From positions 2,672,501-2,736,500 of the forward strand of contig CM065879.1 in NCBI GenBank assembly GCA_033439255.1: DNA of 64,000 nt. The letters are read 5' to 3'. The notes under the pieces are model-generated. The model ran no database searches, was not told where the DNA came from, and saw only the letters and a list, made by a program, of their open reading frames with translations. The translations under genes were made by a program, and so were the position numbers. Below are positions 1 to 64,000 of this stretch, in pieces. The stretch is from Hericium rajendrae. Taxonomy: Eukaryota > Basidiomycota > Agaricomycetes > Russulales > Hericiaceae. Position 1 is the stretch's first letter. Each line of letters starts with the position of its first letter.

Positions 1-443
1 TACTTACTCATTGTTATTTCTTGCTCGTTGTTGCTATCTTTAAGGGAATCTTTTAATTGTTGATCTCTTATTGCTTATACTAATACTAATGTCTTTAAGT
101 AAGTTTTTTAGATTTCGCTTTTTGTTACTTTGGGGTATGTTCTTATGTGTTATCTTTATTCCCTACTTAGTTTCTTATATTCTCTTATCTTATATTCTCT
201 TACTTATATTCTCTTATCTTACTTGGGGGAAGAGGGCCGATGCTCTGCACGGCAATACGATTCCTTTTAAATTGTTTTAACTTTGTAGTGTTATTCTCAC
301 AAAATTAATAAGATAACAGAGAATTGAATATACTAGTATTGTAATGCTGCAAAGATCTCTATCTTCAAAGTATATTGTTTTACACTTATCTCTTATTTTT
401 AAACTTTGCTACCAGCAAGAGTTGAACTAATGACAAAATAATG

Positions 444-489
444 GTCACGTGCAACAGCGAGCCCGGTCAGGCTCGCTGTTGCACGTGAC
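444..489. repeat. Perfect 20-bp-arm hairpin
   Basis: The left arm (444-463, beginning GTCACGTGCAAC) is the exact reverse complement of the right arm (470-489), with a 6-nt loop CGGTCA. It sits in AT-rich sequence, so its GC-rich arms stand out. It is not part of the module hairpin family described elsewhere. It could be a foldback relic or a small-RNA precursor. Confidence 0.85.
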
Positions 490-807
490 TTCTCAAAAAT
501 TGTGTTTACATTTATGAAGTACATAAGTGTGGCCTTTGAAAGTCTGTCAACTGTTGTATGTTGCCTAGATTGATTTTATTTTTGCCTTCTAGGGGTCTGA
601 ATCAGTAAGTTGGCTATATCTCTGTCAATTCTCCAGCTATAAACATCAACTCAAGTGTTTCTGAATAGTACTATTGATGGCCATATTAACACGATTTTTA
701 CTGATTTTTTATGCTACTCAGTATGTGCCTATTCTCAGATGATTTGATGATTTGCCCCTAGACTTGAATGATTTTTTCGATTTTTTCCTGCTTATAAATC
801 GCTTATG

Positions 808-897
808 TAATCCGCAGCACGGGCAAAATGACGTACTCCCGTCCCCCTCATGATGTCATGGGACGGGAGTATGTCATTTTGCCCGTGCTGCGGATTA
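808..897. repeat. Near-perfect 38-bp-arm hairpin
   Basis: The arms 808-845 and 860-897 are reverse complements with one G/T-type mismatch. The 14-nt loop is CCTCATGATGTCAT. The arms include CCGCAGCACGGGCAAAATGA. Such a long intact stem in otherwise diverged AT-rich DNA suggests recent origin or selection on the fold. It may be a miRNA-like or milRNA-like precursor; no expression evidence is available here. Confidence 0.85.
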
Positions 898-1573
898 TGT
901 AAAACCTTGAAAATAGTCAAATAGGAGGTTTTGTGATAATTCGAGTGTACCTCCTTAAGTACTGAAGATATCGCCGGTCCCTTTATTGAGTCAGAAAGCC
1001 CTTTATTATACCTTTCAAATGATGCTAGGTACATTACAATTGGATGAGTCAATAAAAAGATATGGCCTCAACAAGTTTGCCCCTACCTCTAATACCAACC
1101 CTTCAGTAATCGCTACCGCGTTTTCTCAATACATATCCGATCATCTTGTATAATATGCCGTTGGAAAGATACGAATCAGACCTTTCCAATGGTATCTTTA
1201 GCGTGTAAATAGCACCACTCATTGCTCCGCTACGATGCAATCACTATGATCTTCTCCTCAAAGGTATCTTTTGAAGTGATCTGCTCATATCTCAGTCATT
1301 TCTGAACCTATTCTCATGAAAAAAAATGTTCTGACTAGGTAACATCTGCCTTTATCATATTATCATAGACCATACTAACTTACATCAATGACGAGGTGCA
1401 GAATATCCTATTAAATATGTTTATCTGTTATCTCAACAAGTTTGCACTTTCTTATACTAAAATCTTTCAGTTCTAATAAGACTAGCATTGATTTACATAT
1501 GCATATAGTTTAACACTAATTGAATTTATTTAGTAGACTGATATCTCTAAGAAACATTTAAAATCACAAAAAT

Positions 1574-1662
1574 GACAATTGCCAGAATCGAACCTACAAC
1601 CTTACTTTAAGATGTGAGAAATTATTACTATAAAAGGCATTACATTGGCTGGGTGTCATCTT
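1574..1662 (-). tRNA. tRNA-like remnant
   Basis: Read on the minus strand, the segment starts TGACACCCAGCC and ends GCAATTGTCA, so the outer bases TGACA/TGTCA can pair. It contains GGTTCGATTC, a good B-box/T-loop. A TTTTT run follows directly on the minus strand, as at a Pol III terminator. The D-arm and acceptor stem do not pair cleanly and the T-stem is weak. It is a degraded tRNA gene, a tRNA-derived SINE head or a chance match. Confidence 0.25.
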
Positions 1663-1709
1663 TTTTGAGTTGAAAAGCGGGTTAGAGTAAACGATTCTAA
1701 GGAATCGTA

Positions 1710-1815
1710 ATATTCTTATCTTATCTTATATTCTTGTATTATCTTATATTCTTGTATTATCTTATCTTACTTATCATATCATATCTTATCTTACTTATCT
1801 TATCATATCTTATCA
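1710..1815. repeat. CTTAT/CTTATATT simple-sequence array
   Basis: Imperfect tandem CTTAT, CTTATATT and CATATCTTAT units. Related (GATAA)n or (CTTAT)n tracts occur at the same place in other A copies (about 2560-2670, 28870-29000, 38930-39060), downstream of the micro-exon of the divergent unit. They are therefore part of the family A structure. Confidence 0.75.
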
Positions 1816-2925
1816 TATCTTTTTATTTTCTTACTTATATTTTTGCTTTTTAGTTAGTAGTAGTGTTTGTGATATCAATATAATCTTGATGCATTGAAAT
1901 ACTTTATATCTGTGTGATTATATGCTATCAATTTTGATATAACTGTAGAAAAGATTTACAGTTCTAATAAATTTTATTGCTTTAATATATATAGTAGGTC
2001 TACATATTAAATATAAGATATATGAGACACATATTAAATATAAGATATATGAGACACATATTGAATATAGGATATGTGAGACATATATTCATCTGAGAAA
2101 AGCACCAGTGGTATATGGTACTATATATCCTACATAGCTCTGATAGAGCCATAGGAGTCCTCTTTTCTGCATAGCCCCTTCATAGTAGTGAGGTAATCTA
2201 TATAGAGCTATGATAGCTACCATAGCTATCATAGCATCAGGCAGTAGCTATCATAGCTATCATAGCTGCTATAGCATATAGTAGCTATCATGACTATCAT
2301 GACTATGTCAGCTATATAGTATATCATACCATATCTAGCTAGTAAGCCTGCTATTCACTCTATGTCACCTCTGACAAATATGTTAATTATAGAATATTAG
2401 AAATTTATCAAAAAGAAAATAAGAATAGCCTATATCATATTTGAAACATTCAAAACATTGAAAATTTAAAAGCATTATATTGCAAACAATATTCAATTAC
2501 ATTAAGCACAAACTACAGACATTACTACAATATAATATACTACAAAACAGAATAACACTGAAAGATAAGATAGTACTAAAGATAAGAGATAAGATAAGAT
2601 AGACTTAAAAGGTAAGATAAGATAATACCTAGAAGATAAAAGATAAGATAAGACTTACTTCAAAGATAAGAAAAAGCGAAAATAATCTACAAGACAAAGT
2701 CAACAAATTAGTATACAAGGTAAAGATATATAAAGACATAAGACTTACTTAACTATATAAAAGCGAAAATGTAAAGTCTACAAATATCATTAGGGTTGAT
2801 GAGCAATAAAACATCATAACAACAATATAACAACATACCGAACATAACAGAGTTGAAGCAAAAGAAGAGACACCGACGAAAGACGAGGGATGGTAGTGGT
2901 AGGGAAGAGAGAGAGACAGCGCATC

Positions 2926-2945
2926 GCGCACGCCTTATATAGATG
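2926..2945 (-). promoter_or_regulatory. Leftward TATA box of the divergent unit in A2
   Basis: On the minus strand this reads CTATATAAGG followed by a GCGCGATGCGC-type start region and a CT-rich leader. The same TATATAA plus GACACGCATTGC-type context occurs in A3 (about 28563), A5 (about 38615), A6 (about 40957), A7 (about 45943) and A8 (about 50690). That conservation supports a real Pol II promoter pointing away from the hairpin module. Confidence 0.5.
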
Positions 2946-3187
2946 TGGCGAGCAGAGCACCAAACGTGACTGCCGAGACCGGGCCGGGCGGTGCCGAGCA
3001 CTCGCGTCAGAGGCTAAGTGCCAGATTTCTCTAAGTTCACTTTGTTGCCCCGTAGCTTGTAGTAGCTTAGTTAGATATTCATCTCATACGATCCGATTTA
3101 ATTAATAAAAGCTGGCTGCTGTCTTTTTCTCAGAATTTAACAGATTTTATTTGATTCAATAAGCTTGAGATGTTCGAACTCGCGCGC

Positions 3188-3410
3188 GTTCGGTAGCTGA
3201 AGCACCAAGGCGCGTCGAAGTTCGACTCTCACAGCATCCTTACCACCACCCTCCTCTCTCCTCGTCCCTCGTCCCTTCTTCTCCTCTCTATCTTGTCCGA
3301 TCGAATGCGGGAGGATCTCGGTGAGGCGTAGAGGGTGCAAGGTAAGTAAAAAACCCTCTTCATTGATACTGTTCGTACTAATAAAGAGAGTATCGCTCGT
3401 TCTTCGACAC
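3188..3410 (+). other. Exon-intron-hairpin module of A2
   Basis: Upstream is a variant of the conserved hairpin TTCGGTGGCTGAAGCACC (here TTCGGTAGCTGAAGCACC, 3189-3206). Exon 1 ends GAGGGTGCAAG at 3341. The intron is 3342-3386 (45 nt): GTAAGT donor, CTAAT branch site, AAG acceptor. GAGAGTATCGCTCG follows at once, but the second hairpin arm is decayed in this copy. No open reading frame spans the splice convincingly, so the transcript is probably non-coding. Confidence 0.65.
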
Positions 3411-3658
3411 CCGCGATGCACCCGACTTCCCCTCCCGCATTGCTATCTCTCCGCCACGTCACCAGCGCCCCGCGTGCTCCTCGAATACGCACCGGCAGCC
3501 CCGACGCCCTGCGCGTCACCAACGATTGTGCACGGACCCGGCCACCTGCGCGCAAGCTCAACGGCTCGCGCATCGACCCTCCACGCCCTCGCTCACGCCC
3601 TCCCGCCGCCGCATTCACCTACGTCCGCGTCCGCGTCGTCCGCGTGCATGTTGTCGTG

Positions 3659-3680
3659 CCTCGTTGCCGTGGCAACGGGG
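3659..3680. promoter_or_regulatory. X-box-like palindrome in A2
   Basis: CGTTGCCGTGGCAACG lies inside a longer near-palindrome, about 270 nt downstream of the module hairpin. The core matches the RFX-family X-box (GTTGCC...GGCAAC; Crt1 in yeast). The same element recurs at a similar distance from the hairpin in hAT1, hAT2 and A8. Confidence 0.55.
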
Positions 3681-5411
3681 CGCGACACGTCGTTCGCTCG
3701 GCCTCCCGTGCTCTCCACATTCCCTCAACAACGCCCACATGCCATCAACAGCTGCGTGGGCCTACATCTCACCATCCCTGTGCGGCAACACCTCCGCGCC
3801 GTCGACAACATGCTCGCGGCGCGACACGTGGCTGTGTGACACCCGCGGATGGCCTCATCAGCGCGCACACGGCTATGCACCGTCGCAAGCTGGCGTGAGG
3901 CCTGAGCTGCGCGCACATGTCGCGGACGGCCTCTCCAGCTCGCGCGAGGCTCCGACTGCACACGTATGCCTCGGGGAACGGCCTCGCCAATGCGCGTACG
4001 CGCTCCCGCACTTGCACGTCCCTCGCATGCCTATGTCAACCCCGCGCACCCTGAACAGCCTGCGTTCAAACCCCGCCTCATAAACTCCACGCACCAGCAC
4101 GCCTGCGCAGCCGACAACGGGTTGGCGGCCACGACACATGGCTGTGCACGGCCACGTCTGCCTTCACGCGGTCATCAAGGCCCGCGCACACTCTGCGCCC
4201 CGTGCGCCAGCATCTCGCCCCGCACATGGCTCCCGCACGACCGCACGAGCTCGCGCCCCCCACGACCTTCATACGCTCCGCGCACGGCCACGTCGGCCCC
4301 CGCACGGCCATGCCCGACCCGTGCGCTCCGTGTGCCGACGCCCCACCTCGCACAAGGATGCCTCACCTGGCGCGTGCGCTCACACTGCGCTAGCTCGCGC
4401 CGTGCCATGCGCGACCACGCACGGCTCCATGCACGATATCCACACGGCCGCTTTGCCTTCCGCACGGCCACGCAGGAGCCGCGCATCCCGCTCTATCTTG
4501 CGCATGTCCCCTGCGCCGATGTCCCGCCCCGCACGGTCGTGTTCGCTTGTGCAAGGCTCCACGGCGCCCATACGACCACCTTGCCGCGCACGGCCACACC
4601 AGCTCGTGCGCAGCCACATGGCCCGCGCACCCCGCTCTGCCGTGCAGCTCGTGCATCTCGTGTCCAACGGCATGCGCTGGCCGGGCGCGCCTGTCCGTAC
4701 GCCCATGCAGACGATGATGTACAAGGGTTGCGAGGGCATGAGATCTACTCAGGACCTTTGTTGACTAGTCAGATAATAGTGTCAGATCTTGTAGTTTCCT
4801 TGTCTGTTGTAGTCTACCCTTGAATATAATAACATTTTGACCTCATGTCTTGATTGCCTAGGTGACTTACCATAAGGCCTGTAGTAGTCATAGTAGCCAT
4901 AGGCCCTCTTAGTAAATATCATAGTCCTATGTACATGACACCCCTGGCTATAGAGGCTATGACATCCTATGTATTCAACACCTCATGCTATAGAGGCTAT
5001 CATAGGCCCCATAGCTCCACATAGCTGAATAGTCCAAGTTCATAGCTCCCATAGCTCTCTGATAGGGCCCATAATAGGACTTGCTGCTATATAAAAAACA
5101 CATTTCTCAGATGTTATACATAGGTTATGTGAGACACATATTGAATATAGGATATGTAAGACACATAAGCCTTATAGCTTTAATAGATACTGATAGCTTT
5201 CATAGCTAGTCATACTATCATAGCTACATAGTCAGCCCTCATAGCTATGATAGCACTCCATAGCACTCCATAGCATCACCTTTGAGCTTCATAGATCTCC
5301 TAGCTTCATAGTATTGCCCTTTATTGTATAGCCCACATAGCCAAAGGAAGATGCTATGTAGTGCTATGTAGATTAGATAGAGCTATGTATCACTGGCAAA
5401 TTTTTCAGATG

Positions 5412-7330
5412 TTTGTCCCCATGGCAAACATGGCGGATCAAATTTCTCTCTAAGTATGACTACTGACTTCAGTATGTCGAGGGCAAACTCAACAAAGTTG
5501 CTGACTGTTTCTCGTGATACTATGAGTCGGTCACTGATGAGCTTCCTGGTACAGAGTACGTCAACATAGATGTACTCCTCAACCCTGAAGGAGAAGACCT
5601 ATCACCAACTCGTATTGAAGAAATACGAGCCATGGAGCTTCACCCATGGAAGGTACAGGACCAAACAGTGGAGCATGATGTTGAGGCAGCAGAGCTCATC
5701 CGACAATGTGACTAGGCTGCTCCAGTCAGACCAGAACCATTGATGACCCAAATGGACCCCAGCATCACAAGCGCGATGACCGATGGGCTGCCACTATGTG
5801 AATGCATGGAGGGCAACTCTGACTGGACCAGCTTACTGAAGGCAGGATATGACAATGATCCCTTCTTCAGTAAAGTGTTGTCTGGCATCAAAACATTCCC
5901 TACATTCTGATTGACTGATGGTCTCCTCTGGTCTAAAACCCGAACTGGCGTGAAGGTGCTTTGCATCCCCCAGGCCAAGCTCAAAGGCCGTAACCTCTGC
6001 AAAATCATACTGGACACTGCCCACTCGACCATTGGTCACTTCAGCAGTCGGAAAACCTCTGAATATGTCTGTCATTGGTACTGGTGGCCGAAGATTGGGT
6101 GTGACCTGTAAAAGTTCTGCACGAGCTGTAGGTCCTGTCAAATGACAAAGACCAGTAATCAACCCCCTGCAGGTCTGCTCCATAGCATGTCAATACCGAC
6201 ATGCCCATGGGTGTCCATTGGTATGGACTTCATCAAACCATTCCCAAAGGCTTGTGACAAAGGACTACCTCTGGGTAGTCATTTTCTGCTCACATCCATG
6301 GTACACCTGCTCCCAATTATGATGCAGATGAAGGCATCAGAATTGGAGCACCTATACTACCAAGAAATTGTCCACCTTCATGGCATCCCAGAGTCCATCG
6401 TATCTGACTGCGATGCCAAGTTCACATCCACATTCTAGCATGAACTCTACTGCCTGTTGGGTATGAAACTTCTTATGTCTACATTGTTCCATCTGCAAAC
6501 AGATGGCACATCAGAACGAGTCATTTGTTCCATCGCTCAGGTCCTGAGGAACTCTGTATCCCCCAGCCAGGAGGACTAGGTGGACCATATCCCGATGGTT
6601 GAATTCGCTCTGAATTCTAACATAAGCTCGAGCTCAGGCTTTGCCCCATTTGAACTCAACTATGGATATATGCCAATGATAGGCAGTCAGCCCATCACTA
6701 CCATGCTCTACAAGGGTGTTCAGGAGTTCATGCAGCACATGTGCACAAACTTATCCATTGTGCACGATGCTATCATCGAGAGCCATGTGAATCAAGCATA
6801 TTATGCCAATTCACAAAGGACATCCGAGATAGCACACAAGGTCAGCAACCTTGTGTACTTATCCATGAAGAACTTAAACATGCCTAAGGGCCATGCTTCA
6901 AAGCTCCTCCCCAAGTACATAGGCCCATTTCCTGTCCTAGAAAGTAACCTGGCCACTTCCACATACAAGTTGGATCTCCTGGCTGAACTATGCCAGTGTC
7001 AAATACACCCCGTATTCCATGCCACTCTTCTGCATCATCATGAACCCAATGATGATGTGAACTTCCCACGCTGGGAGACGAAGTTGTTCTATGACTTCAG
7101 TCAACCTGCCGATGAAGAATGGTACGTGGATGAGATTGTCGGCCACCAATGGGTGGGTGACGAACTTCAACTCCATGTTCGCTGGTCACTTGGTGACCAC
7201 TCCTGGGAGACCCTCATGGACTGCCAAGAGCTGGAAGCTCTAGATCAATATCTAGAACTTCAAGGGACTGCCGATTGGCAGTCTCTCACATGCTGTGCTA
7301 TCACCGTGCAACCGAAACTGCAATGAGTGG
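5412..7330 (+). mobile_element. G0: chromodomain Ty3/gypsy fossil (partial)
   Basis: The order of parts is: the tail of RNase H (about 5470, VADCFSRYYES), the integrase zinc-binding region with HSTIGH and CRSCQ (about 6020-6140), the integrase core with SDCDAKF and TDGTSERV (6210-6660), the C-terminal region, and a chromodomain (about 7120-7260; EEWYVDEIVGH, WSLGDHSWE). The chromodomain identifies a chromovirus-type gypsy. Gag, protease and most of reverse transcriptase are absent because A1 abuts the 5' side. No LTR was recognised downstream. It is an old broken copy with several breaks, and one of the oldest layers in the window, since A1 and A3 lie in or beside it. Confidence 0.85.
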
Positions 7331-7609
7331 CTGCCCTGGCCACTCGCTCTCAGCAGAATCTGAAGTGCTGCATGGCTCAGCACTAACTGAGAATGCACAT
7401 CACCACTGTGTGCTTTTCCAGGGTTGCTTACCTCATCTGATTAAGCTTTCTTCTGCTTTTGTAAAAACTGTGGGCACATGATGGTACCTGAGCACATGGA
7501 TTATGCAGTGACCTCTGCGTTGTCTCCCTCTTTTCCTCAGACCGCCATCATGTCAACCCCCCACACCATCAGCAATGCCAGCAACCCTGTACAGTCCATG
7601 CCGCTGACC
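7331..7609. other. Ancestral remnant, piece 1
   Basis: Sequence after the G0 chromodomain, not assignable to any repeat seen here. A TTTTCCTCAG|ACC pattern at about 7531-7543, followed by an ATG, resembles an intron acceptor before an exon. The piece ends at the A3 insertion (CC duplicated at 7608-7609 and 29481-29482) and seems to resume at 29483. No function is assigned. Confidence 0.35.
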
Positions 7610-8559
7610 CATCAGAAAAATCAGTTTTCTACATAGCTTCCAGCCAATGATATGGCTCCTATGATAGTGCTATGCACTCTATGTATTTCAGCAGCACAGC
7701 TATATAGGTCTATAAGACCTATCATAGGTTCCATAGCTGTTGGTGGAGGGTATATAGAGGTATGTAGTTTTGAGTGACAGCTATGCTAGCTATATAACAT
7801 CATAGGGTTGCTATCAATGCTATGATTCCTATCATACCATACCTAGAACCCCAAAATATACTAAGGCAAGAGCATCTTAAGCTAAGTGTTTAGGTTCAAA
7901 ATATTTAAATTATGGGCTCAGGAATAATAAACAATAGCTAATTCTACTACATTAGAAGTAACTATGTATTTAGGGCCAATGCGGGCATGCATCCACGACG
8001 TGGGAGGCCGTCGCAGGCCCAGGGCCCATACACAGGAGTGTGTGCATGGGCCGGCCTGTGCACGACATGAGGCGCACACACATGAGATGTGGCCAGCCTG
8101 CGCGCACGAGATGAGAGGGCCATGTGTGAGGCACAGCGGGGTGTGCACGAGGTACTAGGCTGCAGCAGGCCCATGCGTGATGCAGCAGATGTGCGTGCAG
8201 GAGGTGCAGGGCATGGGGTCCGTACGTGAGGTGGCAGGCCTGTACGCGAGGCGCGGGGCCCATGTGCGAGGTACTGGACCACTGCGGGCTCGTGTGTGAC
8301 GAGTCATGCCTGCGGGCAGGAGACCGAGGCACACAGGGTGCGTGGGCGAAGCGTCAGGGGTGGCAGGCCCATGCACGAAGCACTGGGTTGCCACTGGCTC
8401 ATGTGTGAGGCAGCAACCTGTATGCAAGGCAGAGGGTCCGTGCACGAGATGCAGAGGGCATGCGTGAGGCATTGGGGGTGGCAGGCCCATGCACGAAGCG
8501 TCGGGCAGCCATGGGCCCGTGCCTCATGCATGAGACTGCCATGGGTTCATGCGTGACGC

Positions 8560-9440
8560 TGATGTGTGGACCCTGGGAATGGAGGCAGCAGCCAAAACCA
8601 AAACCAACAGAGTACCGGGGGGTGCGAGGGGACCAAGTATCTCAAGAGGGGAGCACCAAAATGTGTAGCTGATGGGTGACCGTACTACGGGCGGGGGAGC
8701 AAGATCGCGGAGGGCAGGCTTGCTGCATGCGGATGACTTCCGACACGGTTCTGCTAGAGACAATGACGGTACGACAAGACTCATGGGTCTTTAGATGATA
8801 CGGCTTGTAGATAACGGCGCAGCGGCGAATACGATGAATACGATGAGCAGGATGAGAAGGTGAGAAGGACTATGCCAGAGACGTGCTTAGAAGCTGGTGG
8901 TGAGAACACCAAATGACGGGCTTTGTGTAATCTGTGCTCTGAGGGGAAAAGGGCAGATTCTGTTCTGAGGGGAAAAGGGCAGATTCTGTTCTGATTCTCC
9001 AAGTCCGTAGCTACAGTACAAATGGGCAAGGCCGCCTCAGGCAGCCCGGCACAACTTTCTACAACAACCTCCCACTGACTGACCCAATCTCCAATTCCTT
9101 CCTGATCCTGCCTGCTCTGGGTCCCTTGGCGAGTGGAGTCATTGCGACTCGGCCCGTGCAGGGCAGAGGGCGTGGGTGTGGTATGAGCAAATCAAAGGCG
9201 CCACCTTACAACATCGCCTGGGGCGTGCATCGGGAATGGTGGGCACGTCAAGCTGGAATGGCTGGGATGACGTCAGTAGCGCACTGTCACAGGCACCGTT
9301 CATGATCCGGGGGCATGTGGGTGTTCGAGGGCACGTTGATTGAGCCGCCTGGTTCTCTGGGTGCACTTCTGTTCCTGTGCTGCTGACTCGTTTGGCCGGT
9401 TGATCTCTGGCCCATTCGGTGCATTGGACCACGGGGACAC
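8560..9440 (-). repeat. G2 LTR, downstream copy, truncated
   Basis: It matches 26628-27480 of the other LTR by eye. The segment corresponding to 27481-27649 is missing because P1 begins at 9441. A 26-bp stretch (about 8939-8990) is tandemly duplicated here and single in the other LTR. Confidence 0.85.
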
Positions 9441-9479
9441 GAGGTGTCCCAGTCACTGAAATACATTATATAGGGCAAC

Positions 9480-9536
9480 TTGCCTAAAACATATTACAAA
9501 AAACCCGGCAACTGCTGATCAGCCAGTCGCCGGGCA
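9480..9536. repeat. P end hairpin with T run (left end of P1)
   Basis: CCCGGCAACTG...CAGTCGCCGGG forms a stem around CTGATCAG. Read outward on the minus strand it is followed by TTTTTTG. The mirror copy at the right end of P1 (14588-14626) and the P2 end (58254-58285) keep both stem and T run with changed bases. Confidence 0.7.
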
Positions 9537-9654
9537 CATTATAATTCACGCAGGTAAGGCGGCACCCAGGGTGCCGCGAAAACATATGATATTCATAAAA
9601 AACATATCGGCCGAGATCTTAAGGATCTCGGCCATCGTCGCTAATGCGCGCTCG

Positions 9655-9830
9655 TCGGTGCTTCCTCCCACGCTCACCGGTGCTTCCTCCCGTGCTCGCC
9701 GGTGCTTCCCTCGTGCTCGCCGGTGCTTCCCTTGCGCTCACCGGTGCTTCCCTCGTGCTCACCGGTGCTTCCCTCGTGCTCACCGGTGCTTCCCTCGCGC
9801 TCACCGGTGCTTCTCCGTGCGCTCACCAGC
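9655..9830. repeat. 21-bp minisatellite in left arm of P1
   Basis: About eight imperfect tandem units of the type GGTGCTTCCCTCGTGCTCAC(C). The right arm (about 14335-14465) holds about five units in inverse orientation, and P2 (about 54950-55060) holds degenerate ones. Copy number differs between arms, so the array has changed since the arms were duplicated. Confidence 0.85.
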
Positions 9831-10370
9831 GCCTACCATCCCGCCCTGTTCCTGCCGCCCACTGCACCCGTGCCTGCCGTTCCCGCTCCCACATTGCGGC
9901 ATGCACGCACTGCACGCATGAGCTGCGTGCCACTTGCCGTATGCTGGCTGCAAAGCATGCGCACCGCCGTGCCATCGGGGTATCGGTGCGGGCGCTGCCC
10001 ACCCGCTTGCCGCTGGCGCGTGCTCTGCCCTGCACACACCATCCACTGCCTGGCCGCGTATCCGCCGCCGCCCCGCTGGCCGCACATGGGCACAGCGCGC
10101 GGCTACGTGCGGGTGTTCGATTGCCATTGGGCATGGCAGTGGGCCGTGCGGGCACGGCGCTGGCACGGGCATGGGTGCGCGGACTCGCCGCTGGTGCGCG
10201 CGGGGCACAGGGTTCGGACACATGGGCACGGGGGTGCGGGGCATGGTGCTGGAGTGGGGACGGGGTTGGGACACGCGGGAGTTGGCCGCTGGAGCACGCG
10301 GGGCACGGGGTTGAGACGTGCAGGCACGGAGGTGCGGGGCAACGTCGGTGGTGTGGGGAACGGTGCGCGG

Positions 10371-11191
10371 TGATGTGTGGACCCTGGGAATGGAGGCGGC
10401 AGCCAAAACCAAAACCAACAGAGTACCGGGGGGTGCGAGGGGACCAAGTATCTCAAGTGAGGAGTGAGGTGAGGGCAGCTGAGGGTCACTGCAGCAGGAA
10501 CAATGGAGCAGCCAGTTCGCTAAGGGCGAGTCTGAGGCGATCTGGTGATAAGCAGCTGGGAAGGATGAGGAATGGCTGTAGAATGACAAGGAGAACGACG
10601 AGACACACGGGTCTCCGATACGACGGACTAATCCTAGAGAAAAGGACTGAGGAACGGCTGATATGACTGAATCTGATGAACGACGCTGCAGGCGGACTGG
10701 TCTAAAGAGGGCGGACTTGTCTAAAGTCCGGAGAACGATGAGAACAACAGTGAGAGAGACTTCTGAGGTCTGAGCTCTGAGGGGGAAAGGTGCACTGGGA
10801 GGTTCTATTCGAAGCTGGGACTCTGTCTACCATACAAGTAAGAAACTCGCCCTTGGCGGTCTCGGGCGATCTCGGACTCGGCTGCTCTATGGTACATCTA
10901 TGGTCCGAAACCATCAAAAGGTGGCATCCAGGCATCCTGTACAACACAGACCCGGTACCATAATGCCAGCAACCTGATTGGCTCACCAAAACCGCTGAGG
11001 ACGACCTGGAGCGAACTTGAGGAAACCTCGGTGAGGCCTGCAGTAGCTGACAACTCCTGAGATGAGGGACATCACCGCTCTGAGCGGGGTTGGTGGGTGA
11101 GGAGCTGGAAGCTGGATGGAAGTGAAGGGGAACTGCATGGGAGATGGTGAGATGAGGTCTGACGTTGCTGAACACAGCTTGAGGCATATCA
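10371..11191 (-). repeat. Solo LTR of a G2-related gypsy, inside P1
   Basis: The sequence runs TGATGTGTGG...GCATATCA with a 4-bp duplication GCGG (10367-10370, 11192-11195). The right arm of P1 (about 13795) preserves the empty site, confirming the boundaries. The first 90 bases or so match the G2 LTR and the interior has diverged, so it is a sister subfamily. No internal region remains, as expected after LTR-LTR recombination. Confidence 0.88.
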
Positions 11192-11655
11192 GCGGCCTCG
11201 CGAGGACAGTGCTGGGATGCGTGGGGCACAGCGCTGGAGCGCGCGGGACACGGGGTGCTGGCATGCACACGTGGTGGTGTTACGTGCGCGAGGTGCTGGC
11301 GCGTCGGTGTGGTGCTGGGCGCGCAGAGCACGGGCTGTTATGCACATTGCGGGGTGCTGGGCGCAGGTGGGGTGCTGGGTGCGGGCTGGGGGTGCTGGGG
11401 CGCCGGTGTGGTGCTGGAATATGCAGGCGCGACGCTGGAGTACGCGGGTGCGACGCTGGAGTGCGCGGACGCAACGCGGATGCTCCCGGCACGGAATGGC
11501 GGTGTGCATGCGGGAAAGGGTGGGCGTGAGTGCGCGATGCGTGTCGTTACGCGCGAGTGTGGTGGGGACGTCGGGCGTGCATTTGCGAGCACAGGGAGGG
11601 GAGGTGGAGAGGTGTCGTGGTGCGGCCTGTCGTGCCATGTTAGTGCGCGAGGGAT

Positions 11656-11718
11656 CTAGAATAAGCAGAAAATAGTTAGCGACACGAATAATAACAGATT
11701 TAAGAATGAAACACTTAC
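11656..11718 (-). other. Intron-like segment, left arm of P1
   Basis: Minus strand: GTAAGT donor at 11718, CGCTAACTAT branch region, TTATTCTAG acceptor at 11656 (63 nt). The preceding exon holds GGGCTCAATAGCCC, a small hairpin. The GC-rich tract follows the acceptor. The same signals are kept in the right arm and in P2. Confidence 0.55.
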
Positions 11719-11960
11719 GAATTCATGGGCTATTGAGCCCTACATCGTCCCCGCTTGACTGGAAGCTTGATGGGAGGAGGAGGAAGAGAACAGGCCCCTC
11801 AGCCATGAGCATTGCGGCGCCGATCGGCATTTGCCAAACAGGGCACCGAACGAGGCTGGCCGATATTCGAACACGACTTTCCCAGTGAATAAATTTTATT
11901 AAACTCTACGAATAATATCGTAGCTGTAGATACACTGTATTAAGTTATGTACGATGTTTT

Positions 11961-13026
11961 ACTGCGTAGCAGCAGTGCAAGGGGCGTGGGGGCGGTGGAT
12001 GTGTGGCAGGCATGCGCTGGTGGTCAGGGCGCGCGTGTTGGTGTCGTGGTGCTGCGTGCTCGGCAGGGCACACGCGTTGGGCGCGCGTCTTCGGCTGCGC
12101 ACGGCTGCTTGCACGTCGGAACGTGTCGCACACGCTTGCGTGCGTGTCTGGATGCGTGGAAGAGAACGGAGGGGCACTGGTGGGAGCCTTGGAGGGCGTA
12201 GTCGACGGCCGTAGAGGGCACCGGATGAGCAGGTGGGATGCGAGAAGGGCGAACACGCGGGGAGGGATGCGAGATGCGAGAAAACAGCGGAGGTGCACGT
12301 TTGAGGGTGGAGGGAGGATGGGACAAGGTATAATGCAGGAGGAGGCAGAGCGAGCCGCATTCGCGCGGCTCGGAGAATGCCGAACGTCAGTGGCTGAGCC
12401 CGAGGTGTCCGAGATTCGAGGAGATGAACATGCGAGCGTGAAATTGAGACAGATGTAGGCTCAAATTCGCTCATAAACATGTACATAAGATAGATTTGAA
12501 TGTATATACAAAGAATCGAACAACCTTGATGAAAATTCGAGCTACAGGAGGAAATATACTGTAACCCTACATAACCCTAGTCCATATTTTGTGCACTTCA
12601 GGCTTCATCACCTTGAAATGAGCCAGACCAACGAAGCGAAACGTTTGAATTAGATATTTAACATGTAAATACAAAAGTACAAATATTTTCGTGAAGGTTT
12701 GAGACTTGGAGATTCAAAATACACCTGGAATCTGGCCTGAAATGACCGGAAAAGCATCAATGTGGCCAAGATCCTATAGATCTGGGCCACCAAAAAATCT
12801 AATAAAGTCGTATTATATTGGTATCATTCACAGCAGCATAATAAAGTAAATCGATAGACGGTAGGAGGCAGTCGCGTTAAGAAATTGCGACTCAAATCTG
12901 GTGCCCGGCGTGCCCGAGGCTAGGATTCGAGCTCGACGCATTTGGCATCATTGACAAGCGCCGTCCAGTTAGACTTGCTTAATAGTATTTCGCACATAGA
13001 ACACGTTCAGTCCATTCTATTCGTAC
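11961..13026. other. P1 central spacer
   Basis: The only single-copy part of P1: a GC-rich piece (11965-12450) and an AT-rich piece (12450-13026). It matches 56.5-57.45 kb of P2 in reverse orientation. No reading frame looks real. Confidence 0.7.
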
Positions 13027-13268
13027 AAAACGTCGTACATAACTTAATACAGTGTATCTACAGCTACAATATTATTCGTAGAGTTTAATAAAATTTATTC
13101 ACCGGGAAAGTCGTGTTCGAATATCGGCCAGCCTCGTTCGGTGCCCTGTTTGGCAAATGCCGATCGGCGCCGCAATGCTCATGGCTGAGGGGCCTGTTCT
13201 CTTCCTCCTCCTCCCATCAAGCTTCCAGTCAAGCGGGGACGATGTAGGGCTCAATAGCCCATGAATTC

Positions 13269-13331
13269 GTAAGTGTTTCATTCTTAAATCTGTTATTATT
13301 CGTGTCGCTAACTATTTTCTGCTTATTCTAG
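13269..13331 (+). other. Intron-like segment, right arm of P1
   Basis: GTAAGT donor after GAATTC, CGCTAAC branch site, TTATTCTAG acceptor; 63 nt, identical in layout to the left arm. Downstream lies the C-rich tract 13335-14330, ending at the minisatellite and the hairpin/T-run end of P1. Confidence 0.55.
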
Positions 13332-14587
13332 ATCCCTCACGCACTAACGTGGCACGACAGGCTGCACCACGACACCTCTCCACCTCCCCTCCCCGTGCTC
13401 GCAAATGCACGCCCGACGTCCCCACCACACTCGCGCGTAACGACACACATCGCGCACTCATGCCCACCCTTTCCCGCACGCACACTGCCATTCCGTGCCG
13501 GGAGCATCCGCATTGCGTCTGCGTGCTCCAGCGTCGCGCCCGTGTACTCCAGCGTCACGCCCGCATATTCCAGCACCACACCGGCACCCCAGCACCCCCA
13601 GCCCGTGCCCAGCACCCCGCCTGCGCCCAGCACCCCGCAATGTGCGTAACAGCCTGCGCTCCGCACGCCTAGCACCACACCGACACGCCAGCACCCCGTG
13701 CACGTAACACCACCACGCATGCACACCAGCACCCCGTGTCCCGCGCGCTCCAGCACCGTGCCCCACGCATCCCAGCACTGTCCTCGCGAGGCCGCGCACC
13801 GTTCCCCGCGCCACCGACGTTGCCCCATGCCTCCGTGCCTGCGCATCTCAACCCCATGCCCCGCGTGCTCCAGCGGCCAACTCCCGCACGTCCCAACCCC
13901 GTCCCCACTCCAGCACCGCACCCCGTGCCCCCGTGCCTGCGCATCCGAACCCTGTGCCCCACGCGCGCCAGCGGCGAGTCCGCGCACCCATGCCCGTGCC
14001 AGCGCTGTGCCCGCACGGCCCACCGCCATGCCCAATGGCAATCGAACACCCGCACGTAGCCGCGCGCTGTGCCCATATGCAGCCAGCGGGGCGGTGGCAG
14101 ATACGCGGCCAGGCAGTGGACGGCGCGTGCAGGGCGGAGCGCGCGCCAGCAGCAAGCGGGCGGGCAGCGCCCGCGCCGATACCCCGATGGCACGGCGGTG
14201 TGCATGCTTTGCAGCCGGCATACGGCGAGTGGTGCACGGCTCATGCATGCAGTGCGTGTGTGCTGCAATGCAGGAGCGGGAACGGCAGGCGCGAGCGCAG
14301 TGGGCAGCGGGAACGGGGCGGGACGGTAGGCGCTGGTGAGCGCACGGAGAAGCACCGGCGAGCGCGAGGGAAGCACCGGCGAGCACGAGGGAAGCACTGG
14401 TGAGCACGAGGGAAGCACCGGTGAGCGTGGGAGGAAGCGCCAGCGAGCGTGGGAGGAAGCGCCGAGGAGCGCGCATTAGTGACGATGGCCGAGATCCTTA
14501 AGATCTCGGCCGATATGTTTTTTATGAATATCATATGTTTTCGCGGCACCCTGGGTGCCGTCTTACCTGCGTGAATTATAATGTGCC

Positions 14588-14626
14588 CGGCAACTGGCTG
14601 ATCAGCAGTTGCCGGGTTTTTTGTAA
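14588..14626. repeat. P end hairpin with T run (right end of P1)
   Basis: The stem CCCGGCAACTG / CAGTTGCCGGG is perfect (11 bp) and is followed by TTTTTTG. In the sense of the right-arm intron this lies at the far end of the GC tract, where a transcript end would be expected. Confidence 0.7.
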
Positions 14627-14652
14627 TACGTTTTAGGCAAGTTGCCCTATAT

Positions 14653-15190
14653 AATGTATTTCAGTGACTGGGACACCTCACCGCCTGCAGCCCCGCTCGA
14701 GGCGCTCGCATCTCGCCTTCCATTCCCAGCCTCCGACGGCTTCCGTCCAGGGGCCTGGGACTACATCGACCCCTATGCATGCATCCCGTGCGATTTGTCG
14801 CTCCGTCGCACCCTGCTCGTGGAGACCGAGCAGCAGCTCATCGATTTGTACCTCCAGCGCATGTCGAACCATGGCCAGATCCTCGCTGTCGAGAGGCTCG
14901 TCACGGCCCTCTATATGAGCATGCACGGCGAGTATATCGCGGCGGAGGTGGATGAAGAGGGCAAGGTTGCCAAGGACGAGCCTGCGGACACTGCTAGCGA
15001 CGCAGAGGGGGAGGCCGCGGCGAGTCCCACCGTGGGTCCGTCTTCGCGCCCGCTTGCGAGGGAGTCCCCCGCTCCTTCGGTCGAAGGTCCTGGTGAGCCG
15101 TTGGAACCGGCAGCGGCTCCTGTCATTGGTGGTGAGGCTGCCATCGCTGAGGTGGCCGTGTCGAAGGAAGTCATGCCGGCTGACTCCTGA
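14653..15190 (+). CDS. Open reading frame antisense to the 3' tail of G2, unknown function
   Basis: 179 codons from an ATG that lies in the terminal repeat of P1 (MYFSDWDTS); another in-frame ATG at 14642 would add four codons. The part outside P1 starts after codon 9. The N-terminal half is mixed and protein-like (for example FRPGAWDYIDPYACIPCDL, then a helix-forming EQQLIDLYLQR stretch). The C-terminal half is acidic and Ala/Pro/Ser-rich, ending MPADS. It runs opposite to G2 between the integrase region and the LTR side. It could be an accessory antisense frame of the G2 family, a captured host fragment, or chance in GC-rich DNA. If it is part of G2, its natural start was replaced by P1. 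I do not recognise it. Confidence 0.35.
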
Positions 15191-15316
15191 TGAGCGGGGC
15201 TGTCATTTTGCGCGGGGAGGGAAAGACCCTCCCCTTTAAATTTGCTATCTTGTTTTGCCGTCGTGGAAGTTGTCGCATATGTTTTCTGTTGCCCAGGCCT
15301 TAGGCCCGGCTTTTTA

Positions 15317-18300
15317 CTATAGGTCGCTCGTAATCGGGACACCGAGTCCTACTGTATCATTGCTCCTGCCGAATGGGAGCCCATCTTGAAGTCTGAACCT
15401 GCATGAATCTAAAGGGAAAAACCAGAAAGAAACAAGGCTGCTCCGGGCGATCTTGTCAGGGCCTATACAATTGGTGAAGGTACAGTCTGAGTGGTGGATG
15501 GTAATACGTTCCGACCAGAACACTGAGTGGGCTGAGTAGCTCCAATTCTTCTCCACGCCATCGGCGGCCTTGATCAGTGCTTGGCGTATGTCAAAGTGTG
15601 CATGCTCAGTGATGCCGTTGGCTCTCGAGTTATAGCCCAAGATGCGGATATGCCAGATGTGGTACTTCTTTTCCAGCTGCATCAAGGCTTTAACGAACGG
15701 GCCGCCATTGTCGGACACAATTTCGGTGAGCATACCCCAGCGGCACAAGATGTCTTGGTAAACCCAATCAGCAATATGCTCGCTGCATTCTTTGCACAGC
15801 ATGTGCCATTCGGGAAAGTGGGACACAGAGCAACGCCCTTGGACCAGGTATTGCATATTGTTGGACTTTGGCAGGTGCATGGTGTCCATGTACATCTTCG
15901 CAAATAAAGGCACGGGCACCGCAACCATCGGTGGGATAAGAACTTTGCGGATCTGGAATGCTTGGCAAATATGGCACGAACGGACGAACCAAGCAACATC
16001 CGAGCCCATAAAAGGCCACCAGAAACGGACCGCGAGCAGGAGGGCAGTTGCGGTGATGCCACGGTGTCCCGTGGACTCGTGAGTCTCAACGAGAGCAGCC
16101 CAGCGGCTGGTCAGCGGGAGCACTAGTTTGTGCACATTTGTCTTGGCATGTTTCCAGAGGCAGCCACCTTTCATGAAGAAGTCACGGCAATAACGCAGGA
16201 AGTGAGCATACTCCCGGTCCATCAATCCGTCAGGGCGGATCGGATGGAGCAGAAAGTCGGTGATGGTGCACAGTCGGGCATCCGTGAGGAGGGACTTTTC
16301 GAACCTTGGAACATTTGCGTAGGATGCCAAGTGGTCTTGCAGAGGAGGTGCGACAAAATTGCCGGCAGCGACATTGGTCGAGATGAGCTGTTGGGCCAGC
16401 TGAGGGCGGTCGCGGCCAATCCGAGGCACATTTATCATGTGTACAAAGCCATAAGCATGGTCGATCCAGTCGTCGAAGTTGTCGTCAGGTTTGGGCACAT
16501 CATCGTCCTGGGGGCGGCACCGGGAGAGGCCATCCGGCCCATGCTTCTTGCCAGGGACGTGAACCAGGGTAAATTGAAACATGAGGATGCCGACGATCCA
16601 CCGGTTCATGGACGCACTAGGGGTGAGATCGGGATTATTCAGCATGCCAGATATATACCGGGCATCGACTTCGATAATCAGGTTGCGAACACCAATGAGC
16701 CAGAGTTTGAGTGCGTGAAGGCTCCGGTATAGGCCATATAATTCCAGCTTTGGTTGAGAGAAATGCACCTCCCAGTCGTTCAGGGCGATAGAGCCAAAGC
16801 GGGCATACCGGCGAACTTTGGGGTCATCCACATCCTGTTGACAGAGTAGGTAACCGATGGCAATATAAGAGGTGTCGATGCCCAGGATCACTGAGGCAGG
16901 AGACTCATAATCTATCACGCGCAGGGCAGGTGATGTGAGTAGCGCTTGCTTAAGGTCTTCCTGCGCAGCCAACTGGTCTGGGCCGAACTCGAATGGGGTG
17001 TCCTTGTGCGTAAGCCATACCAGATGATGAGCACATCTTGCAAAGTTCTTGATGAAGATGCGGGCCACACCAATGGTCCCAAGAAAAGCACGAACGTCCG
17101 AGAGATCGGTACAAGGTTGCCAGTTGCTGACCTTGGCGAGGTTGCTGAGTTCTGGCAAACGGCCCTCCGGCATGCATCTATGGCCGATGACGATGATCTC
17201 CAGTGTGCAAAGGACAGTCTTTCTCCCTGAGAAGGTACCACTGCAATATTTCATGCATTGGATGACACGGTTCGTGCCCTGGAAGCGTTCCCAGATGAAG
17301 TGACGGATACCGGGGTTCCAGGGTATAGTTTCAAATTTTCTGCCGGGCAACTTGTAACGGGTAGCTGGACCTTTAATAGGGACATCATCAATATAGGGCA
17401 TGGTGACAGCTGGGATTTCGGGCTGCAGGATTTTGGTAACGTCGTCGTGGAAGATAGGCATGGAGTTCATCCACCCCATGGGCAGCGTAATGAGCCGTTT
17501 GGGCCCGAACGGGGTTTGGAACGTGGTCATGTCACGGGACTCCTCCGCCAAGAGTCACTTGTCGTAACCAATGTAGAGATCGAGGATGCTGCTGCAAGCA
17601 TGCCCGGCAAACTGCTCGGTGAGCTGGTTGGTAAAAGGCGGGATGCCCGAGTGAGCGATGGTGACTTTGTTGAGCAGTTTGAGACTGTGCACAATGCGCA
17701 GGCTTGTGCCATCCTTTTTGGTGACGCAGAACCAGCGTGAGTGATATGACGACGATGAAGGCTCATATACGCCAGTGGCAATCTTGGTACGGATGATCTC
17801 GCAGACCTTGTCATGGATGCCTGGCAGGATTGGACGGTTCTTCAAGACCCAGGGGGTGTGTGGTATCACCGGCATAACCACTGAGGGGAAGAAGTCTTCG
17901 CAGAAATGTTCCCACTCTGAATCGTCCCAGGCGAATGCGGTATCGTGGAGGCACATGAAATGGTGGAGTAGGTCATGCTCGGCGGGCCAGAGGAAACCTT
18001 CTGGATGGGCACGATCGATAACCGCTTTTCTTTCTTCGGTATAGCAGGCAGTGGGAGCAAATGGGGGCAGATTGGGAGATAATTCCGGCAGATCTTGGAG
18101 AGGGTCGCCCTCAACATTATGGAGAACCTGAAAGCGCTTGGGGAGGTCTGTAAATACTGGGCGGACTTTTTGGGCAACTGGCTTGTATTTCTTTGCAGCA
18201 TAAGAGGCAACAGGAGGACCGGTATCCATCACACCAGGAGGCAGCGGACACGGGTGACCTTGCTTGGAAGCAGAAGCGGACTTGCAGGCTGTAGCGGAGA

Positions 18301-18950
18301 GAAAGGCAGACAACAAATTAGATTTATCGGGGGCGTCCAAAAGCGAAGGACCACCTGGGCTAGAGTTGAGAAGCGAGGCATCACAGGCATAGAGATAAAG
18401 AGATTGAAGATGATCTTGGCATTTTTCTGGGTTTTTGGAACATTCTGGGGGTATAGTGGCGTAAGCTGTGATTTGTGGTGTCTCCGAGTCAAAATCAATG
18501 ATGAAGGCGACCTCTCCTTGATCTTCGATCAAATCATCGAAGCACGAAAATCCTCCTTTGCCACGAGCATATACTGAATGTCAGTGCACAGGTGGGTGGG
18601 GATCGTGGCTGCTTCGCCGGTGTTTGGGTCAAAGATGGTGATGGTCTGCGTTTCATTGCAGTAGCTGTGCACAACGGACTCGGTAAGCACGTTGAAGGGA
18701 CATCTGAGTAGGATATCATAGGTGGGCGACTGGAGGATGTGTATTTGGAGGTAGAGAACAATGTTGCCGAAGACTGCAGGCACGTTTCGGCACAGGCCCA
18801 GTGAGTCATCAAGTTCACCGTTGGTGGATTGCATAGTGAGGATAATCATGGGGTCGTACAACAGGCCTAAGGTATAGCAGACGCTCTCTGACATGGAGAT
18901 GACCTGAGAACCTGGGTCCAAGATGCACTCGACCGGTTCTTGATGATCTA
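15317..18950 (-). mobile_element. G2 protease and polymerase parts
   Basis: The parts read from high to low coordinates. Protease has the ILDPGSQ motif (about 18.92 kb). Reverse transcriptase includes WFCVTKKDGTSLRIVHS (about 17.7 kb) and the YIDD active-site box (about 17.39 kb). RNase H is marked by ILGIDTSYIAIGYLL (about 16.87 kb). Integrase has the zinc-binding HESTGH...CHIC (about 16.1-15.95 kb) and the acidic SDNGGPF site (about 15.7 kb). The YIDDVPxKGP-type box suggests a fungal gypsy lineage distinct from G1/G3. Broken; fossil. Confidence 0.85.
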
Positions 18951-20908
18951 TGAGTGCTGCAATAGAGCCCAACGCTGCAGACTCGCACGAGACGATCAGG
19001 GGTTTAGGCTTTTCATCCAGGCATAGTTGCTTGAGGTACTGCTCGTAGGGATCCAGGAGGACAACAGCACCTTCTGGCAGCTCGGTGCACTGGTGCGAAA
19101 GGATAGATACGTGCGGATGAGGGGGCGAGACCAAGTGCTGCACAAGGTTGCCTTTGGTGGGCTTGCTCGCGAACTGGATACCTGCAACGAGTTCTACTTG
19201 ATGCGCCAGCGAGGCCAGTTCCTCGACTGCATCTTCGCCTGGCAGCTCGGAGAGCAGGTCAGCTGCGTTAAGGACTTCCAACAGGTTCTGTCCCGTCGCC
19301 GGATGTGTGTGACGCTGTGAGACTGCCTCCTTGTATTTTGTGCGTAGTGTAGGTGCCAAGGACCAGAGCTCGCCCTGGGTGACCTCGATAGGGAGTGACA
19401 TGGTGCATGCGAACACGTGGTCCAGCACGTCTTGCCCGACTGAGTCTTGCGCACAGTGGGTTGGGCCCGTCTCTTTGACTACTTCGATTACTGGGACTTG
19501 CACGGGCCTTGCACCGTCGTGGGCTCTGGCAAACGGATGGATGGGACCATCAGGGTCGCGGAGGTTGTCGCATACTGCAGGTTGAGATGGAAGGTGGGGG
19601 GGTACATCTCGTTCCGGGACTGGGGCCGGTGAAGCTTGCAGAGGGGGCACATCTGGAAAAATGGTTTTTTGGTTGATAGCCAGGGTCTTGTTATAGTAAC
19701 CGCTGCCAGCTACAAATAGAAGACCTCTGAACTATGATTGCTGATGATTAGATATTGATGGAAGCATCTTGGTATGTAATACACAACCCAGCTACAGTAG
19801 CATCTATAGCAGTCATATTTCTCAGGGAGAAATCAAGTCATATATTCCAAATAAAGCTACCAATTGTATTATATTATGATTCTACTTTACAAGGTAATAG
19901 TTGGGGGAGATGATGTGGGCACGGGGCAGACGATGCGGGTGCATGGGAGAGGGCAAGGGTGTGTGGGAGATGGCAAGAGTGCACGGGAGGCGACACGGGC
20001 GCACGGAAGGCGACACGTACATGTGCGAGACGGCGGGAGGCACACGGGAGGCGGCGCTGGTGCGCGGGAGACGGCGCCGGTGTGCACGAGGAAGACGGCA
20101 CCGACGTACGAGAAAGATGGTGCCGACATGCAGGGAAGATGATGCCGATGTGCAGGAGGTGACGCAGGCGAGTGGGAGATGGCAGAGGTGCACAGGATGC
20201 AGCAGGGGGTGCACGGGAGATGACGCGAACGCGCAGGAGACAGCAGGGGTGTGTGGGAGGTGACAAGGACGCGCGGGAGATGACACCAGCACGAACGAGG
20301 CGACACAGGCACGGGAAAGATGGTACCAGCACGGAGGAGACGGGAGGGGCGCTGGGAGGCAGCGCGGATGCGTGGGAGACGGCAAGGGCTGCGCAGGAGA
20401 CGGCACAGATGCCGAGAGATGGCGCGGGCACGCACGAAGTGACGCAGGTGCAGGAAAGATGGCGCGGGAGCGCAGGAGACGGGAGGGCATGCGGGAGGTG
20501 GCGAGGATGCGTGGGAGATGGCGCAGGCATGCATGAAGCGATGCAAGCGCAGAGAAGATGGCACCGGCGAGCAGGAGACAGGAGGGGCGCACGGGAGGTG
20601 GTGCGGATGCACGGGAGACAGCACGGACGCCGGGAGACAGCACCAGCATGGGGGAGATGACGCGGACACGGGGAGACGATGCGGGCGTACAGGAGACGGC
20701 ACAGGGCGCAGATCGGCGGAGGCACGTGCAGATCGGTGGGGACGTGCACGGGTTGGCGTGTGCATGCGCGAGTCGGCAAAGTTGGTGGGGACGTCCGCCA
20801 CTTGATGGCGACATGTGCGAGGGGTCGGCAATGCGAAACGGTCAGTGGGGGCGTGCATGTTGGTGGACGCGTGTGCAAGGCGACGTGCTGGATGCGCAAA
20901 GTAAAAAC

Positions 20909-20992
20909 GAGAGTATTGCCTGTATTTGAACAGGCAATACTCTCTGAATTAGCGGTGAACAAGGCCAATAAGAATTCACTCACTGTGAAGCT
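20909..20992 (-). other. Left module of A4 (intron and hairpin, minus strand)
   Basis: Minus strand: exon ...CACA, GTGAGT donor at 20983, CGCTAAT branch site, TTCAG acceptor at 20944 (40 nt). The hairpin GAGAGTATTGCCTG / CAGGCAATACTCTC (20909-20944) follows directly. Relative to other copies both arms changed together, so pairing is preserved. Confidence 0.7.
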
Positions 20993-21098
20993 GTCTACAG
21001 CTCCTCCCTGTACGAGTCCAGCTCGGAATACCTGAGAAAAGCCTGTGAGTTGTCCATTGACAGAGGGAAACGTACCTTACAAGTATGAAAAAATGGCC

Positions 21099-21134
21099 GT
21101 GGGACGTGTTTGGCTGCAGCCAAATGTTTCCCAC
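21099..21134. repeat. 36-nt hairpin with central CTGCAG, copy 1 (A4)
   Basis: GTGGGA...TTTGGCTGCAGCCAAA...TTTCCCAC forms an interrupted palindrome; the central 16 bases are perfect. A second version lies at 22955-22990. Confidence 0.75.
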
Positions 21135-21207
21135 GTGCCCCCCACATTTTTTTTTGTTCCAAGTCGACACGCGAGCTGCGTGTCACGGCCCGCCGTGCAC
21201 CATTTCG

Positions 21208-21235
21208 TTTGAATGACCATATATGGTCATTCAAA
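21208..21235. promoter_or_regulatory. Central palindrome of A4
   Basis: A perfect 28-bp palindrome centred on CATATATG, located between the two divergent modules. It is placed where a shared bidirectional promoter or a binding site for a dimeric factor would be expected. Confidence 0.5.
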
Positions 21236-21388
21236 TGAAACGGGCCGCACGGCTCCGTGCGCTCGACTTGCATTCGACGACTTTTACCTGCCACGTTGTC
21301 TTCCTTCCACCCACCCCTTCGTCGCTGTGGGAATTTTATTGTAAGTATCTCCCAATCATTTTTGATACTTCTTGGGCTGGGAATAAAG

Positions 21389-21464
21389 GTGAGTACCTAC
21401 AGTTCTACTATAGCTTCGTTATCTAATCAAGAGAGTATCGCTCGTGTTGTCGAGCGATACTCTC
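21389..21464 (+). other. Right module of A4 (intron and hairpin, plus strand)
   Basis: Intron 21389-21431: GTGAGT donor, CTAAT branch site, AAG acceptor (43 nt). The perfect hairpin GAGAGTATCGCTCG / CGAGCGATACTCTC (21431-21464, loop TGTTGT) follows, then a T run and the C-rich tract. Confidence 0.75.
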
Positions 21465-22954
21465 GTTTTTTTACACTTCACATGCCCCCACCGACTCCCG
21501 CGCGCCCGTGCCGCCCCTGCATGCCCACATCGCCACCTACGCATCCATGCCGCCACCCGCGCACCCGTGCCCCGCCCGCGCACCTCCACCAACTCACTTG
21601 CATCCATGCCGACTCCCGCGCGCCCCTTGCTGACTCCCTGCACCCCCGCCGATGCCGCCGCACTCCCATGCGCCCGCGCTGACTCCTGCGCACCCGCGCT
21701 GACTCCTGCGCACCCCCGCCGACTCCTGCGCACCCCCGCCGACTCCTGCGCATCCCCGCCAACTCCCGCGCACTCCCACCGACTCCTGCCCACCCCCCAC
21801 TGACTCGATCGGCGGCGCCGCCTCCTGCATGCCCCTGCCACCTCTCGCGCCCTCGCGTGGACTCGCCCGCGCCCGCGCCGATGCCTGCGCCCCCGCGCCA
21901 CCTACCGCACACCGGCGCTGCCTCCCGTACTCCCCGCGCTGCCTCCTGTACTCCCCGCGCTGCCTCCTGTACTCCCCGCGCTGCCTCCCGTACTCCCCGC
22001 GCAGACTCGCACGCACCCGCGCCGATGCCAACACGTTCGCGCTGCTGCCCGTATGCCCATGCTGCTGCCCGCATGCCCTGTGCAGATTCGCACATCCCCG
22101 CGCCGTGTCCAACGTGCCGATTCCGCCTTCAACACCTCGCGCCAACTCCCGCGCATCTCTGCCGACTCCCGTGCGCCCACGCCGACTCGATCGCCGGCGC
22201 CACCTCCCGTGCGCCCCTGCCGCCTCCCATGTCCCCGCGCGGACTCGCACACCCATGGGCGGACTTGTACGCCTCTGGGCGGACTCGCTCACCCCCGCGC
22301 CGCATCCAACGCATCCATGCCATCTCCAGCGCGCTCATGCGGCCTTCAGCACGCCCATGCCATCTGCTGCGCGCCTGTGCCGATCCCGCGCCGACTCGCA
22401 CACCTCCCCGCCGACTCGCACGCCCCCCTGCTGACTCCTGCCCCCGTGCCACCTCCCGTGCCTCCGCACCGCCTCCCGCACGCCCCTCCCGTCTCCTGCG
22501 CGCTGGCACCATTTTCCCCACACATGTGCCTGCGGACTCGCGCCACTTCCAAAATGCCCGTGCTGCCTCCCACGCCCCCGCGCCTCCCGCCCCCCACCGA
22601 CTCGCCTTCCCCCATGCGGACTCGTGTGCACCCGCACTACCTCGCACGCACCCGCACCACCTCGCATGCACCTGCACCACCTTGCACGTCCCCGCGCTGC
22701 CTCCAGCGCACCCGCACCGGCTACAATGCACCCGCACCGACTCCCGCGCACCCGCACAGATTCCTGCACACCCGTGCCGACTCCCGCACGCTCGTGCTGA
22801 TACCCATGCATCCCCGCCGATGTTCACGTGCCCGCGTCGATGCCCGTGCTCCCGTGCTGACCCCTGCCACCCCTGCGGCCTCCCGCGCACATGCCCACCA
22901 ACTTCTGCATGTGCCTTGCAGACCCCCACATGCCCATGTTGCCTCCTGTAGTGC

Positions 22955-22990
22955 GTGGGAACTGTTTTTCTGCAGCAAAACATTTCCCAC
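22955..22990. repeat. 36-nt hairpin with central CTGCAG, copy 2 (A4)
   Basis: GTGGGA...CTGCAG...TTTCCCAC, the same frame as 21099-21134 with different bases in the stem. It sits at the end of the right GC-rich tract, a likely transcript 3' end. Confidence 0.7.
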
Positions 22991-23399
22991 GAGGCATTGG
23001 ATGCTGTAGGTGCAGAAGAATATGGACTGGGAGATATACTACTAGTGTACAAGATGTAATTAGCCAGAAATATAGTATTTTCTGTGGTATATTGCCGGAG
23101 ATCTGATATAAGAGATAATCATGGATGATAACAAACTATACACAACTATAGGTGGAATGAAGCTACCAAAGGGTATAAACTCTATTGTAGGTGAACTGTA
23201 GGTACTGTAGCTTTGAGCAGCTATGGTAGATTTGGGCATCTATGAGCTGCTACAGGTCAGCTACAGATCAGCTACAGGTAGCAAATATAGGGACCCACTT
23301 GTCACCAAGAGCTATGTGATCTATGGAACCTTTTTCAGCTACTGTAGATTAATATTGCTACTGTAGATCCCTGTAGAATCTACGCCTTTTCCAGATGCA

Positions 23400-24064
23400 G
23401 GGACACCCGCGGCGGCTCTGATTCGTCCTGGATGGTCAGGCGCGGCAGTGCACGGGGCAATTGTGGAGGGGCTGGTTGGCAGGCAGGCTCTTCCATCCTG
23501 CGAGCCCGTTCCAACGCCCAGTTAGCTCTATCACGGCTGGCCGCAGCATTGGGTGGGGGCACAACCGAGGTGTCCTTCAACTGGTACAACCGCCGTAGCT
23601 CGCCTTCCAGGCTCTCGATCCATGCGTCTGTGGTGAGCTGGTACAACCCTGCCTGAACCTGGGTATAGGGGGACATGATGGTCTGAGCATATGCCAGCAT
23701 GACGCGATAGCTGTAGGGAGTGATCCCTGCCTGCAGCAGGCTTGCCTGGTAGGTACCGGCGAGGCCCATCATAAGCTGACCCGTAGCTCGCTGATTGGGG
23801 TTCATATGGTGGTATTCATCGATGCATTCTGCCATGGTAGCACCAGGGGGTCCTTGCAGGAGCCAAGCCCCAGAGGGTAAGACCATCTTGCCTTGGACGT
23901 CCTTCTTGCACTTGCCGGCGGCCATGTATTCCCGGGCCGTCATGCATTCGCGCACGAAATGCCCCACATTCCCACAGAAGTTGCACTGATCCGACCCCAT
24001 TTGCCTGCGCATTGGCATGCCTTGATTACCTCCGGAGACCATCTGTTGACACGATGGCTGCTGT
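23400..24064 (-). mobile_element. G2 Gag part with zinc knuckle
   Basis: A CCHC knuckle CNFCGNVGHFVREC lies near 23.96 kb, followed by a helical region and a Pro-rich tail. Typical of the nucleocapsid end of a gypsy Gag. The part is bounded on one side by hAT1 and on the other by A4. Broken; fossil. Confidence 0.8.
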
Positions 24065-24839
24065 GTGCTCCTTAGGGATGGACACGAGTCAGAGTCACCT
24101 GCGGGTCAATGCAGGTATACCCGCAAAATTTACTCGCGAGTTCCTGACCTGCAGATCCAGATCACCCGGTGGCTGAGACCTGTCCGGATCCAGGTCAAGG
24201 TTTACTTAAAGTGCATTGACCCACGAGTGACCTGCGAGTAACCCGCAGACCACTTTTTGTTTAAGGAAGGTTGACAGAAGGTATATTAATATTAGTGTAT
24301 GATGTATATACATGAACGAACCATGCTGTGTATGCAAAGCTAACTCGTTTAACGTTGCCCATTGGGCTTCTTCTGAATTTCATGCACCGTGTAAGAGGGC
24401 GCGGACATCACGTGCACTGAGGAACACGTTGAGCATGAACCGGGGCACACGTTATTGGGATATGCGGCACGCGGGACATCTAAGTGTCAGGTGCATGCTC
24501 ATTGATGCAAGGAGAGCATAAATGGAGGCAGCACAGGGCGTTGCCATGCATCGCAGAGGCGGGAACATGCTGGATAGGGCACAAGGCATTGAGAGACAAA
24601 TGTGACACACACGCACCGGCATGTACACATGCGACACACATGCTGAACGGGGCATGAAGGCGTTGATGCATGGGGCACGAGCAGCAGGCATGTGCGCGTG
24701 CATGCACTCTCCGCAGGCACACAATTGTTCCAGATGTGCAAAGCCAGGGGCGGACAAGTGCATGCATGTGGGAAGTGAGGGACAGCGTGGTGTTGAAGAT
24801 GGTGTGTGCATGCGTGAATGACGAACAGGTGGAAGTTGA

Positions 24840-24861
24840 CCTCGTTGCTATGGCAACGAGG
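24840..24861. promoter_or_regulatory. X-box-like palindrome in hAT1
   Basis: CCTCGTTGC-TAT-GGCAACGAGG, 22 bp, with one central mismatch. It lies about 260 nt beyond the module hairpin in the direction of the presumed transcript, as in A2 and A8. Confidence 0.6.
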
Positions 24862-25120
24862 CTCGACATTGGTGCTGCCAGTGTTCTATGTGCTACGCCT
24901 CGGCCGCATGTGCACTTGGGATGATGGATAGCATCCCACACACGTGAGAGCAGGTTATAGACAGCGAGTGGGACCAGCGAATAGACGTGTCAAGGAAGGA
25001 CTTACGGGTGCTGGGGTGGTCGTCAACTGTGTAGGTGACACGGAGCACGGATGGTGGGTGATAGGTGGGTGACATGACGAAGGGAGTGGGGCATCGTGAG
25101 CTGTAGAAAGTGAGTGAAAA

Positions 25121-25225
25121 CGAGTCTCGCTCATTATCGAGCGAGACTCGCAAGATTAGTACAGAACAGTAGAAATAGAGTCGATTTCAACTCACCTTAT
25201 GACCCTCTAACATCTGCAAGCCCTC
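25121..25225 (-). other. Exon-intron-hairpin module of hAT1
   Basis: Minus strand: the exon ends AGAGGGTCATAAG, then GTGAGT donor at 25195, CTAAT branch site and GCGAG acceptor near 25147 (49 nt). The perfect hairpin CGAGTCTCGCTC / GAGCGAGACTCG (25121-25150, loop ATTATC) spans the acceptor. The exon end and intron layout match family A although the transposon ends are unrelated. Confidence 0.75.
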
Positions 25226-25483
25226 TCCACCATTAGACCGACCTGAGATAACGAAGTGAGAGGAAAGAAGGGAGCCTGGGACGGTGTGGTAAGTGGTAAT
25301 AGACAATGCTAATAATTGACCTGCGAGTGACCCGGGATGTCACAGGTATCTGACCCACAGCTTTGGATCACCCGGTGGCTGAAACCTGTGTGGATCCAGG
25401 TCTGACCCCGCGCCAGCCCGAATACCCGCAGGTTCGGATCTGGATCACCTGTGAGTGCACTCGTGTCGAACCCTAGTGCTCCT

Positions 25484-26627
25484 CAAGAGGATATCGGCCA
25501 GTGATGCTAATTGCTCACTCTTAATCTGGATAGTCGTTCCTGAGCCTGCATCGGCGGTCGACGACGACGTGGTGGCTTGAGTTGAAGACGGTCCATGCAG
25601 GTATGGGTCGGAGGTGATGGCAGTGCCATACATGCACCACTCTGCGGCCCTATAGACGTTGTTGATCGGGTGCAGATTGTCGGGATGGTGATCAGGCTTG
25701 GTAAGAGCAAGGCGGTCCTCTACCCGCAGGTGAAGACGTTCGGGGAGCACCGCCAAAAACCAGTGTTGTTCCTTGATATTGGAGATGCAGTTCTTGCCTT
25801 TAAGGTAGCACGTGATGACCGTGAACTCATGTGAGAATGCACCAAGTTTGCCGACGGAACTGAGGGTGGACTCGGCGGTTCGGTGCATGAGTGACTCCAA
25901 ATCTTGATGCGAAAAGGTATTCTCCTTGGCCGAGCCCGGGTAGAGTTCGTGGATGGCTGTCTTGAATTCCTCCCAAGTGCCGGCGATGTACTTGGCCTCG
26001 GACCACCATAATTCTTGTGCGTCAACGTCTGAGAGGAGACGGACCACATGACTCTTCTTCTCCATGTCATCTGCCACAGAGGAACGCTGAAAACAAAATT
26101 CGAGATCGAGGAATTAATGGCCCAGCTCGCGAGGGGAGTTGGTGTCGAACTTGGGAGCACCGCTCTCGCTGCGCATAGGCATGGAGGGGGGCGGCATGAC
26201 TGGTTGGATACTCAGTGGTCTGGGGAAGGGGAAATGCACAGGGGCTAGCAGACTGTGTTGTTGAGTAGCAGAAGGGGGATGGGGGGTAGCAGACAAAGTT
26301 GCCTGGTGCAGCATTGTCCTAGGACCTGCAGTAGCAGAGGGGCCAGCAAGGGGTCGTGGCGCTGGGGTTGGCGATACGGGTGGAGTAGGAATGATGAAGG
26401 AACGCTCGAGCTCAGGAATTTTGAACTCTTCATCGATGGGAGTAAGGGGACTAGTGGGAGTTGGAACTAGTGGGAAAGGTAATGGTAGGTCGGGGGAGGC
26501 TTGCTGAGAATCCTGAGTTGCAACATGGACTTCTTGTTTGAGGGTACAATCTGGATTTGACCGTGCGCTACTCCTAGTACGACGCAGCTCTATTTTGAGT
26601 ATGGAACCCTCACAGTGGGCTCCAAAA
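25484..26627 (-). mobile_element. G2 Gag part, N-terminal side
   Basis: Next to the upstream LTR: a Pro/Ser-rich leader region, then a helical capsid-like stretch (for example WWSEAKYIAGTWEEFKTAI near 26.0 kb). Typical of a gypsy Gag. Broken; fossil. Confidence 0.75.
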
Positions 26628-27649
26628 TGATGTGTGGACCCTGGGAATGGAGGCGGCAGCCAAAACCAAAACCAACAGAGTACCGGGGGGTGCGAGGGGA
26701 CCAAGTATCTCAAGAGGGGAGCGCCGGAATGTGTAGCTGATGGGTGACCGTACTACAGGTGGGGGAGCAAGATTGCGGAGGGCAGGCTTGCTGCATGCGG
26801 ATGACTTCCAACGCGGTTCTGCTAGAAACGATGACGGTACGACAAGACTCACGGGTCTTTAGATGATACGGCTTGTAGATAACGGCGCAGCGGTGAATAC
26901 GACGAATACGATGAGCAGGACGAGAAGGTGAGAAGGACTATGCCAGAGACGCGCTTAGAAGCTGGTGGTGAGAAGGCCAAACGATGGGCTTTGTGTAATC
27001 TGTGCTCTAAGGGAAAAAGGGCAGATTCCGTTCTGATTCTCCAAGTCCGTAGCTACGGTACAAATGGGCAAGGCCACCTCAGGCAGCCCGGTGCGACTTT
27101 CTACGACAACCTCCCGCTGACTGACCCAATCTCCAATTCCTTCCTGATCCTGCCTGCTCTGGGTCCCTTGGTGAGTGGAGTCATTGCGACTCAGCCCGTG
27201 CAGGGCAGAGGGCGTGAGCGTGGTATGAGCAAATCAAAGGCGCCGCCTTACAACGTCACCCAGGGCGTGCATCGGGAACGGCGGGCACGTCAAGCTGGAA
27301 TGGCTGGGATGACATCAGTAGTGCACTGTCGTGGGCACCATTCGTGATCCGGGGGCGTGTGGGCATTCGAGGGCACGTTGATTGAGCTGCCTGGTTCTCT
27401 GGGCATGCTTCTGTTCCTGTGCCGCTGACTCGTTCAGCTGGTTGATCTCCAGCCCATTCAGTGCATCGGACCACAGGACACCGGCTTTAGTCTGACCCGG
27501 TCAGTCCCGAACCCGTGGGGGCACTTGTCCTGTGTGGGGAGCAGCGTTGTGGTGGGCGGGCTTGGTGCGGCTGAGGTGAAGTTGAGCAGGACGGGCAAGG
27601 AAGCAAGGAGTGGACAATGCCATTGCAAGGTGTGCGAAGGGGCGCATCA
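26628..27649 (-). repeat. G2 LTR, upstream copy, full length (1022 bp)
   Basis: It starts TGATGCGCCCC on the minus strand and ends CCACACATCA. A third copy in the opposite orientation begins at 63713 and runs off the window, which confirms that 27481-27649 belongs to the LTR. Confidence 0.85.
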
Positions 27650-28076
27650 ATGCGGTAGTCTGCACGCAGGAAATGCGAGGTGCGTGGAGGGCATGGGTGA
27701 AGGTCGAGGGCAGCGGGACCATGCATGAGGTGCAGGGGCTGGGCATGAAACGTCGAGCTCGGCACGAGCCCGTGCGTGAGTACTCGGGTTATCGCAGGCC
27801 CATGCACAACACGGCAGGCATGCACGCAAGGCACAATGGCATAGATGTCACGAGGATGGACATGGCCCTGCGCAATGTGCGTGTGCTGGCATGCCCATCC
27901 CGGATCGCAGACGACCGTGCGCACTCTGCTAATCGTGGTCATTGGAAGCGACGCACTGGGCGCTAGTGACGTGGTGGCGTGGCAGCATGGTGGTGAGGTC
28001 GGTGAAGGGCAGGGTGTTGCAGGATGGGCGGTAGTCAGAGGCGAGAGGGGATGAGGATGTGGGAGAACAAAAGAAG

Positions 28077-28330
28077 TCGAGAGTATCACTTGTTCAAGCG
28101 ATACTCTCGACATTAGCACAAATTAACAGAATAAAAGTTTTTTTTTCTCACCTGCGAGGCCCTCTGCATCCTACTGAGTCCCTCTGGCATGTGATTCGAC
28201 GAGTCAGAGGGAGAGGAGAAGAGTGGAGGGTGGAGAGGGGAGAGGGGAGAATGGAGAGTAGAAAGTGGAGGTGATAGAGACAAGGAGACAGATGAGCTTT
28301 GACACGCATTTTGGTGCTTCAGCCACCGAA
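28077..28330 (-). other. Exon-intron-hairpin module of A3
   Basis: Minus strand: palindrome TTCGGTGGCTGAAGCACC (28311-28330), exon ending AGAGGGCCTCGCAG, GTGAG donor at 28151, GCTAAT branch site and acceptor near 28106 (about 46 nt). The hairpin 28077-28110 has 16-bp arms around TCGAGAGTATC with one mismatch. Confidence 0.72.
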
Positions 28331-28559
28331 CGAGTGAAGCTACGTTCTTCGAGCCACTACAAATCAAGGAAAATCACATTAATTTAGAAAAAACCAGTAT
28401 GGCTATAAATTTTATATAAAATTCGAACAAATGAGCATAATAAGTATCTACTATGCATGAAGCTCACAGGGAGCCAAGTCCATTCAGTAAAGTCTGATGC
28501 CCAGTCTCGACACAATGCTCCGCAAGCGCCTGGCAACCACCAATCCCAGCTTCACCTGG

Positions 28560-28830
28560 GATTCGTATATAAGGCTCGCACGACACGCATTATCTCTTGC
28601 TCTTTAACTCCCACCGTCTCTTGCCACGTCGATGCCTTTGTTGATGTCGTTTGCTTGCTCGTCGCTATTCTTTGCTTGCTCGTCGTCATCTCTTTACTTG
28701 CTTGTTGTTGTTTCTTGCTCGTTGTCTTTAAGGTAACCTCTAGTTGTTGATCTCTTATTGTTCATACTAATACTAATGTCTTTTAAGTTGTCTTTTCAAT
28801 TTCACTTTTTGTTACTTTGGTAAGCTTTTA
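28560..28830 (+). promoter_or_regulatory. Divergent unit of A3: TATA box, first exon, introns
   Basis: GTATATAAGG (about 28566) is followed by ACACGCATTATCTC and a TTGCTCGTCG-repeat exon. An intron-like segment starts at AAG|GTAACC (about 28733) with ACTAAT branch motifs and an AAG end. A micro-exon ends CTTTTTGTTACTTTG before GTAAGC. The order matches A5. Confidence 0.5.
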
Positions 28831-29482
28831 TGTGTTATCTTTATAGTCTAAGACTAATGTTTTGTTATCTTTGACTACTTATCTTATCTTTTATTACTTT
28901 TATTATCTTTTACTACTACTTATCTTATCTTTAGCTTTTCTTATCTTTTATTACTTATCTTTATCTTATCTTATTTTATCTTACTTATATTTTCACTTTT
29001 TTAGTTAGTAGTAGTATATATAGCATTAAAATATTAAAATAATTTTGATGCATTGAAATAGTTTATATTTGTGTGATTATATGTTACTAATTCTGATATG
29101 ACTGTAGAAAAGATTTATAGTTTCAATAGATTGTATTGCTTTAATATATACATTAGGTCTACATATTAAATATAAGATATATGAGACATGTATTGAATAT
29201 AGGATATGTGAGACACATATTGAATATAGGATATGTAAGACACATAAGCCTTATAGCTTTAATAGACACTTATAGCTTTCATAGCTAGTCATACTATCAT
29301 AGCTGCATAGTTAGCTATCATAGCTATCATAGCACTCCATAGTATTACCCTTCAGCTTCATAGCACTACATAGCATTCCCCTTTAGCTATGCTAGCTATA
29401 GAGAAAAGAGCAGTGCTATGGAACTATGAAATCTATGTAGACTTTATAGAGCTATGTACCACTTACACATTTTTCTGATGCC

Positions 29483-29941
29483 GACGGCACTGTTTTGGCT
29501 CCATCGACTCAGCAGGAGCTCGTCGAGAGCTCCTCAGCCATGAATGTGGACTCTGAGGTGCTATGCCCTCAGAGCCCACATCACAATGCCTCTGTTGCCT
29601 CTGTCCCACCCACCTCTCTTCTGCCCTGATATGACAGCTGGTACTATGATGCCACCATCCATGCTGTTGTGCACAAGGATGAGGTGTGCAAGGTGTGCCA
29701 TGCTTACTGTGCTCACCTGCTCACCTCTGATCCCTCATTCATCATCACCATGCATGCTCATGCCACCTTTGACAACCAGCTCATCAAAACCAGCCAGCAC
29801 CAGGCATGGGGCCAGATTCACCACCACGATGCAGAGAACAAGGACCTTCATCTCTACATCGCTCATGCCAAGGCCGACATTGAGGCTTACCATCTCAAAC
29901 GTGACTGCACCCATGCAGCTGAGGAACACATGCAATGTGAA
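29483..29941 (+). pseudogene. Ancestral remnant, piece 2 (coding-like, helix-rich)
   Basis: An open stretch on the plus strand with protein-like composition, including KDEVCKVCHAYCAHLL and a charged, probably coiled-coil region (AKADIEAYHLKRDC). Frames are interrupted elsewhere in the piece. It is bounded by A3 and A5 and appears to continue at 39582. Many TG/CA dinucleotides suggest CpG decay. It could be an old host gene or a mobile-element accessory gene; I do not recognise it. Confidence 0.4.
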
Positions 29942-31255
29942 CATCTGAAAAATCTGAAATCTACATAGCTACCAGCCAATGCTATTCCTGGTTGCATAGT
30001 GCTATGGCTGCTATGTAGTTGGGCCACACAGCTATACAGGATTATGGTAGCTATCATAGCTATCATAGTCATGGGTGATGGGTATATAGTAATACATAGT
30101 GATAGGACACTGCTATGCCTGCTATGTAACCTATGTGTTTTTAGTCTCCCTCTATGTATCCTATAGATACTATGTTCCATACAGAGCTTCCAAGGTTACT
30201 ATGGACTCTCAGGTTGCTATAATATCTATAGTTGATGTAGAGACTATGATTTCGAGCATACTGTATTTGAAACAGATCAAACTAAATTATATTTAACTAC
30301 TACTACATTCAAGTATACTACATTACATGCGCGCTTGCAAGGTGACAAGGCGTGCATGTACACAAGGGTGCGGCTGGTGTGCACGACGCTGCATGTGAGG
30401 TGCAATGGTGCGCGCGAAGCTCGCGACCCATGCGCAGGAGTGCGCATGCTGCGGGGCCGGCACACGATAGGACTGGCCGCGCTATGTGGCAGGCCTGCGC
30501 GCAGGAGACGGGAGGGCCATGCGTGAGGCACGGCGGGGCATGCACGAGGCACTGGGCTGCAGCGGGCCCGTGCGCGATGCGGCAGACGTGCACGCAGAAG
30601 GCGTGGGGCTTGGGGTCTGTACGCGAGGCGGCGGGCCTGTACGCGAGGTGTGGGGTCCGTATGCGAGATACTGGGCCACCGCGGGCTCATGTGCGACGTG
30701 TCATGCCTGCGTGCGGGAGACGCGAGGCACGCAGGGCACGTGTGCGAAGCGTCGAGGATGGCGGGCCCGTGCACGAAGCACTGGCTTTCCATGGGCTCGT
30801 GCGTGAGGCTGCACGTGGGGCGCAGGGTCTGCACGAGATGCGGAGGGCGTGCGTGAGGCGTCGGGGGTGGCAGGCCCGTGCGCGAAGCATCGGGCAACCA
30901 CGGGCCCATGCGCGAGGCACTAGACTGCCACGGCTTCGTGCGTGATGGGTAGCCTGCACGCCGGAAACGCGAGGCGTGTGGAAGGCGTGGGCAAAGGTTG
31001 AGGGCGGCGGGGCCGGGCACGAGACACAGGGGCCGGGCACGAAACGTCGGGTACCGCGAACCCGTGCACGAGTCCTTGGCTTATTGCAGGCCCGTGCGCA
31101 ATGCAGCAGGCATGCACGTGAGGCACGATGGCGTAGATGTCGCAAGGACGGATATGGCCCCGCACGACGTGCGTGCGCTGGCATGCCCGTCCTGGGTCGC
31201 GGACGACCGTGCACACTCTGCTGATCGTGGTCGTTGGAGGTGGCACGCTGGGCGC

Positions 31256-31432
31256 TGGGAGGGCCAGAGCTCACACGATGAGGAGGTGGTGGATGCTGCT
31301 GATGCTCTGACAAGCCTGACTAGCTACGACAAGGCAATGGCTGACTAAGCTCCTAACCCCAGCTCCTAACCCCAGCTCCTAACCCCAGGTCACATGCTCT
31401 CCCCCTCTCCTGCTCCCAGACTCACTGCTCCA
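31256..31432 (-). repeat. G1 LTR (downstream copy)
   Basis: 177 bp, TG...CA. It contains three tandem AGCTCCTAACCCC units and no obvious TATA box. No difference from the other LTR was seen. Confidence 0.92.
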
Positions 31433-31485
31433 TGTGCCCCTCTCGAAAATGGCGACGTCCGCGTCGCCCACAAACCAGTGAGCCT

Positions 31486-34400
31486 CTATGCTGACCCTGA
31501 CACAGAACCTGCCTCGACTGTGACCAACTCAACCTCAATACCATCTGACTCAGCCTCGGCATCTGCACCATCTAGTTCTGCCTCTGCGGCTGCTCCATCC
31601 AACGCAGCCTGGTCACCCTGAGACACGTGGCTCGCAGCCTGTGCTTCGAAGTCGCGTTGGACTGCCTCGAGTGCCGATCCAGGGCGTGGGTAGAATGCAC
31701 GAAGGCGACGTGCACTGATGTCACCCGATATAGGGTTGCCGGCGAGGGTTTCAAGGGTGTACGAGTTGCGTGCATGAGTGGCGATGCGGTGGGGCTGAGA
31801 CCAGCGGCCACGAATCTTGTTGTCTACACTGTAAGAGGTATCCATTTTACTTTCGTAAATCTGCACGAGCTGTCCAATAGAAAAGACCACTTCACCGGGC
31901 TGATGCTTCTGCAGCCGCCTATCGAAGGCGGTCTTACGACGGAGCGCGTGTTTAACTATGGCCTCGTATCCGTCTAGGCGCTGTTGCGCTACGTAGGCCA
32001 TGTGCGTCTCCACGTCTGAAGGTGTCAGCGTGGAGGACGCAGTCGCAATGTCGGTGGGAGATGTGTTCACGACAAGGCCGAGGAGGAGTTCCTTGGGCGA
32101 GAACTTCAACGCGGGAAGAATGCGACTGTTGATGTGGTTGACGGCCTCATCAAGATAGCCCGGCCACTTGGAAGGGAGTTTGCTCCAGTCTAAGGACTCG
32201 GCATCGATCTCGCCAAGTTCGGGGGCTGTAAGACGAGCAAGCACACGAAGCAGGATCTTGTTCGTGCCTTCGACGAGTCCGTTAACCCACGGAGAGTACT
32301 TCGGGGTAATGAAAAGGCGGCAACCGTGCGAGTCGCAATAGTTGCGGACTTCAGCACAGTCGAAGTGGGACCCGCCATCCGCCATAAAGGTGTCCGACAC
32401 GGCGAACTTGTTGAAAATTTCGGAAAGGGCGCTGACTGTGGTTGCGCCCGAGCCCGGCTTCTTGTACTTGAACACCCATAAGTGTTGGGCATATGTGTCC
32501 AGGTAAACACCCAAGTTGGTAAAGCCATTGGTTCCCGTTGGCATTTTGAGGTAATCGCCGACAAGGAGCTCGAACGGGTGGCGACGAGTAATGGGCTCAA
32601 GGAGAGCATTGATGTGTGGAGTACCGAAGTTCTTGCAGCGCGGGCACTCGCGGACTGCGGCAAGGATGGATGCGTCGAGCTGCGGACTCGCGATGCGATC
32701 AATGAGTACCATTTTGATATTATCGCGGCCGAGGTGCCCGCCGTTGACATGCTGTTCGTACGCAAGTGCCTTGGCTTCGTCCTTGGACACGCACTCGAAC
32801 TTGGTGAGGGCGCGGGAAGTGGTGCCGCCACGCGTGTGCCACAGTTTCCCATTGTCGATGAAGTACTGGATGGAGCGATGTTTGGCCCGTCGCTTGTCGC
32901 GCACGCTACCACCACCATCAATGGCGAGGAGGGCGTCGACGACCTCGAGGAATAGGGGTTCTTCGGAGAAGCGGGCACGTAACGTGGATATGCCGGGGTC
33001 ATCAAGGGTGAGCAGGAGAGTGTCTGCGAAGCCTGCGGTGGCCTCCCAATCTTCGTTGACCGTCCACTCGCTGCCGTCACCTGTGACTTTAGGGGTGCCT
33101 TCTGCTTTTCGGCTCAGAGCGTCTGCCACGACGTTGAGCTTACCAGGAACATGTCGGACATCGACTATATGGTATGCAAGGATGCCGTCCCGCCAGCGTG
33201 CGTGGGCTGAGTTCAGCTTGTCACTGAGCAGCACGTCTCGCAGTGCTTGGCAGTCAGTTTCGATTTCGACGGGGAAGTGGCCAATGATATCTGCGAATTT
33301 GTCTAGGGCAAATTTCAACGCGGCGAACTCGAGAAGGAATGGCATATACTTCTCCTCGGATGATGAAGTTCGTTTGGAGGCGAAGGCGAGAGGGTGGAGC
33401 TTGACGACAGTGCGTCCACTAGGTAAGAGCGTTGTAGAGCGTTGGGTGAGGACGCCGGCAAAGCCGTCCTTACAGCCGTCTGTGGTAACAATAAATGGGG
33501 TACCGTCCCAGCGCGGGCCACGTAGGACCGGCTCCGACGAGATAGCAGCCTTCAGCGCCAGGAATGCGCGGGTGTGGTCGGTGGTCCAGAAGTCCTGCAC
33601 CTTAAAGGACTGCATTGCTCACCGGTAGGTGGCCTTGGTGCACGGATTCGGCAGGCGTACGGCATGCAGCAGTTCGCGGAGTGGTGATTCGATGCGAGAA
33701 TAGTTTCGAACCAGGTCGCGGAAATGGCCCGTGAGGCCCAGGAATGACACTAAATTGAGGGCATCGATGGGGGGCTTCCAATCGACGATCGCCGTGAGTT
33801 TCGTCAAGTCGGGCGTGACGCCGTGAGGTCCCACTCTCGCACCAGCAAACACGGCTTCGGTTACGAAAAATGACGACTTGGTGGCCGAGAGGGATAAGTT
33901 CCGCTCCCGTGCCCGCGTGAAGATGCGACGCAGTTTGTGCATCATCTCGTCGAACGAGTCGGCTGAGGCACCGCCGTCATCGACGAGGAGCTCCATTATA
34001 TCCTCCGCAATCAAATCGTGGAGGTGAGTAGCAGTTACGTATGCAAAGGACGAGGGCGCACCCGTGAGGCCGAAGGGCATTCGGATGTACCAAAAGTACC
34101 CTCGACCTTCCACGTAGAACGCTGTGTACGGGCGCGACTCGATGTCGATCTCGACAGCATGGAATCCTGCAAAGAAATCAAAGACGGACAGGTACTTGTG
34201 GCCGCTAAGGCGCTGCTGCTTGGCGCGGATGTCACCTTGAGGCATTGGAGCGACGGTGGTGACCTTATTGACTTCGTTGAAGTTTTGACATACGCGCCAC
34301 TTTTGTGGTGGTGGGACCTGGGGTTCGGCGGGTGTATGTGGTACGCGGGGAGGAGCGTCGAACAGCGGCGGAATACCAGCCGCTGCGCACTCGTCGTTGA

Positions 34401-35856
34401 TGCGCTGCTGCAACTCGTCGAGACTGAGACCTCCGCCTTCATGCGCTTTCTGTGCAAGTGTCGTAGGTGACACGGCCTTCACTTGGGAGGGGTGAACCTG
34501 CTCGATGACGCCTGCGCGGAGCATTTCGTCGACTTTCTTGTCGAGGAACTGTCTCTGGGGGGGTGTTAACGGGCGCTGGCGTGGTTTCAGGGAGAACTTA
34601 GCGTCCGCTGGGATATTGAGATGGTGGGTCGCGCCATCTGCGACTTTGACCTCCTCGAGAGACATGGCGAAGCAGTCCGCGAATTCTGCGATTAACGCTT
34701 CGACGGTGCTGCGCTCACTCGACGTGAGGTCGGGGCCGATCTGCACCGAGCTCAACAGACGTTCTATGCGGGCTGTGCTGTGGGGTTCGGTGAGGCGGGT
34801 GAAGACGCTGGGTGTGTCGTCTGGAGTGACAGCATGGACGTCAGAAGGCGAAAGGGTGGGTGTCTCTGGCGGTCGAGGAACATCAGTATCGCGAGTTGGG
34901 CAGCAGCCGTGGAGAGGCGATGGGACTTCCCTCGAGGGGAGTACGTTACTACTCCCCTGTGCGGCTGCGCACGTTCGCTCTGCATCTGCGTGGCCCAAGC
35001 CGTCCGTGGCAGGGACGTCTGTAACCATCGTGGTGTGGGGTGTGGGTGGTTCATCTTCTGATATGACTTGGTTTGCGGGAATTGGATTTTGTTGGTTGTT
35101 GCATACAGCTCTCGTGCGGAAGTGAATTCGGGGTGGTAAAAGGCGATTGGGATTAGCTCGATCGCGGCGCGATGGTTTGGATTTTCGGACTTGCCTTGTG
35201 GGGGGATTCTCTCCCCCCGCCAATAGCCCGCACTGCTTCCAATCCTTTGCGAGGCCGATGCCTTTCTCGGTTCTAAGCTGCTCGTAGAAAGGAAGGTGGT
35301 ACTGATTGCAGAGGGTCGAGGTATGCTCGTCATTAGAGACGGTGACAACGTCGGTTCGATAGTCGTGGACGGCGCGGAAGATGTTCAGCAGCGGTTTCCC
35401 GAAGAGGAAAGCCCAGCCTCCGCCGCTGTCGAAGACTTCGAATTCGCCGGCCGCACGTACGCCGTTCAGGTCAAGGATTCCCTTCCATGTCGCTTGGGAG
35501 GGAACGCGAGATCCGTTGGCCATGCGAAGGGTGCGGCGTGATGCGGACCACCCGCTGAGACGATGTTTGATGCGCTCGAAGATCGAGGAGCACATGGCGC
35601 CCACCATGGCTCCTTCGTCGAATAAGCAGCGTACTCGAACGTTCTCGCCTTGGGGACCCAGAATAGATAGCTCACGCACAAACGGCTCATTTGTCGTGCG
35701 CGGTATTAACGTCTTGGACGAATCGTCCACGGAATAAAGCTCAATGATATCTGCATTGCTCGAGACCGAAGCATTGAAGTCTAAGATACATGCGAGATCT
35801 TCCGTGGGGCGAGAGTCCATGTCCTTGCGCGGTGCCTCAATGCACGCAAGGACCAA
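31486..35856 (-). mobile_element. G1 Pol parts
   Basis: Order on the minus strand: protease (FDEGAMVGAM, about 35.6 kb), reverse transcriptase with active-site box LVDDGG (about 33.98 kb) and NFNEVNKVTTVAPMPQGD upstream, RNase H (TTDGCKDGFAGVL, about 33.47 kb), integrase zinc region (HVNGGHLGR...CPRCKNFG, about 32.75-32.63 kb) and core (DGGSHFDCAEV, about 32.37 kb). The LVDD box in place of YVDD is shared with G3 (LVDN). The C-terminal tail is acidic and Ala-rich. Confidence 0.9.
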
Positions 35857-35903
35857 TGAAAGGTTGCTCGGGGAGCAGGATTGCAGGGTTGTCCGGTCCC
35901 CGT

Positions 35904-37790
35904 TTACACGGACAACCCGCTGCCATTTCCCTGGCTCGTCCCGGTGCTATAGTCCACCTCGTGTCCTTCCTCGTCGACCATGACCAACCGTATCTCCGCC
36001 GTCGGGTCCCTATTGATGGGACCGAGCTCGCTTCGACATATGACGCGCCAGGCGCGTTCCTTTGGGTGTAAGCCGGCAGGGTTGCCACGTTGCACGGGGC
36101 AGTTTCGCGTGTAGTGGCCATGCATGCCGCATTGGAAGCATTCGTCCGAGCAGATGGCTGCCGTGCCGGGTCGAAGGGGGAAGGGAGACTCTTCGGAGAC
36201 TCGGGCTGTGTTCCCGTACTTCGCGAACCACACGGTGACTTGGTCATTGTAAGCGGTGTGTCCCGCGGCGGTGTCGTCGTGGTGGGGGAGTGAGTTCAGT
36301 CGAGCACGCAGAGCTGCCTTCTGAGCAGGTGTGGAAGGTGGGCGTACTGCGGCGGGTTGCCGATTGAATGTAGGTTGGGTAACGGGGGTGGCAGCAGCAT
36401 TGGGCTGTGCGGCAGGGCCTGTCGATGGGCGCGGGGCAGGTCTGGGAGGGCCTGCGGTGAAGGAGTTAGCACGAGGGGCAGGCGAGTACGTGCGAGGCTG
36501 CGCGGAGATGGTGAGTGCGTCCAACTGTCGCTGCAGAGCCTCGACGCGGGCATCGTCGCGAGCTTTGCGCTGCACACCGTCGCGGATGAAGTCGATGCTG
36601 ACCGCCTTGATCTCCTTCACGAACTCCGTCCACGTTTTGCAATCACCGCGAACCTTCTGCTTAAGGAGGTCGGGCATACGGTCGCGCACTTGCCAGATGC
36701 ACGAATCCGTGGCCTCCATTTGTGCCTCTCGGACGGCGGCGAGGAGCTCGTCGGCCCACGCGACATGGGACCATATTTGCTTGCCCGCGACCGTCGTCTT
36801 CTCGCCAAGCGCGGAGTCCGCAAGCCTGGTATCCACCAACTCGCGCTGCAACTCCTCCTTCGTCTTCGCAGCTTCGACTACCCGAGGCCATTCGATGTCG
36901 AACACATCGCTGAAGTCCTTCCACTTCGTTTGCTGGTCGCTCGTCAGGCCTGTGAACCACCTGTCTGCGCGAGACCCCACAGCGACGTAGTCGACGAATT
37001 GGGAGATGCGATCGGAGTCGCCCGTGATGTTCGCAAGGCGCATCTGGCGACGGAAATATCGAAGGAAATCTTGCGCGGTCATGGCATCGTGCTTGTCGCC
37101 CCGGAATAAGTGTATCTCGTCTGCAGGCATGGGTACAGGTGGGTTCTTGGGATGAGTGGTGAAGACGAGTCCTGCTGGGGCAGCAGGGAGGGAGCCGAAT
37201 GGAGTGGTGCTCCGTTTTCGTGCGAGCTGAGGAGGTATTGGCGGCTTCGGTATATAAGTGAGGTCGACACGCGGCTGCGTCGTGTCTAAGCTCGAGGCGC
37301 CGGCTGAGGGCGCAGCGGATGGAAATTGAAAATGATGGGACACCTCCAGCTTGATGGCAGGTGGTGCCTCATGCTTGACTGCGGGTGATGGGTGCAGCGC
37401 CGGGGTGGGCGGTCTGGAGCTCGTGACTGACCAACCGCTAGGCATGGAGCCGGGTAAGCTGGGTGTGTCATCCGACGCGAGGCTTGACATATCGTCTTCC
37501 GGGGTATCTGGCCTTGCGCTAGGCGCAGACGATAGCGAGGAGAGGCTGAAAGAGATAGAAGACGTAGCTGGGGAGGTGGGCTCGGATGCAGCGGCGGCGG
37601 CAACGGCTCTTTTCAGCCATTTTCCGTGCGGGTCACGCGGTAAATCACGCCAGGACGGCGCTGGAGTATCCGACATGGTGGTTGAAGGATATGGAGGGCT
37701 CTCGAGTGGAGAGAGATCGCGAGTGAGCAAATGAAGCGTGTGGAACTCGTGCAAAATGCGTGTAACTTGCTGATGACTCGTGCGGAACAC
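35904..37790 (-). mobile_element. G1 Gag part
   Basis: About 630 residues: a Ser/Pro-rich N-terminus, a capsid-like helical region (RGDKHDAMTAQDFLRYFRRQ and following) and one CCHC knuckle CFQCGMHGHYTRNC near 36.1 kb. Its size is normal for a fungal gypsy Gag. Confidence 0.88.
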
Positions 37791-37855
37791 CGGAACGCGC
37801 GAGAAGAAGGATGAAGAAAAGATGCTAGGAGAGGATCACACTCTCATCACCACTA

Positions 37856-38032
37856 TGGGAGGGCCAGAGCTCACACGATGAGGAGGTGGTGGATGCTGCT
37901 GATGCTCTGACAAGCCTGACTAGCTACGACAAGGCAATGGCTGACTAAGCTCCTAACCCCAGCTCCTAACCCCAGCTCCTAACCCCAGGTCACATGCTCT
38001 CCCCCTCTCCTGCTCCCAGACTCACTGCTCCA
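37856..38032 (-). repeat. G1 LTR (upstream copy)
   Basis: Same 177 bp as 31256-31432. The flank on the A5 side begins GCGCTAACG. Confidence 0.92.
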
Positions 38033-38149
38033 GCGCTAACGACGTGGCAGCGTGGCGGCGTGGCGGCGAGGTCGGTGGAGGGCAGGGTGTTGCGGGATGG
38101 GTGGCAGTCGGAGGCAAGAGTGGATGAGGGCATGGGAGGACGAAAGAAG

Positions 38150-38381
38150 TCGAGAGTATCACTCGTTCGAGCGATACTCTCGACATTAGCACAAATTAAC
38201 GGAATAAAAGGGGTTTTTTTTACTCACTTTCGAGGCCCTCTGCGTCCTACTGAATCCCTCTGGCATGCGATTCGACGAGTCAGAGGGAGAGGAGGAGGTG
38301 GAGAGTGGAGAGCTGTGGAGGTGATAGAGACGAAGAGACAGACGAGCTTCGACGCGCATTTCGGTGCTTCAGCCACCGAAC
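38150..38381 (-). other. Exon-intron-hairpin module of A5
   Basis: Minus strand: perfect palindromic motif TTCGGTGGCTGAAGCACC (about 38360-38381), a purine/pyrimidine-biased exon, GTGAGT donor at 38227, GCTAAT branch site, acceptor near 38179 (49 nt). The hairpin TCGAGAGTATCACTCG / CGAGCGATACTCTCGA (38150-38183) has one mismatch. Confidence 0.75.
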
Positions 38382-38611
38382 GAGTGAAGGTACGTTCCTC
38401 GAGCCACTACAAATCAAATAAAATCACGTAAATTCAGAGAAAAACAAGATAGCTATAAATTGTATATACAATTCGAACGAATGAGCATTATAAGTATCTA
38501 CTGTACGTGAAGCTCAAAGGGAGCCAAGTCCATCTAGTGAAGTCTGGTGCCCAGTCTCGATGCGATGCTCGGCAAGCGCCTGGCAGCCGCGAATCCTGGC
38601 TTCGCTCGGGA

Positions 38612-38890
38612 TTCCTATATAAAGCTCGCGCGACACGCATTGCCTCTTGCTCTTTAACCCCCACTGTCTCTTGCCACGTCGACGCCTTCGTCGACGTTCT
38701 TTCTTGCTCGTCGCTGTTCCTTGCTCACTCGTCACTGTTCCTTGCTCACTCGTCGCTGTTTCTTGCTCGCTCGTTGTTACTTCTTGCTTGTTTGTTATCT
38801 CTAAGGTAATCTTCTAATTGTTAATCTCTTATTGCTTATACTAATATTTAGTTTTTTAGATTTCGCTTTTTGTTACTTTGGTAAGTTCTT
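38612..38890 (+). promoter_or_regulatory. Divergent unit of A5: TATA box, minisatellite exon, micro-exon
   Basis: CCTATATAAAGC (about 38614) precedes GACACGCATTGCCTCTTGC. The exon contains about four TCGTCGCTGTTCCTTGCTCAC-like units (38700-38770). Intron 38806-38851 has GTAATC donor, CTAAT branch site, TTTAG acceptor (46 nt). A 29-nt micro-exon (38852-38880) ends GCTTTTTGTTACTTTG before GTAAGT. The micro-exon core (inverse AAAAGCGAAAAT) is kept in every A copy with this region. Confidence 0.6.
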
Positions 38891-39581
38891 ATGTGTTATC
38901 TTTATCTTCTAAGCCTCATGTTTTCTTATCTTTTCTTATTTAGTTTCTTATATTCTTTTACTTATCTTATCTTATCATGTTTTCTTATCATATCTTATCT
39001 TCTTGCATTATCTTATCTTATCTTTTTATCTTATCTTATATTTTTATTTTCTTACTTATATTTTCACTTTTTAGTTAGTAGTAGTGTTTGTGATATATCA
39101 ATATAATCTTGATGCATTGAAACACTATATCTGTGTGATCATATATTATTAATTTTGATATGATTGTAGAAAAGATTTAAAGTTCTAATAAATTGTATTG
39201 CTCTAATATATATATCAGGTCTACATATAAAATATAAGATATATGAGACACATATTGAATGTAGGATATGTGAGACATATATTATACATAGGTTATGTGA
39301 GACACATACTGAATATAAGATATGTAAGACACATAAGCCTTATAGTTTTAATAGATACTGATAGCTTTCATAGCTAGTCATACTATCATAGTTACATAGT
39401 CAGCTCTCATAGCTATGATAGTACTCCATAGCACTCCATAGCATCACCTTTGAGCCTCATAGCACTACATAGCATCTCTCTTTGGCTATGTGGGCTATAC
39501 AATAAAGGGCGATACTATGAAGCTAGGAGATCTATGTAGACTTTATAGAGCTATGTACCACTGGCAAATTTTTCAGATGAA

Positions 39582-39924
39582 CTGCGCAACCTCCTCATTG
39601 TGAACACCCACCCTCAGACTGCCACCCAACTTGCTGCATCTATGCGCTCATCCGACTGCAATTCACGAGACCCCACACTGTGCACGGAGCCTGCCTCACA
39701 CCATGGCTGCACTCTGCCCTGTGCATGGCCCCACTCCCACTCCCCATGACATGGCTTGGTGTCCTCTCACCATGGTGTGTCGACCTCCTGGTGCAAGCAC
39801 AGCTGTGAGGCTGGTATACCCCACCTGGCCACAAAGAACACTCACATGACCGGTGAGGCCATGCAGGCCTTTGAGACCAGGGAGGATCATGATCCACTTG
39901 AGGATGGCAACCTCACGTGAGCTG
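39582..39924 (+). pseudogene. Ancestral remnant, piece 3
   Basis: Coding-like composition without a long open frame, between A5 and A6. Position and 2-bp duplications on both sides make it a continuation of 29483-29941. TG/CA-rich, consistent with decay of CpG sites. Function unknown. Confidence 0.4.
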
Positions 39925-41211
39925 CATCTGAGAAATATGTTACTGGTATATAAGGCTATGTTGGCTATATAGCTTTCCTAGGTCCATAGCTGTCCTCTTT
40001 TATACATAGCAGTCTCATAGCAGTCAAGTAATTTATGCAAAGCTATCATAGCTTGCCATAGCTGTCATAGCATAGGGCATAAGCTATATAGCTGCTATAG
40101 CATAGAGTATAAGATATCATAGCTGTCATAGCTATAATAGTATAAAACAGCTATAGAAGCTATATCAACTACATCTTGTATCTTCATTGTTATATTATAT
40201 CTAGCTAATAAGATTTCTATCCACTCTATGTCACTTCTGTCAAATATATTACTCTAACATATAAAACAAAAATATTATTAGCTCAATAGCCTTATTCATC
40301 TTAATCATAGATATTAAAAGTTTTAAAAACATTATATTTTTTATACAATTTCTTTACAAAACATTACTTAAACTACAAAGACTACTACATCACTATAAAA
40401 CTTACAAGACTACAAAAAGCAAAAATATAAGTAAGAAAAAGAAAACATTAGTATCAGAAGATAATTAAGATAGCATATGAACACTTACCAAATCAACAAG
40501 AAAGCGAAAATCTATGAGACAATTTGAAAGACATCAGTAATAAGACATAAGAAAAAGCTTACCTAGGTAGGACTACAATAGTACTGTAATAAGTATGAAG
40601 GCATTAGCATTAGGCATAAGAGATAAAGATAAAACATACCTTAACACACAAAGACGGCAACGACGACAAGGGAGTGACCGAGCGACAACGATGAGAGTGA
40701 CCAAGTGATGATGATGAAGGGGCGAGTGATGACAACAACGATGACGAGAGAGGGAGCAACGACGATGAGGCAGCGAGCAACAACGATGAGGCAGTGAGCA
40801 ACAACGATGAGGCAGCGAGCAACAACGATGAGGCAGCGAACGACGAAGGAGGCAGCGAACGACGAAGGAGGCAGCAATGACAGCGATGAGCGAGCACGGG
40901 AGCGACGACAACGAGTGGGGGTTTAAAGTGCAAGAGGCAATGTGCGTTGCACGAGCCTTATATACGATTCCCGGGCGGAGCCAGGATTTGTGGTTGCTGG
41001 GCGCTTGACGAGCGCTTGCCGAGTGTTGCATCAGAGGCTGGGCACCAGACTTATCTAACTAGATTTCGCTGCCCACTGATGCAAGGTACAGTAGATAGGT
41101 ACAAGTCTCATTCATTTGACTCATATGTACAGTAGATAGCTTCCTTGTTTTTCGTTCAATTTATACGATTTTATTTGATTTGCAAGGGCTCGAATACTAT
41201 ACCTTCGCTCA

Positions 41212-41463
41212 TTCAGTGGCTGAAGCACCGAACGCGCTTCGACTTCGATAACTCGTCTCGCTCTTACTCTATGTCTCGTCTCTCCTCACTGTCCTCTCCA
41301 TTCCCTCGCCACTCCCTCCGTCATTCTCTCCAAGGTCATCTACTTCGAAGGTCCGGGGGGCTTTAGTAGTAAGCAGAGGGCCACAAGGTAAGTAAAAACA
41401 ACTTGCCTTCCTTGTTTCTTCACTGAGACAGAGAGTATCGCTCGAGAAACGAGTGATACTCTC
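41212..41463 (+). other. Exon-intron-hairpin module of A6
   Basis: TTCAGTGGCTGAAGCACCGAA-type palindrome (41212-41232), exon ending AGAGGGCCACAAG, intron 41388-41431 (44 nt) with GTAAGT donor and GACAG acceptor; the branch site is not a clean CTAAY here. Hairpin GAGAGTATCGCTCG / CGAGTGATACTCTC (41431-41463, one G-T pair). Confidence 0.72.
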
Positions 41464-44065
41464 ATTCTTTTCTTCTTCCTTTGACCCCTCGTGCGTTCCC
41501 GGTCTCGTCCTCACTCCCACCGCCCCTTTACATTCTTCCTTCCCACCATATCCACCCACGTGCAGCCTCCTCATTCCACGCACGACTCCCAACACTGCAC
41601 AACACGTCGTTGACACCGACCTCAATGATGCACAAGCCCCCGGTTCCCCCTTTCATGCACAGGGGTACGGGACACAGGCCATGCACGCGCGTCATTGCAC
41701 GCCATCTGTGCATTGTCAGCAACGTGTGCGCATGGGCCACATCATTGCCTGTGCCCTTCACATCTCATCCTGCGGCCCTCCCTTACGTTCATCTCTCGCC
41801 GCCATCTCATCTGCATCGACCCACCCCCGATATTGCCGCCATGCCCGCAGGGCCTGGCGTGCCATCTCCAATGACACGCACTGACTCCACCCCTCCCGCA
41901 TGGCCCCGCCGTCCTGCCTACCATGCTGCTGCCTGGCGCACGGGTCAGACAGGGTGCGCACAGCCTCTCTGTCATGGGCCACGTGTTGCATATGGCCCCG
42001 CCAGCACACACGCAGCTGATGGATGGCGACAGCCCTGCACGAATGTCTGCATGTGCAATTCATGCCCGCCCAGGGGTGGAAACGCCAGTGCAGCGAGCAC
42101 AGGACAGGCACGGCATGTCGTGTGCCACGTTGCGCAGGTGCACCACAGCCCGAAGCCTCGCACGCGGGCCCCGCACCGCGTGCCTGTGCTGCCCTCCCAC
42201 GTCCGATCCTTGCGCCTCGTTCGTGGGCCTGCTGTGTCGTGCACGAACTGCGACAGCATGACGATGGCCCCGTGTGCCTCGCACCTCGGCGTGCAGGTCT
42301 GCTGCATCCCGCACGGGTCTGCCGTGTCGTGCGGGGCCTCTGCGCCTTGTCCCGGCCTTTCGCCCTTGTGCATGGGCCTGCTGCACGCCAACCCCTCATG
42401 CATGGACTGCTGCCTTGTGCACACCCACACGCCCTCTCGCACACTCGTCACACCCTCGCAGACATCCCCAATGCCTCGTGCATGGACTCAGCACACGGCG
42501 CTGCCTCCTGCATGCATCCCGTGCCTCAAGCGCATCTGCTATGCCCTGTGTACGCCCCCCGTGCGCCTGCGCGTCTCGTGCATGGTCCCCATGTCAACTT
42601 CATCCTTCGTGCACGGCCCCACCTTTGTCCAGCACCCTGTGCATGGGGCCGCCGCAGCCCGACAGCTCACGCACAGGCCCCATGTCCCCGCATCTCTCGT
42701 ACGCAGGCCCGACACATCAAGCAAGCCCGCCATGCCTCGTGCGCATGTATCTCTTGTTGTGCCCACCAGTGTGTGCACTCCTGCACATGGCCCTGCCTGT
42801 GCAGACTGCATGTGACTAAGCACATGTATTATTAGTACTTGTAGTTTACTTGATTGTAGTAGTAAACTCATTGAATTTGATCAAATTTGACTTAGAATCT
42901 TTTGTACCTAGTAGACTTGACATACTACTAATAGTACTGATAGTAGTCATAGCTCACCTTTCTAACTATGATAATGCTATATATTCCAAACTGCTAGCCA
43001 TGGAAGCCATGATAACACTAGGGATGGACACGAGTCAGAGTCACCCATGGGTCATCACGGGTATACCTGCGAAATTGACCTGCGAGTATTTGACCTGTGG
43101 ATCCGGATCACCCGGTGGTGCAAACCCGTCCGGATTCAGGTCAATGTCTCACTGAAATTCATCGACCTGCGAGTTATCCGCGAGTTACCCGCCACCTATA
43201 CATTTTTTTTTGGTAAAGTTATATTTGTCTTGCAAAAATCGTGATGTACACATGAAGTGTCTGCTAAATAATTACATAACTACATACTGAGACATATAGT
43301 GCTTCTAAACTGGCCCGCGGCATTGTCGAACCCACTCTGGTGCAAGGGCACGGAGACAAGATAGCTGCCGAATGGCGCGCTCGAGTTCGCGGGTGTTGGT
43401 CCGTGCGGAAGAGTAATGGACGAGAGCGAGGAACTGCTCATCTTTAAGTGCGAGTGCTGTTGAAGCTCGGAGGGCACGCTCGTGCTGAGCACGGAGAAGG
43501 CGGGGCTACATTGTTAAGCTAGGCCGCGAATGCGGGACTGGCCTGCTGTTGCGCAAAAGCAGCGTTGCTTTGCTGTTGCTGTTGCTGCGTCACGAATGCC
43601 GCACCCGCCAGCCACTCGCCCGCACCATACCCAGCGCCTAGCGCGAGTTACGCATCGTGCGCCTCGCCAAACGCAGCGTCCCCCTCCTCCAGCTCATCTA
43701 CCTCGTTCTCGTCTGCAAGGCCAGTCGGCAGTGCCGCCTTCCGTCTCCGTGCGCATGGATGCGCATGGGGCGCGAGGTTATCTGATCTGAGCGTGACAAG
43801 CGCGCGACGGAACGGGCACTCGAGTGTGTGTGTGTACAGGCACAGCTTCAGGTGTACAAAGCGATAAGAGCGCACGCGCACGACCATTGCAGAGCATGTG
43901 AAGCAGCGGGCGAAAGAAGAGAGGATCGGCAGCGCACGATTACACGCTACCGACAGGTGGGATGGGGTCACAGGCACGGTATTGAAGCCGCTGCATGTGG
44001 CCCACACAGGTGTTGAAGACAGCATGTGCAGCTCCACGCGGATGGTGAAACGAACAGCAGTCAAG

Positions 44066-44087
44066 CCTCATTGCCATAGCAATGAGG
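44066..44087. promoter_or_regulatory. X-box-like palindrome in hAT2
   Basis: CCTCATTGCCATAGCAATGAGG has arms of 11 with one mismatch. Compared with hAT1 the C-G pairs next to the core became T-A on both arms, preserving the palindrome. Confidence 0.6.
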
Positions 44088-44512
44088 CCCCACAGTTCGT
44101 CATTGGCGATTCATGGTCTTTCACGCACTGCGCCGGGGTCATGCATGCTCATACGGGTGGGAGTGGGCCAGAGCGCGGGTTTAACGTGTTGACAAGGGCG
44201 TCGTGCATGCCGGCGGTGGAGCAGGCCAGAAGGTCACGTTGCAAGACCTCGAATAGTGGAAGGATGAGGAATGTGCTACTACATGCTGACTCTGATCTAG
44301 CTCTATGCTGACTAAGCCTCTGCCTCTAGCGGTGCTATCATGTGATCTATGCCTCTCAGACCCCCAGATCTCCCACTCCAGCGGGGACCGTCAAAAGTGC
44401 GGGTGATGACAGTGACAGAGACTGGCTTGGATGATGCACGAGGTAAGATCAAGTATCGAAGGATGGTGGGCTGTCGTTGTCCGTCGAAGAACAACGAAGA
44501 ACAACGAAAAAC

Positions 44513-44600
44513 GAGTCTCGCTCATTATTGAACGAGACTCCCAAGATCAGTACAGTACAGTGAGATTGAAGGTTACTGGGACTCACTTAAAGCCTCTCTA
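44513..44600 (-). other. Exon-intron-hairpin module of hAT2
   Basis: Minus strand: exon ...GAGGCTTTAA, GTGAGT donor at 44587, CTGAT branch-like site, GGGAG acceptor near 44539 (49 nt). Hairpin GAGTCTCGTTC / GAGCGAGACTC around ATAAT (44513-44542), slightly decayed. Confidence 0.65.
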
Positions 44601-45023
44601 GCCTGTGTAAGACCCATCCTGCCATTATATTGAGGAGATGCAGTGAAGAGGGGACGATTAGAGCGAAGAAATGAAGGCGAGTATGTGGTGTAAGTAGTAA
44701 GGACCAACTGACCTGTGGGTGACCCGTGATGTCACAGGTACCCGACCCGCGGCTCCAGATCACCCGGTGGCTGAAACCCGTCCAGATCCAGGTCAGCACC
44801 TTGGATGGGTCAAATACCTGCGGGTTCGGATCTGGGTCACCCGCGAGTGCACTCGTGTCAAACCCTAGATAACACTGTATAGCTTGCACTACTAGCTATG
44901 GGAGCTATGGGAGCTCTCATAGCTCTACATAGCTGAATAAGTAAACAACATAGCTCTGATAGCTCTGCCATAGCACACATAATATAACCTGCAGCTATAT
45001 ATAATTCAGTTTTCTCAGATGTG

Positions 45024-45179
45024 ATGATGACAACATCAAGTGGCAGCAGTGGGACACCTGCACCTAGAACAAGTCCCAGGCCAACAAGATCCACCAGTTC
45101 AACAAAGACCACACTGTGACCGAACTGGAATGACTTGCATCAGAATCCCACATGCATGTCTGGGGTACCAGCCCCACTG
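45024..45179 (+). pseudogene. Ancestral remnant, piece 4
   Basis: A short coding-like piece between A6 and B1, bounded by 2-bp duplications (TG on each side). Continues the series 29483 > 39582 > 45024 > 49016. No long open frame. Confidence 0.35.
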
Positions 45180-46162
45180 CATCAGGAACCCTCAGAACTT
45201 TCTGATTGATCATCAGAAAAATTTGCAGGTCCTACATAGCTCTATAGATCTTATATAGAAGTCATAGGCCTATAGCACCTCCCTTTACTACATAGCTCTG
45301 ATAGCCTAAAGGGAGAGCTATGGAGTGCTATGAGATGCTATAAAGCTGAAGGGGGTGCTATGAACTACTACCATAGTTACCATAGCTAACTATGAAGCTA
45401 TAATAGGATACCTAGCTATAACAATTATCAGAGCTATAATATCTATATGTACTATATTGGATAGGTAGACTTGACATATCTATCCAAGCAATAGAGCCTA
45501 TCAAAGCTATTCAAATTATAGCTTGACTAAATAATATATTAAGACACATTTTAAATAATATGAATAATCACACATATAACAATATCAAGAGGACTGAATA
45601 AACCAGATTATATTTATCATTCTAATCTATTACAAAATCTCATGACTACAAACATATATACTAATAAAACTAGAAAGATAACAAGTCAACACAAAGACTA
45701 CAAAAAGCGAAAATATAACCTAGAAGTATAAGCAACAGTTAGTAAAAGTGTAAGACTTACCAAGCTACATAACAAAAGTGTAATCTGTAACAGAACAAAG
45801 ACATAAGAAAAGCATAACTTAGAAAATATAAAGGACAAAGACTTACTGAACATTGAAGAAAGAAGTACAAGTTGAGAGCAAGCTCCGAGCGAAGAAAGAA
45901 GGTAGTGGTTGAAGACAGAAAGACGACACGCATTGCATGAGCTTTATATAGCTGAGCGTGGACATGCCCAGTTGGAGCCACAAATATGGCTACCGCACAT
46001 GTCAAGACTCGGTCATAGACAGCAGAGAACCACCCAAGTCACCAGCAATGATGAGAGCGAGAGAGCAGAGAGTGACTAGCAGTGCAGTGACCTGTATTGG
46101 AGGTACAGTACGGTACAGATGAAATGGACAATCTAGGGAAATAGGTGAGCAACAGGGAGTCT

Positions 46163-46543
46163 CATCAGGAAGGTTGACAATTTTCTGATGAGTCTGACAG
46201 TTTCTAACCCTACTGTAGGATCTAATCTGTCTGAGATTACTTTTCAAATGACCATATCTGATTTAGCTTATATATTTTAGAGTTAACATCTATTGTTAGC
46301 TATAGTAGTTATCTATCTCTAACTATCCACTATAGCATAATTTCTGATATCCAAAATTTACATAAAACTGAGAGCATTCTGAGAAATTTCTGAGCTCAGC
46401 TTGAGGTCCAACAAACTGATAGTGTCTGATAGTGTCTGATGCTGGCTTATACCATCTGATTCATCTGATTTCACTCATACGAGTTCCGACAGATGCTATC
46501 AGATGGCCGCAGGTCAATCAGAAAGTTGTCAAGGTTCCTGATG
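46163..46543. mobile_element. B2: small CATCAG-ended element, 381 bp, inside A7
   Basis: It starts CATCAGGAAGGTTGACAA and ends, inverted, CATCAGGAACCTTGACAA. CT is duplicated at 46161-46162 and 46544-46545. Internal TCTGAT motifs as in B1. Non-coding MITE-like element. Confidence 0.85.
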
Positions 46544-47006
46544 CTATAAGTGCTGGAGCGACAATGGGAAAAGAACAATGGACACCATAATGGGTCGAAC
46601 AATAGAGTGAGAACAATGGTGGCTCAATGGAGAACAATGGAAGGGAGAACAATAGGATGTCCCAAAGGGGAACAAGGGCATGGGTGAAGGATAGCCCCAG
46701 GTCATGTGAGGAAGTGAACATGTGATGGGGCTGCTGGAGCACATGACCGACACGATGCCTTGATGGCAGAGAAGAAGGCAGAGAGAAATGGAGCGATCCG
46801 TGACAGCACACGGCTGTGTGTCGCAAGAAAGGCTAGGTATCTAGACTTCTTTAACTTAAGTTGCCTGTCCTTAGATGTACTGTGTAGCAGATACTTATGT
46901 AGCTCATTAATTATAATTCTATAAACTATCTATGCATGCTACATTTTTTCTGAATTTAATGTGATTTGATTTGATTTGCTGAGTCTCGGAAACCGTAGAC
47001 TCGCAC

Positions 47007-47239
47007 ATTCGGTGGCTGAAACACCGAATGCACATCAAGTACCCTCAACTCTTCACTCGATATTGACCTTCAATCAGCCCAGTTCGTCCTCTCCTTCATT
47101 TTCTCCCTTCTTCGACAACTCAATCACTGGCAGGAAGCGATAGCGAGCTAATGGGCAACGGGTAAGTAAAAAAGCAGTTTTATGGTCTTCATACAATACT
47201 AATTCAGGGAGTGTCACCCATTTTACGGGCAATACTCCC
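47007..47239 (+). other. Exon-intron-hairpin module of A7 (decayed)
   Basis: ATTCGGTGGCTGAAACACCG palindrome (47007-47028), intron 47162-47207 (46 nt; GTAAGT, CTAAT, TTCAG), then GGGAGTGTCACCC / CGGGCAATACTCCC (47208-47239), an imperfect stem. Splice signals outlived the perfect hairpin. Confidence 0.65.
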
Positions 47240-49015
47240 GTTCTTCATCACTCCATGCCCCGACCCCCATGTCCCACCCCCAACGACTTCCATTCCGTAG
47301 CACATTGCTACTGCCATGTCATGTGCCTCCCTCCTGCCCCCTGGCATGTGCCGCCAATGTGCACGTCTCATCAACGTGCACACGTCTGCCAACACGCACA
47401 TGCCCTGCGAGCGTGCACGCCTGTGCATGGCCTTGCATGCTGGCACCATGTACGGCCAGCCTCGCATGCTGGCGACAGCGTGCACACAGCCTCATTTGCC
47501 TGCACATGCTGTACGGTCTTGCCTGTGCTCATCTGCATGTGCTTGCCCACGCCTGCCTGTGCATGCATGGTCCCACCCATGCACAATGCTGGCCATCAAC
47601 GCAAGACCTCATGCGGGCAGCCGCGATGTGAGGTGCACTCCCCACTGCCTTCACACACTCCTCATCATGCCAATGTCCTCTGCGCTGTGCCTGTGCACTC
47701 TCCGTGGCCTCCACGCTCTCTGCATCACCTCCATGCCCTCCGCGTTGTCTCCATGCCCTTCCCATCATCTCCATGCCCTTTCCATTGCCTCTATGCCCTC
47801 AGCTCACCTCAACGCCCTCAGCTTGCCTCGACACCCTCCGCGCTGCCTTCCCGCTGCCTTCCCACCCTCCGGCACCATGTCCACAGCCTGCGTGCAGCCT
47901 GTGCACCCTCCGCATTGCCTCCATGCCCTTTGCACAGCCTCAACACCCTCAGCATCACCTCAGCACCCTCAGCACCCTCTCCATGCCTTCTGTGCCCTCT
48001 CCACACCTTCCGTGCTACCTTTTTGCCTTCCACGCCACGTTCGCAGCCTCCCCGCCCTCCGCACCACATCTGCAGCCTCTGCACACCCTCCACGCCCTCC
48101 ACTCAGGCTCTCCCTCATGTGGCCTCCACACCATCCACACTATGTCCACATGCTCTGCACTGTGTCTGTACCGTGTCCGCACCATCCGTGCCATATCCAT
48201 GCCATCCGCGCTGTGTCCATACTCTTTGCACCATGTCCGCGCCGCCTGCGCAGCATCTCTGCTATTTATCGCATCTCGCGTGCATCGTCAGCCATGCACA
48301 CGACCATTATGCTACATGCCCGCACCTTAGCAGCCAGCTTATAGCAGTGCAGCAGGCAGCAGCTCACGTGCAACTGCTACATGATGCATGCAATGCTGCC
48401 TGAGTTATTTCATAATTACAATTCATTTCTGTAGCTGTAGACTAGTTCTTATAACTGTATTCCTTAATAATAGTAAACCTTTTTTTTTGGAAGTTGGAAA
48501 TCCCTCATTTAATAAATTCAAAAAATTTGACTTGTGATTATGGAGTCTATCATATCTGACATAGGGCTGATAGAGTCCATAGCAAGGCTCTGATGGTACA
48601 TAGCTCTGATAGTAATGACTTATAGGTACATAGATCTATATACCTTCCACCTGCTGCTATAAAGGCTATCATAATGTGCATAGCTCTACATAGGTGCAAG
48701 GGTGGCTATATAGATCTCATAGCACTATGCTAGGACACATATCTTAGTGCTGAGCTATATAAATTTCTAATTTTTCTGATGATCTGATTTGATCTGATTC
48801 AATCTGATGTCAATCTGATTGATCTAAAAATGGCTCTAAAGGAATTCTGATCTATGCATTATATATAAAGAGACTAAAGGATTCTAGTTATTAATATTTC
48901 AATCCTCCAATACTTAATTCAAAAAGAATCAGATCAGTCAGATTAGAATCAGATTAATCAGATTGAACTCAGATCAAATCAGATCAATCAGAAAGTTCTG
49001 AGGGTTCCTGATGTG

Positions 49016-49724
49016 ACTCCAGCACATCCATCTAGACACATGTGCCCTCTGCCTGGGGCAATGCCCCGGCCAGATCTTCCGCCTGGGGCAATGCCCCAGC
49101 TGGGCCTTCTGCACCACAGCCGTCCACTGGGTCACAGTTCATTGGCCCGTATGGGTCATCCTTCCAATCAGTGCTGCACACAGGTAGTGCTATTGGTGCC
49201 TCACCTGGCTGCACCCACTCATCATTGGAGGATCGTTGCGATTACTCATGCCACAAGGTCCACAACAAGGCCAATGTTCTTGCCCTCGTCACTGCCTCCT
49301 GCCGTAGCTGGTCCATGGTCACTCATGTCTGCCACCTCATCACTGAGGCCAGCATGGTGTCTCCCACCAACTGTACTCTCGTGCAGCGACACCTCATCCA
49401 GGTATGGGTGTATGAGGGCAATGTTGCTATGCTAAGCGTGAGGGACTTCCACCCCCTATCATGGCCCCACTGGGTGCTCTGCCCCCTACCAAGCGCAAGG
49501 CAGGAAGCATCAGTGACACCCACTGCACATGTGCATGGGCATCCTCCTCCACCGATATCCCCATGCTGGATGTGTCGGTGGTGCTGATCTCTTCCCAGCC
49601 CCCTTCAGGGACTGGGAGGTCTCATTCCATGGGGGGAGGGGATGCAGCAGCATCGTTATCTGAGCCTCTGCACAACCCCAACCTGGTGTTGACACACAAC
49701 AGCAGGTCACTCGAGGAGATGGTA
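49016..49724 (+). pseudogene. Ancestral remnant, piece 5 (Pro/Ser-rich coding-like)
   Basis: Coding-like on the plus strand, with the repeated SAWGNAPA-type tract near 49.05 kb and a Ser-rich end (SQPPSGTGRSHSMGGG near 49.6 kb). Frames are interrupted. It lies between B1 and A8 and is the longest piece of the series. Probably a disordered region of the same unknown gene. Confidence 0.4.
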
Positions 49725-50922
49725 CATCTGGTAAATCTGTCAGAGCTATATATGACTATATCGGCTACATAGCTCTAATAGCCTGATAGCTGTCTCCTTT
49801 TCTTCATAGCTCTATATAGCTTGAGGGTCATCTATATAGAGCTATAGAGCCAAATAGGACAGCTATGGAGAGCTATCATAGCTATCATAGTTAGCTTACT
49901 ATAAGGCATAGATACCATAGTATAAAGTAGCTATAAGAGCTATGTTAACTATATATTCTATGTATACTCTCTACATTATAGACTATATATATACTATTCA
50001 TGTTATAGATAATTATCAAAACTATCTTAACTTTTTATACTATAATTTGTCTATCTAGATAAATTTCAAGTTGCATAAACAATTTCAATCTTACATCATA
50101 GCTCAATATACATTTCACATATAAGCAACTGAATATCAATTTTATTAATTTATAATATTGCAAACAATTTTACACTAATATTACAAATTAAAAACATACA
50201 TATCATATATTACAACAAAATACTGTAACTATGACACTATACAAAGAATAAAAGGCATTAGTACAAACAAATATTTACCTGACTGTTAGAAAAGCGAAAA
50301 TCTATCAAGGAACTATAAGTATAACAATATAAAGGATAGAACACAACAACTTACCTAAGTATAGAGAAAAGCAAACACTAATACAAAGGTATTAGTATAA
50401 GGTGCAAGAGATTAAAAGTAGATGCTTACCTATATAAAGAAAGATAACGAGTGACGAGCGACAACGACAGAAGGAGCGACCACGACAGAAGGAGCAGCGA
50501 CGGAAGAGGGAGCAGCGACGGAAGAGGAAGCAGCGACGGAAGAGGAAGCAGCGATGACGATCGAGAGAACAACGACGATGACACGAGGGAGCAGCGACGA
50601 CAAGCAGGCAGACGACGACGACGAAGGCGTCGACGTGGCACAGGAATGGTGGGGGTTAAAGAGCAAGAGAGAACGCGCGTCGTGCGCTGCCTTATATACA
50701 AATCCCGGCCGAAGCTGAGAATCGTGGCTGCCGGGAGTTGCCGAGTGCCGCGTCAGAGACTAAAGGATTAGAGTTGGTTATGTTGAACCTGCTACCCAGT
50801 AACGTACCGTAAACTTGTTACATAGGTAGCTCATGTATACTCCTCAGACATATAATCTATACTTACCGCCATTTTTCCATATTTTTATCTGTTTTATTTG
50901 ATTTGTTAAGTCTCTTCGCGCA

Positions 50923-51161
50923 TTCGGTGGCTGAAGCACCGACTTAACGCGTCGAGACTTCCTCATTCCTACCTACTCTGCTTTGCTCTCCCTTCCCCTC
51001 CGTTTCCTCGCTCGCTCGCTCTTTTCTTCGTCTTATATCGAGCATCAACACGGCAGGGTTGGGTTTGCAGCAGGTAGAGGGTTGCAGGTGAGTAAAAAAA
51101 AAATGTCTTTTATCATTTCTTCGTACTAACACAGAGTGTCGCTCGTTTTCGAGCGACACTC
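50923..51161 (+). other. Exon-intron-hairpin module of A8
   Basis: TTCGGTGGCTGAAGCACCGA (50923-50942), exon ending AGAGGGTTGCAG, intron 51088-51134 (47 nt; GTGAGT donor, ACTAAC branch site, ACAG acceptor), perfect hairpin GAGTGTCGCTCG / CGAGCGACACTC (51134-51161, loop TTTT). Compared with A5/A6, both arms carry the matched change TAT>TGT / ATA>ACA. Confidence 0.78.
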
Positions 51162-51444
51162 GTTATTTCCACACCACGACGCCTTCCACCACCTCCTACC
51201 GCCCATCCGACGTCCCCGCCCTCCCCGCCCTCTTCACGCTGCCCTCTTCGCCTGCCTAACGATGCCACCAACGCCCCCGGTTGCCCGCGCGCGCAACATC
51301 AACTCCCCATGCCTGACATGCCACGTCTCCCACATCCCGGGCCACGGACTACGCACCCCCACCGTGCCCCACCGTCTGCGCGTCGTGCGCGTAGGCAGTG
51401 TCGCGGCCCGTGCCGTCGACGTCCGCTGGTGACTGCGCGGTAGT

Positions 51445-51468
51445 GTCCCGTTGCCATGGCAATGGGAC
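51445..51468. promoter_or_regulatory. X-box-like palindrome in A8
   Basis: GTCCCGTTGCCATGGCAATG plus GGAC: 24 bp, one mismatch, core GTTGCCATGGCAAT. It lies 284 nt past the module hairpin. Confidence 0.62.
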
Positions 51469-52500
51469 TCGGGACGTCTTTCGCACGCACGCTCAGCAAC
51501 CCACACGCACGCTCAGCAACCCGCACGCGCGTCCAGCACCCGCGCCCGTGCTCAACGCCGCGCACACGTGCTCAACGCCCCGCACCCGCACTCGATGCGC
51601 AGCATCCACGCTCGACGTGCCGCACCTCCCCGCAGCACCTCGCGCCCGTGCCGCACCTCCCCGCAGCACCTTGTGCTCGTGCTCAACGCCCCGCACGCGC
51701 GCTCGACGCCCCGCACCTGCGCGCAGCATCCCGCGCGCGCGTGTAACGCCCCAAAAAGTGCGCTCGACGACTCGCACGCGGCTCGACACGCCGCACACCG
51801 CGCATATCCAACGACCCGCACGCGCAGCACACCGTACGTACCCAACGACCCACGCCCACGCTCGACGCCCCGCACCCGCGCTCGACGCCCTGCACCCGCA
51901 CTCGACGCCCCGCACCCGCGCTCGACGCCCCGCACCAGCGTGCAGCATCCCGCGCGTGTGTATAACGCCCCAACACGCCCGCTCAATGACTCCCACGCCG
52001 CTCGACATGCCGCACGCATGCGCAGCACACCGCGCCCCAACGACCCGCATGCGCCTGTAACACCCCGCGTCGGCGCTCGACGCGCCGCACCTGCGCTCGA
52101 CGCGCCACACATGCGCGCCGCATCCCGCGCGGAGATAGAATGCCCCCCAGATGCTTTTTGAAGGCCTCACATGCGCGTGTGATGTGCTCACTACTTTATA
52201 TACTTTGTTGTAATGTAATGGCCTCAAATATAATTTTTTTTTTGACTTGATCACTCTGATGTCTAGATGGCTTATGATAGCAATCATAGTGACCAAAGCT
52301 GCCTATAGGGGTTCTGTAGCATTCATAGTGCCCTCTTACAAGTACATAGCTCTATATATGTTGCACTGCCTGCTATGACAACTATCATAGTCTACATAGC
52401 TTTACATAGCTGAATAGCCCTGCCACATAGCACACATAGGGCTCTCATACCACACATAGTCTGCCTTTTGGCTATATAAAATTCCAATTTTTCAGATGTA

Positions 52501-52563
52501 AGACATTGGTAGGCGAACCCCGGATTCACACCGATGGGCATTGAAGGCACCCCCAGATTCTTC
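52501..52563 (+). pseudogene. Ancestral remnant, piece 6
   Basis: A 63-bp coding-like piece between A8 and G3. It continues on the far side of G3 at 63271 (4-bp duplication ACAG). Confidence 0.35.
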
Positions 52564-52567
52564 ACAG

Positions 52568-52731
52568 TGGAGTAGGGGACCGGGGGGTTGGGAGATGGCG
52601 GAGTCAGCCGAGGAGCCGGTGTCAGCCGGTTGCTTAGTCAGCAGAGTGCCAGAGTAGCAGAGCTGTTGGTAGCTAGAGCCTTATGAGTCCCATCATCATA
52701 GCATCCTAGAGTGTTCCCTCGGCCTGGTCCA
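52568..52731 (+). repeat. G3 LTR (upstream copy)
   Basis: TGGAGTAGGGGACC...GGTCCA, 164 bp. The G1 LTR is of similar size but not obviously similar in sequence. Confidence 0.9.
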
Positions 52732-53149
52732 TCGTGGTGACAAGAGTGGATTCCACCTCGTTTCTGCATCTGCGTCTTCGTTCTGCATTCTCTGTGTTCT
52801 CTAAATCGTTCTGCCTTCTCTAAATCGTTCTGCGTTCTCAAATCGTCCTCCATATTGTTGCCACACCTCTGCAATGAGGCAGCATTCACGATAGCCAGCC
52901 ACAACACCCGAGGCAAGCCCCGCAACCCTCCGTTTCAAGGAGAAAAAGGACAGTTCACCAGACCTCCACCCACAATCACACCGCCCACCCCTCTGTCCCG
53001 TCCAGCCTCACCTTCGTCGGTTGGTTCCTCCGCGGTAGGTGTGTCTGGCACATCCTCCCCGTTCGAGCTCGTTCGATTCCCTGATTCACCCGCTCTGCGA
53101 ATTGGTTGACCTCGAGCGCACCGTCACTCATTCAGCAACCCATACGGCA

Positions 53150-54710
53150 CGATCAGCTTAAACTTGCCACACACCTCCCCTTCGCGATCAACAAGCCTGC
53201 ACGGATCTCCAGTCACACCGGATCTCGCCCTTCTGTTTTCGTTCGCAGCAGGCACTTCATTCAAAGACGCCGTTGCGCAGACAGAAACCAAACTCAAGCT
53301 AACAGGTTGGCAATTTTGCATCGCGCCCATCAAAGCGGACTCCAACGCAATCGCCTCAATGTCTGCTGCATCTGTCAAAGCCGAGCCGAACACCACCACC
53401 TTGACATTCATCGCTCTGCAAACTGTTATCACAAAGCCATCACCCCCTATCGCACAGCCTGCAGCTGCTGCCCCTCAGCCGTCGCCTGCACCACTCCCAC
53501 CGGCACCTGCCATGGCCACAGTTGGTGAGCAACCTGGTCTCACGTTTTTCAAAGGCACCGGTTAGGACGATGAAACACCTCGCAACTTCATGTGCTTGTT
53601 CCGCCGACACATGGCCTCATGCAACCAGCGTCAAGGTGTCGCCTGGATCACCGAGTTCGAGCTTTACCTCTACCAAGACTCGCCCACTGAAGATTGGTAT
53701 TATGGGCTCCCTCCTGCAACGTTGCTCGATTGGGTCACCTTCGAAGTGGCATTTCACACGCAGTTCCAACTCGCTAAGAAAGCCGTCAAGACATCTCCCG
53801 AATTGCAGCAGGAGATGTTGGAGTACCGTCTGAGCGAGGATGTGCTCGGCACGAAGGAGTTGGTTGGTGGGAGAGATGTCTGGACACACATTAGGTGGGC
53901 CATGCATATGCTGTCCCTGGCAGAGCAGGCAGGCATCGCGGCCACCAATCAAAATGTCTGGCTCATTCGGAAGGAGATGCCGAGGCTGTTGAAAGAGTTT
54001 GTTGGGGAAACACATGCTAATTGGACCGACTTCGCCCAGGCTGTCACCGACATCGACACCAGCTGCTTACATGACAAAGTCAAGGCTAAGCAATGTCGTG
54101 ACGCGGAGAGCGTGCGCGTCCAGAATGAATTGCAACGTCTTACCGCCCAATTCCAGAGGCTTTCCACTGCAGCACCGTCCGCCGGCCCTCAGCCCACACG
54201 TCCCCAGTGGCGAGCAGCCATGCAACCTGTCGAAGCACAACCGCCAATGGTACCACAGGCCGAAGCACCTCTGACGGACGAGCGATGCGAGTTGCTGCGC
54301 ACCACCATCCGCAACACGCCTCATCACCCCGCGACCGATGCCGGCCGTGCGGCATATCAAGCCCAACTCTGTGCCTTTCAAAGCACTCATGGCGAGTGCC
54401 CTTACATCGACAAGCGCACACCTGTACTGTTGAAGCCCGGCACTGCGCTGGTAGGGTCGGGCGAATGCTGGTCTTGTGGTGAGAAAGGCCATCCGCGGTT
54501 CGCATGCATGTCCACGGAGTGTGTGACGCGTAATGAATACCTATGGAGGTCATTTTGTAACTGGGCACTGGGTGGGCAGACCGAGTCCCCAGCACCGGTG
54601 CATTATGTTGGAGCAGACAAGGACTATGAGCGGAGAGTGCCATGGGAGGAACAGCTGCGACGGGAGGGTATGTTGGGAAATGGGCAAGGGCCGCCACTGT
54701 AGAGGGTGAG
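53150..54710 (+). mobile_element. G3 Gag part
   Basis: A capsid-like helical region (WITEFELYLYQDSPTEDWYY near 53.65 kb) and one CCHC knuckle CWSCGEKGHPRFAC (about 54.47 kb). Corresponds to the G1 Gag in order and size. Broken; fossil. Confidence 0.82.
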
Positions 54711-56103
54711 CAGGCGGCCCAAGTTTCAATAACCCCAGATAGGAGGTGTCCCAGTCACTGAAATACATTATAATTCACACAGGTAGGGCGGCACCCAGGG
54801 TGCCGCGAAAACATATGATATTCAGAAAAAAAATATGGGCCGAGATCTTAAGGATCTCGGCTGCCGTCGCTACTGCTCGTTACTGACCGGCACGCTCGTT
54901 GCTCTCGGCTACGGGCCTGCCGACGCTCCCGCGTACCTGCGCTCACCGGCGCTTCTCCTCGCGCTCGCCGGCGCTTCCTTCGTGCTCGCCGGCGCTTCTC
55001 CCCGTTTTCTCGCGCGCTTGCCGGCGCTTCCCCCCATTTCCTCGCGCGCTCGCCGGCGCTTACCGTCCTGCCCCGCCGACGCCGCCCTGCTTCGCTCGTG
55101 CCGCTCTGCCCGCACACCACGGCTACGCACGCACTGCACGCACGCACCGCGTGCTACTCGCTGTGCACATGCTGCAGAGCATGCGCGCCACGGTCCAGTT
55201 GGCGTAGGGACAGTACCCGGTCCGCAGCTCGCCGCGCATGAGCGCAGCACGCTAGTATGCACGCGGGGAATCGGGGGCTATTGGACGTGCGGGAGTGAAT
55301 GCTGGCCTGGTACGCGGTGCTGGTGCGCACGGGGGCGTGGCGTGCAGGGTTGCGGTACAGGTTGCGGTGCTGGTGCGCACATGCGGAATGCGCGGGCGAG
55401 GTGCTGGGCACGCGTGCGCTGTGCTAGTGCGCAGTTTGCGGTGCTGGCGCACGCAGGCAGAGCATGCTGGCGCGTGTGGGCAGAGCGTGCTGGCGCACGC
55501 GGGCAGAGCGTGCTGGCCCTCGGGCAGGGCGTGCTGGCACACAGACGTGGGGCTGTTATGCGCGCGGGGATGCTGGGCGCGTTGAGGTGCTGGGCGCACG
55601 GGCGAGGGGCTGGACGCACGGGGAGGGCTGGACGCGCGGGCGTGGTGCTGTTACGCGCAGGCATGATGTGCTGGCACGTTGGCTTGGTGCTGGCGCATTG
55701 GCTTGGTGCTGGGTGCGTCGCATTGCTGGCAGGTCGGGGTGCTGGGCGTGCGGGCGAGGGGCTGGGCGCACCGGCTGCAGGCTGTTGCACGCGGGCTGCG
55801 GGCTACGGGCACGGGCTGCGGATGCCGGCGCACCGGCGCGGTGCTATCGCATGCGCGCGGGATGCTGGCGTGCCGGTGTTGTGCTGGAGTATGTGTATGC
55901 GAGGCTGGGACGCACGGATGCAGCGGGGACGCTCCTGGCACACAACGGCAGTGTGCGTGCGGGAAAGGGTGGACGCGAGTGCGCGGCACATGTCGTTACA
56001 CGCGAGTGTGGTGGGGACGTCGGGGCGCATTTGCGAGCACGGGGAGGGGAGATGGAGGGGTGTCATGGTGCGGCCTGTCGTGCCACGTCAGCACGCGAGG
56101 AAG

Positions 56104-56167
56104 CTAGAATAAGTAGAAAATAGTTAGCAAAACGAATAGATAACACATTCGAGAACGAGACACTTAC
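56104..56167 (-). other. Intron-like segment of P2
   Basis: Minus strand: GTAAGT donor after GAATTC, GCTAACTATTTTC branch region, TTCTAG acceptor; 64 nt. Kept from P1 despite changes around it. Confidence 0.55.
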
Positions 56168-57936
56168 GAATTCATGGGCTATTGAGCCCTACATCGTCCC
56201 CGCTTGATGGGAGGAGGAGGAAGAGTACAGGCCCCTCAGCCACGAGCATTATGGCGCCGATCGGCATTTGCCGAACAGGGCACCGAACGAGGCTGGCCAG
56301 TATTCGAACACGACTTTCTTGGTGAATAAATTATATTAAACTCTACGAATAATACAGTAGCTGTAAATACAGTTTAATAATGTATATACTAGGATTTGTA
56401 TGAGTACAATGGACTGAACATGCTCTATGGGCGATATACCGTTAAGCAAGTCTAACTGGACGGCGCTTGTCAATGATGCCAAACGCGTCGAGCTCGCCTC
56501 GGGCACGCCGGGCACTCGATTTGAGTCGCAATTTCTTAACACGACTGCCTCTCACGTCTATCGGATCTCTTTATTATACTGATGTACATGAAACCAATGT
56601 AAAATGACTTTATTAGATTTTTCGGTAGCCCAGATCTATCAGATCTTGGCCACATTGATGTTTTTCAGTTGTTTTAGGCCAGATTTCGGGCGCATTTCGA
56701 GTCTTCAAGTTTCAGATCTTCACGAAAATATTTATACTCCTGGAAATACATGTTAAATAGCTAGTTAAAATGCTTCGCCGGACTGGTTTGGCTGATTTCG
56801 AGGGGATAAAGCCCGTAGTACACAAGTTATGCACTAGGGTTATGTAGGGTTACGGTATTTTTCCTCCTGCAGCTCGATTTCCTTCGAGATTGTTCCAATC
56901 CTTTGCCCATGCGTTCAATTCTATCCTATTTACATGGTTGTGAGCAAATTCGGGCCTACACTGGTCTCAATTTCATGCTCGCATGTTCGTCTCCTCGAAT
57001 CTCGGGCACCTCGGGCTCAGCCACCGATGCTCGGCATTGTCCGAGCTGCGCCAACGTGGCTCGCGCTGCCTCCTCCTGCATCATACCCTGTCCCATCCAC
57101 CCTCCACCCTTGAACGCGCACCTCCGCCGTTTCCTCGCATCTCGCATCCCTCCCCGTGTCTTCGTCCTTCTCGCATCCCACCCGCGTATCCGGCGCCCTC
57201 CACGGCAGTCGAGTACGCCTTCCAAGGCTCCTGGCCCCCCTCTGTCCTCTTCCCTGCACCCGGACATGCACACAAGCACGTGCGACATGTTCCGGACGCG
57301 CAAGCAGCTGCGTGCAAGCGAAGACGCGCGCACAACGCGTGTGCCCCGCTGATCAAGACACCAACACGCGCGCCGACCACCAGCGTGCCCGCTGTATGCG
57401 TCCACCGCCCCCACGCACCTCGCATTGCTGCCACGCAGCCCCCTGCATCCCTACGTGTCGCTCAATGCACGCCGGGGCCTGCGCGCGATGCGTTTCACCC
57501 CAACAGCAGCCCGCTGCACCCCAGAGCGGCGCACGCTGTCGCCACCTGCACCCGACACCCTAGCAACAGCGCGCCATGTACAGCAACCACGCGCCATGTG
57601 CAGCAACCACACACGGGCCCCAGCAGCGGTGCACGAGACTACCACCCACGTCCGCACATGCTAGCGACATAGCAGCGATGACGGCAGCAGCGCCAGCGGC
57701 GCTGATGGCGTGCGCCGCGGCAACGACGCTGGAGGTGCTGTGGGACGAACGGCGGCAGCGGGATGCCCGCGCAGTTGCGTAGCCGAGGGGCTGACAGTGG
57801 GAGGCGCACAGGTGCGTAGCCGAGGCAGGAGGCCGGACATGCGCAGCGGAGAGCGAGCGGCAGTGGCGGCGGCGGGGAGCGGGCCCAGGCGCGTACCCGA
57901 GCGAGTGCGTACCTGAGCGAGCGCGTACCCGAGTGA

Positions 57937-58065
57937 GCGCGTAGCCAAGCGCTCGCATAGCCGAGGGCGGGACGTGCGAGTGAGCGCATAGCCGAGCGCT
58001 CGCGTAGCCGAGGGCGGGACGTGCGAGTGAGCGCATAGCCGAGCGCTCACGTAGCCGAGGTCGGG
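57937..58065. repeat. 47-bp tandem repeat in P2
   Basis: About 2.5 units of GCATAGCCGAGCGCTCGCGT... continuing with AGCCGAGGGCGGGACGTGCG. Shorter GCGTACCCGAGCGA-type units precede it (57890-57940). Confidence 0.8.
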
Positions 58066-58253
58066 CGGGGCGGGAGGTGGTGAGCGCATAGCCGAGGCGG
58101 GAAGCGCGCAGGGCGGTGGACGGTGCCGAGGCAAAGCGGGCACGGTGCCGAGCGAGTAGCCGCGCTAAGCATGCGGCAGTGCGTAGTGTACGGCCTGGTA
58201 AGCGGCCCCAACATAGATTATAATACGAGTGAATTATAATGTACATGGCAAGG

Positions 58254-58285
58254 CCCCGGGCAGCAACTGCCGGGGTTTTTGTAAT
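58254..58285. repeat. P end hairpin with T run (right end of P2)
   Basis: CCCCGGGCAG-CAA-CTGCCGGGG stem followed by TTTTTG. The stem sequence differs from P1 but both structure and T run are kept. Confidence 0.65.
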
Positions 58286-58345
58286 ACACTTCAGGCAAGT
58301 TGCTGGTACATAATATAATTTCATAGCTGGGACTGGTGCAGATAG

Positions 58346-61300
58346 TGCTCCAGTCCTCGCACTCATTGAGGCCAAGTGCGAGGACCAATCACCGTGCCCC
58401 ACAGTTGTCCCGCTTTGCGATCATGTAATGCTTTCTGTTTCAAATTCGAACGAAGAAATCCTTGATTTGTATGCTGTGGGGACAAACGCGTCTGCAGTGA
58501 CCATCCAAAGTCGGAATCCTTTTGTCCACAAAGTGATCGTACATGGAGAGAAGGGCGAGAAAGTTCACGTACAAGGGCTGTTTGATGACGGCGCCATGGT
58601 GGGTGCCATGTGTCTGTCAGTCTTCAAACAGGTGCAACACCGGCTGTTGGGGTGGAAGCCTTCGCGACGCATCCTTCGAATGGCAAATGGCACGCAGGTC
58701 CCCTCGCACGCAACGTGGACAGGAAAGATGGAATTGGCAGGGGTCACAGTGCAAGGCAAGTTCGAGGTTTTCAATAGCGGCGGCAGCTGGGCATTCCTAT
58801 TTGGGAAGCCCCTTCTTGCGTCTTTTCAGGCAATCCATGACTACCAAGCAGATGTCGTACACGTCTCGAACGGCTCCAAATCTGCCACGATACGCAATCA
58901 ATTGCAAGCAACGCCATACGATTGCTGGGCTGCCCGGCAGAGCATCAACCTGCTATTGGATTGGAAGCAGTATGCAGACTTGGCAGGGGGAGATAATCCC
59001 CCCATGAGGCGAGTCTCCCATGACTCTTTATCTTCTCGAGAACCAGGGCTTGACCACGATCGCAAACGTTTCTCATCAGATACACAATCGTCATCCATGG
59101 AGATTGTCGATCTAGGAGGGTTTCTCGAGGCGACATCTGTAGTGGATGCGGAAGAAGGAGGCATCGAGCTTGAGCAGCACGAAGAGCGGGTTACAATCGC
59201 GATGGATGTTAAGGTGGCACGCAGTAGCAGCGATACTGGAGTAGAGGAAGTTGCACATGCACACGTGAGGGACATATATCAGGGGGATGACGAATCCCCC
59301 TCCAGGACAGTCCCGTTCCTATTGAGCACACATGCCAGTGATACTAACCTGCCTATCCCACGCACGGAGATACCTTGCACTCCCAAGACGGCAACTCGCA
59401 AACTGCCCGCGGCCACAGTTGAGGAGTTGATTGATGAAGAGGACATGAGATTTATGCGCAGAAACGCAAGGGGGAGCAATGAACAGCTCCCCTCAAGGGA
59501 AGTTCCACCTCACATGTCCCGCGACTCCATACTCAGCGATATTGACCCCATATTCATGGTAGACCCTGTTGATCCTGGCATGGAAGTCTGGCCCACAATG
59601 CTCGACCCTGCCGATCCCAAATCTGTGTTCACACGTAGCACCAACCCATTCAACCCGACACGTGTCACCGCAATTCTTGAACAGGTTACAATCGGTTCCT
59701 CGCTGTCATCGGAGCAATGCCATATTGTCATCACTCTGCTCACAGACTTCGTGGATTGTTTTGCGCTGTCTGTCAGTGAAGTTAAACATGTCGATGGTGC
59801 CTTTCACCACCTGGACATCCCCGCGGATGCCACGTTTAACATGAAACCCAGGAAACGGCCCCTCACCCCACCGCAGCACAAATTCTTCAACGGGAAGGTC
59901 GACGAAATGCTTGAAGCAGGGATCATCGAAGCAGTGCACCCATCGCGCATCAAAGCTGTCTCCCCTACGACACTGGCACAGAAAGCTCACGAAGGAGGAG
60001 GTCTTACGCTCGACGAGCTCAAGCATTGTGTCAATGATGAATGCCTCAAGGCAGGTCTGGCCAGTCCCTTCGACTTACCGCCTCGGCCCGCTACACGCGA
60101 GCCACACGTCCCCGAGTCATGTCCACAGAAATGGCATATCTGCCAAAATTTCAACGAAGTGAACAAAGTCACGCACGTCGCACCCATGCCCCAAGGTGAC
60201 ATCCACACCAAGCAGCAGTGTCTCTTGGGGCATAAGTACCTCTCCGTTTTCGACTTTGCGGCAGGATTCTATGCTGTTGAAGTCGATGAGGAATCGCGAC
60301 CATATACAGCCTTCTATGTCGAAGGCCGAGGCTACTTTTGATACTTTTGCATGCCCTTTGGACTCACAGGTGCGCCCGCCTCGTTCGTGTTCCAAACTGC
60401 AAAACACCTCCACGATCTGCTCACTGACTCTGTCATGGAACTCCTTGTCGACAATGGTGGTGCGGCCGCTGACACGTTCGAGGACATGCTCGCGAAACTG
60501 CATATCATCTTCAATCGTGTTCGCGAACGCAACCTGTTGCTGTCACCCTCGAAATCGTCTTTTTTCATGATGGAAGCTGTCTTTGTGGGTGCACGTGTCA
60601 GGCCAGATGGCATCCTGCCCAACCTCACGAAGCTCACTGCCATTGTAGACTGGGCGCAGCCTGCAGATGCACTCAATCTCATGTCTTTCCTAGGTCTCAC
60701 CGGACACTTTCGGGACCTCGTCAAAAACTATGCACATATCGAAGGGCTGCTGCGCAATATGCTGCGAGATGTAGCCCTCCCCAACCCTTGCCCTAAATCG
60801 ACATACCGCCGTCTCATGCAGGGATATATGCTGGCCGACAGATGGACTGCTCAGCATACCGAAGCATTCCTCGCACTGAAGGCTGCCTTGACCTGGGAAC
60901 CTGTGCTACGTGGGCCGCGCTGGGATGGAACCCCGTTCATCGTCACATCTGATAGTTGTAAGGATGGCTTCGCCGCTGTCCTCACCCAGGAATTTGAGAC
61001 TATGCTCCCAAAGGGCAATGTCGTATGGAAGCTCCACCCAATCGCATTTGCTTCCAAATGTACTTCTCGTGCAGAAGAGAAGTACATGCCATTCCTACTC
61101 GAATTTGCTGCACTAAAGTTCATGCTAGACAAATTCTCCGACATCTTATGGGGTTTTCCAGTCATTGTGGAGACTGATTGTCAGGCTCTACGAGATGTTT
61201 TGCTGAGTGGTCAGCTAAATGCAACTCATGCCCGATGGCGCGACGAGATCCTGGCATACCAGATCATTGATGTCCGTCACGTCCCAGGTCGACTCAACGT

Positions 61301-63102
61301 GGTTGCTGATGGGCTTAGTCGACAGAGCACGGGACACACTCGCGCCGAAGGGGATGGCAGCGAGTGGTCTGTTAGTGAAGACTGGGAAGTCTCTCGTGGT
61401 CTTGTCAATGATGTCTTGCTACTCACTGTCCCTGTGGATCCAGCAGTTGTCATGCTGCACGATCATTTCGCCGAGGAACCGTTGTTCCGTGAGGTCGTTG
61501 ATGCGCTCACAGCCCAGGATCAGGGCTCAAACATTTGTGACAAACGGCGTGCACGGCATTGCGCACTGGAGTACTTCATTGAAGATGGCCGCCTCTATCG
61601 ACTTCATGGTGGTACACGTGTACGTGCGCGACCGAAGCTCGAATGTGTCATGAAGGCCGAGGCTAAGGCCCTCGCATACGAACAGCATGTTACAGGTGGT
61701 CACTGGGGTCGGGACCATATAAAAATCGCACTGCTTGATCGTATCTGCTGCCCGGGGCTCGACACTTCCATCCTTGCTGCAGTCTGCGAGTGCACGCAAT
61801 GCAAGAGCTTCGGCGCCCCGCACCTCCATTCTCTTTTGGAACCCATTACTAGATGACGACCTTTTGAGCTCCTCGTTGGCAATTACCTCTCCATGCCACC
61901 GAGGAAGAACGGTTTTGTCACCGTAGGTTTATATCTAGACGTTTTCTCGCAACATGTGTGGGCATCTAAGTTTAAAAAGAAGAATGTCAAGGGCGCAGAT
62001 ACTGTTTCCACTCTCCAACACATTTTTTTGACATTCGCGCCATCGGAAACGTTCATGTCCGATGGGGGGAAACATTTCCACTGCGCAGAGGTCAGGGATT
62101 TCTGTGCACGGTGGGAGTGCAAGACTCATGTCGTCGCTGCGTATTCACCCTGGGTCAATGGCCTTGTCGAAGGCACTAATAAACTCCTCCTTCATGTTCT
62201 CTCACGCCTCATCACACCAGGTCTCAGCGAGAATGCATACCGTGCTGCCGAATGGAAGAACCTGCCAAATTGTTGGCCAGAATTCCTCGACAAGGCCATT
62301 GTCATCCTCAATAACTGTCTTTTACCTGGGCTCAAATTCTCCCCAAAGGAGCTTCTGTTTGGCCTCGTTGTTAACAAGACACCCACCCCGCTCGAAGATG
62401 GCACGTCTGTGCTGCATGCCAGCGACGTTGACAAACACATGGCATATGTCGCCCAACAACACCTCGATGGCTACGAGGCCATGGTCAATCATGCAATTCA
62501 GCGCAAGTCAGCGTTCGACCGGCGACTCTTAAAGGGCAAACCAGGGGAGGTTCTTTTTTCTATAGGCCAGCTTGTTCAAGTCTACCGAAGTGATCTATCG
62601 CATGCATTCAAAGCCGAATGGAAACTATTAGCTAAGTGGTCTCAACCCCATCGTATCACCGGGTGCATACGCAATTCATATACCCTTGCGACCCTCGCAG
62701 GCGAGCCTTATGACCGCGGCAAGGTCAGCACATGCCGTCTACAGGAATTTGTCCCGAAACCTGGTTCCACACTAGATGTACAGCAACGTGAGTTTGAAGT
62801 GCACCTACAGGATGCGGGGTTAGCCAATCTGGGGCGCACGGATGTCGACAGGGCAGATGATGAGGATAACGAGTTGGAGCCCGAAGGCGAAGATTATGGG
62901 CCCGCATTCGAAGATGAGGAGCCGGATCTTGTACAAGATGAGCCGATTCCGGAAGGTTCAGTGGAGGCGAATGACGAAGAGGAGCAGGTTCTGGAGGGTT
63001 CAGCGGAGGCAGATGAAGTGGATGAGCTGGTTCCAGCAGCATTGGACGGAGCAGTGGTTGTGTGGGAGCGACGAGGACGTCGCCTTGTTCGAGGGGGGCA
63101 CA
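58346..63102 (+). mobile_element. G3 Pol parts
   Basis: Protease (LFDDGAMVGAM, about 58.58 kb), reverse transcriptase (NFNEVNKVTHVAPMPQGD about 60.15 kb; active-site box LVDNGG about 60.45 kb), RNase H (TSDSCKDGFAAVL, about 60.95 kb), integrase zinc region (HVTGGHWGR, about 61.69 kb) and core (SDGGKHFHCAEV, about 62.06 kb), then an acidic tail. A close relative of the G1 Pol. The LVDN box replaces the usual second aspartate. Broken; fossil. Confidence 0.88.
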
Positions 63103-63266
63103 TGGAGTAGGGGACCGGGGGGTTGGGAGATGGCGGAGTCAGCCGAGGAGCTGGTGTCAGCTGGTCACTTAGTCAGCAGAGTGCCAGAGTAGCAGAGCTG
63201 TCAGTAGCTAGAGCCTTATGAGTCCCATCATCATAGCATCCTAGAGTGTTCCCTCGGCCTGGTCCA
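63103..63266 (+). repeat. G3 LTR (downstream copy)
   Basis: 164 bp, preceded by a G-rich polypurine stretch (63091-63098). About six transitions from the upstream copy. Confidence 0.9.
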
Positions 63267-63270
63267 ACAG

Positions 63271-63712
63271 TCCACAACATTGAGGCATGGCTATTCATCA
63301 TGAATAGTGGCTCTACAACAGCCCAGGAGTTGGGCACAACATGGCGTCAGAACTGGACTGACTGGGTCATGGAGCTCTTCTCCATTCTGAGATGGTTCAG
63401 CAGCCTATCCATGAGCAGTGCCCAACCCGCCTCCACCACACCACCGGTGGCTGCCCCATATGAAGGTGACATGGAACAATTTTCCATGCCACAGATTGTC
63501 GACCACCTGCAGCGCAATGGTATTGCCCCCCTGGATGATATCCATACTAGAGGATATCTGCCATATCTGCTGGAACCTTGCATCAAAATGTGTCTGCAAT
63601 GACAACAGCAAGTGGGACACAGAGCTCACAGTGCAGACCATATTTGCACAACCTGCCTCATGATCAACACCACCCCTGTGCAGCCAGACCATAGACACAT
63701 GCATGGACATGC
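63271..63712 (+). pseudogene. Ancestral remnant, piece 7
   Basis: Coding-like on the plus strand with an open stretch to about 63600 (WLFIMNSGSTTAQEL, RGYLPYLLEPCIK), resuming the remnant interrupted at 52563. Composition and TG/CA richness match the other pieces. The helical, Trp-containing stretch is vaguely Gag-like, so a mobile-element origin is possible. Confidence 0.4.
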
Positions 63713-64000
63713 TAATGCATCCCTTTGCGTGCCTTGCAATGGCATTGTCCACTCCTCTTTTCCTTGCCTGGCCTGCTCAGCTTCACCTCAGCCACACCAA
63801 GTCCACCCACCACAACATTGCTCCCTGCACAGGACAAGTGCCCCCATGGGTTTGAGACCTACCGGGTCAGACTAAAGCCAGTGCCCCATGACCCGATGCA
63901 CTGACCAGGCTGGAGATCAACCAGCCAGACGAGTCAGCAGCACAGGAACAGAAGCATGCCCAGAGAACCAGGTGGCTCAATCAATGTGCCTTCAAATGCC
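63713..64000 (+). repeat. G2-family LTR, start only (runs off the window)
   Basis: Reverse complement of 27649-27340 by eye, continuous across the point where P1 cut the other G2 LTR. It begins TAATGCATCCC instead of TGATGCGCCCC, a CpG/transition-decayed version. It marks another G2-type insertion beyond the window edge. Confidence 0.8.

Follow-up and report, generated by a model that had tools for sequence, protein, structure and literature searches.

The window, a 64,000-nucleotide (64-kb) stretch of the Hericium rajendrae genome, contained ten short intron-hairpin cassettes that could be aligned with one another (Table 1). All ten had been claimed in a sequence-only reading of this DNA, and all matched a covariance model; nine of them match it by construction because the model was built from those nine. 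The donors quoted earlier at 3341, 21388, 25196 and 51087/8 agreed with ours to within one base. The range given for the set, 20909..51161, left A2 (3328) outside. A search of Rfam produced 0 matches over the window at the gathering score.

Table 1. Positions of cassettes, carrier elements and associated features in the window.
Feature	Position	Strand	Remarks
Cassette A2	3328..3433	+	donor 3341, branch site, left hairpin arm; most of right arm gone; covariance-model match 40 bits, E 1e-6
Cassette A4r	20899..20998	-	paired divergently with A4f; GCCTG variant of the stem; alignment and covariance model
Cassette A4f	21373..21474	+	donor 21388, branch site CTAAT, hairpin 21431-21464; alignment and covariance model
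Cassette of hAT1	25110..25210	-	donor 25196, stem GAGTCTCGCTC/GAGCGAGACTC; alignment and covariance model
Cassette A5	28069..28167	-	alignment and covariance model
Cassette A6	38142..38243	-	alignment and covariance model
Cassette A7	41373..41473	+	alignment and covariance model
Cassette of hAT2	44501..44601	-	alignment and covariance model
Cassette A3x	47148..47249	+	stem variant GGGAGTGTCACCC/GGGCAATACTCCC; alignment and covariance model
Cassette A8	51074..51173	+	donor 51088, branch site CTAAC, stem GAGTGTCGCTCG/CGAGCGACACTC; alignment and covariance model
A2 element	2090..5113	+	CATCTG ends, duplication TT
hAT1 non-autonomous element	24073..25475	- (strand of its cassette)	8-bp duplication GTGCTCCT
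A6 element	29942..39579	-	CATCTG ends, duplication AA
A7 element	39925..45021	+	CATCTG ends, duplication TG; hAT2 nested inside
hAT2 element	43019..44867	- (strand of its cassette)	8-bp duplication GATAACAC, read from sequence; nested in A7
A3x element	45211..48781	+	CATCAG..CTGATG ends, duplication AT
A8 element	49725..52498	+	CATCTG ends, duplication TA
Upstream box CGGTGGCTGAA	3191..3201	+	also 24167, 25373, 28318-, 38368-, 41214, 44765, 47010, 50925
C-rich tract 3' of cassette A7	41474..42815	+	part of presumed non-coding transcript

Carrier transposons

Five elements had CATCWG..CWGATG at both ends, and in all five the 2-bp target duplications (TT, AA, TG, AT, TA) were perfect. The exact CATCA..TGATG ends occurred only in A3x, the other four having CATCT..AGATG. 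For A2 an empty site was found, as its joined flanks matched the A6 copy at 97 of 100 bases with no gap. The A6 element was interrupted at 31256-38032 by Ty3/gypsy-like reading frames lying between two identical 177-bp repeats.

The elements hAT1 and hAT2 resembled hAT transposons in their 8-bp target duplications and TAGGG..CCCTA ends; they differed in that no transposase lay within either and the cassette was an internal extra. Non-autonomous elements need no transposase gene of their own. No Plavaka transposase gene was noticed among the listed reading frames of the window. The cassettes were internal to their elements, away from the ends found, and some elements carried several of them, for example, a divergent pair at 20944 (minus strand) and 21431 (plus strand) and the tandem pairs in locus L043.

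Thus, the cassette was common to two identified superfamilies, CATCWG with 2-bp and hAT with 8-bp duplications, as had been proposed. The elements named with an A whose ends were found belonged to a single superfamily rather than to several.

Abundance in the genome

A pattern composed of the branch site and the left hairpin arm had 740 matches in the 46.8-Mb genome compared to 5 for the reversed control, a count that misses variant hairpins and in which some hairpins may be read from both strands because the hairpin is palindromic. The window had 8 matches (seven of the ten cassettes, one matched from both strands), compared to 0 in 100 shuffles. Both counts were far above chance. In a prokaryotic collection there was one exact match to the pattern, without the right arm, and the viral contigs searched with it had none.

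The covariance model produced 99 matches, many of them the same hairpin on the other strand. These were reduced to 49 distinct full rows and, by an 85% identity filter, to 36 non-redundant copies.

Conservation of the splice signals

A GTRAG donor was kept in 34 of the 36 non-redundant copies, with ATGAG in one exception and a disrupted donor in the other, while the branch site CTRAY was kept in 35. The earlier reading had placed a hairpin at the acceptor. The hairpin is there, with the correction that the sole AG common to the copies sits inside its left arm, as GAG/T, in 35 of 36 copies (alignment positions G70, A71 and T73 in 36/36, G72 in 35/36). Measured to GAG/ in 28 copies, the intron was 44-53 nt long, about 48 nt. 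The conserved unit extended into the preceding exon and, past the acceptor, into the stem. Naturally, conservation at the left arm and the branch site is conditioned by the choice of loci, because most fetched copies were selected on exact matches to both; this selection did not apply to the ten cassettes of the window or to additional copies within the fetched loci.

These signals bear on the possibility that the element acts as DNA, the palindrome being a protein-binding or recombination site with an accidental intron in its splice-like flanks. In many copies the hairpin was a perfect DNA palindrome, and the alignment of A2 was consistent with a deletion between CTCG repeats that removed most of the right arm, as palindrome instability could produce. 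G-U cells were only slightly more numerous than A-C cells (23 vs 13, p 0.13), so that this test does not strongly set RNA apart from DNA. Such a role would not, however, account for a donor, branch site and intron length kept in nearly all copies, for the interior position of the cassette, or for its orientation, which was fixed relative to the C-rich tract (C excess on the 3' side of 30/30 cassettes measured). We consider it quite improbable.

Upstream box and C-rich tract

The box CGGTGGCTGAA had 10 matches in the window compared to 1.2 expected, nine of them in cassette-bearing elements. Of 34 cassettes tested, 15 (fewer than half) had the box no more than 400 bp away, where 0.4 was expected. 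A coding role of the downstream tract was rejected for one family, with 6 of 77 pairwise indels being multiples of three and the variable sites split 59/66/67 by phase (six copies). Long ATG frames occurred in few copies, and at differing positions (23 parsed of 24).

Pairing and folding of the hairpin

Stem pairing was 96.1% in the 36 non-redundant copies, while 1000 shuffles averaged 90.4% and reached at most 92.2%; the observed figure leans towards the model because that alignment was fitted to it. A MAFFT alignment made without regard to structure had standard pairing in all nine rows at 9 of 14 pairs, with two-sided changes at several. At loci picked by the exact left arm, three of four families had a right arm, which was outside the search pattern, that was more conserved than the 14 bases following it (0.99/0.84, 0.95/0.81, 0.82/0.46). 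The AAA family showed the opposite (0.58 vs 0.80), partly because of the deletion in its copy L025 (the A2 cassette) and variable gap placement.

Folding, for which 30 of the 36 copies were supplied and 28 folded, gave a mean of -24.5 kcal/mol and a mean z of -7.1. One copy (L046:3931) had no significant hairpin (z -1.1), and the hairpins of A2, L017:1112 and L021:1049 were broken. The base-pair changes bear out the earlier claim of function insofar as they argue for a structured element under selection. Judged from these patterns of conservation, selection on both the splicing signals and the stem is well supported.

Stable hairpins at hundreds of loci could also be precursors of small RNAs that guide or saturate silencing. 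Against this, the conserved stem was merely 12-15 bp, short of a long miRNA-like helix, and a longer helix failed the partner swap among 30 cassettes described below, which leaves a small-RNA precursor very improbable.

In the predicted spliced form the hairpin largely survived. The inner stem was kept in most of the 28 folds because exon 1 usually ends in AG, which replaces the intronic AG. The hairpin might also act in the mature RNA, where a 5'-proximal stem would stabilise the transcript, block scanning ribosomes (and hence nonsense-mediated decay) or bind a protein, the intron only boosting accumulation. The absence of a coding signature downstream in the tested family would fit such a role, as would several hairpins on what may be one presumed transcript (L043). 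Still, the position of the acceptor AG within the stem was fixed, beyond what that role needs, and the loops, variable in sequence and length, do not suggest a loop-reading protein. We hold this account to be rather unlikely.

Origin and spread

The hAT copies shared one fixed geometry: 17 of 58 GTCTC-type hairpins lay within 2 kb of a hAT end in a single geometry, compared to 0.5 expected, among the 100 of 122 hAT ends listed and with 17 CTAG-class rows of 75 left out. A family that had acquired the cassette and was then amplified would be expected to look like this. Probably, recombination or capture carried the module between PlavakaB-like and hAT elements, after which it was amplified along with each family.

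Amplification after one acquisition, along with the shared upstream box, is also what passive inheritance would produce. In that case a host gene or an autonomous transposase gene would have supplied the promoter, leader and intron in a single capture, and these would serve no function in the non-autonomous elements. Yet the flanks had widely diverged while the splice signals and the stem pairing, with its two-sided changes, persisted. Moreover, none of 20 Plavaka and 12 hAT transposase matches had a cassette within 1.5 kb, although first exons may fall outside those loci; genome-wide, there were 132 Plavaka transposase matches and 33 hAT dimerisation-domain matches. A transposase gene as the source was rejected, a hairpin scan of these 32 loci, which cover the gene 5' ends incompletely, having returned only one unrelated hairpin (L069). 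Nor did the covariance model match any of 40 comparison loci, made up of 8 chance TAGGGATGG loci, 20 Plavaka loci and 12 hAT loci. We regard passive inheritance as improbable.

Movement of the intron-hairpin unit itself from one transposon to another had been suggested earlier, and its occurrence in two superfamilies and in tandem and divergent copies inside elements would agree with that. However, the unit showed neither ends nor duplications of its own, a non-systematic look identified no copy that lay outside transposons, and conservation reached into the exon before the intron and the stem after it. Introners and introner-like elements have been described as short spliceosomal introns that occur in many copies and are connected with DNA transposons (PMC9860276), including in fungi (van der Burgt 2012, cited in PMC9860276). 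The unit here differs in that it is not as a whole a spliceosomal intron, since exon sequence and a stem spanning the acceptor are conserved as parts of it; also, it lies inside non-coding transposon DNA, whereas introners are new introns in host genes. A self-mobile, introner-like unit is hardly credible.

Proposed role of the cassette

We tentatively favor, as a plausible though by no means assured reading, that the cassette would be a 5' transcription-and-processing module of non-autonomous DNA transposons. In order, the module would comprise the box, a pyrimidine-rich stretch, a short purine-rich leader exon, the spliceosomal intron and the hairpin whose left arm holds the 3' splice site, with a long C-rich, apparently non-coding tract next on the same strand. 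It would drive a non-coding RNA, presumably transcribed and spliced. The hairpin, lying over the 3' splice site, would slow splicing or make it conditional, our first choice being sequestration that tunes splicing, and the RNA would build up in a regulated, partly unspliced form. Such RNA would help the elements stay expressed, or escape or exploit RNA surveillance.

In yeast APE2, a hairpin at the 3' splice site is an RNA thermosensor. It is alike in that RNA structure at the acceptor can govern acceptor use; it differs in being a single host gene, as opposed to hundreds of transposon copies with paired changes. In Cryptococcus, also a basidiomycete, spliceosome-coupled RNAi acts against transposons, and what becomes of a transposon transcript depends on how it is spliced; to our knowledge, no shared cis element of the cassette kind is part of that system.

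A wider version of the module reading is doubtful. It would make the splicing-coupled hairpin a shared, selected tool of unrelated DNA transposons, stalling or timing the splicing of their non-coding RNA. The module would have moved between PlavakaB-like and hAT elements and been retained because it protects their transcripts from spliceosome-linked silencing or turns that silencing to their use. The usual view is that a non-autonomous DNA transposon requires nothing but its ends. If an RNA element with covarying pairs is indeed under selection in two superfamilies and hundreds of copies, the RNA of such transposons would matter to them. With the cassette one could also test directly whether the kinetics of splicing govern transposon silencing in fungi, and it would be an example of a module exchanged between superfamilies.

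PlavakaB DNA transposons (CMCT clade) have 5'-CATCA..TGATG-3' ends and a 2- or 3-bp target duplication (PMC12730594). The elements bearing most window cassettes resemble them in CATC..GATG ends and 2-bp duplications; those with known ends differ in being non-autonomous, and PlavakaB is not known to carry an intron-hairpin leader. In keeping with the proposed module, a study of Cryptococcus neoformans reports that mRNA accumulation requires introns at most genes tested (PMC3744415). No element like the cassette was found in the open-licence PMC literature, and a spliced-hairpin leader may be an undescribed means by which parasitic DNA regulates the RNA it produces.

Three further pairings or acceptors were considered and rejected. 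As judged by eye, pairing of the exon GAGGG with the CTCTC arm as a switch did not track the stem variants, and no AG stood at a constant position 3' of the stem that would serve as a downstream acceptor with the hairpin looped out. The spliced folds suggested an outer helix between exon 1 and the 3' flank; in a partner-swap test on 30 cassettes (33 given, 3 not parsed), own partners were not preferred (p 0.74, 0.66, 0.28 and 0.23). A general purine/pyrimidine complementarity between exon 1 and the 3' flank remained.

Anatomy and abundance of the cassette

All ten cassettes that the sequence-only reading had reported were found in the window. In this set a purine-rich leader exon, often with TAGAGGG or CAGAGGG and ending mostly in AG, is followed by a GTRAGT donor and then a CTRAY branch site, and a hairpin of 12-15 bp starts 3-5 nt past the branch site. 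Among 36 non-redundant copies (model hits left after an 85% identity filter), 34 had the GTRAG donor and 35 the CTRAY branch site. The copies share just one acceptor AG. It falls within the left hairpin arm, as GAG/T, at 44-53 nt from the donor in the 28 copies measured. Positions G70, A71 and T73 were invariant (36/36), and G72 was kept in 35/36.

Genome-wide (46.8 Mb, 19 contigs), CTAATNNNGAGAGTATCGCTCG with up to three mismatches gave 740 matches compared to 5 for the backward-read pattern; this count is approximate in both directions, because in the window the same pattern gave 8 matches that covered 7 of the 10 cassettes, one matched twice. The 94 exact matches listed had 14 different spacer triplets. 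A second type, the GTCTC hairpin, had 75 genome matches (control 0). Prokaryotic contigs yielded one exact match, which had no right arm, and the pattern search of viral contigs yielded none. Rfam had no match to the window, and searches of the open-licence PMC literature listed no similar element. The cassette is known here from the sequence of one genome.

Conservation of the stem

In the nine-row MAFFT alignment of window cassettes, two-sided pair changes occurred at several stem positions, for example A-T/C-G/G-C exchanges at the column pair 70-93 and T-A/C-G exchanges at the pairs 75-88 and 76-87. For the 36 copies, in an alignment fitted to the model, 96.1% of cells were paired, compared to a mean of 90.4% and a maximum of 92.2% in 1000 column shuffles. 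The numbers of pair types (21; shuffle mean 17, maximum 23) and of doubly changed pairs (8; mean 4, maximum 9) were inside the shuffle range. The excess of G-U over A-C cells, 23 to 13 in the 36 copies (p 0.13) and 28 to 13 in 49 distinct but related rows (p 0.03), hints weakly at sense-strand RNA.

The right arm, which is outside the search pattern, was compared with the next 14 bases in four families. Its likeness was higher in three (0.99/0.84, 0.95/0.81, 0.82/0.46). In the fourth it was lower (0.58/0.80), a value affected by a deleted copy and by how gaps were placed. A comparison in 40-nt bins agreed, but the search pattern sits in the central bin.

Carrier elements and flanks

CATCWG ends with perfect 2-bp duplications were observed in five carriers with both ends located; the right end alone was found for A4, and one end for A5. 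The host of A2 is an older copy, and the joined A2 flanks match A6 over 97/100 bases, gapless; judged by this match, they are an empty site. For PlavakaB the reported ends are CATCA..TGATG and the target duplications 2 or 3 bp long (PMC12730594); the end letters in that description are exact in A3x alone, while the other four carriers start CATCT. Ty3/gypsy-like frames are present in the window; those within A6 are flanked by identical 177-bp direct repeats, and the stretch looks like a recent insertion.

Carrier ends, target duplications and coordinates of related features
Feature	Sequence	Position	Duplication	Ends
A2	window		TT	CATCWG
A6	window		AA	CATCWG
A7	window		TG	CATCWG
A3x	window		AT	CATCWG
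A8	window		TA	CATCWG
A4, right end	window	23397		CATCWG kind
Direct repeats in A6	window	31256-31432, 37856-38032
Divergent cassette pair	window	20909-21464
Central palindrome	window	about 21160-21280
Bidirectional element	L043	1660-2578
Palindromic-unit array	L043	680-1400
Degenerate array	L041	6650-7600
CTAATCTTGAGAGTCTCGCTC hairpin (example)	G000:C1	2728982

Target duplications are 8 bp long in the non-autonomous elements hAT1 and hAT2. In the genome as a whole, a listed hAT end lay within 2 kb of 17 of 58 GTCTC-type hairpins (0.5 expected); these hairpins faced away from the TAGGGATGG end, at a distance of 0.9-1.6 kb. Among the remaining hairpins of this type, the exact class CTAATCTTGAGAGTCTCGCTC occurs in many places with no listed hAT end nearby and may mark a further carrier family.

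Of the 34 cassettes tested, 15 had CGGTGGCTGAA (at most one mismatch) within 400 bp upstream, where 0.4 would be expected; it lay 128-174 bp ahead of the model start. It is inverted in the three hAT copies, and in hAT1 it lies near both ends and may therefore be a transposase site there. The tract that follows the cassette is rich in C: C exceeded G in the downstream 600 nt of 30/30 cassettes (mean skew -0.28), compared to 22/30 upstream (-0.04). Neither codon phase nor triplet indels were seen in this tract in six copies of one family.

Transposase-domain matches numbered 132 for Plavaka, 172 for KDZ and 33 for hAT; with the Ty3/gypsy-like frames, they point to a fungus, probably a basidiomycete. 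No cassettes were found near 32 such loci, outside which gene starts may fall. For transfer of the module between superfamilies, recombination or capture would be simpler than a self-mobile cassette.

Possible role of the hairpin

The constant AG in the stem, facing a kept ACTC, suggests that selection acts partly to keep the acceptor covered. The preferred reading, still tentative, is that the hairpin sequesters the 3' splice site and makes splicing of a non-coding transposon RNA slow or conditional. Since the stem largely persists after splicing in silico, the main rival is a hairpin acting in the mature RNA, which we consider unlikely. Introns increase RNA accumulation in a basidiomycete (PMC3744415). 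An extended hairpin in the spliced form, with the leader exon paired to the flank downstream, was rejected, as its pairing was not specific.

Multi-cassette arrays

The divergent pair in the window has a large imperfect palindrome at its centre, and the same kind of pair recurs at six fetched loci (L014, L020, L021, L022, L024, L026). The bidirectional element at locus L043 has two tandem cassettes either side of a shared centre, with GGGAGTACTG-type stems apart from the first on the right side; next to its left cassettes, palindromic units built around GGGCCCGAAACG..CGTTTCGGGCCC form an array. Locus L041 carries CTGCACAAAGCTGCACTACAGGACTGCACAAAG-like units in a degenerate array.
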